DNA of 64,000 nt from Antedon mediterranea (lineage: Eukaryota > Echinodermata > Crinoidea > Comatulida > Antedonidae). Shown here in pieces: positions 1 to 64,000 of the stretch (the stretch's first letter is position 1; every line of letters begins with the position of its first letter). The notes below the pieces were generated by a model. That model ran no database searches. It was not told where the DNA came from and was given only the letters and a program-made list of their open reading frames with translations. The position numbers and the translations under genes were made by a program. The stretch lies in the NCBI RefSeq assembly GCF_964355755.1, contig NC_092678.1:5366922-5430921 (forward strand). The letters are read 5' to 3'.

Positions 1-1
1 T

Positions 2-2792
2 TTTGATGTAAGCCGTATATACGAAGGATACAAATTGAACGAGCTAAGACTTCTACTGAATAAGCGCTGTGATGGAGCGACGTTAGCTGAAAAACGCAAC
101 GGAGCACTGAATTGGTTTCGTGAACTCGAAGCCAAAGGTTATATTTCTAAGGAACCTACAGATGTAGAAATTCTGTTGTCGTTGCTAACGAAACAGAAGT
201 GACTGACGCCGTATCCTTAATAGACGATTATATAAAAAAACATCCAAACAAGAAGGAAAACGTTACGAAGGGCCTACCAATCACACCATTTCGGAAAAGA
301 CTTCTAAAAGCTGCAAAAGCAAACCAGAGGGATGTACAACTTATGTCTCCTGCCTACAAGAAGCTCCAAAATATAAAATTTGACAATATTTTTGATTTCA
401 TTTTTAAACTTGAGCAAGGTTGTGAACTGGAGGAGGAGAACCCAGACACAATAACAAAGTTTGCAAAATGTCTGTCAGAAAATGCTTCAAAAATACTTCT
501 CGGTAAATATTATTTAATGACAAGTAAGAGAACAATAATACAAAAATAGAGTAATAAAAACTTATGGCATTTAGGTATGGAATTGAAATTGATATAGAGA
601 GTTGGCATAACCAGAATGAACAACAAGTAGAATTGGATACTGAAAAGAACCGGTAGCTATATTACCCAATACTGAAATTAGAAAAATCATTTCCTTGTTA
701 TTTTGTGATAATTATAATTCATATGATTAATTCAATAGAATAACCATAATATCGTGGGATTGCATTATTATAGGAATCTTTTTAAAAAACAAGGCCAACA
801 GCCATTAAGTCGCGTGCTAGAATGCATAGTGATACCGGACCGACAGACAGACCGACCGACCGACCGACATAGTAAACTATAGAGTCGCGTCCACGCGACT
901 AAAAACATGCATTTGATGCAAGTGTATACAATAGTTAAACTTATTGATTCAGGTACATCGGAGCCAGCTACATCGCAGTCAGGTACATCGCAGTCGGGTA
1001 CATCGCAGCCAGGTAGGCCTACGTCTACGGAATCTCCAAATACTACTAGAGACAGAGGCGTAGAAGGTAAAAATAAAAAGTGTCAAATTACCTTGAATTA
1101 CCTTCAAATGTTTTACACAATAATTGCCTTTTAAAATAATTTCTTCAAACTTTCATATTGCTGTAATTTCTTTATTTACTTAAATAAATTAATTTTATTT
1201 AAAAAAATTAATTCTCTTCTCCGTCTCAGAACGTACGTGGCGGAGAAGAAGGTAACATTCGAATACTACTATAGTTTTCAGTCAATAATCCAACCTGCTC
1301 TTATCGGGTCCTTAATATTTATCAGACAATCTTTCTTTAACAAGTTCAAGCGAATTTATTTATATAAACGCTACCTGAAACAATTACCAACAATAATACA
1401 TGGAATAGTTGACCATTGCTTCAATCTTATCGATAATGTGGAAAACAAGGAGATCATTTGAAAACTATGATCTTGATAATATTAAAAACGTCATTCCTAT
1501 TAGGCCTACTGTAATTTTATTGTGATTTATTTAGGCCCCAATTAGTTCAATTAAATTATTCGAAATAATTAATTCAGCCTCAGAATATCTAGTGATTTCT
1601 TCAGTATTACACAATCGTCTGATTTTTTCAAAATTACTTTCTTTAAGACAGTGTATATAATTACACCCTCACCATTAAAATAAATTTCATTTGTCATTTC
1701 AGATGAGCCTGATAACGCAGCTGTTGCCACAAGTACTACACCTATGGTAATACACGATAGGTATAACTAACATAGCATTATGCTATAGTAAACAATTATT
1801 AGGGTAATCCCACACAACTAAACCGTTATATGTTACTTATGTTGCACTTATTTACAGGAGGTTATACAAATTATTATATTAATTAAATAAATCATTATTT
1901 AGGGGGAGACCTACAATACGCGCTATGGTTTGTAAAACCTAAGTTGTCCGAAAGTGAAATTACTACATAGTATTTTCATATCCAGTTGAGCCATATAATA
2001 ATTTTACCATTTCCCACCCTCTAATTTTCAAAATGGATCTATACATCGTAACCAAGTGTTATACTATAGGAACTACTTTATAACATTTGCGCAATTGAAT
2101 CAACATAGAATTTCGCCTTCCTGATGTACGGTCCATAGTCATTTGGTGGATCCAAAGAGTAATTGAGGTTAGCATTGAGCTTAAACAATTGTTGCCTGAT
2201 TACATGGTTAATGACAATGGTTTATATTGTTTATTTCGATTAGGAACACTGAAACAAGCAGACTGAAGAGGATACAGAATTTTACAAAAAGTAATTATCA
2301 ACTGACAATATTTATATTCGATCTTTAGACTGAATAACAATCAAAAATGACATTGCGTTATGAGCATGACTAATATAAACTTATATATATATATATATAT
2401 TCATCATCATAAAATATATTTTTATATAAATAAATTTATTTATTTTTATTTCAGAAAATAAAAAGCTGTGTGTGTTTATTATTATATGGACACTATTGCT
2501 CCTATGTATTGGCTCGGAATTCGTAATCATTTTTTGTACTTCTTCAATAACGGGATTTTTAGTTGTTTTTATAATTTCTATAATATTACTTGCAATCTCT
2601 ATTTTCTTGTCAATCTGTTTTGGAGAAAAGTTTGAAAAATGTATTACTGCAATTGCAATAATCGGGACTTCAATTCCATTTTTTGTCATACTTTATTTCT
2701 GGGCGATTGAAAAGATAGGAGATAACAGTAATGAAGATATTATAACAACACAGTTACCGTCGATGTCTAATGAAACAACTGCTTTTATTTGA
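2..2792 (+). CDS. DED-X-3TM gene 1 (5' end outside window; frameshifted)
   Basis: This is the 5'-truncated first member of the DED-membrane family. Exons: 2-502 (DED plus module X), 953-1066 (Ser/Thr/Gly linker with repeated GTSQS-like units), 1703-1760, 2244-2290 (basic RIQNF segment) and 2455-2792 (three membrane segments, stop TGA). Exon phases (1-1, 1-2, 2-1) match the intact gene at 31.1 kb. In the first exon the DED frame (core LNELRLLLNKRC) runs into TGA at 200-202. The rest of the exon (ending FAKCLSENASKILLG) is in another frame, so one base is missing near 175-180 relative to sister copies. The first exon (MSAKQ-type) lies outside the window. It is probably a pseudogene or carries a sequencing error. 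The product would be a membrane-anchored death-fold protein; that role is inferred from domains only. Confidence 0.6.
781..906 (+). repeat. CCGA-rich interspersed repeat, short form
   Basis: The element runs from AACAAGGCCA through a (CCGA)n stretch to a terminal hairpin GTCGCG-tcca-CGCGAC followed by TAAAAA. The same ends recur, in either orientation, at 4262-4380, 28570-28685, 49045-49765 and 60090-60805, with a one-ended copy at 15255-15345. It sits in the intron between the DED exon and the linker exon of the first gene. Class is unknown. Confidence 0.6.
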
Positions 2793-3720
2793 AGTGGTTA
2801 AATAACATTCTTAATGTTTGTCGTAACTCAAATGTTTCGAACTAAATAAGGTACTATACAGATAGATAGCAATTTATAGAAATAGAGGGTCTACAGCAAC
2901 ATAAACACAACATAAACACAATATTAATGCAAGTCACTGGACATTCTATAAACTATCAACAATAATGGTTGGATTGGCTTATTTGTTCAAAAAATCTCTT
3001 GCAATAGTGATTGCTATGCTTGCTGATTATCTTTTTGTGATATGTTTATTTTGCTTAAAGTAAATAATGGTAAAATTCATTTAGTTTAGTGCGTTTTGTA
3101 GTTTTTTGCCTCACTGTTTTGTTAATAATTAAATGCTTGTAATAGTAATAATAAATCAGCTCGCTTGTGTATTTATTTATTATACTACAAAATACATGCT
3201 TTCAAGAATCAACTCAGTTGCCAGTAGCAGTGGACATATAACTTCTACAAAGGGTAATAAAATAAGGCTAATCATAACAATAAAACTTCTTACCCTAACC
3301 AGCTCTTTTGATTCTTATGGTGGTTTTTAATGAGATTATATTGAAATATGTGTTCAACGTGGGTTGATTAAGGTTATACTTTTCACAAACTAATAAATAA
3401 TATTGTACTTTAAAAAAAGGAACTTAAAGAAACTAGAAATAGCTTATTGATGTAAAATACTGAAACTTAAAAGTAGTGAAAGGTAATGAATATATATATA
3501 CATATATATATATATATACATATATATATAAGTCACAAAATTACATAATAAAACAAATCAACCAATCAAAGATGTTAACAAACAAAAGGCATAGTTATAA
3601 AGGCACGCCTCCAAAAGCTATGGTGTACAAAGCAGGAATGGTTGCTTATAAAGCAGGACATTTAAAACAAAGACAAAAGCTTCAAGTGTAAATAATTGTT
3701 AATATGTGAATGTCTCTGGC

Positions 3721-3893
3721 AAAATTAATGTTTAAAGGATCTAAATTGTACATTTATGCCGGTAGGGGCAAGAGTGCCAAGCTTTACAATTATTCTTTCA
3801 CAAAAACTAATAAGAAAGAATAATTGTAAAGCTTGGCACTCTTGCCCCTACCGGCATAAATGTACAATTTAGATCCTTTAAACATTAATTTTG
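3721..3893. repeat. Perfect 79-bp inverted repeat (long hairpin)
   Basis: The left arm (3721-3799) and right arm (3814-3892) are exact reverse complements by reading, separated by a 14-nt loop. No transposon ends or target duplication are evident. A transcript would fold into a long perfect double strand. It could be a fold-back element, an inverted duplication, or a small-RNA precursor. Confidence 0.9.
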
Positions 3894-3921
3894 TTGGCAA
3901 AACAAGGGAGTAAATTATCTA
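3893..3921 (+). pseudogene. Relic of a DED-gene first exon
   Basis: The segment GGCAAAACAAGGGAGTAAAT matches the coding part of the first exon used at 4876 and 11260 (encoding AKQGSKLS), but the start codon and the GTAAGT donor are lost. It abuts the right arm of the 79-bp hairpin. Confidence 0.55.
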
Positions 3922-4489
3922 AATAATAATAATAATAAGATTTATACAGCGCACACATCCACTAAAGCTCAAAGGCGCTTGTGAAAACCATGAAACATAT
4001 TAACCTTAAACGTAAATACTACTGATAATTTTGACAAAAAAATGAATTAAAAACAAGTAAATATAGAATTTATGAAGTTTTCATATAGGCCAATATAATA
4101 GAAATAATGCATCTTTTATTTAGTGTTAAATCTTACTGTCAAATTAACTACAATGCTAACGAACTATTGTAGTACAGTCTGGGTATGGAAGGTACATACG
4201 ACACGCGTGTGGTAAGTAATAGAGCATTTAGAGCATAAAAGAGAAAAGGAAAGAGGATTCAATTTTTTAGTCGAGTGGACGCGACTCTATAGTTCATTAT
4301 GTCGGTCAGTCGGTCTGTCTGTCGGTCCGGTATCACTATGCGTTTTAGCACAGGACTTATGGCTGTTGGCCTTGTTAAAAAGAACGTTTGATTTGATTAA
4401 CTAGGCTATTATATAGTTTCAAGATACAGAATAATACAGGACAGGGCCCTGAAGAATTGGAATTATTACAATGAAATTAGCGCCTAAAC

Positions 4490-4875
4490 ATATAAAAGAT
4501 TGACGCTACCAACACCCAGCAACAAAACCTATTATAATATCAATAACCTTATGGCCGGTTCAGTGCAACAGTAATCGATGACGCCCACCACTCAACCATA
4601 GACAAATAATATCTTCATTTTAATCATTCAAGGACTGAAATATAACTAATAATAACTAACTAATTAATAGAGAAGATGAGACTAAATTACAAATGTTGCA
4701 ATTAATTTGATATAGGCTTCTAATTCCAATGTTTCCACCATTGGATTACTCAATGTCGTAATACAAACATGCTCATTCATCCATACAATCGTTTTGTATC
4801 GAATACATTAGGCCTTATACATATCATTATCCGATCGACATAAATTGTAAATCAGGCTGCGCATTGACCTTCAAA
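4490..4875 (+). promoter_or_regulatory. Shared 5' leader/promoter-proximal block (copy 1)
   Basis: This block lies directly upstream of the first coding exon of the DED-3TM gene. It is repeated almost base for base at about 10860-11259, directly upstream of the DED-NHL gene. Shared words include CTATTATAATATCAATAACC and GTTTCCACCATTGGATTACT. The shared leader suggests the two genes inherited the same promoter by duplication. No TATA box or initiator was assigned. Confidence 0.4.
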
Positions 4876-7800
4876 ATGTCGGCAAAACAGGGGAGTAAAT
4901 TATCTACCGTAAGTATACGATTTCGAAGGTTTTTACTTAGTAGTATCTGGTACTAATAACTATGGTGTAAAGTCTATAAACTATCCATTGTAATCTGTTT
5001 GAAGAGATAATTTCTTTGACGGCGGTGAATGCAAATGAATTTGAATTAGTTGCTTCTAGTGAGGGGTAATTACAAAACAAAGATTTGCCATTTGATAGGA
5101 CTACCGTGCCTCTGGGCGACAGTCATATCCGACAGTATTATACTGCAAGTACAGGCCTACTGTATATTTACATAGATGATAATTGCACGCTGATTATTCA
5201 TTCATTACTGATACATCAGGATATTTTTTTCAATTTCATATTTTGTTTACCGTTACAGACAACAGCAAGTCCCGATACATTCAGAAAATTACTTGAAGAC
5301 ATAAGTAATGCATATAGTGGTAAAAAAAGATATTTTTGGTTAAGACTTTTATTAAATGACCACTGTTCAGGAGGTATGTTAAGTAAGCCTGTAGATGGCA
5401 TGACAGGGCTCGATCTGTTTAATGACCTCAAAGATCAGCATTACATTTTTCCTGATCCTACAGATGTCGAGATTCTGTTAGATATTGGTACGGTAACAAA
5501 GCAGGCCTCGGTTGTTGAATTAATAAAAGATTTCAAAGAGAAGTATCCAAATACCGATGCCAACTACAAGTCCAAATGCAAAAAAATATCAACATTTCGC
5601 AAAAACCTTTTCAATGCTGTAAAGTCAAATGGTAATCCTGTAAAAAAAATGCATGCTAGCTACAACGACGAATTAAAAGGAGAAGTGTTTGATGATATTT
5701 GGGATTTTGTGTTCAAGCTGGAAAAGGAAGATTGCTTGACCGAGATTTCTAAGGAAAGATTTGCAAACCTACTCGACGGGAGGGCAAAGAAGATACTTCT
5801 AGATGCAGCGAATGGAAATGCACAAGGTGAATAAGCAGTAATAATCATTCCTTCTATTTGAAATCGTTTGAATTATTACAATAACAATAGGTATAAAAAT
5901 GACCAATACAAACTGTTAAAATAGCAATGCAAGAAAGAGTAGTAAACATGATGCTTTGCATAGGCCTATTAGAAAATGAACATAATTGTCAAATAGACCG
6001 TTTTCAATTTAGATTTAAAAATTGTTTACCTAATTCTCTGTCCTATTAAATATCACATTCATAATATTCGTAATAAAATGTCTTTTTTTTCTGAATATGG
6101 TTCAGACTTTAAAACCTGAAGATGTAATAGAAAATAAGAAACATTCTTGACTTTTTTGTTCTTCTGGTATTATAGTTGAAGAAGAAGCTTCTGAGGTATA
6201 CACACCCTACACACCCGAGTTGGCCAGAGGACAAGGTATTATTATTTATTATCAAAATAATTTCAACCAATTTTAACAATATATCATGACGATGAAGATA
6301 TCAACTTCCATTACTTACAGTTGATTTTCATTTTGTTTTGGAAAACTGTAACTCTAACCATAATGTTCAAAGAAGAGAATTCTCATCCCAAATTAATTAA
6401 TTTATATTCACAATTTACACAGTAAGCAAAATAATTCCCTTTTTTACTTGTATCATACAGTAGTCTACTTTTAATAAATCATAAATAATTGTGGAGTTGT
6501 TGGATCGAAGTAGCGATGACCTTACAACATACGTTTTGTTTTTGTAGTATCCATTAGCCTGATTTCACAAAATCTTAAAGCTCAGGTACAGGCATGAATT
6601 TTAAATATAATATCTGGTTAATTGTACATAAATCAAATATGTGTAACAGAAATCAAGATGAAAAACCATGAATTTCCCCTAATATGGTCAAATACAAAAA
6701 CCAGGAAGACTTTTTTTCAGTAGTTAGGTAGTTAACATAATGTAATAACATGTCTGGTGACTCCCTAGAAGGTGAAAAAAGATGGTGGATATACGGTGGA
6801 TAATTTTTGCTATAGCATGAAAATAAAATTCTGAAGTTGAATAAAAATACCAGAAATGTAAAATTCAAGTTATATTGCCTATATTTAGTCATCTGATAAT
6901 ATTTTTTACCACACCGTTTATTTTTCATAGCTTTTTAAAATGCCTCTCTATTTTCAAAATTTGTGTACAAAAGAATAGATTTTACTGTGTAATTTGAACT
7001 ATCCCCACACTGATATGAAAGTGCTAATTTTCAAAAAACAAATAAAATTCCAAAAATTATGAAACATAGGGGAAACTATAGATCGATAATTATTGGAATG
7101 TATGATCAATAGAAATGTTTTGCCCGCACCTGGCCTTTAACGAGACTGCCAATAAAGTGTAGCTAATATTCCGATTCTCGTGTACCATGTTTGAAAGAAA
7201 GAATGTACAGAATAAATTTTAGGTTGACTTTTTCAGGTGAATATCATCACACAGGAGAAGAAGAAAATAAACGGATGATTGAAGAACCTTCCACATCCCA
7301 GACTGATCCGATAGAAGAAGGTCATATTAAATATCACATTCATAATTAATCGTAATAAAATGCCTTGTTTTTCCGTATTATGAGAAAATTGTTCAGACTT
7401 CAAAACCTTATGATGTGGCAGAAAACAAGAAACATTCTTGCTTTTCTGTCACTGAATAACAATATTTAATATATGTTTTATAGATATAACATATCTAATC
7501 TTAATTTTCAAAGATGAATCTTCTCGTTTAGTTGAACAAGAAGGTTCTGTGGAATCCACACCCGAGTTGGCCAGAGGACAAGGTAATGTTATTTATTATC
7601 AAAATAATTTCCACCAATTTTGAAAATTTATCATGACGATGAAGATATAAATTTCCATGATTTAAATTTGATAGGATAACTATAACCCTTCATAATGTTC
7701 AAAGAAGAAAACTCTCATCCCATATTATAAATAACTTATTCTAGTGACGAGTGCATATCATGTATTGTTTTTCTTGTTTACTTCAGTCATCATCAAAGTT

Positions 7801-9899
7801 ATTGTTTGTTTTATCTGGAGATTCAGACATAAAGCCATTATGACTTTTTTAAATCTCCACACACAACCAAATGTAGAATTTTTCAATATTTATCAGTAAA
7901 AATGTACTTATACTATGTTGTGTGAAATAAAACTGAAAACTGAAGTCTAAACAACTCCAAATAAAGTGTAGCTAATTCCGGTTCTCGTGTGCCATGTTTG
8001 CAAGAAAGAATGTACAGAATAAAGATAACTTTTTATGTGAATATTTTGACACAGAAGACGAAGAAAAAGAAGAAGAAGAAGAAGAAGAAGAAGAAGAAGA
8101 AGAAGAAATTGTACAGATGATTGAAGAACCTTCCACATCCGAGACTGATTCCACGGAAGAAGGTACATATCAGTCCTGCTACTAAAATTAACATGTACAG
8201 TGAAATGAGAAAAAAATTGTTACATATTACAGTTGATGGAAAATACCAATATTGCATTCACTAGCCAAAAGTAACAAAATGAGATAGTGTGATGATAATA
8301 CAACTGACAAAATGGACTTCTGTAATGTTCAATTTTTTATTAACTAAAATGAAATAACAATTGTTATTCATTAAATCAATTTAGGTTAATATTCAAATCT
8401 ACAAAATATAAAAACAGTAATTCGAAATGATAAATTGAGCAGGACAGGCAGCAACTATACCATGCATACCGTATGGCCTACTGGCACAATAGTAAAATTT
8501 ATAAATAATAGAAAATTAAAACAAAATTGTCTTTGTTACCGTAATACAAAATTGACAGTATTGTTTTTAAAATAAAATATGATAATTGCCCTACTGAATG
8601 TAATACCTTGAAAAATAGTAGGCATATGTTTTTGAAAATATGAGTTTCAAAAACCAATAACAATTGTTTGATCTCGGAAAACAAACACCGTAGTGAAAAT
8701 GAAAACATTTCTTTTTTCTTTTCAGTTGTGCATGATGGAGACACATGGTAAATGACCTCTAGGTATAATAACATAATATTAGCTAATTATTCCGGTAAAC
8801 AATTATTGTATCACACGAATAGTAAACATTTAACTGTTTAACTATTACGTAAGATCTCCCTTCACAAAGCGAAACCCAACGAGGTTGCCTGAAATTTATG
8901 GAACAAAATAATCCAAAACAATGGCGAAGTTTACAGAACAACTATCCAGAGGTATCACCACTCACTAACTCCTTAAAAACGGATCTGCGTTCTTAAAACT
9001 GGATCTGCGTTCCCTTTTTAAGTTTGACCAAAAAGAGTGACTTCACATTTGCGGAATTCAATAGTTTTTTGAAAATATACTAAGAGGATTTGAAAATAGA
9101 ATACTGAAGGTTTAGAATAGTCCAACATAATTATTATTTGGCTATTATGGTTATGTGTTTTATTATATTGTTTTAATTAGCTTAATACTGAAGAGGATTC
9201 AGAATTTTATCGAAGGTAATTATTAATTTAAGACAAAATCTTAACGTAAATATAATGTAAATTGATATATACACCTACATAACAATGTAGATAAAAATGA
9301 CCGAAGTTAAACGTTGAATTACACACAACAGACTGTTTCATGAAGGAGATAAAAATATATTTTCAATCATCAGGTTTTATGCTCCGAGTCTAAAATTGTT
9401 GGTAAGAACTATTAGGCCTATAATCATTTACATAAAATAAATTAGCAGCTCCATCACTCCGTAATTATACTCCACACAATCATGAATGGCAGTTGTAAAC
9501 TATAAATATTTACATAAGCCTCTTCCTACTGAATCTTTTTCCAGTAAGACTTAATTTATTAATAATAATTAACTAAAGCTAGCATTTTTTATTCCCAATA
9601 CTTTGAAAGTGTTTTCTATTTATTTATTTATTTCAGAAAGAGAAAATCGATTTCAACAATGTTGGTGCGTTTGTGGGATTCTATTGATACCGTGTTTTAT
9701 ATTGGAAATAATATTTTATGTTACTTCAATTAAAGCGGGATATATAACTTTTCTTATAATTTTCATATTACTAGTTGTCATTTTTGCTGTATTGTCATAC
9801 AAATTTGGTAAAAAATATAAAGTATTTATCGAATGCATTGCTGCAATCGTTACTATAATTTCAGTGCTTGGCGTTATTGACCTAGTTCTTAGTAAATAA
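4876..9899 (+). CDS. DED-X-linker-3TM gene 2
   Basis: Predicted 413-residue protein. Exons: 4876-4908 (MSAKQGSKLST), 5259-5826 (DED, then module X), linker exons 6176-6235, 7237-7320, 7514-7582 and 8055-8162 (polyGlu from a GAA tract), 8726-8747, 9181-9215 (KRIQNF), and 9637-9899 (three hydrophobic segments, ending LVLSK). Lengths sum to 1242 nt, in frame. The DED core reads LRLLLNDHCSG then LFNDLKDQHYI then DVEILLDIG; the RxDL charge motif of classical DEDs is not visible. Module X contains DDIWDFVFKLE and RFANLLDGRAKKILL. The sixth linker exon must use the donor at 8748, because the donor used by sister genes at 8763 would read a TAA first. Role inferred: membrane-tethered death-fold adaptor with DED and linker on one side of the membrane. 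No signal peptide is seen. Confidence 0.7.
8055..8162 (+). other. Linker exon with GAA microsatellite encoding polyGlu
   Basis: A GAA repeat (about 8060-8108) encodes a run of glutamates between an acidic start and the segment IEEPSTSETDSTEEG. The exon is a duplicate of 7237-7320 (which carries IEEPSTSQTDPIEEG), but the original acceptor has decayed and a downstream CAG at 8052-8054 is the likely replacement. Long Ser, Leu and Phe runs on the opposite strand are shadows of this repeat. Confidence 0.65.
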
Positions 9900-11259
9900 C
9901 ATTTGCTTAACATTTCTCGTAACTAAAAACTAAAAAGTTAACTAGGCCTTATAATAGTAAATTATACCTAGTAAATTAGTAAATAACAGGCCTACATGTA
10001 CCATCATAATTTTGCGGATAGTAGGCCTACATTAAATTACCGTACGATGTCTTGGTATGATTATTGCTGTTTTTGTCCATTTTCAAAAGATGAAGGGATA
10101 CCAGGATAATCGCGCAAGCCAAGAAATAGAATACAACATTTGTTTCCGAAATTACGTGTAAAAGGTGCAAGTGATTATTTTTCTAAACTTTCTAATGCCT
10201 ACAAATGTCTATATATAAAATGCTTATATATAGACTATGTGGATGCAAAATGTAGTGTAGTATATTTTAATTAATTTATATTCACAATTTACACAGTAAC
10301 CACAATAGTTTATTTATAGTTCAAGCTTTTATGTCGTATACGGTAGTCTTTTGTGTAATAAATCATAGAATAAAATAGTTGTTGAGTTGTTGTACTGTAG
10401 TTGCAAATCTTTTCTTGGATCGAAATAGCCATGGCCTTACACCACATTGGTTGCTAAAATCACATAAATCTGTCTGGCTAAGTGATATAGAACAATCAAT
10501 ATCTTAATGATTACAAATTTAAAATAAAAATTAAGATATTATAAAACCACCATCCACGTTTGGATTAGATGAACATCTACTACAGATTCTTGATGTTAAA
10601 TATAACTGAGGCAGTTAGAGGTAGAAAAGGGGCAGATGGAAATATAGAACGCAGATTATGTAAAATAGTAATTTAAATTAAGAAAAGATGAATATCATTT
10701 TCTTATTTGTTGACGTTATCGAGAGTAACTGTAAAAGTAAATTATGCCAATGTCATTTATAGTAAAACCTAGCAGACAAAATGATTATGATGGAATACAC
10801 TGCATGTATAATGAAAGTAGTAAAAAGTAATAAACACAATGAACCTAATACATATCAAAGATGGACGCTAGCAACACACGCCAGCAACAAAACCTATTAT
10901 AATATCAATAACCTTATGGTTCAGTGCAACAGTAATCGACGACGCCAACCACTCAAAATAGACAAATAGTATCTTCATTTTAATCATTCAAGAACTTATT
11001 TCTGAAATATAACTAATAATAACTAACTAATTAATAGAGGAGATGAGACTAAATTACAAATGTTGCAATTAATTTGATATAGGCTTCTAATTCCAATGTT
11101 TCCACCATTGGATTACTCAATGTCGTAATACAAACATTTGCTCATTCATCCATACAATCGTTTTGGTATCGAATACATTAGGCTATGGAGGATAGGCCTT
11201 ATGCATATCATTATCCGATCGACATAAATTGTAAATAAGGCTGCGCCTTGACCTTCAAA
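9900..11259 (+). other. Intergenic region and shared 5' leader (copy 2)
   Basis: No gene is supported between 9900 and about 10850. The interval is AT-rich with scattered AGGCCT palindromes. From about 10860 to 11259 it repeats the leader found at 4490-4875 upstream of the previous gene, so it is probably promoter-proximal for the NHL gene that starts at 11260. Confidence 0.5.
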
Positions 11260-14200
11260 ATGTCGGCAAAACAGGGGAGTAAATTATCTACCGTAAGTAT
11301 ACGATTTCGAAAGTTTTTACTTCGTAGTATCTGGTACTAATAACTATGGTGTACAGTCTATAAACTATCCATTGTAATCTGTTTGAAGAGATAATTTCTT
11401 TGACGGCGGTGAAGCCATGGAAATGCAAATGAATTTGTTGCATCTAGTGTGGGGGGGGGGGGCAATTATAAAACAAAGATGTGCCATTTGATGTCGTAGG
11501 ACTACCGTGACTCTTGGCGACAGTCCTATCCGACAGTATTATTAATTATCATTATTATTAATGCAAGTACAGGCCTACTGCATATTTACATGGCAGATAA
11601 TTGCACGCTGATTATTCATTCATTACTGATACATCAGGATATCTGTTCAATTGACATATTTTGTTTACCGTTACAGAAAACAGCAAGTCACGAAGAATTC
11701 AGAAAATTACTTGAAGACATAAGTAATGCATATAGTGGTAAACAAAAATTTTTAAGACTTCTATTAAATGACCACTGTTCAGGATATCTGTTAAGTAAGC
11801 CTGTAAATGAAATGACAGGTCTCGATCTCTTTAATGACCTCAAAGATCAGCATTACATTTTTCGTGATCATACAGATGTCGAGATTCTGTTAGATATTGG
11901 TACGGTAACAGATCAGGCTTCGGTTGTACAATTAGTAAAAAATTTCAAAGAGAAGTATCCAAACACCGATGCCAACTACAAGTCCAAATACAAGGACAAA
12001 CAAATATCAACATTTCGCAAAAACCTTTTTGAGGCTGTAAAGACAAATAGTAAGCCCGTAAAACAAATGCATGCAAGCTACGACGATGAACTAAAAGGCG
12101 AAATATTTGATGATATTTGGGATTTTGTGTTCAAGCTGGAAAGGGAAGATTGCTTGACCGAGGCTTCTAAGCAAAGATTTGCAAACCTCCTCGACGGGAA
12201 GGCAAAGAAGATACTTCTAGGTATGTACTGCATGTTTTTTAATCATACTAGGCCTACACTGCATTTATTAGTAAAAAAAGTAACAGAGTTATACATACGC
12301 CAGCAATAATTTTACAAATGCAACAAGCCTACTCGCCTAACAAACAAAACGAGTAAACAATGATAATTTAGTAATAATAAGAGTAATATTATGTATTCTA
12401 ATTAATGTGACCACTGTATGTGGGCGTTATAATAACGATATGCGCTATATAAGAACAGACTATTATTATTATTATTATTTCGATCTCTTAATCACACCGT
12501 ATACAACATGTTCAATCCATATTTATTTATTTGATTAACCACAAAAATTCAGGTCTTCTTATCAATCTTCCTCCGCTTTATAATCGGATTTTTTTTCAAA
12601 ATGGTTTTTTCTCTTAAAGCATAGTTAACTCTCTTTGTAATTGTAATTTGTTGTGATTTTTCTCTCTTAAAATGAATCGTCCTAACACTTGCAACACTGA
12701 TATTTTTTCTCTTGCCCGTTGTCGAATTAGCGTAACTAACAATGGTTTTATTCAAAGATTATCCAAGCTTTACAACTCAATTTATTTATTTATATATTTA
12801 TTTATATAAGCAGGGAAGAGTTTAACTCTTCCCTGATATAAGACTATCTATATTTTGTTAAAAGTTTGTCAATTTTTAGATATAAAGTTTTTAAAGCTTT
12901 TTAATTTTGCCAAGTTTTGTATAATGTTTCATATTGTATTTTCTGTGTTTTTAGGTATATATTTATATCCAAATATTTTAAGTCTTCCTATAATTTGCGA
13001 TTTTTCGCTGTTAGATGTAGTTGAAATAAAATAAAATAGATAAAACTAAAATAATATCATTATCATTATAATTAAATGTTAACAGGTGAGTCGTCGCTAC
13101 CAATTACATCTACAGAACCTGTATCCATGCCTGAAAACGAACGCAGTGGACAAGAAGGTAATACTTTTTGTAAAACAAATCCAACATCAAAATATACAGG
13201 CCTATTTCTTATTAGTCTGCATAACGCTATCATGTAAATTTTCATTTTGAGCCTCGAATATGGAATAAATCTTATTATTATTATTATCTATTATAGGCTT
13301 CAGTGTTGTTGATAATGGGGAACCGTCAACATTAAATGGAAAGGTAAAAACAAACCAAAGACTAACTGATAAGGCATTACACACAATAGCACATAGTTTT
13401 AATAAGGTACTATACTACGGAAAGAATATTATATAGCTATTAAGACATCATAGTAGAGACGATTAAACACACTTTTTATTTTGTAATTTAGCTTTCTGCT
13501 TTTCATCATCCTCACGATCTTGAAAATTAATAACCCAATATTTCTTCTTACCAAAAAAAGATTTCGTTATTTAATAAATTGTTTTTTCCTCAAGCAATAT
13601 TTCGAAACATAATATAATTGATTAATTATTTTTAAGGAAAGAAAAGAAAAAACACTAGATACACAAAGCATGGAAGGAAACGATGAAGTTATCAATAAAG
13701 CGGAGATCATCAAAAAACAAATAGAAGAGAACATTGATTGTGTTAATATAGGTAAACAGAAATTTCAAAACCGTGTAACAACATGTGAAACAGAAATAGA
13801 GAAACACAAGCAATCTCAAATTGACAGCATTAGTAAAATTCTTTCTGAAGATATACATGTCCTTGACAAAATACGCAAAGAAAAAAATGCAACATTTGCG
13901 AAGCAAGAAAGACATCTTCAATCACAGCAGACTGCTTTGAAGGATGTGATCAGTGACAGTATCAAAAACCCAAAGAAGACGGGGAATATTAAGTTGCAAA
14001 AAGTGGAGGAAGAAATCAAACGATATTCAGCAGAGACCTTTTTATTTGATAAAGAACACCATAAGCCAACAATCATCGAAGTTGTAATACCATATCCAAT
14101 TTTAAGATTAAAAATTGTTGACTGGGACTTTATTATTGATAATAAGGATAGTTCATTTTCAGTAACAAAGGGACAACCATTTACAGTGAATGTAGCAAGA

Positions 14201-15232
14201 CAGAAGAGCGATACATTTTTATCACCGATGTCTTTAGATGCTAGACTGATATGTCAATCATCAGGGGAAGAAAAACCTCTTGCTGTGGTGGAAGACAAGA
14301 AACATGGGAAATTTAGAATAACAGACAAATGTAATGAGGAAGGCAAGTGGAGGATGGAGGTTATGACTCCTGACAAATACTACATCAAAGGATCTCCAGT
14401 AAATATCACAGCAGTACCAATGGGAATTGTGAATGACACGACTATTACTGTATTCAACAAAATACCAAGAGGCCAGCGTGTCACAGACGTCGTATTGTTA
14501 GATACGGAAGGTAGCATGTTAGTATCAACCAACTGTGCATTTTTCAAATTCGATAACTCAGGAGAGTGTGTTATCAATACAAAATGTAAGAAAATAGTAA
14601 AAAGGTTGCATCAAAGTAATGGTTACATTATTTACATTGAAAAAAACAGTATTGTAAAGTGTGATGATACATTGAACAAAATAACTACATTTAAATTTGA
14701 TGATAACGAATTGGACTCGCCATCTGGCTTGATAGTAAGTAATGACACACGATTCATGTATGTTGTAGATCAATCAGCTCACTGTGTCTTCAAATTCAAT
14801 ATCGATGACGGGAGCCTGATTGGTACGATAGGTGAACATGGTAGCAAAGAAGGTCAAATGTACAATCCAAAGGATGTTGCTTTATTAGGGAGAGATCGTA
14901 TCGTGGTTACCGACTTCGGTAATCATAGAGTTCAAATGTTTGATGTAGTAGGCCTACACGGGAAGTACCTGAAAACAATTGCTGATAAAGGCGAGGGCGA
15001 TGGACAAGTTGAAGATCCCTGTGGAATTGTAATAGACGACGATGACAATATAATAGTATCCAGTAGAAATAAACTACAACTATTTGACAAAGATGGTGGT
15101 TTCTTAAGACGAATTGATGAAACTAAGGATGCTATTGATCTTCCAAGTTCAATCACTGTAATCTCAAAAAGACCAAGAAGATTAGCAGTTGTAAATTCAG
15201 GAGGGAAAAATGTGAAAGTATACAATTACTAA
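11260..15232 (+). CDS. DED-X-coiled coil-filamin-NHL gene (TRIM-like without RING or B-box)
   Basis: Predicted 763-residue protein. Exons: 11260-11292 (MSAKQGSKLST), 11677-12220 (DED about residues 18-103, module X about 118-193), linker exons 13086-13157 and 13297-13343, and a long last exon 13637-15232. Lengths sum to 2292 nt, in frame. The last exon holds a TRIM-type coiled coil (about 244-385), a filamin/Ig-like domain ending in the strand GSPVNI (about 390-492), and an NHL beta-propeller (about 505-763; for example DFGNHRVQMFD and SSRNKLQLFDKDG). AATAAA follows the stop at 15247. TRIM2/3/71 proteins have the same coiled coil-filamin-NHL order after RING and B-box; here the front is replaced by a death-fold block, so RING-type ligase activity is not expected. 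Inferred role: oligomeric adaptor whose NHL propeller binds RNA or protein. Confidence 0.75.
12811..12835. repeat. Short perfect palindrome in intron
   Basis: CAGGGAAGAGTT and AACTCTTCCCTG are 12-nt reverse complements around one base. It lies in the intron after the DED exon of the NHL gene. Nothing else suggests a function. Confidence 0.7.
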
Positions 15233-15700
15233 ATGTTGAAACATCAAATAAACAAGGCCATATACATGGCTGCAGTCACGTGCTCAAATTTGAGTTAGTG
15301 TTTACCAACCGACCGACCAGCATAGTGAGCATCACAACCGATGTGTTAATAATACAAACGATAGTAATCTAATCAATAGTAATTGTTAAACGATTTCCTA
15401 TAAAACAAAACGTTTCTTATATAGCCTACCGCTTACTAACGTCAAGATAATACACTTTCATTTCATTTCATTTATTTTGTCTCCATAAAAATACAATTTA
15501 CAAAACAAGGACAAAAAAAAACAACACACAAAACCAGGCAAAGACAGGATTGCTAAACACTATCTGGTAGGTCTCCTATTACAGTAGATGACCTTGTACA
15601 TTTAAATTTTGTTGACATTCAGAAGCATTTAATTGGTTATGCTCCTTATAAATAAGAATAAAACAATACACGCATGTAGAATAATTTTAGGTGTTGTTAA
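15233..15700. other. 3' flank of NHL gene
   Basis: Contains the polyadenylation signal at 15247, then one end of the CCGA repeat (about 15255-15345), then AT-rich sequence with no gene evident. Confidence 0.5.
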
Positions 15701-16042
15701 AGGCCCATTTACACTAGGGCGATAACGATCGGCGATAAAAAGACCTAAAACAAAAGAATTTAAAGTTTTAATCCTAGAACTATAGGATTATCATCTATGC
15801 TGCCTTTGATGAAAATAATATTTCCACACGTCCAATTAAATGACGTCATGATTAGTAAGAGCAATTATATCGTGATAATACGATTTTATTGTTTTTATTG
15901 ATCATGACGTCATTTGATTAGATTTTTTTTAAATATTTTTTTTATCAAATACAGCATAAATGATTATCCTATAGTTCTAGAACGAAAACTGTGTGTTTAT
16001 CTATTTATCGTCGATCGTTATCGCCCTAGTGTAAATGGGCCT
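15701..16042. mobile_element. Fold-back MITE, Harbinger-like
   Basis: A 342-bp element with inverted termini: AGGCCCATTTACACTAGGGC at the left and its complement at the right, continuing through CGATAACGATCG. It is flanked by TAA on both sides (15698-15700 and 16043-16045). Internal segments are also inverted copies (for example CCTAGAACTATAGGATTATC and AATGACGTCATGAT), so the whole element can fold back. The 3-bp TAA duplication fits PIF/Harbinger insertion preference. It has no coding capacity. Confidence 0.8.
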
Positions 16043-16788
16043 TAAGGGGGTTTTTTTTGCGGTCTTCCGGAATTGGTACCTAAATTTATAGAAAACTGCG
16101 CAATGCTAAATAACTTTTCACGAACCAAAATGTTATGGTTAACTTGTTGATTCTAAATGATACTTTTTTTAGCTAAACCATTTTATATTTATATTATATT
16201 TTACTAATGTTTAATTGTACATAATTGTTTGGGTTTGTTCTGTAAGAAGTCTTACGTATTTCAGCCTCTGGTTATATTATTAATATTATTTTACAAAAAC
16301 AAAATTAAAGTTAAAACTAAGAAATTAAACGTATCTATATATAAATTTACGTAAGGGCAAAATTCGGTAAATCGCGCCTTACTTTTAGAATTTTTACTCG
16401 ATGGTATGTAAAGTTGGTTCGTACTTTCGGTACTGATTTTAACCACCTGATGTAACCCTGTTTACTAATTAAATTAAGTTAGATAATTAGTTATTGACGA
16501 TTAAAACGAATTTAGGTTCAAAGATTTGCCCCCAAATAGGGGTGTTTTCCGATCGTGGTATACACTGTCTAATGGATGTCCATCTTGAAAAATACCCGCC
16601 ACAAAAATGCGAGGAGGCTTCGCATTTTTCTATCTCCTCCTACGATAATTGTTTTTAATAGCTGAAAACCGGTTGAACAGTTTGAGTACAGCATCATAAT
16701 GTTGAAGACAGGCCGATTTTCTTTAAAAAATACTATTTTGATACATTTAATATACGTTTTTACAAATGTATTGATTTGTGATGAATGG
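16043..16788. other. Intergenic, no gene seen
   Basis: AT-rich sequence with no splice-linked open frames or recognisable repeat ends. A 74-codon antisense frame at 16569-16793 has no supporting features. Confidence 0.4.
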
Positions 16789-17311
16789 AACATTCCAAAT
16801 TATTTGGTTTAACCATACAGGTATAGATTTAGATTTATGGGCCTCCTTGGAGAATAAACATAAATAGTATTGCAATGCTGTACAATACTGTTAAGGTATT
16901 AACCACTTTTGATCGCAATTTGAATCGCAAATGTCTTACTGTGAGTGTTGGTACTGTTAGATGTAATATAAAAATATATACAAATAAACTTTATTACTGT
17001 GAGTGTGGGTAGGCCCTACTGTTAGATTATAAACATATAATATACAAATAAACATTCCAAATTATTTGGTTTAACCATAGAGGTATAGATTTAGATTTAT
17101 GGGCCCCCTTGGAGAATAAACATAAATAGTATTGCAATGCTGTACAATACTGTTAAGGTATTAACCACTTTTGATCGCAATTTGAATCGCAAATTTCTTA
17201 CTGTGAGTGTTGGTACTGTTAGATGTAATATAAAAATATATACAAATAAACTTTATTACTGTGAGTGTGGGTAGGCCCTACTGTTAGATTATAAACATAT
17301 AATATACAAAT
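16789..17311. repeat. Tandem duplication, 262-bp period
   Basis: The unit at 16789-17050 is repeated at 17051 to about 17311 with few differences (for example catacagg versus catagagg, and cctcc versus ccccc). Inside each unit there is a second partial repeat around TTACTGTGAGTGT. It is non-coding. Confidence 0.85.
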
Positions 17312-21048
<3,737 letters not shown>

Positions 21049-21538
21049 TGTCACAAACTCCCTTTACGTATGTTTCCGAGCGGTTGAAAATACTTTAGGA
21101 ACTCCCTTGTGACATAAAAGTATACACACAAAATCCACAAAGTTGTAAAATAACCCAAAAACAAAGCTTTAATTTCAATCAACTTCAACTTTTAACAATC
21201 CAGTAAGCACTTTAAACAACAGCTTCACAATAACTTTACAATCGAATATCCAACCTCTAATATCAAACCTTCTTAAAAAATAAATGCGTCAATCAAAAAG
21301 CCTTCTCCCTTCTTACGATTGTCATACTTCCCCTTATATACAATATGTTCATAACCTTCTAGATCATTCCTTATACTTCTTATTCTATTTGATTACAGTT
21401 TCTATTAATAGCATACTGGAATGTTCCTGATTGTTCTTATAATAATTATACATGGTTTCTTAAATCAAAACATCTTATTTTAGAATGTTCATGTAGATAC
21501 TAAGTTACTGTATCTGTTAGGAATAGTAATTTATTACA
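21049..21538 (-). mobile_element. Solo LTR
   Basis: Starts TGTCAC and ends TTACA (TG...CA termini). It is flanked by a 5-bp target duplication TCTGT (21044-21048 and 21539-21543). It resembles, with substitutions and small indels, the LTRs of the complete element at 44.2-46.1 kb, in the same orientation. It probably arose by recombination between two LTRs of a full element. Confidence 0.88.
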
Positions 21539-22575
21539 TCTGTACATACAGGAGGCTATTTCGAGTTTATTCAAACAATAAATATTAAGAATACGAAAAT
21601 TATGAAATATACTTGTGGTATGGGATTGAAAAGGAACGCCTACGCAGATACGCAATGCGCGTTTCTGGAGTCTTAGGTGGACGTATTTTGGCGTTCAGTG
21701 CTTAGCCAAGGACATAATGTTTCGAATGTATTGATGCAGACAGCCCATGCGATATTACCATAAGAAAGATATGGTAAAATTGTTATTATTGTAAAAGTAC
21801 TATTAAAGGATTAAAATTATTATAATAATATACCCTGTTATTAGGAAATATAATCTTAGCTATCATGTTTATACTCAGATTTATCTATCATTTAAACCCA
21901 CATTGACACAGAGTGAATTAGCAATTGAATTGCTTGAAAACATGTATCTCTGAGCTTCATGTCTGGATGGCAAAAACTTTCTTAAACTTAATGATAATAA
22001 GACTGAGTAGTTTCTATTCGGATCTCAGCAACTAGATAAAATTCCATCTAGAGTGTTTCCATTGGTAATTCTCCATTAATGGTAGACATATCGGTGTAAT
22101 TGTTTATGCTAATTCTACAATATCGGCTTATATCTTTGTATTTTTTTTTACTTTGGATGAACCTACCTGTACCGAAAGTAATTGAAGCAATTAGCCAGTG
22201 ATATAAGACATAAACCTACAGAGAGTAAGTTTAAAACATACAATAATACTTTTTTATATTCAGAATATTTCTAGATCCTTAAAAGATACAAATGAGATAT
22301 ATAACAGTCTGTAATTACTGTAAACACAATTAAATTTTCAACAAAACGCATATGCAGAAGCTTTATACAAATGCACAGAATCAGTCAATCAGCAAACTAT
22401 TTAAAAATGGTCAGGAACCTATACACAAGGAAACCAATGTTTATTAACCATGCATGCACACTATAATGTTCATTATTCTAGGTCAGACCATTACAAAAAT
22501 TAGGTACTGAATTATTACCGGTTATTATTATTTTACAGTCAAGTCAAGAATTGCAAGGCACTGTAAGTGCATCCA
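21539..22575. other. Intergenic, no gene seen
   Basis: AT-rich sequence with no family exons, splice-linked frames or repeat ends that I recognise. Confidence 0.4.
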
Positions 22576-22985
22576 CACAGTAGAACGATTTTGAAAGAAA
22601 TGTTATAGAGAAGAGTTATAAAGCAGAAAATGATTGATGCTAATAGATGCATTGAACAAACTGAAGGGATGAAGTCACTTCATGATATCAAGCAAGAATT
22701 AGAAACTGCAGTGCATTCTATAATAGAGGACAAAACAGATTTTGAATATCATGTAAAGATAATCAAAAATGATATTAAAATAGCTAAAGAAGATATTATT
22801 TCTATAGAAGACGAAGACAAACAACTTGAGTTGCAGAAGAATAAAATGCAAACTGTTATTTTTGAAGGTAAAGAGATGAAAAGAGACAATAAATGCTAAC
22901 CTACTGTATAATAACAAGTAACCTAAATTGTTATAGAATCTGGGTCTGGGATGGGTGCATCCACATCTCAGACAGTCCTAATTAT
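22530..22985 (+). pseudogene. Eroded coiled-coil and linker fragments upstream of NHL gene 2
   Basis: An 89-codon frame (22630-22899) encodes an amphipathic helix-rich stretch (ELETAVHSIIEDK) like a TRIM coiled coil, but it has no splice-compatible neighbours. The sequence before it looks like the B-box exon start of the 58.8 kb gene (TCAAGTCAAGAATTGCA versus GTGTCAAATCAAGAAATGCA) without its zinc ligands. A degraded linker (GASTSQTV) lies near 22950-22980. I treat these as relics. Confidence 0.35.
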
Positions 22986-23053
22986 TGCAGAAAGGGGAGA
23001 AAATGCAGTACTAATAGTTTTAAATATTTTTTTACAAAGCATTAAGACATTTA

Positions 23054-26052
23054 ATGAAGAAGTTATATGAGCAATTCAACAATATCCAACTGATGCAATA
23101 CTTTTATATACATGCGACTACTTGGGCTGTTGAATATATTAAGCTGGAAGGGAGCAGACGTTTGATGGGTACACAGGAGCCAACAGAAAGATTTGCAAAG
23201 CTTGACGAACTTTCAAAATATCTATATATTGGTTTGTATATATATTACTAAAATAAGAAAATAAACGAGATGTAATAATAAAAGCAGCAAATAAAAATAT
23301 GCTAATCTAATGTATTAAATATTGATATTTAATTAAGTATTAAACACAAACATACAATAGTGTATTTTAATGTTCACAGGTTATTATTCTGGTAGCAATG
23401 AACAAGAAGGTTCTATGGCATTCACACACCGGTCTGTTTTTACCATCGGAGGTAATATTAACATTTTTTCTAAAAAATATTCCAGTCTGGGGGACGGGGC
23501 ACCCACATCTCAGGCTGTAGTGTTATATAATCCAATTATGGTACTGTGCCTGTGCATAGAGTTATACATAAGCAAAGTGATTCAATATCATTTTATTACA
23601 TAATCATAAAATATAATATTTTAAGAAATAAACTAGTGTTAATGTTAATTTGTATTGTTTCTAATTTTAGAATTATATGTGGTAAGTGGTGATGTGGAAT
23701 GGGAAAAACAGGTGAAGCGGGAGCTGCGACGGAAAAACACAGTTAACCACACAATATCAAAAAGATGGGAAATAAGGGCAGTGTTTACTGTAGGAACATC
23801 ATCAACATGTTAGTTATTTATAAATATATAAACGACAGACACATAATAATAATGCACCCGGTAATATTTGCAAAAAAGATATAGGCCTAATATGTTAATT
23901 ATTTTAACTATACTCTATAGGTATTGTATTAAAAGAAAGAGTACAAACAAAAAAGCCGGAAATATTGTACAACTTATGGTCCATGGGTTTCATAGATCTG
24001 GCATCAATATTTGATGACAATGTTATCAGAAGAGCAATGAAAAATGGTAGGTTGAATTTTAAATACTGTTCACAAAAGTGAAAAGTTAAATGGGACTGTA
24101 AAAAAACACAAACTATAGAATGGTGCATGCTAATTAAGTAACACAACCTGTTGTAAATTTATTTAGATGCAGGCTACCAAAGAGCAACTGTCATCACAAT
24201 TACCATGAGTTGGCCTAATGCAGCACTTTTACTTAAGCATATGATCATTCCTGCGGTAAGTTTTCAATTATCAAACATAAGATATCTTTGGTCTCTATAG
24301 TGTACTTAGAAAAAAATATATAAACCCTTTTAGTGTCACCTCTGATAGTATTGTGAATATTGTCAATGTAGAGAACCGGTATTTATGTCAGAAATACATT
24401 ATTTTACCTTTTGAAAAAAATGTAGTTATTAAATAGAAAGTTAAACAAGCAATTGAAAATATAATAATATTGATTTATTTTAAAAGGAAAGAAAAAAGGA
24501 ACTAAGTACAAAAAGAACAGCTGTTAAGTATAAAAAAGCAAGTAATACAGCTTTCGAGAAAGCTGGGTTTCTCAAACAACAAATAGATGATGGCATTAAT
24601 TATGTTAAAAGGGGTAAACAAACATTTCGAGAAGATGTAAGAAGATGGCGAACAGAAATAAACGAACACAAGAAATCTAAAATTGACAACATTAATGAAA
24701 CTTGTACTGCTGATATGCACGTTCTTGACCAACTATGCGAAGAAAAGAATAAAATCTTTGAGAAGCAAGAAAGAAACCTTGAGAAGAATAAGACTGATTT
24801 GAATGATGCGATCAGAAAAATTAGAAACAACCCAGAGACAGGAAATCTTGAGTTGCAAACAATTGAGGAAGAAATAAAAAGATCTGAAGAGAGCTTTTTA
24901 TATGTAGAACATCTTAAACCAACAATCACCGGTGATGGATTAAAGATTGTGAATTGTAAACTTATCATTTATGATAAGGATAGATCGTTTTCAGTTACAA
25001 AAGGACAACCATTTTCAGTGAATGTACAAAGAAAGTACAAAAGTGATCACGATACATGCTTACTTGCTACTCTGATATGTCCATCCGGGAATGGACAAAG
25101 TCTTGCTGTTGTAGAAGACAAGAAACATGGAGAGTTTACAATAAGAGCTATGTGTGATAAGGAAGGCGATTGGATGATGGAGGTTATGGCTACTAATAAA
25201 CACTACATCAAAGGATCTCCAGTAAATATCAAAGTAGCACCAATGGGAATTGTGAATGACACGACTACTACTGTATTCAACAAATTACCCAGTAGTCAGT
25301 ATTTCACAGACGTCCTATTATTAGATACAGAAGGTAGCATGTTAGTATCAACCAATTGTGAATTTTTCAAATTCGATAATTCAGGAGAGTGTGTTATTAA
25401 TACAAAATGTAAGAAAAAAATAAAAAGGTTGCATCAAATGAGTAATGGTTACATTGTTTACACTGACAAAGAAAGTATTGTAAAGTGTGATGATAAATTG
25501 AAACCAATCACTACATTTGATGATGAAAAGTTGTTATCCCCAGTTGGCTTGACAATAAGCAATGAAACAAGAGTCATGTATGTTGCAGACAGTTCAGCTC
25601 ACTGTGTCTTCAAATTCAATATCGATGACGGGAGCCTGATTGGTACGATAGGTGAACATGGTAGCAAAGAAGGTCAAATGTACAATCCAATGGATGTTGC
25701 TTTATTAGGGAGAGATCGTATCGTGGTTACCGACTTCGGTAATCATAGAGTTCAAATGTTTGATGTAGTAGGCCTACACGGGAAGTACGTGAAAACAATT
25801 GCTGATAAAGGCGAGGGCGATGGACAAGTTGAAGATCCCTGTGGAATTGTAATAGACGACGATGACAATATAATAGTATCCAGTAGAAATAAACTACAAC
25901 TATTTGACAAAGATGGTGGTTTCTTAAGACGAATTGATGAAACTAAGGATGCTATTGATCTTCCAAGTTCAATCACTGTAATCTCAAAAAGACCAAGAAG
26001 ATTAGCAGTTGTAAATTCAGGAGGGAAAAATGTGAAAGTATACAATTACTAA
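23054..26052 (+). CDS. NHL gene 2 with eroded X/TIR/TRADD-N front
   Basis: The last exon (24487-26052, 521 residues) is intact: TRIM-type coiled coil, filamin-like domain (GSPVNI strand) and NHL propeller, homologous to the 13.6-15.2 kb exon. Possible upstream exons in consistent phase: 23054-23231 (only the end of module X, EPTERFAKLDELSK), 23380-23451 (linker), 23671-23808 (reduced TIR: LYVVSGDVEWEKQV then VFTVGTSST), 23921-24046, and 24167-24255 (ATVITITMSWPNAALL, resembling the TRADD-N strand-helix of the 47.4 kb exon). These sum to 2169 nt, in frame (722 residues). The donors at 23232 and 23809 are weak, the DED is absent, and the true start is uncertain. It may be a degenerating gene whose last exon is maintained by conversion, or a rebuilt gene with vestigial domains. 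Confidence 0.5.
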
Positions 26053-28290
26053 ATGTTGAAATACTCTAGGCAAAATAACTACCAGTACAAACAATAGAAA
26101 ACAAAGCAACACAAATTAGGTAAATCAGTTGCAAATATTTTTAAAACCATGTCCTTTATTACCACAGGATCTTTATTGGTACATTGTGTGGTTTAATTAC
26201 GCCATGATTGGTGAAAACGTGGTTCTATGTCACAAAGGCGTAGGATTTTGGAAGCTGCACGTCTTACGGAGATGAAATCACTAAAGTTTAGAAAATCGCT
26301 TGTGGTGGGTTGGTTCTAATGCCTTACGGGCCTGCAGCATGTAGATTTATAAATATATATAAACATGTATTCAGAAATAATACGCAATACGTATATGCAA
26401 TAAAATAGACACATTTTTTATATTTTGTTTTTACGATTGGTAATATAGAGGTACTAATTTAATGTTTCATAAATTTGTGTAGGCGTACAGTGAAAATAGT
26501 TTATAAATTCCTGCATTCCTTGTTTTACTGTTGTGTGGTGTTATTGTTGGTGTGGTTTTCTAAATGAATTATTTTTATATTAATATCTGTTTATCCTTTA
26601 ATAATAATAATGATAATATTAATAAATATTGTAGCTGTCTAATTAGTAGAAATGTTTAAACTTTGTATGTAGTGTTTCAAAATATCAAAACCTGTAAGCC
26701 AATTATTTTTCAACTGACTTTTACATTTTTCCATAGTGATGAAGGGCTAGTGTTGCCCAAAGCTATGCTAACTTTTTTGCCTGTTTTACTTTATCGTTTT
26801 GATTTTGCTTTTCTCCATTGAGATCCAGCCACTGATACCCACAGCATTGTCATTTTTTCAGTAATTTGCCTTTGAATTTATATTATAAGTTAAAAATATA
26901 ATATAATTAAGTAGGGATATCCGAAAGCTTGGTACTTTCTTTTTGGTTATTTTACTTTATATTTTTAATTTTGCTTATTCATTCATAGATTGATAAAAAT
27001 TGTTTTACTGAAACCGTTTTTTGAAAACCGGTATTTGACATGGTCATTCATGTATTAAGAAATATGCCTTTGGATTTATACTATGGTTGTTATTCATCTT
27101 ATCACAACAACTTGTGAATATTAATTTAATATAAATACAGTACTCCAATTATTATATTACTTGATAAATTATATTGCATTTTCAATGAGTTATTTTGTTT
27201 ATCATCATTATAAAATTTATATTTTTTATATAGTTTAAATAATATGTATAATTTGAAAGAAGTTAAATAAATTTTCACTTAAAATGTTTAATGGATTCAC
27301 AATGTGCAAACTTGTTTTAATTTATTTCAGAATGCTATTAAGATCGCGTCGTTGAAGCTAAAACTGTTTTTTTAAACCAGTACCGGTATTTGAAGATCGA
27401 GTTAGGAATCAATTACAGTTTTGAAAACGTATTTAAAAATTGGGATTTTTTTTACGTGGACCGTTAAAGGTGCGAGCATTGACGACATTTCTTGCGTTTT
27501 TCAGATTTATAAATTTTTTTTGTTTATTTCATCATATTAGACATTACAAAGGAAAACATAATAAAATTAATAAAAAAGAATTAAATTAGAATTTCGTTAA
27601 ACAATGACTTCGTAAAAAAAAAATTAAAAATGTTACCTTCTATTTGCTGACTATCATCAATAATTTGACATAAATTTAGACATCAGAGAAACTGCATCTC
27701 TAAACAGGTATCATTTGAGCAGGTGATGGCAATTTTGGATTACTTCATAATCTGAAAGGGGTGATTTGTCAATCTTAACCATTTATTGAATTAATTGTAC
27801 ATTAATTATACCTGGGTTGTTCAATAGTGTAGTCGTCTCATTTCTATTTGAGGCCGACAATCCATTCAAATTGATACGCAATATGCAAACATCTACTCAC
27901 CATAATTGATGAATTTCATTCTCTATAGATGGTCCTGGATAATCAGAGTGTTGCAACATTATGTACCACATCCAGGTTAATGCGATAATTAATTAAATAA
28001 TACAGTAATAGTAACCGAGTATTGTTTGGTAACTTCCGCAAACACAAAATGTCTTTACTGAATTGTATTGAATTGAAACTACAATTAACATTGACGCAGA
28101 TCCTGGTGAAGGACATTCACATAATTTTTAAACAGCAATTTAATCCGAAGACATCAATTTCATTCTGTGCGTTTATGTAATAAACAAAAACATAACAAGT
28201 GTATGATGAATTTATTGTAATATTTGTATGATATGGTTTTCCGATAAACCAAATCGATGTCATTCAGAAAAAGTAATTAAAAATATTTTT
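26053..28290. other. Intergenic, no gene seen
   Basis: Two kilobases of AT-rich sequence without family exons, long frames or clear repeat ends. Confidence 0.45.
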
Positions 28291-28291
28291 T

Positions 28292-29256
28292 TTACAAGTA
28301 GGATACAAAGATGTTTTGTGTTGGAATATTTCTTTCCAGTTCATCATGACGAATGATTCTTCTCCTCATCTCTGAAAACCTTTCCATCAGTAAATGTTCT
28401 TCCAATGGTGATGGCGTCAGTCTGGCTGTTGGATGAAATGGCTTGAGCAAACCAAATCAAGAAGTGCTTGAACAAAAAAGGCAATGAAGTTTCACCACAT
28501 AAATTCAGCTTTGTTGAGACTGATGATGATGATGTTGATGATGATGGTGGTCATAGTGATGCTGGTCTTTCTCATAAAAGATAACAAAGACACAGAGATG
28601 GCTGCAGTCGCGTGCTCAAGTTAGTGTTTACTGACCGAACGACCAACCGACCGACCGACCGACATAGTGAGCTGTAGAGTCGCGTTGACTATTTAAAATA
28701 AATTTTACTTGGCCTTGTCTGGGATGGATTGAGGTGTGTGAAGGCACCGTACAAGCATTGGTCCTGACGTCCCATCAGCCTTTTCAAACATCTCTTTGTT
28801 TGAGCTTCTCAATATTTTTGGGTCTTTATTAAGACGAAACCTGAAAACAAATTGAGAATTTTACCCAGTAAACTGGAACACAAAAAGGAGATAAGGAGAT
28901 GACACTTCCAAGCATATAAGAACAATAAATGACATAAGACAGGAAATACAGTATTGTGTGAATGATGACATCATATTACACACAGTAATAAATAGTTTGT
29001 ACTGAGCAAGCTCAAAAGTGGAAAAGACATCAATACCTGTATGCCATTTCTTGACTGAATTCATTTGTTTCTTTATAGTGCTTAGGTTGTGGTGGCGTAC
29101 CAGGACGTGTTTTCATTGCGATGTGCCTTTTGCTCCGAGCAATTATAATGGCCCAGAAGTGACTTTCGTCGTTGCCTAAAACGTTCCTCCATTATTTGAC
29201 GTTTTTCAAATGCAAAACGAGCACATTCTCCTTTTTTTAAACAAAGTAGTTGATTC
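28292..29256 (-). CDS. Partial minus-strand gene, unknown conserved protein (best copy)
   Basis: Three minus-strand exon-like blocks. 29256 down to about 29083 contains ARFAFEKRQIMEERFRQRRK. 28840 down to 28709 follows a TTTTCAG acceptor and contains DPKILRSSNKEMFEKAD then GPMLVRCLHTPQSIP. About 28437 down to 28292 reads LKPFHPTARLTPSPLEEHLL, then MRRRIIRHDEL, and ends at a TAA. The 28292 block recurs at 39489-39650 with conservative replacements (T to I, S to P), and the middle block recurs at 41.0, 51.7 and 61.9 kb. Protein-level conservation suggests the blocks are or were coding. I do not recognise the family, and a start exon was not found. It could be a gene co-amplified with the DED genes or only its 3' end carried in the duplicated unit. 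Confidence 0.45.
28570..28690 (+). repeat. CCGA-rich interspersed repeat
   Basis: Same family as 781-906, with GGCTGCAGTCGCGTGCTCAA at the start, a (CCGA)n core and the GAGTCGCG end, but the terminal hairpin is incomplete. Confidence 0.55.
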
Positions 29257-29312
29257 CTACAGTTAAAAAGAAAAACATTTTTAAACTTAGTTTACACAAG
29301 TACAACTCAACA

Positions 29313-29357
29313 ATAGCAAAATACCTCGACGAAAAGGCGGCAAGAATATTTCTCGGC
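29313..29357 (+). pseudogene. Fossil end of a module X exon
   Basis: Encodes AKYLDEKAARIFLG, which aligns with the last helix of module X (for example RFANCLDPVASAILLG), but has no donor and no upstream exon sequence. The duplicate at 62352-62394 retains the same peptide with a GT at the expected place. Confidence 0.5.
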
Positions 29358-31087
29358 ATTGTTATAAACATTGTTATAACAACAGCAGTTAGGTCAGCAG
29401 TTTCCTCAGTGTCAACAAATTTATAAAAGTAGTATCATTTTATGATTATATAATACAGGTAATATAGTGGCGGATACAGTGGTGGATCCGCACGCCCCTT
29501 ATAAAACTGGAGAAAAAAAAACCTACCATAGGCCTAAGGGAAACAAAATTGGGGAAAAAAGCGTAAAAATGAGTAAAACACATTGTTTCAGCGCCGTGCT
29601 AATTTACTTTTATTAGAGGTCACCATTGCCGTTGCTGTCTGTAAATTTCTAAGAGTTGCGAAATGAATTGCCTATACCTATTTTTACCTGTAACGCAACA
29701 TGATATTGACGGTGTATCGTACCCATACTCGGGGCACGAACGATTCGTACAAAGGACACGCTATACAACCGCGTAGGCCTACCTATTGTTTAGATCGCTA
29801 GCAGTCAGCAAGCATAAATAAAAGTGTATATACGTCAAAAATGGAACGCCGTGGTTACCTACAGATCATTGTCATAGAGGATATGTTAATAATAATATAG
29901 TACAGTAACTGTGTTGTAACTGTGTACTGTAGTATACATTATAGCAACCGATTTTTTTTCTAGACCACCCACCCAACTGTATCAATATCAATTTATATTT
30001 ATATATTTAATTTCTTCAACAAATTGATGCAAATAAATATTGAGCTATAATAAGCATTTGAAATTTGCGCTTTTTCGGGGCTTCCCCTAGATGTACGTTC
30101 GCATTGAACTTGAACGCAACGCAATCAAAACTATACTGAGTGAATGAAATCGGAAACAAAATGTGATATCGTCCTTTAATTAGTCACGTGTGTTTATTGG
30201 AGGGAAAAAGTATGATCGTTTTGCTACATATGAGAGTGTCTGCAAATTAGAGGTGCCATTTATCATGAATTTTATGTGCGACAGCACCATTTCTTCCGGC
30301 CATCTCGGGCGTCATTTAAAAAAGTTCGCTTCGCCACAGGTCCTGTCGACGGCCCTCTGGACAAGCACCTTTTTTCCGCTATGTACGTGCAAACGCTTAC
30401 TTGCTCGAAACGCCCTGTTGTGACGCTTTTACTAAAAAAAAAGCCTATAGGAAAAATGTCACCCTTTAATAGGCTAGTACCTCAGTTTTCATACATAGGT
30501 GCGGATTGATATTGGTTTTTCATGGACCATTTCTATACAACGTTCTTAAGTGTATAGTTGTATTTTAAATATAAATCTATACAAGGAAGTTTTGCCCCAA
30601 CCCGGGTCATTTACCTCCGCCACTATACACATTGTATTTTGTGTTTATAATTGCATTATTCAACATAGCCCCGAGCTGAAATTTCATCTATCGCAATCAA
30701 ACGAACGCTATAATAATGGTTTCAATTGTGGTTATAATTTCTATTGATATGCATATCAATAATAAACGGTTAACCATATGAAGTACTTCCTTAATGTAAA
30801 TTCACTAATAACAGGCTACGCAACATTTAACTAATAAACTATGGAATCCTCTTTCAAGAAAATATTTTTAGAAAAACATTAAAAATAACGAAAATGCCTA
30901 ATAAATGTAATAATAATTCGTTAATAATATAACAATAATAATCTCTTTTTCTGAATTTTAATTTCCATTGCTAAGTTAACCAATAAAATACTAAATGTAA
31001 TCATACATTCCTACATAACAATCGTTATCGATTTTTATTAAACTGTGCATATCATTATTATCCTAAAAGATAAAACTGCTCTTCAAA
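29358..31087. other. Duplicated 5' flank of a DED gene (copy 1)
   Basis: No gene is supported. The region from about 28330 to 31060 is duplicated at 61560-64000 with substitutions and small indels. The chance frames at 30190-30747 are shared by both copies but have no domain signal. It ends directly before the first exon of the DED-3TM gene at 31088, so it includes that gene's promoter region. Confidence 0.55.
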
Positions 31088-33039
31088 ATGTCGGCACAAC
31101 AAGGGAGTAAATCCTCTACAGTAAGTATTTATCAATAATAATAGTTATTGCATATTGGTGTAAAAATCAACCTTGCTACCACTACTAAGTATCAATTGTT
31201 AAGCCTGGGTGGGGAACATACATACATGTTCTTGTATTTAAGGGTTAGGTCGTGAAGGCCGAGGAATATTATATCTAATTTGTTTCTAGTCATACGGGCA
31301 CAGCTTGTCACGGTCATACAAACACAAACAAAAGGTACAGATGATAGGACGGGAAGATGAGGATAGGCCCTTACCGTATAATAATGATATAGTAGCACTT
31401 TTATAACTAAATGATTTGCTTTAATGTTTTAGGAACATGCAAGTGACCAAACATTCTCAGAATTACTTAAAAAAATAAGTGATTTATATAAAAGTAGGAA
31501 GTATCGTTGGCTGAGACTTCTGCTAAATGACCACTGTTCTGGAGATTTGTTAAGTGAAAACGACATTACGGGGCACTTTCTGTTTAATCAACTCCAAACG
31601 CGAGGTTATATTTCAAACAACCCTACAGATGTCGATTTTCTAATAGACATTGCTACAATAACAGATCATGACGAGGCGTTACGTTTGACAACAGAGTTCA
31701 ACAATCAATATAACGAGGAAATCCACGATTCCAAATACAAACGTAAGCCAATATCAGAATTTCGCAAAAAACTTTTCAAAGCTTTAATTGCAAACATAAA
31801 TCCTGTGGCACCTATGGTTCTAAACTACAAAAAATTAAACGAAGAGGTGTTTGATAATACCTGGGATTTTGTGTTCAAGTTGGAGAGGGAACTATTGTTG
31901 ACGGAGGATAAAACGAAAATGAAAAGGTTTGCAAACTGCCTCGATCCGGTCGCAAGTGCTATTCTTCTAGGTATGTACATTCCTTAATCGATAGTATAAG
32001 CCTACACTGGTTTTATTTTAGGTGAGATAGGACCAGTAAGTCCCCTATTATATCCAGATCTAATCCTGTTATTTGTATCGAGTCGACGTTATCCAACTTT
32101 CATTTATTATTTCAGGTGAAGATGACAACCCGGATGCTGGAACACCCATGGTAATGCCCCTTAGGTATAATTTCAAATTAGCTAATAGTATAGTACAATG
32201 ACTGTAGTAAATCATATGATGCAGATTATGAAGAAGAATGTTCCCGCATTTTTAATGAGGATATCTTACAAACATCAACAGAAAGTTGAAACAACTGAAG
32301 TTGACAAACATTTTCATTTCCTTCCATCTAGAACTTTCCCAACCATGAAACGCGTTTTATATGCTTCTCTAAGACTATACTAACTGTATCACATTATCAC
32401 ACGTATTCAACGCAAAATGTCCTATACCTGATGTAGTCTATAGTTCTAAAAATAACACGAAGGAATCCCAAAGGTATTAAAGTTAAACATTAACCTAAAG
32501 GTATTGTTTTATTATATGTTTTGTATTCACAAATTCTGTTGATTTTTGTTCAATTAGGACCAATGAGCTAAGCCGAATGGAGAGGATTCAGAAATTCTTA
32601 AAAGGTAATTATAAAGACAATACATAAAAATAAAATACAAATGTAGGCTACACATCATCATCACTATTCTGTTCTGACAATCTATAAATAGATGTTATTT
32701 GTAAGTACTAAATAAAGAATTACTAAAAATAACAAGCACTTTAGATTTCAAATATTGTGTTTTCCCTTTATTTCAGCAAGAAGAAAGAAATGTTGGTATG
32801 TTTGTGGAGTTCTACTGCTTCTGTCCTTTATCCTTGAGTTTGTATTTATCTATGATTCTGTCCTAGCGGGATCTATGGCTATTTTCATAATTAGTATACT
32901 AGTGTTCATAGTTTTTATTGGCTTATCATTCGATCTTGATGGAAAATATGCAAAGGTTATTAACATTATTGCAACAATCGTGACTATTATTCCAACATAT
33001 TTTACGGTATATTTTTTGGCGACTGAATTAAATACTTAA
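31088..33039 (+). CDS. DED-X-3TM gene 3 (cleanest model)
   Basis: Five exons give a 309-residue protein with no disruption: 31088-31120 (MSAQQGSKSST), 31433-31970, 32116-32164, 32558-32604 and 32777-33039; total 930 nt. The DED-like domain spans about residues 17-103 (LRLLLNDHCSG; LFNQLQTRGYI; TDVDFLIDIA). Module X spans about 117-191 (PISEFRKKLFKAL; DNTWDFVFKLE; KRFANCLDPVASAILLG). An acidic linker and the basic RIQKFLKG segment precede three hydrophobic helices in the last exon (YVCGVLLLLSFILEFVF; MAIFIISILVFIVFIGL; INIIATIVTIIPTYFTV). No signal peptide is seen, so the DED is predicted to be cytosolic and anchored by the C-terminal hairpins. This combination is reminiscent of membrane-anchored DED regulators such as BAR, but homology to BAR is not claimed. 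Confidence 0.8.
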
Positions 33040-34131
33040 TAATGATGTCAGAATAAGATAGTACTGTTTTTAATTTAAATTGTAGTACTACACATAATAA
33101 TGACAACAAAATGATACATTACGTTTTTTTTTTTTAAACATATATATATTAGAATTGTTTTCGCTTTGTGTCATATTACAAAATGCTTAAAGTAGATAAA
33201 GTAGGCCTACACAGATGTATCTCATTTATCTTCATATTTCGTTAGTAATTAAGCCCAGTAATGTAAATGTTGCGCTGGTACTTTTAAGGTCACTTTTATT
33301 CATATAATTGTAATAAACAATAACAAAAACAGTTTCTTTGTCTTGAATCAATTGAATTGCATGTATTATGGAATCAACTATTACTACTATATTATCATAA
33401 CAGTAAGGAATTATCCAACCCTAACAGATTAAACTTGTTTCTTATGGTTGTCTATTTGTCGACCATTCTTAAATTATCACTGTGCGCAAACTCGCTTTAT
33501 TTCTCAAAACATCTACAACATGAAAGTTGGAATTACGTATGGATTATGATTTTTTTCAGAAAAATCTTTTTGTTCTTTCACTTTCGAAATATGGAATGGA
33601 ATGACACGAAATGCTGCCCTAATCAAATTACTAAAAACAAATAAATCATTTGAGGTCCAAGAAAATAAAATAAAAAATGGCCGTCATAAATCAGATTGTG
33701 ACGTCGTATCAATAATTATTTTTATTATAACAGACCAAATAATGTCTTTAGTCATGTAGTAATAATTACTCCATTATTACTCCATGCTTCAGCTGATAAT
33801 TTCCATTATACGCACAATTTCCATAACAATAACTTAACAGCTCATGTTTCCTGAATGGTGCGAACAAAACGGACCTTTTTCAACAAACTGGCTTACGAAA
33901 AACTTTATAAATGTTTTTATATAATTACATTATGCCTAGATAATATATATTAACACAGTTTAAAATACAAAAATATTATTGGATATTTTGTGCAATTTTT
34001 AATTCCAATGTTCATGCACACAAACGGAATATCGAATGTCTTAATAATAGAAAAAATTGCCCATTCATCCATAACAATCGTGTTTGTAAAGATTTTTACT
34101 CCTCAACAATAAACTGCGCTTTGCATTCAAA
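33040..34131. other. Intergenic, no gene seen
   Basis: AT-rich spacer between DED genes. A 95-codon frame at 33357-33644 lacks any domain or splice support. Confidence 0.45.
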
Positions 34132-35036
34132 ATGTCGGAAATAAATATATCCTCTACCGTAAGTATACAGTTGTTTACATGTTCATAAACTTTTACGTCA
34201 TGTTTATAAACGTCAGTAGGCTGAATACATTAATCTACAACAAGGTTTGCTACCAACATTGCCCATTGTTATCTGGGTGTAGCACGCACTGAAGCGTTGT
34301 GTGTAAAGTGGTCGAACAATTTCTTTGGGCTATGATTAGGTTTGGGGCGAAAAAATAAATTTATTATAAATTGTTCCTCATAAGGGACATTCATTATGAT
34401 TTTATGAATAGATAAAAAAAACGTAACCAATGAATAAAAATAAACATGTTTATGTATTAGGTTTATTATTTGATCTGTTTTAAAAAATGTATATTTTTTC
34501 TTTTCCAGGAAGAACAATTCGATAAATTACTGAAGAAAGTAAGTAAAAAATATAAAAGAAAGAAAGAATTGGTCGAGCTAAAAATTCTGTTGATGGACCA
34601 CTTTGACGATATGTCGTTACACGAAATAGAAAACATCAAAGCACTTGATTTGTTTGATCGACTCAAATCCAAAGGTTACATTTCTTATGAACCTACAGAT
34701 GTAGAAATTCTGATTGTCATTGCCGAGGAAACAAAAGAGGATGAGGCACTTCAATTACTAAATGAATTTAAAGATACGTATAAAAACAACAATCCCACGT
34801 ACAGATTTTCCAATGACACACCAATAGGAGAAACTCCGAAAATCCTTCTAAAACAAACAAGAGAACAAGGAACATCTGTGATGGGTCTAGAACGTAAACT
34901 TCGAGAATGCACTAATATGCATGAGCAAGTTTATGGTGATACACTCATGTCTGAGGAAGAACGTCAAATGGCGGATAGCACGGTATCAACGGTAAAGTTT
35001 GCAAATTTGCTATTTTTGGGTGATCATTTAGAATAA
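34132..35036 (+). CDS. DED-only gene or alternative terminal exon, divergent module X
   Basis: First exon 34132-34158 (MSEINISST, donor ACC|GTAAGT) joins in phase 0 to 34509-35036, which stops at TAA. Total 555 nt, 184 residues. The DED core is clear (LKILLMDHFDD; LFDRLKSKGYI; DVEILIVIAEET). Module X is strongly altered: the segment after PIGETPKILLKQ is replaced, and only KFANLLFLG remains at the end. A possible weak donor (G|GTGATC at 35019/35020) could extend the gene, but in phase 1, which does not fit the next DED exon. It may be a short soluble DED protein that could modulate the membrane forms. Alternatively the same first exon may splice to the DED exon at 36597, which also begins in phase 0. 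Confidence 0.6.
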
Positions 35037-36468
35037 AATGATCACCTATTGTTATTTTATGAAATCTCTAATATTCTTCTTTCTGTACACTTTTTGTGTA
35101 ACAATTATCTCAAAAAGTTGAATGGCAATGATCACAAAAATTTCACAATGTCTTTCAAATACTTTAACTTAGTCCTAATAAGCTTTTCAGCGGTCAAGGT
35201 CAAGGGTAAAAATATTAGCAAAAAAAAACGCACACGCACGTAGGGTCATGCGCGTTAAAAATGTAAAAAGCTCAAATTTAAGTTTTGATCAATTTAGAGA
35301 ATGAATTAGGTCATTTGCGTGTTTCAAAAAATTACAGCGCAAAAACACGTTTTTGTGCGCGCGATACATACAATATAAAAATAAAAATACGTATTTTTTG
35401 TACAAATCGCCTTCTACTCATCATTCTTAGTACATTCACCAAATTTGAGTCCATTCATAAAATAACGCTATACGAGCAGGTTAAATATGACAAAATGCGC
35501 ACATTAATTGCACAAAAGTGCTGAAAATGGTAAAAAATAAGGCATTTTTAAAATGAAAATAATTCTTCAAAATGCACGGTGATTCCCAATTTTTTTTAAC
35601 TAATTCTGGAAGCCATTGAGTTGTAGATATGAATTCATGTACAAATTTGACGTACAAAATGACGTGACGTCATCAAATGGCCACTTGAATTTAAAAATTA
35701 GGATTTTTAATCTTTTTTTGTAGGTTATCACATTTAATAGAGCGCATCTCAGTTATTTGAGGCCGATTTTGGCTCAAACTTCAGTATGTGCTTGCTAAAT
35801 TAATTATATTTATCATGAGTTGCCACCTTTTTTCATTTTGATGACGTCATCACGACTAAAAACTTGAATAACGTAAGTCGTGTAATTCCACCTGCAGCGT
35901 ATATTTGATTATCTCACAGCTCTTCAGAATTAAAGTTGACCTTGGTGATTATGTGTTATGAAAGCTGAAGAAATTTAGATATGAATTTATATAAAAATTA
36001 AGCATATCAGATGTTGTGACGTTATGATATGGCCAGTTGAAGTTAAAAAGTAGTTTTTTTATTTCTTTAGTCAAAGTTATACAAATTTCAAAGAGCGCGC
36101 ACCGCCCTTCTACGTGCCACATTTTCTTATATATATTTGTTCAACTCATTATTTTTCGATATTGTTATCCACAAGTTTATTTTGATAATGTCATCATACC
36201 AAAAAATTAGAACATGATGTGTGTCCGTAATTTCACCAATGCTACACGTGTATATAGATATACAGTATACACTGAACATATTGTATGGAATATAATAGGC
36301 ACAACTCAGCACTATAAGCGTATAATAGGATGGCATACATCAACATTTTCCGATCGCATTAACATACGTGCATGTTTAAAAATATTATTTTATAAAAATG
36401 ATCACCTATAATTCGTCAAAGTGACGAATTATATTCTAGTTATTCTTTAATCCATTACAACAATTAGG
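35037..36468. other. Spacer between two DED exons
   Basis: No coding exon is recognised. Several TGACGTCAT-type words occur (near 35665, 35842 and, weaker, 36010), but no repeat boundaries are defined. It may be intronic if 34132-34158 splices to 36597. Confidence 0.4.
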
Positions 36469-38289
36469 ATGGAGCTAGAACATGAGGACGAGTTCGAAGC
36501 ATCAGGAAGAGAAATGATGAACAATCCTAAATCATACGTAGGGCCCACTAATCTCAGAATATAATTTGTTTATGCCTTTTTGCTTTACTTTTCCAGAAAA
36601 ACAAATTTCATAATATGCTTTTAGATCTAAGTATTACATATGGGGGCGAGGACAAATTGCTCCAGCTAAAATACCTGCTGAAAGACCACTGTGACGGAAT
36701 GCCGCCCGACGAAGAAATACTGGGAGCACCAGCTTTGTTTCATCAGCTTGAAAAGAGAGGCTATATTTCTCATAACCCTACAGATGTAAAGATTTTGTTA
36801 GACATTACTAAAGAAACAGAAGATATGGAGGCATTTAATCTAATTCATGCTTTTAAAGAAAAGTATCCAAACAACGATCCCAACTACAAGTATACGAAGA
36901 ACAAACCAATAGAGGAAGCTCGTAAAAAAATTCTAAAACAAGCAAGAAATTATCATCTAGACTTAAATAAGATATATCATACAGATCCAGTGATATCGAT
37001 GGAGGATATGTATTGTTATATTCACTTATCTTCTGAAGACCTAAAACAAAAACAAAGAGGGTAAAGACTGTTTTTAAAGAAACGATAAATAAATGTTCAT
37101 AATAAATATTAAAACTTAATTTCCAAGACGCTGGCATATTTGATTATTGATTATACTGCTTACTTTAACCTGTAAAGTTTGATTGCTTGATTTTGTGTTT
37201 ATACTGGTTTATTTTCCTTCGATTAGGGCAATGCAGAAGATGTTTCACGAACTAGAAGAAAAGGAGAAAAAGACAGGTAACAATTTACAATGTAAATTTG
37301 TATGAAAATGTAATATAAATACACAGCAACTCCACTGCAATTGTTCACAATAAAAAAATAAAGAACATCAAGGCCATTCAGAAGAGGTATCTATAGTTAT
37401 GCATTCTCACAAACATAAACAACACCTAGTTAATTAGAAAGAAGCTGAACTGATTGCTACTGTTCCTTCTCGAGATGCGCCAGAGAAATCTACAAACACA
37501 ACACTGTTCATCGATTCAAGATATTGGATTTGTTATTAGTGATATTTGGCTATCTTTATTCAACAAGAACCTACAACAGTAAACCATGCCATAGTTCTTG
37601 GCAAGTTTACATTGTGCGGTTCACAACCATTTCCAGACACATGGTCGTTATACACTCAGCTTCCAGACAATGCTATTGTTTTTGGCTGCCCACGCCTCTA
37701 AAAAAAATGCTCTTCTATAGCTAGTTTCAATCCCTCCCATTGTGAACCTTGCTATTCTTTTAGCTTTCACATCAGTCCCATCCAATTTCACTTATATTTC
37801 CAGTTTCCTGGACTTCCTGCATTCTCACTCCTGAGGATGATCAAAGTACATTGATCGAAACGTCAAGAAACTCAACAGTTCTTTTCAGAACTGCATACGT
37901 GATGTACCTCAAACTTTATATCAACAATAAATAAATGTTCTTAAATTTAAATTCTGTCACAATCATTAGACATTATTGACTATAACAATCAGAGATTAAA
38001 ATGTTTACATTTGTTTATTTCAGAAAGAACAAAATGGTCCATACGATGTTGGTATGCTTTGTTAATTGTATTGGCGCTGTGTATTGTGTTGGAATTTTTC
38101 CTTTATTTTTTCAATACAACAGGATATATAGTTGTTCTTTTTATTTTGATATTCCTCGTTATTGTTTTTACTGTGTTGTCATTCATACTTGGTGAAAAGT
38201 ATTTACAAATTGTCAATTTCGTTTCAGATTTCATGACTATAATTTCAATCTTAACATTGTTGGACTTATTTGTAAATAACGATAAATAG
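36469..38289 (+). CDS. DED-3TM gene 4, module X shortened
   Basis: Exons: 36469-36537 (MELEHEDEFEASG start), 36597-37060 (DED plus the first third of module X), 37227-37276 (helical MQKMFHELEEKEKKTG) and 38024-38289 (three membrane segments). They sum to 849 nt, 282 residues. The DED core reads LKYLLKDHCDG, LFHQLEKRGYI and DVKILLDITKET. Module X keeps KPIEEARKKILKQA and then diverges; WDFVFKLE is absent. The 37060 donor is phase 2, so the acidic linker exon of sister genes is bypassed. The intron after the first exon would be only 59 nt, unusually short here, so the first exon is the least certain part; the MSEINISST exon at 34132 is an alternative. Confidence 0.65.
37720..37930 (+). repeat. 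Possible retroelement 3' fragment in intron
   Basis: The words CTGAGGATGATCAAAGTACA and GATCGAAACGTCAAGA resemble the conserved GAAACGTC-containing tails seen in some Penelope-like and other repeats. It lies in the intron before the membrane exon. Assignment is from memory of motif style only. Confidence 0.25.
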
Positions 38290-39488
38290 CGATAAACAGC
38301 AAATACCTAATAAAAATAATTCTGCCTTCCCTTTTTAATTGAGTAGGCATAGTTATTGTACCTTCACACGAGCGGTACGAAAATAAACAAAAAACTGAAA
38401 TGGCTATCCCCACTAACTTAGTTGAAACCAGGAAGTTGCAAGGTGATCATGGTTGAAAATCTACCAATGAAATCAGAAATATGGAACAATATATAGTAAT
38501 AGTGAGAACTAATGTTATCAAATCTACGTTTCGCGGTACATGTGAGATAGATGAGGTAGGTATCCAAGGCGGAGATTTGTCCCGAAGTTTTCCCATTGTG
38601 CTCGCCTATGTCAGAATTAAGCATAATTTATATTTAGATACCTTGAACAATAACAATCTTATTTTATCTGATGTAATGAATATAAATTTAAGTACAGTAC
38701 TTTTACATAAACAAACTAACCCATTTTTGCAGCATAATCCTGGTGTAATTATACTATATTGCAACAGCATTTTTAAGATGATTATTTAGAATTTGTTGTA
38801 GTGAGATTTCTTAATATTTCAATTTTTTTATTTGGTTTTTATACTTCTACAAAATGTATTTCGTTTTTAACATTCTCATTAGTAGCAGGGTAACTTCGTG
38901 TTTGCTTTGTTCTGTCTTGACTCCATGGTTTTGTATATGTTTCATATTATTAAAGTGGTTTTAATTACTGTAGTATCACTAGTTTTAATTGTCGTAGACC
39001 TTTATGGTATTTACTGCACCTATGAGCAATGACTGATTAGATATATGTAAATGTTTTTATTATTATTATGCTAGTAATAATTACTGTAATACAAAAATAT
39101 AAAAATATTTTTAAAACTTATATGGTATATCAGTTAATAAAAAAAGTTCTTTGATTTACCTATTCTCATGTTCCTTCATTTAGTTGTCAGATGATGAGTA
39201 TTCTAACTAACTTCCACCTTGCAGTAAAGATGTCTTTAGAATAGATTGGGGTCGATTGAGGTTATAATTTTCAGCAAAAAAAATTTTTATTGCACTTTAT
39301 AAAACAAAAATATGATGGAATCTAGAAGTAACTGCATAATGAAAATAGAAAAAAAATTGACATATGTGCATCTACAAAACAAACAAAACTGCTATTGGAA
39401 AGTCATCACTGTAAAATGTATGATTCATGTAATAAAATAAATACTTGGAATGCAATGTTATTCAGAACAATACAAATATAAAGAAACT
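38290..39488. other. Intergenic, no gene supported
   Basis: A 102-codon frame at 38481-38789 has no domain or splice evidence. The rest is AT-rich. Confidence 0.4.
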
Positions 39489-39900
39489 TTACAAATAGGA
39501 TACATTAGACACCAAGACGTTAGGTGTTGGAATAGAACTTTCAAGTTCATCGTGACGGATGATTCTTCTCCTCATCTCTGGAAACCTTTCCATCAGTAAA
39601 TGCTCTTCCAATGGTGAAGACGTCAGTCTGGCTATTGGATGAAATGGCTTGAGCAAAACAAATCTAGAATTGCATAAAAATAAATATTAAAAAAAAGCAC
39701 TGATAAAACATTGAATTCTAACCATATAAACTCAGCTTTTTTTAGACTGATGATAACATTGATGATGATGGTAGCCATAGTGATGATGATCCTTCTAATA
39801 AAAGATAAAAATATAAAGATGAAAAGCAACAAATTGATACAAATCATACTTGGCCTTGTTTGGGATGGATTGAGGCATGTGAGGGCATACAAGCATTGGT
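39489..39900 (-). pseudogene. Partial copy of minus-strand exon set
   Basis: The minus-strand block 39650 down to 39489 encodes LKPFHPIARLTSSPLEEHLL and MRRRIIRHDEL, ending at a stop, as at 28292. The middle exon is cut: only the part encoding GPMLV and MPQSIPNKAK remains near 39841-39900, where the DED-gene fragment at 39907 is inserted. Confidence 0.45.
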
Positions 39901-39906
39901 CCTGAT

Positions 39907-40945
39907 GTAAGCCAATATCAGAATTTCGCAAAAAACTTTTCAAAGCTTTAATTGCAAATATAAATCCTGTGGCACCTGTGGTGTTTGATAATACCTGGGA
40001 TTTTGTGTTCAAGTTGGAGAGGGAACTATTGTTGACGGTGGATAAAACAAAAATGAAAAGGTTTGCAAACTGCCTCGATCCGGTCGCAAGTGCTATTCTT
40101 CTAGGTATGTACATTCCTTAATCAGCATAGTATAAGCCTACACTGGTTTTATTTTAGGTGAGATAGGACCAGTAAGTCCCCTATTATATCCAGATCTAAT
40201 CATGTTATTTGTATCGAGTCGACGTTATCCAACTTTCATTTATTATTTCAGGTGAAGATGACAACCCGGATGCTGGAACACCCATGGTAATGCCCCTTGG
40301 GTATAATTTTAAATTAGCTAATAGTATAGTAGGCCTAATAATGACGGTAGTAAATCGTAAGTTATCAAGTAGGACGAACTGATGCAGATTATGAAGAAGA
40401 ATGTTCCCGTATATTCATTTCCTTCCATCCAGAACTCTCCCAACAATGAAACGCGTTTTATATGCTTCTCAAAGACTATACTAACTGTATCACATTAGCA
40501 CGCGTAATCAACGCAAAATGTCCTATACCTGATGTAGTCCACTAGTTCTAAAAATAACACGAAGGAATCCCAAAGGTATTAAAGTTAAACATTAACCTAA
40601 AGGTATTGTTTTATTATATGTTTTGTATTCACAAATTCTGTTGATTTTTGTTCGATTAGGACCAATGAGCTAAGCCGAATGGAGAGGATTCAGAAATTCT
40701 TAAAAGGTAATTATAAAGACAATACATAAAAAAAAATACAAATGTAGGCTACACATCATCATCACTATTCTGTTCTGACAATCTATAAATATATGGTATT
40801 TGTAAGTACTAAATAAAGAATTAACAAAAATAACAAGCACTTATACCTTTAGATTTAAAATACTGTGTTTTCCCTTTATTTCAGCAAGAAGAAAGAAATG
40901 TTGGTATGTTTGTGGAGTTCTACTGTCTTTTATCCTGGAGTTATC
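39907..40945 (+). pseudogene. Truncated copy of the 31.1 kb DED-3TM gene
   Basis: Begins inside module X (PISEFRKKLFKAL, as at 31747), lacks about 30 nt encoding the LNYKKLNEE part, and then keeps WDFVFKLE to SAILLG (donor at 40105), the acidic linker exon, the RIQKFLKG exon and the start of the membrane exon (CWYVCGVLL). It breaks off after about 20 membrane-exon codons and reaches a stop near 40960. Intron sequence is also closely similar, so the copy is recent and DNA-mediated. It sits inside a copy of the minus-strand exon set. Confidence 0.8.
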
Positions 40946-41008
40946 CTATAATTTTTAGGATACGGAAGACCCCTCCATTGTGACACTTCTATTCAGGAGA
41001 CATCTCTA

Positions 41009-41200
41009 TTAAGGGGACCCTTTCAAGCATGGGATGGATTGAGGTGTGTGAGGACGCCGTACAAGCATTGGTCCTGACGCCTTTTCAAACATCTCTTTTG
41101 TTTGTGCTTTTAATATGTTTGGTTCTTTATTAAAAATTTTTTTTCCGGGGAAACCCATATTATTAAGGGGAAGATTTGATAGGTCCCGAATGTTTCCCTT
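41009..41200 (-). pseudogene. Copy of minus-strand middle exon
   Basis: Encodes NKEPNILKAQTKEMFEKA then GPMLVRRPHTPQSIP on the minus strand, homologous to the 28709-28840 block. A second copy lies at about 51690-51830 in the downstream segmental duplicate. Confidence 0.45.
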
Positions 41201-41894
41201 TTGTATTATCTTAAACAAAATAGGCCTGGGTAAATATTTAGACTTATTATTCCAAACATTATATTGATGTTTGGATAGTTTTATTATCATAAATGCTGTA
41301 CTGTACCAACATTTATAACATATTATATTGCATTTTAAATTTGTTTTACGCTTTTACAATGCAGTACTGTATACATTGTCAAATGTCAATTGTACCTAAA
41401 ATACTACAATGCCTTAAATAAAATAATAAGGTCGGCTGCATAAAATAAAACTTTATAAATTTAAGTAATTTCCCCAGAGACATGTCATATTTGTTACTAT
41501 GGTAACTATTCAAACATAGTCTTATCAATGTGCATTATCAAACAATTAAAGAGGAAATTATGAACCTGTAAATTAGCTACTGCTTGCGTTTACTTTCTGT
41601 AAAGCATACAGATTTTTTGGGCACGAACAGACGGACGTGTATTGGACTAAAGTAGAAAAACAGCGATCAATTTGGAAAAAGTGAATTTGAAGTAAGTAAT
41701 TACTGTATTGTAAGCTTAACTTCTTCAACATTCGCTACCAACAGCAAAATGTATCTAGACTAGACAAAAACACTTTGGGACAACCACAATAGCCTAATCG
41801 CATTACCAGCTGCAAAACAATTGAGCTAAATTGAATTACTAATTTATTATGTAGTCAATATCAATATTATTATTATTCATTCCTCTTCCAGAAA

Positions 41895-44800
41895 ATGTCA
41901 ACAGACGACCTAACATTTGCAGATTTCCTTTCAAAATTAAGTAATGAGTATAAAGGTGAAAAAGTCTTTTGGCTGAAACTGTTGCTATTTGACCACTGTT
42001 CAGGAGCATTGTTAGGCAGAGATGACATCCCAGCACTTGAGCTCTTTAATGAGCTTGATGAACAGGGTTACATTTCTTACAAACCATTAGATGTAGAAAT
42101 TCTAGAGGACATTGCTGAAGTAACAAAGCAGAAGGAGGCTTTAGATGTGATAGAGAAGTTTAAAAATGAGCAAGCAAACACGAAAGTTGACAACTGCACC
42201 AATGGCGAACCAATAACACCATTTCGCAAAAATCTTTATAATGCCTTAAGAAAAAATTCAAAGAAAGTAAAAGTCATTGCTCCTGCCTACAATCTTGAAC
42301 ATGAAGAATATAAGAATATTTGGGACTTTGTATTCAAGCTAGAAAAGAGCAAAAGTCTGGTGGATACAAAGAAGTCAACAGAAAGGTTTGCAAAACAACT
42401 CGACAAAGATGCGGCTGATATTTTACTTGGTATGTAAACACAATCAATAATAACAATAATCATTTTATTGAAAAATAGTTAGAATTGGGAAAAGTTTAGC
42501 TTTAGCTTAAATTCAGATTGTCAGGTGTTGGGAGTTATACAAAACTATTTCTTATATATTCTGCTGTTGATTAACAAGAATATGCTGAGGCATTCACATC
42601 ACAGTTTGTTGACTCAATGACAGAAGGTAATATTTTTCTAGAATTAAAATGCATGCCCAACCCAAATTATGGGTCACAAATATAACATATCCAAATCATA
42701 GCAATTTTCTAGTCTTACGTTAGGCACTCCACATCTTGAGTCTCATTTGTTTATTGTTATATTCCTTCCTATTATCTTATGTTAACAGTGATGTTTACAA
42801 ATGGGTAAATAAAAAAAAATAAAATAAAGAAACCCTGAATTTAATGCATGATGTAAAATGAGCTTCAGACTAATGTTGGGAGATACAAACAGGGAAACAG
42901 GAAAAAAAAACCTGTGAGAAAATAAAGTAGTCTGCAACAATATATTCAATCAATCACATTAATAATGCAAATAAATTTGGATGTTGCACAGTTCAGTCCT
43001 GTCATACAGAGGAACAAGATTTGGTGGAAATCAAATTACAGTCTAAAATCCCTGGTATGGTGGTAACAATTTTGTTTAATTTTTCTTTGACATTATCGCC
43101 TAAAATTTATAAATTTAAACTTACAATACTTAGTATTGTATATTCTGTAATAGCCACTCCATAATCTCTTTCATTTTCTTCCTTATATCTATATACACCT
43201 TTTATAATGTTAAATTATTATTTTATACTAACACATATCATTGTCTCTTTTTATATTTAATCTATGTACAAGATCATTACACTATTTACCAAACTATATA
43301 CACTAATAATTTAATCAAACATTGTATACTCTATCTCTAACGAAACATTTAGATCTTCAATCAACTAAAGCCGAAGTTTAGTCATGTCCCGGAGCATTAT
43401 TTTATTTTTTTCATGAATAATTCATTACCTTAATTATTTTCTATTATAAAGAATTGCAAGATAGCTGATCTACTTCCTAAATATACTAAACCAAACCCTG
43501 TAAATAATCTCTTTTAAATATTTTTTAAAAAGTCATGTTCTTGTGCAAGTATTACAGCTTTTACCACTAGACAAAACATTTCAGTTGGCAAACTCTGTTT
43601 ACACAAGGTATTTAATTTAATCCATGCTTATATAGCGCCCTCTATAAGGTCCCATATTATATCATAGTTATTCTAATGAATTATTCATAACTTCCTGCTT
43701 TAATTGGATAGGAGAAAAAATAATGCATCCCAGGACCACACTCTATAAGTCATGACTATGAATGGATGATTTTTGGGAGCAGGAATGCTTGTAGACCAAA
43801 CCCAGTCCCGTTTTGATTCCGATCAATCAGGAAATCATTATTAATCCTCATTACATTATAAAGATTTCAGTCAACTACTTTTAACATGACTATTTCACAG
43901 GTAAATCTTCTGATGGGGAAGAACATTCAAAGGCACCCACATCACAGACTGTTGACTCCATGAAAGAAGGTAATAACATTTTAGCGTTTAAATGACACAT
44001 TAATGTAAGGAATACTTTTTTCACACACTAATAGTGCTCTGCATTGCTTGTGATACCTCTTGCCATGTAATGCTAAACTTGTTGTTGCTAACATAATTTG
44101 CTCTGTTTCACAGTTGAGACCTCTCACACAGAAGTACAAGGGGCATCAACATCACAGTATAAAGGTCTCAACAAATGTGGTAGTTTCTTTTATTTTAATA
44201 TCAATTAGTGTCACGAACTCCTCTCACGTATGTTTCCGAGCGGTTGAAAATACTTTAGGAACTCCCTTGTGACATAAAAGTATACACACAAAATCCACAA
44301 AGTTGTAAAATAACTCAAAAACAAAGCTTTAATTTCAATCAACTTCAACTTTCAACAATCCAGTAAGCACTTTAAATAACAGCTTCACAATGACTTTACA
44401 ATATAACATCCAACCTCTAATCCAACCTCTAATCCAACAACCTTACAATAGTTTACATCCCTTTATATACAAGATGCTCCTATCCTTCTAGATCATTCTT
44501 TATACTTCTCATTATTACATGATTACAGTTTCTATTAATAGCACTTCTGGAATGTTCTTGATTGTTCTTATTAATTATACATGGTTTATTAAATCAAAAC
44601 ATCTTATTCTAGAATGTTCATGTAAATACTATGTTACTCTATATGTTAGGGAATGGTAATTTATTACACTCCCTCCTCTTTCTGAGCTCAAAACTCTTTC
44701 TTGGAGTTTTGAGGGGCAAGTATACACGGACGTGGCAAAATTTAACCCACTCCTAGTCTATGAAACTTAAATACGCCATAATAACATACAACATAATTAT

Positions 44801-47729
44801 TAATAATTACTAATAATGAACAAACAATATTCATGTAAATTTGTCGGAATGGTTCACTAATTATTACTGACATAGGAATCATAAAATCCTTAAATTTAGT
44901 TTTATACTTTGAGGCTTTACAATACTCTGTCAACGAAATATCATGTGAAAATTTCAAAACACTATTACTGCAATGATATAAAACCAGTAATTTCTCTATG
45001 GGTTCTGTCTGGTGTTTAGTAAAAACATGCCTAAATAAAATTCCGTCCTTACAGACCGTCATATCTTCCCGACATAAACCTTCTTTCCTTTCAATATCTT
45101 CCCGATGTAAACGTTCTTGGTTATCCATCATCTGCTGCATCAGAAGACTCTGTTGTTGTATTTGTTGCTTCATTAACAACACTAAAAAGTCTATACTGCT
45201 GTACACTTTACCGGATATTGTTGTTGATTGTTTATCAGCCATATTTTAAATCTGGATGAGGGTCTTGTTACTAGTTAATCGTAGTTACCGAGACGTTCAC
45301 AAGTCTACTGTTCCAAATAAATAATGTACTGTTCTTAAAACAATGTTTGTGTTCTTACGATTAAACAAAACGTAGCACCGCGGCTTCCGTAAAATATCAC
45401 AGTATTGTAAGTACCGCTTTCACAAAATATCAATAAAGTACAGTTGATCCTAAAACAGCCACCAATCTATGGCAAAATACAGTAGATCAAACTGCTACCA
45501 CAAAATATCACAACAGTACTGTAGATAAATACACAGTTAAGTCGAACAGTAGATCGAAATAACCGCTGCCACCAAATTAGGCTGAACACCGCTGCCACCA
45601 AATTATGTCACGAACTCCTCTCACGTATGTTTCCGAGCGGTTGAAAATACTTTAGGAACTCCCTTGTGACATAAAAGTATACACACAAAATCCACAAAGT
45701 TGTAAAATAACTCAAAAACAAAGCTTTAATTTCAATCAACTTCAACTTTCAACAATCCAGTAAGCACTTTAAATAACAGCTTCACAATGACTTTACAATA
45801 TAACATCCAACCTCTAATCCAACCTCTAATCCAACAACCTTACAATAGTTTACATCCCTTTATATACAAGATGCTCCTATCCTTCTAGATCATTCTTTAT
45901 ACTTCTCATTATTACATGATTACAGTTTCTATTAATAGCACTTCTGGAATGTTCTTGATTGTTCTTATTAATTATACATGGTTTATTAAATCAAAACATC
46001 TTATTCTAGAATGTTCATGTAAATACTATGTTACTCTATATGTTAGGGAATGGTAATTTATTACAATTAGTATTTCACATCATAAGATCTGTTATGCTTT
46101 GTTTAATATCTTGATATATTTCTAGATTTATATGATTTCTTTGTTGTAAGTGATGATGGTGAATGGGAAAAAAGAGTAATAAGAGAGCTGAAAAAATTAA
46201 GATCTGATGTCACTTGCCTAAGTCAAACAGACTGGAACCCTTCACTTATTGACGCAGAAAACATGTCAAACCTTTCAGAAACATGTAAAATGGTATTAGT
46301 GGGATTTACATCAAACCCTATTACAGGTTTTTCAACTTATATTGCTAACCTACTGGTTCAACAATCGACTCGGTCAAAGAATAAAAAACTACAACTTATT
46401 ATAGCAAGAACAGAAAAAGGTGTTGTCATACCACCTTACTTTGGCGGAGTATCTGTTAGCAACAGTTGGGAAAAGGATTTCTATACAAAGATCCTCAACA
46501 CATTAGATGAAGAAGGTAGAGTTACTCCATACCTATAACAATTCTTTTTAATTCGCCATAGTAGACTTCCAAGCCATATTTAACAATATATACACATGTT
46601 CATCTTGCACTAAAATGTTGTTTAACCTTGTTTTATTATTACATTTTTAGCTCCATATGATTTCTATGTTGTAAGTGATGATGGTGCTTGGGAACAAAGT
46701 GTTATAAAGGAGCTTCGAAATCGACAACCAAATATAAAATGCCTAAGGCGCCAAGAAAAGATTCCTTCATATGAAAACTTGCGAAATTTTACAAAGAAAT
46801 GTAAAACGGTTGTAGTGGGCTTTACATCAACTGGACCACATACTCATATTTCAAGAGAAGTTGTAAAACATATGCTTAACCAAAAAGAAAAGACAACAGC
46901 ACAACTGATTGTAGCAAGAATAGACAAGCATGTTAGATTACCCCTAAGCTGGCAAACATTATATATTTGCAACAGTTGGGAAGATGATTTTTACAAAATG
47001 ATCCTGAATACACTAAATGAAATACGTAAGTTTATTTCATATCTAGCAATATTTTGATCTTCATAGCTTGATGTCATAATCCATAGCAAAATTTAAACTT
47101 GCAAGCAAGACCAAATCATATTATTAATCAAATTACAATATATTTATGAAAATAAATTGAAAGATTTTTAAACAGAGTATGCTGGAGATTATAATGGTTT
47201 TTGTTTCATTTTGGGCTTATTAATTTTCTTTTTTCCCAAACGCATCCAACAGGGAGAAACTTACCGGATGGATAAACTATTATGCTTATAATCTTAGAGC
47301 TTAGGGGGTGGATTAGAAAGACTCGTGAGTTATAACTGTGATACTAGGATACTAGGACCGGATTGAACCTATTTAAAAATTAAATAATCTAATATTTGTA
47401 TAAACATAGGTATTCCCATGAAAGCATCAACAAAGGATCCCAAAAACGAAAATTGTGCTTTCAATCATTCAACTTTTAAGAGATTGAAAGAATTTTTTCA
47501 GAGAAGATTTTGCGCCATATTAAGATGTATTGGAAGGGGATCTATAATCTTTCATCTTTTTGTAAACGATGGCAACAGATTAAAGGCATTATGGGAAAGT
47601 CATGTAAAGAAAGAGTTGGATAAAGAACTTGAAGCAATATTGGATTGTTCTGGATGTGAATTAGAAACAGATATAGATGCACATGATTACAAGGTTGTTC
47701 TCAGAAAACTAATGGTAAAAAGTACGTGA
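41895..47729 (+). CDS. DED-X-TIR-TIR-TRADD-N-like adaptor gene
   Basis: Predicted 595-residue protein. CDS exons: 41895-42429 (MSTDDLTF start after a TCTTCCAG acceptor, so a 5' UTR exon lies upstream, possibly ending at GAA|GTAAGT near 41692), 42579-42626, 43901-43969, 44114-44164, 46126-46515, 46651-47025, 47410-47729. Lengths sum to 1788 nt. DED (LKLLLFDHCSG; LFNELDEQGYI; DVEILEDIAEVT) and module X (IWDFVFKLE; RFAKQLDKDAADILLG) occupy about 1-179. TIR 1 (about 236-364) opens LYDFFVVSDDGEWEKRV; TIR 2 (365-489) opens PYDFYVVSDDGAWEQ and has CKTVVVGFTST and NSWEDDFY. The end carries a TRADD-N-like strand-helix (GSIIFHLFVNDG, LKALWESHVKKELDKELE). Inferred role: cytosolic death/immune signalling scaffold. 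The intron 44165-46125 contains an LTR retrotransposon. Confidence 0.7.
44209..46065 (-). mobile_element. LTR retrotransposon (Ty3/gypsy-like), internally deleted
   Basis: Two 460-bp LTRs (44209-44668 and 45606-46065) look identical by reading, with TG...CA ends and a 5-bp target duplication ATTAG (44204-44208 and 46066-46070). Orientation is minus: a purine-rich tract (AGAAAGAGGAGGGAG on the minus strand) abuts the inner edge of the left LTR, and the minus-strand sequence TTTGGTGGCAGCGG next to the right LTR is a likely primer-binding region. The only reading frame (45242 down to 44742, 166 codons) joins a Gln-rich gag-like N-terminus (MADKQSTTISGK) to a piece resembling the region before the integrase zinc finger, so most of gag-pol is deleted. 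Non-autonomous and recent. Confidence 0.88.
46126..46515 (+). other. TIR exon 1 (unit A)
   Basis: 130 codons, phase 1 to phase 1. Box 1 is LYDFFVVSDDGEWEKRV; a hydrophobic strand CKMVLVGFTSN and a box-3-like SNSWEKDFY follow. The segment after the central strand (ITGFSTYIANLL) has no glutamate where NAD-cleaving TIRs carry their catalytic one. Confidence 0.7.
46651..47025 (+). other. TIR exon 2 (unit A)
   Basis: 125 codons, phase 1 to phase 1. Box 1 is YDFYVVSDDGAWEQ; the central strand is CKTVVVGFTST; the following helix reads HISREVVKHML and keeps a glutamate; box 3 is SWEDDFYKMIL. Its counterpart in unit B at 57063-57453 is frameshifted. Confidence 0.72.
47410..47729 (+). other. TRADD-N-like exon (unit A)
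   Basis: Enters in phase 1. It contains a helical, Cys/Arg-rich start, then a strand-helix-strand pattern GSIIFHLFVNDG / ALWESHVKKELDKELEA / IDAHDYKVVLRKLM, as in TRADD-N-like domains found with DED, TIR and NACHT proteins. The frame stops at ACG TGA (47727-47729). A strong donor AC|GTGAGT overlaps the stop, but its phase does not fit the B-box/NHL exons, so this exon appears terminal. Confidence 0.6.
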
Positions 47730-47882
47730 GTTGATTTTTTTTTAAACACCATCTATTTTTATTATGTCCTAATTGTAAGATGAGATATATTTATTGTGCG
47801 CTTTTTTATAGGTTTACATTAATTTTTATCTAAATTGTTTCTTAATGGACCAGAAACCTTATATAATATTAAAAACGAATGA

Positions 47883-48974
47883 CTAAATTTATCCAAAAAA
47901 ATTTTTGACAAAGACGATAAATCCATTACTGTTACTAAAAGGCAAACATTTGTGGTGAGGGCAACTTGTTTAGATAAAAGTGATACATGTAATGTAGTTG
48001 CTACTCTGATAACTCCATCAGGTGAACAAACTGCCACTGAGGTAGAAGACATGGGAAATGGAGAGTATAGAATAAAAGGAAGATGTGACGAGGAAGGTGA
48101 CTGGAAGATGAAGGTCATGGCTGGAGTGGAACACATCAAAGGAACACAAGTTAATATCAAAGTGGAACCACTAGGACTTGTACATACAATTGATAAAATA
48201 GCAGACCACAAAGTAGATAAAAAATACTCAATAACGGATGTAGATCTATATAAAGATGGTTGTATCTTAGTATCAAGTCTCTCTAATGAGTTACTCAAGT
48301 TTAATCAATCAGGTGAATTTGTTGCCAATATTCAATTGGCACACAATGTTAGAGTCAATAAAATGTATACAATGGTTAATGGTTGCATTATGTATAGCGA
48401 CACAGAAGGAAAGAGGGTAGTAATGTGTAATGACAAATTAGAAGAAATCAGTCAATTTGGTAAAGGAATATTGAAACATCCAAGTGGGTTGACGGTAAAC
48501 AATGAAAAAAGAGTTATGCATGTTGCAGACTTTATTGATCATTGTGTGTTTAAATTTGATATCGATGATGGAAGGAAGCTGGGTGAGATAGGTTTTGAGG
48601 ATGGAGAATTGTATTATTCACGTGATGTCAGTTTAACCAAGGAAGGTAATTTATTGGTTACTGATTGGGATAATCATAGAATACCAATGTTTGATGCCAA
48701 TGGTACATTTGCCAAAACATTTGTAAGTGAAGGTGAACAAGATGGAAAAGTCAGGTATCCCTGTGCTATAGAAATGGACAGGGATGACAACATAATAGTA
48801 GCTAGTGAAAACAAAGTACAATTATTTGATGAAAATGGGGTTTTCATCAAACGAATAGATGGCATAAATGATGGCATTAATAGTCCATGTGGAATCAGTG
48901 TGATATCCAATAGACCAAGGAGAGTAGCCATTGCAAATGGTGGAAAGAATAATGTGAAAATATTTAATTACTAA
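47883..48974 (+). pseudogene. Filamin-NHL exon lacking its B-box start (unit A)
   Basis: The frame is open from 47883 and nearly identical to the 58.9-60.0 kb copy (filamin-like, then NHL with TDWDNHRIPMFD and ASENKVQLFDENG). About 620 bp present in unit B (58329-58951), containing the linker exon, the splice acceptor and the whole B-box, is missing; the join is near 47902. Without an acceptor or early ATG the exon is probably not expressed as an NHL protein, although an in-frame ATG at 48050 would make a truncated one. Confidence 0.7.
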
Positions 48975-49044
48975 ACAGAAAAAATGTTTTGTATTTAAAA
49001 CATTACTGAAAACTTATAAATATGTAATAAGTATTATGTAGGTT

Positions 49045-49765
49045 AACAAGGCCATATAGATGGCTGCAGTCGCGTGCTTAGTGTTTACCGACCGACCGAC
49101 CAACCTACCAACTGACCGAAATTACTGAACATGTTTAAAAATGTTGAAATGTTTAAAAACAGTTATATTTTCTTAATTTACACGTGCGTAGCCTGTCACT
49201 TTTGATGTACTCGTATATCGTAATTTCGAGTTGAAAAGTAAGTCAAGAAAACAGAAATCGGGCAAAAAGAGTGCGCAATAACATTTAACGTGCAGTGCGC
49301 GCGCAAAAATCTGCGCACTCATGCCAATTTTGTAAACGCTTAAAATTGCCTGAAACGTACTCTTATTTCATCGAAAATAAATTTTGAAAATTTTAAGCGC
49401 GCGTACCCATGCGTTACATGCGCTAGGCACATAATTGTATTGCCATATGATGATTTATGCCCTGAAATTTATGAGTACCAAACTTTATTTAATTATGATT
49501 CATGGTTGTGAAGATATGATTACAAACGTGATTTTGTTAAATCGTGCGTAGACCGTGTAATTTTTTATTGCGCATCGTGAAAACATAACCACATCGATTC
49601 CTGGCATAAGGAATATACTGTGAAAAATTGACTTAGCTAGATTAAACTGATATCAAGATAAGGTCAGAAAGCAATAAAACGCATAGTGATACCGGACCGA
49701 CAGACAGACAGACCGACCGACCGACATAGTGTGAACTATAGAGTCGCTTCCACGCGACTAAAAAC
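49045..49765 (+). repeat. CCGA-rich repeat, long form (unit A)
   Basis: Begins AACAAGGCCAT with GGCTGCAGTCGCGTGC and (CCGA)n, contains about 570 bp of unrelated AT-rich sequence with GCGC-rich patches, and ends ACCGGACCGACAGACAGA ... GTCGCTTCCACGCGACTAAA. The duplicate lies at 60090-60805. The long form implies that the short copies are internal-deletion derivatives. Confidence 0.6.
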
Positions 49766-51690
49766 AAAGAAACTTAGCTTGCTGCAATTTCTGAAACTTT
49801 AATGAAATATCTTGTACTAAATGTAATACAGTATAAACTAATGTATGATTAGATTTGATGATATTTTAGTAATGAAAGTAGTTAAAAAGTGAAATAAAAT
49901 AAATAAATCCAAATATTTTGAATAGTGAATTTCTCAATTAATGCGTTCATCTTTAAATAGACCGTGGCATATAGTGCAGTCGGTGGTGGTAGTCACTGTG
50001 TTGTGCACTAAAACCGTGAAAGACCATAGGTTTCCTTTGATCCGCGGTTCAAATCCTATCTATGTGTGTGTGTTCCAACTGGCGGGTTGGAATACATGTA
50101 GTTAGCGCACGTCCGTCTTTCAGATGAGATGTTAAGCTGTTAAGAGTCGAATCCTCTACTTTCACCTTTTCGTTCTTGTGAAAGAAGTCCAATTGTAGCG
50201 TTTGCGAAACAGGGTGAATTAAGGTTATTTTTTCAATCAAAATAAAAAAATTGTTGTTCTGTTATTGCACTTGATAAAACAATAGAATAAACATTGAATA
50301 ATGGAAGACAATAACTTCGTAAACACAATAAATATATAAAACTAAAATTTGCTGTTTAGCGGCCAGAGGATATTTACCAGTGGTCAGCATTTTGACATAA
50401 ATAATGCTGGCCAAAAAAAAAATTCTTGGGCTGGAAATTTTTTGTATTATATGGCTGCCAACACTTTTCATTTTTTTTTTAAATTGCGATGCATGTCATT
50501 TCAGGAAAATTATAAAAAAAATTACTTTTTTTTAGACGAATAATTTATTTCCTCATCTCTAGAAACCTTTCCATCAGTAAATGGCAGTCTGTTGGATAAA
50601 ATTGCTTAAGCAAAACAAATCTAGAATTGCATAAAACAAAAAAAGTAATAAAGTTTCACCACATAAACTAAAGCTCAGTTCCCACGATCGGTTTTTTTCT
50701 TCTGTCTTCCAAAGGGACACTGTATTGATTGATGGAAAGTGCCTGTTTCCAGTCACCTTTAGGGTCAAATCTATTATTTTAACTGCTCCCTTGTGTATAA
50801 AAGAGAGAAAATAGTGACTTATGAGTTTAAGTGCATGTCCTATTATTAACGAAACTGACACCAGTTTTTTACACCAATAGCCAATCAGATGGGCAGGAAT
50901 TTGGCTTGGTAGGGATCAACATCTGAATATTGTAGCAGAGAGATATAATATAGTTCACTATATATCTTTTGATTATAGATACTTGAAATAACTTTAGTTA
51001 GGAGTTGAATGGAATACAAAGATTATAAAGTGTTATTAAAAGTCATAATATATTATATATTTATATATAATTATAGATAAAATTATTATATTTTTCTATG
51101 TCTTCTACTTCCAGTTCCTTTATTAAATCATGGTATGCTCCATGGGATTTTCGCCGCTGTATCCATGGTTTCACCCACACACTGCGTTTCTTTTGCAATC
51201 GTTTTTTTCTTCTGCTTGCGTTTATTTAGTTCTCTTACCATATCAAAACTTTCGAAAGTAACACTAAATCCATTTCGATTTGTATTAAGAATATACAATA
51301 TCACAATTGAATTCTAAATGATAATAGAATAGCAAAGCAGAGAGCAGAGAAAGTATTTACACAATGGTTGACAAGGTCAATCCTTGAATACCTACAATAT
51401 ACAAAGATTGTCCCTAAATTGCAAGCTTATGACATTCTATTCAAAAAGTAGGTCATTAGTGACCAAGTGAAGAAATGACTGTGGGATTGCAACACTCTTC
51501 TCCTGATGTCCTATCAATCAATACAAGTCCCTTTGGAAGACGGAAGAACAAACCCGATGGTGGGAACTGAGCTTCAGCTGTGGTGAGACTGATGATGATA
51601 ATGTTGACGATGATAATGACCATAGTGATGATGGTCCTGCTCATAAAGGTAAACATATACAGACGAAACTGAGCAACAATTTCAAATAAA
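49766..51690. other. Intergenic end of unit A
   Basis: Outside the SINE, this holds eroded pieces of the minus-strand exon set (about 50555-50640 and 51440-51560) and GAT-rich sequence at 51580-51640. No intact gene. Confidence 0.45.
49962..50165 (+). mobile_element. tRNA-derived SINE-like repeat (unit A)
   Basis: Contains a B-box promoter match GGTTCAAATCC at 50047-50057 and an A-box-like TGGCATATAGTGCAGTCGG about 70 nt upstream, followed by a core GTCTTTCAGATGAGATGTTA like that of several animal SINEs. It does not fold as an intact tRNA by eye. The duplicate at 61000-61165 lacks about 30-40 bp of the core. Confidence 0.5.
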
Positions 51691-52603
51691 TGTTACTTGG
51701 CCTTGTTTGGGATGGATTGAGGTGTGTGAGGACGCCGTACAAGCATTGGTCCTGACGCCTTTTCAAACATCTCTTTTGTTTGTGCTTTTAATATGTTTGG
51801 TTCTTTATTAAAACGTTGTGGTTTTTTTTCCGGGGAAACCCATATTATTAAGGGGAAGATTTGATAGGTCCCGAATGTTTCCCTTTAATGGGATTCTATT
51901 GTATTATCTTAAACAAAATAGGCCTGGGTAAATATTTAGACTTATTATTCCAAACATTATATTGATGTTTGGGTAGTTTTATTATCAAAGATGCTGTACT
52001 TTACCAACATTTATAACATATTATATTGCATTGTAAATTTGTTTTACGCTTTTACAATGCAGTACTGTATACATTGTCAAATGTCAATTGTACCTAAAAT
52101 ACTACAATGCCTTAAATAAAATAATAAGGTCGGCTGCATAAAATAAAACTTTAACAAGTTAAGTAATTTCCCCAGAGACATGTCATATTTGTTACTATGG
52201 TAACTATTCAAACATAGTCTTATCAATGTGCATTATCAAACAATTGAAGAGGAAATTATGAACCTGTAAATTAGCTACTGCTTGCGTTTACTTTCTGTAA
52301 AGCATACAGATTTTTTGGGCACGAACAGACGGACGTGTATTGGACTAAAGTAGAAAAACAGCGATCAATTTGGAAAAAGTGAATTTGAAGTAAGTAATTA
52401 CTGTATTGTAAGCATAACTTCTTCAACATTCGCAAACAGCAGCAAACATTTGTCAAAATGTATCTAGACTAGACAAAAACACTTTGGGACAACCACAATA
52501 GCCTAATCGCATTACCAGCTGCAAAACAATTGAGCTAAATTGAATTACTTATTTATTATGTAGTCAATATCAATATTATTATTATTCATTCCTCTTCCAG
52601 AAA

Positions 52604-55600
52604 ATGTCAACAGACGACCTAACATTTGCAGACTTCCTTTCAGAATTAAGTAATGAGTATGAAGGTGAAAAAAAATTTTGGCTGAAATTGTTGCTATTCA
52701 ACCACTGTTCAGGAGCATTGTTAGGCAGAGACGACATCCAAGCACATGAGCTGTTTAATGAGCTTGAGGAAAAAGGTTACATTACTTTTGAACCATTAGA
52801 TGTAGAAGTTCTAGTGGACATTGCTAAAGTAACAGAGCAGAAGAAGGCTTTAGACCTAATAGAGAAGCTTAAAAATGAGCAAGTCAATAAGAAAGAAGAC
52901 GACTTTACCAATGGTAAACCAATAACACCATTTCGCAAAAACCTTTACAATGCTTTAAGACAAAATTCAAAGAAAGTACCAAAAATTGCTGCTGCCTACC
53001 GCCTTGGACATAAAGAATATAAGAATATTTGGGATCTTGTATTTGAGCTGGAAAAGGACAAACGTCTGCAGGATGAAAAGGAGTCAAAGGAAAGGTTTGC
53101 AAAACAACTCGACAAAGATGCAGGAGACATTTTGCTCGGTAGGTAATAATAATATAAAATATACACATACTCACAAGATTCAGGATCAATCATTACATAA
53201 AAGAATTAGTTTCCATTGGGGTCTTTAAAAGAACAATTCGAAAGTAAATCAAAGAAAAATAATTTAAACGTTCAACAATAACTCTATACTGTACTTTTGT
53301 TTTTAATTTTAATCATTTTTAATTGTTTCAACAGTGTGTTACATTGGCCTATGGCAATTTTGCAATTTGCGTTTTTAGCAGTATTTTAACATTGGCCTAT
53401 TAACAGCATTTTATGTATTGTTTTATTATTGACTGGTATATCTTTATTCAAAAATGAAAACAACAAATTTACAAAAAAATTCATAAAATATAGCAGCATT
53501 TAGGGACGCATGCGTCCCATGCTGAATTGCATTTCATGATAACATTAAAACAAGTGATAACAATTTAAAAAAAAAAAAAAAGGATCGAGGGGCTTAACTC
53601 ACAAATTAAATTCGTTGATTAAGTTAATCAAATAAGGCAGAGGACTGTTACTATGACGCACTGTATTACAATTGACATTGCGAATCCTGTCGGCATTACG
53701 GGTGTTGTATTTGTGCACAACATTACCCCTGGAAGGAAGAAGTGAGAACAATTTAGACTGAGGATTCAAGATGGATTTAGCAAAGGCAATACATAGGTCC
53801 CGACGCCTGTGACTCAGACCATCCAGGCGCAACGTGACCAAAGCATCGTCATAACCAGTATAATTCCTACCCAAAACAATTCTCCAGGCACGTTTCTGGA
53901 CCCGTTCGATTGCATTAATGTGATCAATTGTAAGGCCACCATTCCAAACGGGTACCGCATATTCTAAAACTGGTCGTACCGCACCTAAATACACTGACAC
54001 AAGATCATCAGAAGGAACACCACGACGTTTAAGCGTTCTCAAAGAGAAAAGTTTGCTATTACCTCTTCTAACTATGTAATCAACATGTCTGTCCCACTTT
54101 AAGTTGGACTGAATAAAAATGCCAAGCAGTTTAACACAATCACGTGTGAAAATAACCTGATCATTAAGGATGATATTAGGAGGAGGAGGGGGTCTGTTAG
54201 AAAAACAAACGTCCATAATGTGACATTTTTTAGGGTTAAGTCTCATGTTGCTTTTTTCGGCCCAAGCAAGAAGACTAGATGCACAACCAGGAAGTAACGA
54301 AGATTGACTAATCTTACGGGATTCTACAAATGTAAGATCATCAACATATTTATAGTGTTGGATCAGTTGATCATTGTTGTTACCGGAAGCGTCATTAATC
54401 ATTGCCGAAAAGACAATTGGTCCTAATTTAGTGCCCTGAGGCACTCCAGCGTTAACAACAGCTTTATCGGATAAGGTGCCCTTATATTTAAGTTGATGAA
54501 CACGGCAACTCAGAAATTCAGCAATCCAAGCGATATTAGCAGAGGGAACATTCATGTCCCACAGACGCTGCACAGCTATAGAATGATCAACAAAAGATCG
54601 AATGCTTTGGAGATATCCGTAAAAAGGATAGATGAGACAGCACGAGGAGTATCAGCGTGACGATGTAGCTTATTCAAAACACTGATAAGGCAATGGTTGG
54701 TAGAGACTCCTTTCAAATTACCGAATTGCATTTTATCCAACTTAGCCTTCATTGCTGAGATGGTGTCAATAGCAACGAAATGTTCCGCAATCTTCGCGAA
54801 ATGATCCGTAATGGCAATAGGTCTCATATTGCTCAAGGAAAAAGGAACATTGACAGCTTTGGGAATTGGAACCACATAGGCCCGCTTCCATTGGTGTGGA
54901 ACTACCGATTCTTGATATGAACAATTAATGACATGGCAAAGAGGACCGGAAAGTTCATAAGCAAAAGATTTAATAAACTTGGCAGATATCAGATCGGTCG
55001 GGTCCACACGAGGTGCGTAGTTTGACCTTATTCAGTTGCATGAAAACTTCCCAAGGCTCTACTTGTTGAGGTTTATTCGATGGAAGAAAGGCTGGTAATA
55101 TCTTTCTGTCTAATGCCTCAAGTGAATCATTGACATTGGTCAAATGAGCACAAACACTATCAGCAATAACTTTTTCAGCGTTATCCAACACGATATCTCT
55201 TTGTTTACATCGCCCCGAGAGGGTACGAATGTGTTTATGCCACTCAGCGGAAGACATACCTTTTAGGTTCCTAACATTTTTAGCGTAGTAGTCCTTCATG
55301 TCTGCACGTATAACTGTATTTACCTTGTTACGAAAAAATCTCCACAGGTGTTCCTTGTTTTTTGCAAAGGCGTCTTGTCTCTTTTTAATTAATGATTTCG
55401 TCAGAGCGGAAACCCAAGGTTTGTCAGTCGGATGACGTTTCACAACACGTTTCGGGAAGAACGCATCAATAGAATCCTGGAGAGTATCGTAGAATTTTGT
55501 ACATTTTTCTTGTGCTCCAGAGGCACTAAAAATATCACTCCAGTCGTGATCAATGATCCACTGTCCATATTCACATATTTTGCTATCAGGCATCGGGCGG

Positions 55601-58600
55601 ACGATCTGTTTACTTGACTTATTGCAAACGCGAACATTTGCAACAGGCTTCAAAAGAACACAATTATGGTCACTCAGACCTAAGGGTGGTAATATAACAG
55701 GAGTATTATAATGTACACTCACGTTTGTGATTATCTTGTCCAAAATAGCATCCTTTCTGGTGGGTTTATTAACAATCTGTGTCAACGATTTAGATAAAAT
55801 ACCTCTTAGCTCAAGACGATTAAAGTCACCCATGATAATAATGCCGGTCAAAGGCTGCTTAGTGAAGATCTGGTCAATTGTTGATGACAAGTGATCGATG
55901 AGGGAATTGTGCTTTCCGGAAGATAGTAAACAACACCAATAACCAACCTGGCAATAGACCTAGGTAGTCGTCGCGGACGAGCTACAACCCATAGGCATTC
56001 GGTATCGTTTGACACAATTACGTCTTTAAGGATATTACAGTTGATGTTGTCTTTAACGTATAAGGCGACTCCACCACCACGTCATGCATCACGGGAGTTA
56101 GAATGAAGCGTATATCCGTCAATACTTAAACATTCCACAGGATGGTCAGAAGCAAACCAAGATTCAGTAATCGCAGCAATGTCAACATTATTATGGTCTA
56201 ATATAAGTTCAAATTCCTCAAGTTTATTGTTCAGTGATCTAGGGTTGCTGAGCAAAAAAGATGGAAGAACAAACTCACCATTTTTTTTGTACGAGCACAC
56301 CGTTTTTATATTAACGAGATTGTTCAGGTTTTTGTCTTAATTATGCCAAGCAAAATGAATTTCCTAGTGTACCAATAAAATATCAGGTATAACAGGTCTA
56401 ACTCATATATCAGTCTATTAGCTCTAACACAAAAACAGGTAATAATTGTTACTTTTTTTAAAGTAGTAGGCCGGTTAAACATTTATTATTCAGAATGCTT
56501 TTTATTGAAGGATGACTTAGAATTTGGACAGTCTAGTCCTAGCTTAAATTCGGTTTTCAGAGATGCTTTGGGAAAGAAATTGTAAAAATCTGTTTATCAA
56601 ATTTTTGTACACAGTAGATGAACAAGAACATTCAGATGCGTCCACGGAGAGTGTTGATCTCATGGAAGGAGGTAATTTTATTTTTCAGCATTAAAATGTA
56701 TCCCACAATTGACTATTTGATATCACCCTGTGCTCTACATTTATGGCCAGAGATATCCCTTGCCTTTTTATTCATCAACAAATTTTTAAAATTATTCAAG
56801 TTTACTACTTTAATCTTTAAAAAAACCACTCTAATTAAGACATTATAATTACTTGTGTACCATAAAGCAATAACAGCAACACTGGCATTCTTTTAAAGAT
56901 ACACATAGGCCTACAGATGTGCAAGGTGTATTCACATTACAGTCTGAAGATCCTGAAGATGGTAAACATTTTAAATTTTCATGAAAAGTATTTTAAATTA
57001 CCTGGGAATCAGAAAAATACACTAAAACATTGTTTAATCTTGTTTTATTATTACATTTCTAGCTCTTTATGATTTCTACGTTGTAAGTGATGATGGTCTT
57101 TGGGAAAAAGGTGTGATAGAGAAGCTGCAAAAACGAAATCCAAATATAAAATGCCTGAGTCGCCAAGACAAGAAAACTTCACTTGATAGAGTAGAAAACT
57201 TGGTAAATCTTACAAAGATGTGTAGAACGGTAGTAGTGGGCTTTACGTCAAAAGTACATAGTCATGTTTCACGAAAAGTTGCAACACATATGGTTGACCA
57301 AAATGTATTTGAGAACAAGAAAACGAGCACAACTGATTGTAGTAAGAATAGACGAGGATGTTAGATTACCCACAAACTTGCAAACATTAGATATTTTCAA
57401 TAGTTGGGAAACTGATATTTACAAAAGGATCCTGAATACACGAAATGAAATACGTAAGTTTATTTCACATCTAGCAATATTTTGATCTCCATAGCTTGAT
57501 GTCATAATCCATAGCAAAATTTAAAACTTGCAAGCAAGACCAAATCATATTATTAATCAAATTACAATATATTTATGAAAATAAATTGAAAGATTTATAA
57601 ACAGAGTATACTTGAGATTATAATGGTTTTTGTTTCATTTTGGGCTTAATCATTTTCTTTTTTCCCAAACGCATCCAACAGGGAGAAACTTACCGGATGG
57701 ATAAACTATTAGGCTTATCATTTTTAGAGCTTAGGGGGTGGATTAGAAATACTCGTGAGTTATAACTGTGATACTAGGATACTAGGACAGGATTGAACCC
57801 ATTTAAAAATTAAATAATCTAATATTTGTATACACATAGGTATTCCAATTAAAGCAACAACAAATTATCCCGAAAACGAAACTTGTGTTTTCAATCCTTC
57901 AACTTTTAAGAGATTGAAAGAATTTTTTCTAAGAAGATTTTGCGCCATATTAAGATGTATTGGAAGGGGATCTATAATCTTCCACCTTTTTGTAAACGAT
58001 GGCAGCAGGTTGAAGATGCTATGGGAAATTCATGTAAAGAAAGAGTTGGATAAAGAACTGGAAGCAATATTGGATTGTTCTGGATGTAAATTAACAACAG
58101 ATATAGATGCACATGATTACAAGGTTGTTCTTAGAAAACTAATGGTAAAAAGTACGTGAGTTGATTTTTTAAAAAACACCATCTATTTTTATTATGTTCT
58201 AATTGTAAGATGAGATATATTTATTGTGCGCTTTTTTATAGGTTTACATTAATTTTTATCTAAATTGTTTCTTAATGGACCAGAAACTATATATACTATT
58301 GAAACGAATTACTAAATTTATCCAAAAAAAAGTTAAACTTTGCCAATTTAACAGTTGCAGTAGGGACCCTTATAGGAAACTTTGTAATTTTGTTTACAAC
58401 TATTTTGTGAATATATGATGAAAAAGTGCAATAACAAAAACATTCATCAATCATCAATTTCGTTTAGGTGCAAGCAGCCAAACAGCAACCGAAGGAGCCA
58501 TTGCATCAATCAGTACTACAGTAAGTTTTCAATTTATCTAACATGCCGATGGACATGGCATGCAACAAAAGCCAGTTTCGGACTTGAAATAGACACAATT

Positions 58601-60021
58601 TAACCCTTTTCAATGCAATCAGGATAAAAAATATTCAGATTTGTGTAAATAACCAAAGTTCTAAGAAAAATCGACCCAAAATCTTTGAATGCACACGAGA
58701 ATTGTCACCATGACCACAGTTAGTTAGTCCCAAAATTGGAAACTCGTTAATAACTAACTATAAATACAACATTTTACAGGTGTCAAATCAAGAAATGCAT
58801 ACTAGATGTGAAGACCATCCAGATAACGAAGTACTATTGTTTTGTGGAACATGTAGCAAACGTGCCTGCAAGAATTGCCAACATTTTGTGCAGTGCTATA
58901 AAAAACATGATACTTTACCAATGATATACCTGTCATCAACACTCGTTATCATTGATAAAGACGATAAATCTATTACTGTTACTAAAAGGCAAACATTTGT
59001 AGTGAGGGCAACTCGTTTGGATAAAAGCGATGCATGTAATGTAGTTGCTACTCTGGTAACTCCATCAGGTGAACAAACTGCCACTGAGGTAGAAGACATT
59101 GGAAATGGAGAGTATAGAATAAAAGGAAGATGTGACGAGGAAGGTGATTGGAAGATGGAGATCACTGCTGGAGTGGAACACATCAAAGGAACACAAGTTA
59201 ATATCAAAGTGGAACCACTAGGACTTGTACATACAATTGATAAAATAGCAGACCACAAAGTAGATAAAAAATACTCAATAACGGATGTAGATCTATATAA
59301 AGATGGTTGTATCTTAGTATCAAGTCTCTCTAATGAGTTACTCAAGTTTAATCAATCAGGTGAATTTGTTGCCAATATTCAATTGGCACACAATGTTAGA
59401 GTCAATAAAATGTATACAATGGTTAATGGTTGCATTATGTATAGCGACACAGAAGGAAAGAGGGTAGTAATGTGTAATGACAAATTAGAAGAAATCAGTC
59501 AATTTGGTAAAGGAATATTGAAACATCCAAGTGGGTTGACGGTAAACAATGAAAAAAGAGTTATGCATGTTGCAGACTTTATTGATCATTGTGTGTTTAA
59601 ATTTGATATCGATGATGGAAGGAAGCTGGGTGAGATAGGTTTTGAGGATGGAGAATTGTATTATTCACGTGATGTCAGTTTAACCAAGGAAGGTAATTTA
59701 TTGGTTACTGATTGGGATAATCATAGAATACCAATGTTTGATGCCAATGGTACATTTGTCAAAACATTTGTAAGCGAAGGTGAACAAGATGGAAAAGTCA
59801 GGTATCCCTGTGCTATAGAAATGGACAGGGATGACAACATAATAGTAGCTAGTGAAAACAAAGTACAATTATTTGATGAAAATGGGGTTTTCATCAAACG
59901 AATAGATGGCATAAATGATGGCATTAATAGTCCATGTGGAATCAGTGTGATATCCAATAGACCAAGGAGAGTAGCCATTGCAAATGGTGGAAAGAATAAT
60001 GTGAAAATATTTAATTACTAA
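52604..60021 (+). CDS. DED-X-(TIR)-B-box-filamin-NHL gene
   Basis: Exons: 52604-53138 (DED and module X; LKLLLFNHCSG, LFNELEEKGYI, RFAKQLDKDAGDILLG), 56615-56671 and 56917-56961 (linkers), 57063-57453 (TIR, frameshifted), 58468-58520 (linker ASSQTATEGAIASIST) and 58780-60021 (B-box, filamin-like, NHL). Leaving out the TIR exon gives 1932 nt in frame, 643 residues; including it breaks the frame by one base. The B-box-type zinc finger shows CEDH, LFCGTC, CKNC and a final His pair (about 240-280). No RING and no coiled coil are present, unlike canonical TRIM-NHL proteins. The intron 53139-56614 carries a dead non-LTR element. Inferred: DED adaptor with a TRIM-like ligand-binding half. Confidence 0.65.
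53440..56340 (-). mobile_element. Non-LTR retrotransposon (CR1/L2-Jockey group), inactivated
   Basis: Minus-strand pieces of one ORF: endonuclease domain at 56300-55600 (ITESW, GDFN, SDHN) and reverse transcriptase at 55040-53599 (GVPQGTKLGP, catalytic YVDD). It is broken by a TGA near 56085, a frame change near 55890 and another near 54575, so it encodes no functional protein. The 3' end lies near 53440, where an AATAAA on the minus strand occurs. Placement in the CR1/L2-like group rests on the look of the RT motifs. It is absent from unit A, so it inserted after or independently of the duplication. Confidence 0.85.
57063..57453 (+). pseudogene. TIR exon of unit B, frameshifted
   Basis: Homologous to 46651-47025. 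Box 1 is LYDFYVVSDDGLWEKG; the central strand is RTVVVGFTSK. The exon is 391 nt against 375 in unit A: five extra codons plus one extra base near 57320-57335. Reading then continues in another frame (AQLIVVRIDEDVRLP, SWETDIYKRIL). The helix after the central strand reads HVSRKVATHMV, with Lys where TIR 2 of unit A has Glu. Confidence 0.75.
57840..58159 (+). other. TRADD-N-like exon (unit B)
   Basis: Closely matches 47410-47729 (GSIIFHLFVNDG, IHVKKELDKELEA, IDAHDYKVVLRKLM) and ends at the same stop with an overlapping GTGAGT donor. It could be a terminal exon alternative to the B-box/NHL end. Because the TIR exon before it is shifted, an intact TIR-TRADD-N product is not expected here. Confidence 0.55.
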
Positions 60022-61600
60022 ACAGAAAAAATGTTTTGTATTTAAAACATTACTGAAAACTTATAAATATGTAATAAGTATTATGTAGGTTAACAAGGCC
60101 ATATAGATGGCTGCAGTCGCGTGCTTAGTGTTTACCGACCGACCGACCAACCTACCAACTGACCGAAATTACTGAACATGTTTAAAAATGTTGAAATGTT
60201 TAAAAACAGTTATATTTTCTTAATTTACACGTGCGTAGCCTGTCACTTTTGACTTACTCGTATAACGTAATTTCGAGTTGAAAAGTAAGTCAAGAAAACA
60301 GAAATCGGGCAAAAAGAGTGCGCAATAACATTTAACGTGCAGTGCGCGCGCAAAAATCTGCGCACTCATGCCAATTTTGTAAACGCTTAAAATTGCCTGA
60401 AACGTACTCTTATTTCATCGAAAATAAATTTTGAAAATTTTAAGCGCGCGTACCCATGCGTTACATGCGCTACGCACATAATTGTATTGCCATATGATGA
60501 TTTATGCCCTGAAATTTATGAGTACCAAATTTTATTTAATTGTGATTCATGGTTGTGAAGATATGATTACAAACGTGATTTTGTTAAATCGTGCGTAGAC
60601 CGTGTAATTTTTTATTGCGCATCGTGAAAACATAACCACATCGATTCCTGGCCATAAGGAATATACTGTGAAAAATACTTAGCTAGATTAAACTGATATC
60701 AAGATAAGGTCAGAAAGCGATAAAACGCATAGTGATACCGGACCGACAGACAGACCGACCGACCGACATAGTGAACTATAGAGTCGCTTCCACGCGACTA
60801 AAAACAAAGAAACTTAGCTTGCTGCAATTTCTGAAACTTTAATGAAATATCTTGTACTAAATGTAATACAGTATAAACTAATGTATGATTAGATTTGATG
60901 ATATTTTAGTAATGAAAGTAGTTGAATGAAAGTGAAATAAAATAAATAAATCCAAATATTTTGAATAGTGAATTTCTCAATTAATGCGTTCCTCTTTAAA
61001 TAGACCGTGGCATATAGTGCAGTCGGTGGTGGTGGTCACTGTGTTGTGCACTAAAACCGTGAAAGACCATAGGTTTCCTTTGATCCGCGGTTCAAATCCT
61101 ATCTATGTGTGTGTGTTCCAACTGGCGGCTTTGAATACATGAGATGTTAAGCCGTTAAGAGTCGAATCCTCTACTTTCTCTACACCCTTTGGTTCTTGTG
61201 AAAGAAGTCCGATTGTGGCGTTTGCGGAACAGGGTGGATTAAGGTTATGTTTTCAATCAAAAAAATAAAAAATTGTTTTTCTGTTATTACTTGATAAAAC
61301 AATAGAATAAACATTGAATAATGGAAGACAATAACTTCGTAAAAACAATAAATATATAAAACTAAAATTTGCTGTTTAGCGGCCAGAGGATATTTACCAG
61401 TGGTCAGCATTTTGACATAAATAATGCTGGCCAAAAAAAAAATTCTTGGACTGGAAATTTTTTGTATTATATGGCTGCCAACACTTTTCATTTTTTTTTT
61501 AAATTGCGATGCATGTCATTTCAGGAAAATTATAAAAAAAATTACTTTTTTTTAGACGAATAATTCTTTTCCTCATCTCTAGAAACCTTTCCATCAGTAA
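60022..61600. other. 3' flank of unit B with CCGA repeat and SINE
   Basis: Copies of the long CCGA repeat (60090-60805) and of the SINE (about 61000-61165), followed by sequence matching 50.2-50.6 kb. No gene. Confidence 0.55.
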
Positions 61601-61710
61601 ATGGCAGTCTGTTGGATAAAATTGCTTAAGCAAAACAAATCTAGAATTCCATAAAACAAAAAAAGCAATGAAGTTTCACCACATAAACTCAGCTGTGGTG
61701 AATGTTGACG

Positions 61711-61810
61711 ATGATGGTGACCATAGTGATGATGGTGACCATAGTGATGATGGTGACCATAGTGATGATGGTGACCATAGTGATGATGGTGACCATAGTG
61801 ATGATGGTCC
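61711..61810. repeat. 18-bp minisatellite
   Basis: About five units of GATGGTGACCATAGTGAT in tandem, expanded from single or double units at the matching places (about 28545, 39770 and 51620). It yields a chance acidic frame with repeated GDHSDD. Confidence 0.85.
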
Positions 61811-61859
61811 TGCTCATAAAGATAAACATATACAGACGAAACTGAGCAACAATTTAAAA

Positions 61860-62300
61860 TAAATGTTACTTGGCCTTGTTTGGGATGGATTGAGGTGTGT
61901 GAGGATGCCGTACAAGCATTGGTCCTGATGTCATATCACCTTTTTCAAACATCTCTTTTGTTTGTGCTTTTTTAATATGTTTGGTTTTTAATAAAAACGA
62001 AACCTGAAAAGAATTTTACTCAGTAAACTGGAACACAAAAAGATGAGAAAAATAGTAGTGTGTGAATCATGACATCATTTTACACACAATAGGACATAGT
62101 TTGTACTGAGCATGCTCAAAAGTGAAAAGACCTCCATACCTGTATGCCATTTGTTGACTGAGATCATTCGTTTCTTTTAGTGTTTAGGTTGTGGTGGCGT
62201 GACTGTCGTGTAAGACGCTACTCCATTATTTGACGTTTTTCAAATGCAAAACGAGCACGTCCTGCTTTTTTAAAACGAAGTAGTTGATTCCTACATTTTA
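61860..62300 (-). pseudogene. Decayed copy of minus-strand exon set
   Basis: Keeps GPMLVRHPHTPQSIP and RARFAFEKRQIME on the minus strand, but has in-frame stops before KPNILKK and after RQIME. It is the degenerate counterpart of 28709-29256. Confidence 0.5.
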
Positions 62301-64000
62301 AAAGAAAAACGTTTTTAAACTTAGTTTACACAAGTACAATTAAACTCAACAATTGAAAAATACCTCAACGAAAAGGCGGCAAGAATATTTCTCGGTCAGC
62401 AGTCAGGTCAGCAGTTTCCTCAGTGTCAACAAATTTATAAAAGTAGTATCATTTTATGATTATATAATACACTGGCGGATCCTCCGTACCCTCCGTACGC
62501 CCCCCTCCCCTCCCTTATAAATCTGGAGATTAAAAAATTATCCAACTATAAGGGAAAAAAATTGTGGAAAAAGCGTAAAAAAGAGTAAAGTACTTTCACT
62601 TTTGATTCAGCGACGTGCTAATTTACTTTTATTAGAGGTCAACACTGCCGTTGCTGTCTGTAAATTTCTAAGAGTTGCGAAATGAATTGCCAATTCACCT
62701 GAAACGCATTTTGGTCCCTGGATGCAGGGAGTTGTTAACTCCCTGCTGGATGTAACATGATATTGACGCGTGATATCGTACCCATACTCGGGGCGCACGA
62801 ACGATTCGTACAAAGAACACCGCTATACAAACGCGTAGGCATACCTATTGTTTAGATCACTGGCAGGCAGAAGCTTAAATATAAGTGTATATACGTCAAA
62901 AATGGAACGCCGTGGTTACCACCTACAGATCATCATCATAGAGGATATGTTAATAATAATATAGTACACTAACTGTGGTAACTGTGTACTATAGTATACA
63001 TTATATCAACCGATTTTTTTTCTAGGCCACCCACCCAACTGTATCAATACCTATTTATATATATAATATTTAATTTCTTCAACAAATTGATGTAGGCCTA
63101 CATCAATATTGAACTATAATAAGCATTACATTTTCGCTTTTTCGAGGCTTCCACTAGATGTACGCATTGAACTTTTGAACGCAATCAAAACTATATTATA
63201 ATACTGAGTGAATGAAATCGGCAACAAAATGTTATATCGTCCTGTAATTAGTCACGTGTGTTTATCGGAGGGAAAAAGTATGATCTTTTCCTGCAAATTA
63301 GAGGTGCCATTTATCATGAATTTAATTTTATGTGCGACAGTACCATTTCTTTCGGCCATCTCGCCACAGGTCCTGTGGACAAGCAGCTTTTTCCGCCATG
63401 TACGTGCAAACGCTGACTTGCTCGAAACGCCCTGTTGTGACGCTTTTACTAAAAAAAGGCCTATAGGGAAAATGTCACCCTTTAATAGGCTTGTACCTCA
63501 GTTTTCATACATAGGTGCGGATTGATATTGTTTTTCATAAACCATTTCTATACAACGTTCTAAAGTGTATAGTTGTATTTTAAATATAAATCTATACAAG
63601 GAAGCTTTGCCCCAACCCGGGTCATTTACCTCCGCCACTATACACATTGTATTTTGTGTTTATAATTGCATTATTCAACATAGCCCCGAGCTGAAATTTC
63701 ATCTATCGCAATCAAACGAACGCTATAATAATGGTTTCAATTGTTGTTATAATTTCTATTGATATGCATATCAATAATAAACGGTTAACCATATGAAGTA
63801 CTTCATGTAAATTCACTAATAACAGACTACGCAACTAATAAACTATGGAATCCTCTTTCAAGAAAATATTTTTAGAAAAACATTAAAAATAACGAAAATG
63901 CCTATTAAATGTATTAATGATTCGTTAATAATATAACACTAATAATCTACTTTTCTGAATTTTATTTTCCATTGTTAAGTCAACCAATACTAAACGTAAT
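62300..64000. other. Duplicated 5' flank of a DED gene (copy 2)
   Basis: Matches 29.25-31.00 kb, including the module X fossil (62352-62394). The last aligned bases correspond to about position 31000, roughly 90 bp before the start codon at 31088 in the other copy. No gene lies within the window here. Confidence 0.6.

Follow-up and report, generated by a model that had tools for sequence, protein, structure and literature searches.

Does one death-fold front exon serve genes with different C-terminal halves at this locus of the crinoid Antedon mediterranea? A sequence-only reading of the window, the whole 64-kb stretch of DNA analyzed here, had proposed that at least six genes share a DED-like plus module X exon (DEDX) and carry one of three interchangeable endings: a three-helix membrane (TM) exon, TIR plus TRADD-N-like exons, or a filamin-NHL exon. 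Our analysis indicates that the region is probably the middle of a tandem cluster belonging to a large DED adaptor gene family with a constant DEDX front and exchanged tails. By its predicted domain content, it resembles an innate-immune adaptor family built by exon shuffling more than a wholly new kind of system.

According to profile searches, the window contains seven full DEDX copies along with a frameshifted one and a fragment (Table 1). The E-values of this profile are partly given by construction, because it was built from seven of those same copies. A whole-genome search with the single copy at 41904 as query agrees with it, recovering the copies at 52613 (2.1e-85), 5268 (1.6e-37), 31442 (1.9e-36), 11686 (2.2e-30), and 34506 (2.0e-16), while the copy at 36594 was absent among the 150 places scored in that search. 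The likeness among the window copies is beyond chance, and the claim of a shared exon holds. Also as claimed, most copies end in phase 1: the donor is seen in seven of the nine copies and pieces, and the two lacking it (34506 and 36594) are both degenerate in their second half. Copy 1 is covered by two HMM matches whose reading frames differ (-25..199 and 172..504), and the DEDX exon of unit 7 has a start codon three bases past its acceptor (CAG|AAAATG).

Table 1. Exons and exon pieces of the DEDX gene cluster located in the window.
Feature	Position	Strand	Evidence or remark
DED-X copy 1, frame broken within exon; 5' part left of window	1..502	+	donor G|GT phase 1 at 502
Membrane terminal exon, copy 1, two hydrophobic peaks scored	2455..2792	+	acceptor TTTCAG precedes 2455
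First coding exon MSAKQGSKLST, gene A2	4876..4908	+	phase-0 donor GTAAGT; upstream-region alignment; open model
DED-X exon, gene A2	5259..5826 (profile match 5268-5804)	+	profile, donor, open spliced model
Membrane terminal exon, gene A2	9637..9899	+	hydrophobic peaks; gene 287 aa, open
First coding exon MSAKQGSKLST, copy-3 gene	11260..11292	+	upstream-region alignment
DED-X copy 3	11677..12220 (profile match 11686-12222)	+	profile, donor
Filamin-NHL exon NHL1	13622..15232	+	Pfam NHL 4.6e-10; phase-0 acceptor
TIR exon remnant	23667..23798	+	profile E 7.6e-5, profile 2-31 of 128
Filamin-NHL exon NHL2	24484..26052	+	Pfam, profile
First coding exon MSAQQGSKSST, gene A4	31088..31120	+	upstream-region alignment; open model
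DED-X exon, gene A4	31433..31970 (profile match 31442-31972)	+	profile, donor, open model
Membrane terminal exon, gene A4	32777..33039	+	hydrophobic peaks; gene 277 aa, open
Candidate first coding exon MSEINISST, gene A5/6	34132..34158	+	upstream-region alignment
DED-X exon, degenerate X, first of pair	34506..35021	+	profile
DED-X exon, degenerate X, second of pair	36594..37061	+	profile
Membrane terminal exon, gene A5/6	38024..38289	+	profile, hydrophobic peaks
DED-X fragment (X half)	39906..40106	+	profile, phase-1 donor
Membrane exon fragment, weak	40875..40955	+	profile, E 0.0024
DED-X exon, unit 7	41895..42429 (profile match 41904-42431)	+	profile, donor, spliced model
TIR exon 1, unit 7, phase 1-1	46126..46515	+	profile, splice sites
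TIR exon 2, unit 7, phase 1-1	46651..47025	+	profile, splice sites
TRADD-N-like exon, unit 7	47410..47729	+	Pfam family matches, splice sites, spliced model
Filamin-NHL exon, unit 7, no acceptor seen	47883..48974	+	sequence reading vs unit 8
DED-X exon, unit 8	52604..53138 (profile match 52613-53140)	+	profile, donor
TIR exon, unit 8, frameshifted	57063..57453	+	profile
TRADD-N-like exon, unit 8	57840..58151	+	profile, splice sites
Linker exon, unit 8, phase 1 to 0, then GTAAGT	58468..58520	+	linker scan
Filamin-NHL exon, unit 8, weak B-box match	58780..60021	+	Pfam; phase-0 acceptor

The death fold read into this exon is supported by sequence for its first half, whereas X alone is not recognized as such. 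Pfam DED matches 26 of 28 members at a lax limit of E 10 (best 2.8e-8), the window copies alone staying under the Pfam cut-off (best 20.9 vs. 35.9 bits). A family profile finds the caspase-8 prodomain (E 5.4e-5), and FADD, cFLIP, and PEA-15 are also recovered by profile. These matches support the assignment of the first half as a death effector domain with relatives in caspase-8, cFLIP, and FADD. Module X could be another DED, forming a tandem; the comparison with caspase-8 is suggestive of this, since the DED-X profile is colinear across both DEDs of that protein (best alignment, 5-165 on 3-168). When X is added to a profile of an identical set of ten members, the eight caspase-8 chains that appear in both listings gain 2.4–9.8 bits, but four cFLIP chains lose 0.5–0.6 bits and seven FADD chains 0.7–1.1 bits; the DED half aligns only to the second DED of cFLIP, not colinearly. 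Unlike in the tandem DEDs of caspase-8 and cFLIP, X alone gave no DED or other death-fold match in profile searches. Other identities for X were discarded: TRADD-N was ruled out, as X does not match it, and a repeat of the DED half was rejected by profile-profile comparison. Matches to PPR designer proteins, which outscored caspase-8, and to designed proteins were rejected as sums of many weak sub-threshold repeats.

The simpler of the endings is the TM exon, of which the window holds four and one weak fragment. Three hydrophobic peaks were found in five of the six full TM exons of the cluster and two in the sixth, in agreement with the three helices originally described, and DEDX plus this ending gives a predicted protein of approximately 280 residues. 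Neither the TM nor the TIR exons have a start codon ahead of the domain, and therefore both need an upstream exon. In gene A5/6, splicing of the DEDX exon at 36594 to that at 34506 and to the TM exon is putative.

At the level of the families the original assignment is supported for the TIR exons and suggested for the TRADD-N-like ones, whereas the window exons singly match neither Pfam model. The TIR family profile finds TLR2 (E 5.6e-4) and TLR3, and Pfam TIR_2 matches six of 16 members (best 5.7e-7), but none of the window's own TIR exons. Pfam TRADD-like_N likewise matches two of seven members (best 8.7e-5), but neither of the two window exons; scanned against the whole genome, this model marks two places, both outside the window, and the TRADD-N profile matched no PDB profile. 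The glutamate aligned to that of the TLR2 KYE motif is absent from all 15 TIR rows with a residue in this column, which we take to be the SARM1-type catalytic position. Its absence makes it more likely that the predicted TIR domain would act as a scaffold than as an NAD-cleaving enzyme.

In the filamin-NHL exons, NHL scores above its Pfam cut-off and filamin below, in line with the earlier label. In the 132-kb cluster to which the window belongs, each of the six full TIR exons, and likewise the frameshifted TIR exon, lies upstream of a same-strand NHL exon (five units in total), and in spliced models of intact units beyond the window TIR and NHL share an open frame. The intact units adjoining the window read DEDX-(TIR-TRADD-N)x0-2-linker-filamin-NHL. 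With TIR and NHL read as one gene there, the cluster has two endings and not three, the other being the TM exon. Eight of the nine spliced models tried are open; units 10–13, A2, A4, and the copy that lies to the left of the window are so from end to end. The proposed modularity through shared phases is borne out in the cluster by splice phases and open models; elsewhere it applies only in part, the TIR donors outside the cluster being phase 1 in five of eight cases, phase 2 in one, and not found in two. The window itself displays the TIR-NHL gene badly: the linker and B-box stretch of unit 8 has no counterpart in unit 7, and the TIR exon of unit 8 is frameshifted. The spliced model DEDX-TIR-TIR-TRADDN of unit 7 is open (539 aa), and its end is a read-through past the exon's donor.

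NHL exons have phase-0 acceptors, whereas DEDX, TIR, and TRADD-N end in phase 1. This mismatch would fit the joint duplication of two adjacent but always separately transcribed gene types, one being DED-X(-TIR-TRADD-N) and the other a TRIM-like filamin-NHL gene, an arrangement we consider possible, if rather unlikely. The B-box exon of unit 11, which opens with ATG right at its acceptor, would suit it, as would the 117 NHL matches in the genome (115 scored, out of 340 candidates) and locus L047, the one examined away from DEDX, where the NHL exon is part of a RING-B-box-NHL gene. Tandem two-gene units could also mimic the DEDX-NHL order; only the linker and the phases argue otherwise. However, an exon of exactly the needed 1-to-0 phase lies between the DEDX side and NHL in five units (four found by a scan with a background of 0.15 per kb, unit 13 by eye), and the linkers of four of them (units 8, 10, 11, and 13) are alike. 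Moreover, no methionine occurs among the first 40 residues of the unit 10 NHL exon, neither a B-box nor a RING is matched in the NHL exons of units 10 and 12, and the DEDX-linker-NHL units 10–13 are open over 631–1108 aa. The scan was empty in unit 7 as well as in copy 3/NHL1 and the DEDX-NHL locus L039 on C4, the latter two again compatible with separate genes. Copy 3 most resembles the copy at 5268, which is of TM type (83% aa identity), yet the next recognized exon downstream is filamin-NHL, and their joining is putative; NHL2 has no DED-X within 12 kb upstream.

Filamin plus NHL is the combination of TRIM-NHL proteins of the TRIM2/3/71 type, and weak B-boxes in units 8 and 11 and a strong one in L039 add to the likeness; a strict B-box motif scan passed over the two weak ones. 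In contrast to TRIM-NHL E3 ligases, DED-X stands in front and no RING was detected in the eight NHL exons scanned (the four in the window and those of L039, L027, L025, and L028, with unit 13 left out). The NHL exons are related to TRIM-NHL genes of this genome that do carry a RING, but show none themselves.

Beyond the cluster the front has a further partner. Genome-wide, 150 DEDX places were scored out of 342 candidates, and 26 of them have a same-strand NACHT exon within 10 kb downstream, compared to a mean of 0.3 over 200 circular shifts. For NHL the count is 16 of 150 (mean 0.24), including at least two cases with another DEDX between; the lengths of contigs C3, C6, and C11 in this control are rough guesses. 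The census used 150 DEDX, 103 NACHT (162 candidates), 115/117 NHL, 16/17 TIR, 10/10 TRADD-N, and 24/33 caspase rows, omitting two short second NHL pieces, the second piece of a broken TIR, and secondary caspase pieces. Of 131 DEDX loci planned at 10 kb, eight were retrieved, at shorter length. The original model of a membrane, a TIR, and an NHL form needs correction on two counts: TIR and NHL belong to one form, and NACHT, a major partner, lies outside the window. DED-X and TIR exons precede NACHT elsewhere in the genome, as in animal NLRs with a DED or TIR front, but no NACHT match was found inside the 132-kb cluster. At all five loci where the P-loop exon was located it has phase-1 acceptor candidates. 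DEDX exons that are 79% identical sit before NHL at one locus and before NACHT at another; in the tree, an NHL pair and a NACHT pair fall into one DEDX clade (100/99), and the NACHT tail needs at least two changes. In two of the other DEDX analyses, 22 of the 28 copies were used; set aside were the divergent L043:2813 copy and five whose X is degenerate or cut. TRADD-N follows within 10 kb in nine of 150 cases; four of these (on C2, C3, and two on C4) lack an intervening scored TIR, and therefore a DED-TRADD-N dyad may exist there. Unlike with caspase-8 and cFLIP, not one of the 150 DEDX has any of the 24 tested caspase places at a distance of up to 10 kb; a caspase tail was rejected, and therefore a caspase output is not indicated.

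The modules differ in how they change. Among ten pairs hand-picked from a larger omega set for Fisher tests, two DEDX pairs (omega 0.46 and 0.31; p = 0.019 and 0.006), one TRADD-N pair (0.24; p = 0.003), and one NHL pair (0.37; p = 0.026) are under purifying selection at p < 0.05. Over the ten lowest-dS pairs, omega ranges from 0.31 to 0.69 for DEDX, from 0.24 to 0.80 for TRADD-N, and from 0.35 to 0.83 for NHL. TIR is near neutral (omega ~1). The TM pair 38023/68067 stands out with an omega of 2.69 (CI 1.45–7.45, Fisher p = 0.034). This value, and the fact that three hydrophobic helices and little else follow the DED front, would fit a reading of the membrane form as executioner, in which NLR or NHL sensors bearing the common front trigger a pore or membrane disruptor gated by its DED. 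However, the pair is one of 15 computed, uncorrected, and based on five synonymous changes, and its dN of 0.248 tops the divergence of the flanking introns only in well-aligned columns (0.155; 24% over all columns), so that an omega above 1 is weakly supported. Furthermore, the partner DEDX exons of this pair are degenerate in X, and a membrane anchor or decoy fits equally, relatives of pore-formers having been sought in Pfam only. We therefore regard an executioner as unlikely. Doubtful to a still greater degree is a scenario in which phase-1 exons are exchanged genome-wide on a caspase-8-like tandem DED and an activated NACHT or NHL sensor would seed a DED filament, clustering the three-helix membrane form into a pore or membrane disruptor, with caspase-free cell death and an arms race on the TM exon. 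A decaying cluster of mostly pseudogenes with a relict architecture would account for the frameshifts in copy 1 and the unit 8 TIR, the missing linker of unit 7, the fragments at 39906 and 40875, and the TIR omega near 1, but is very improbable given the open models and the purifying selection described above.

The reading we prefer, a constant DEDX front with exchanged tails, has precedents. DED/TRADD-N lineage-specific expansions with a constant N-terminus and a variable C-terminus have been described (Kaur et al., 2021, eLife 10:e70394, PMC8195603). As far as the available part of that article extends, they share with the genes reported here a large animal family, a DED in the common front, strongly variable tails, partners of TRADD-N, TRIM and STAND/NACHT type, and nearby retroelements. 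There, however, the DED-TRADD-N dyad is the constant front, whereas the common front here is DED plus X, with TRADD-N near only 9/150 DEDX and, in the cluster, placed after TIR in a cassette that can be absent. Three-helix endings and filamin-NHL endings devoid of a RING were not found in the portion available, and its main text contains the words "NHL" and "exon" zero times. On this partial view of the source, the DEDX family would be a fresh variation on the theme. Lophotrochozoan RLRs show the opposite exchange by domain grafting, as DED and other fronts are swapped by exon-level events before a constant helicase (PMC8998645, available part), whereas the DEDX genes keep their front and vary the tail. 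Among the literature matches listed, titles and abstract beginnings name no DED-TIR-TRADD-N-NHL or DED-three-helix gene.

Their domain content and the expansions of Kaur et al. (2021; PMC8195603) make an immune or cell-death role of the DEDX genes plausible. The common front, one DED plus X exon mostly ending in phase 1, is followed within the cluster either by the membrane exon or, via zero, one, or two TIR-TRADD-N cassettes and the 1-to-0 linker, by filamin-NHL (predicted proteins of approximately 630–1110 residues), and outside it by NACHT exons. The DED could provide a homotypic or filament-forming interface and, because all forms carry it, might draw NACHT or NHL-propeller sensors and membrane forms into one complex serving innate immunity or regulated cell death. 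Variety would arise through tandem duplication, gene conversion, and phase-1 exon exchange. If this is right, one adaptor exon links NLRs, TRIM-related NHL proteins, TIR/TRADD-N, and small membrane proteins into one network, whose modules can be counted and tested singly. The recurring splice phase would be a concrete route for assembling such repertoires, and the unequal rates of change of the DED, TIR, and membrane exons hint at which parts stay fixed and which vary. All listed genome-wide matches of the exon families fall on contigs C1–C11.

A search of the 354-Mb genome with the single DED-X copy at 41904 recovered five other window copies with E-values from 2.1e-85 to 2.0e-16. Pfam DED matched 26 of 28 aligned copies at a lax limit of E 10 (best 2.8e-8), and a profile of the first half of this exon retrieved caspase-8, FADD and cFLIP among solved structures, and additionally PEA-15 and a viral FLIP when built from another subset of members. 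The shared DED-like exon proposed in the sequence-only reading is thus borne out. We lean slightly towards regarding the second half, module X, as a second DED, although the evidence is mixed. Module X alone found no death fold in a profile search and did not match the DED half. When DED plus X was scored against the DED half, using the identical ten members and only chains listed in both searches, adding X raised the score of all eight caspase-8 chains (gains of 2.4–9.8 bits), lowered that of four cFLIP chains by 0.5–0.6 bit and of seven FADD chains by 0.7–1.1, and shifted five PEA-15 chains by −1.6 to +1.3 bits. The DED-X profile is colinear with both caspase-8 DEDs; in the cFLIP alignment, the DED half falls on the second DED.

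Profiles made from window copies and run over 174 kb around the window on both strands matched the + strand exclusively and delimited a cluster from about C9:5358741 to 5491226. Six of its units end in the three-helix membrane exon (TM type); a profile of this exon found six full exons over the mapped region, and a genome query with it hit five places, all within the cluster. Between DED-X and the filamin-NHL ending, five of the seven NHL-type units carry TIR and TRADD-N-like exons (TIR-TIR-TRADD-N; a frameshifted TIR-TRADD-N; TIR-TRADD-N in two units; TIR-TRADD-N-TIR-TRADD-N), and two carry none. Of the three interchangeable endings claimed initially, the membrane exon therefore stands as a separate one, but TIR and TRADD-N precede NHL in these five units.

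Features of the cluster and of related loci (plain numbers, positions in the window, C9:5366922-5430921; negative or >64000, outside it; C, contigs and L, loci of the studied genome G000)
Feature	Position	Strand	Basis or remark
TM-type units, DED-X starts	-8180; -25; 5268; 31442; pair 34506/36594; pair 65726/66575	+	profile mapping
DED-X then filamin-NHL, seven units	11686; 41904; 52613; 78608; 92139; 103902; 119277	+	profile mapping
Extra NHL exon	24484	+	TIR remnant but no DED-X ahead
Sharp fall in identity at DED-X exon start	41500-42940 (unit 7); 52200-53700 (unit 8)
LINE-type element	53599-55959	-	between unit 8 DED-X and TIR; endonuclease-like and reverse-transcriptase pieces
262-bp unit, two copies	16789-17314		98% matches
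525-bp AT array	18992-19516
18-bp repeat	61710-61808		5.5 copies
Val/Thr/Ser-rich repeat, unit 10	L025 7372-9162		between linker and filamin; Pfam Cornifin match
DED-X with TRADD-N-like exon 1.7-5.9 kb downstream	C2:11006792; C3:27135771; C4:31674583; C4:31705154		no scored TIR in between; NACHT follows on C3
CUB and MAM exons	L041 2272-3826 (C10)		downstream of DED-X; same gene or neighbour
Hydrophobic open frame	L045 4878-5153 (C4)		downstream of DED-X; missed by TM profile
Divergent second DED-X	L043 2813-3307; L042 3762-4322		behind a normal copy
Eight caspase matches in tandem	G000:C5:22033627-22136900		none near DED-X

A phase-1 donor is present in seven of the nine DED-X copies and pieces of the window. 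In six NHL-type units (7 and 8, with DED-X at 41904 and 52613, and 10–13, right of the window) the start codon lies three bases past the acceptor, and TM-type units begin their coding sequence in a separate short exon, MSAxQGSKxST or a variant of it, whose GTAAGT donor is phase 0. Acceptor and donor are both phase 1 in six full TIR exons and a frameshifted one, and each of the six TRADD-N exons has a phase-1 acceptor candidate and a phase-1 donor candidate, with donors in other phases as well in two exons. The NHL acceptor, read by eye, is however phase 0 in seven of eight exons, while none was found in the eighth, that of unit 7. This mismatch is bridged by a short phase 1-to-0 linker exon. 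A scan located the linker, followed by GTAAGT, in units 8, 10, 11 (with one additional candidate) and 12, against a background rate of 0.15 per kb on either strand; unit 13 has one as well, identified by eye. The linkers of units 8, 10, 11 and 13 are alike, and that of unit 12 matches only in the bases just past the donor. No candidate emerged from the scan of unit 7, locus L039 or copy 3 (DED-X at 11686), which leaves the window's TIR-less DED-NHL pair (11686, 13622) unproven. Spliced models free of internal stops were obtained for the TM-type genes A2 (DED-X at 5268; 287 aa) and A4 (31442; 277 aa) and the unit beyond the window's left edge (291 aa), for NHL-type units 10 (1031 aa), 11 (1009 aa), 12 (631 aa) and 13 (1108 aa), and for unit 7 (539 aa, stopping after TRADD-N); the frame of unit 8 is interrupted by its TIR frameshift.

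The TIR family profile retrieved TLR2 and TLR3, and Pfam TIR_2 matched 6 of 16 members; window TIR exons taken alone gave no Pfam TIR match, and none of 15 rows has Glu in the column that aligns with the KYE of TLR2. Pfam TRADD-like_N matched two of seven TRADD-N members (best 8.7e-5), and Pfam NHL matches in the window reached 4.6e-12. A B-box is weak in units 8 and 11 and strong in L039, and L047, an NHL gene away from DED-X, combines RING, B-box and NHL.

Partners of the genome-wide DED-X set (150 scored places among 342 candidates) were counted within 10 kb on the same strand, with 200 circular shifts as control. NACHT lies downstream of 26 (upstream, 5; shift mean 0.3, maximum 4) and NHL downstream of 16 (upstream, 7; shift mean 0.24, maximum 3); TRADD-N follows 9, TIR 5 and caspase (24 places tested) none of the 150 within this distance. 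The NACHT P-loop exon has a phase-1 acceptor candidate in all five cases located, behind DED-X in L040 and behind TIR in L033–L036, a second phase being also possible in L035 and L040. Eight TIR exons outside the cluster include seven with a phase-1 acceptor candidate; their donors are phase 1 in five and phase 2 in one, and were not found in two. In a tree of 28 DED-X copies, an NHL pair falls together with a NACHT pair in a single clade (100/99; DED-X identity of 79% for the pair compared), and at least two changes are required for NACHT. Different tails have therefore been swapped behind one DED-X front. TIR exons of the cluster's family also occur immediately ahead of NACHT exons on C1, C9 (7.8 Mb) and C10.

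The excerpted text of Kaur et al. (2021; PMC8195603) describes marine-invertebrate expansions with a constant DED-TRADD-N front and variable tails, with TRIM or STAND-type partners, and the Antedon mediterranea family is of the same kind. Its front is DED-X, however, and TRADD-N, a part of the front there, is an optional cassette in this cluster; NHL endings, three-helix endings and a shared splice phase were not found in that excerpt.

A common DED interface could join sensors with membrane forms, in immunity or cell death. Given the lack of caspases near DED-X and of the TIR glutamate, a putative scaffold or membrane output is likelier than one by proteolysis or NAD cleavage.

The DED, TRADD-N and NHL pairs are under constraint, with omega in chosen pairs of 0.46 and 0.31 for DED-X, 0.24 for TRADD-N and 0.37 for NHL (each p<0.05). 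Degenerate DED-X pairs gave 0.64 and 0.73 (not significant) and TIR pairs 1.14–1.40, indistinguishable from 1. A TM pair reached 2.69 (p 0.034, uncorrected; five synonymous changes), but since its flanking introns diverge by 24% when every aligned column is counted (K 0.155 after filtering), this is no more than a hint of selection on the membrane exon. Units 7 and 8 are 95–100% identical upstream, 72–92% in DED-X-exon windows, about 36–57% in the next intron and 98.8% in NHL and the 3' flank, a mosaic as expected from partial gene conversion; the sharp fall at the start of the DED-X exon points to conversion or exon replacement.
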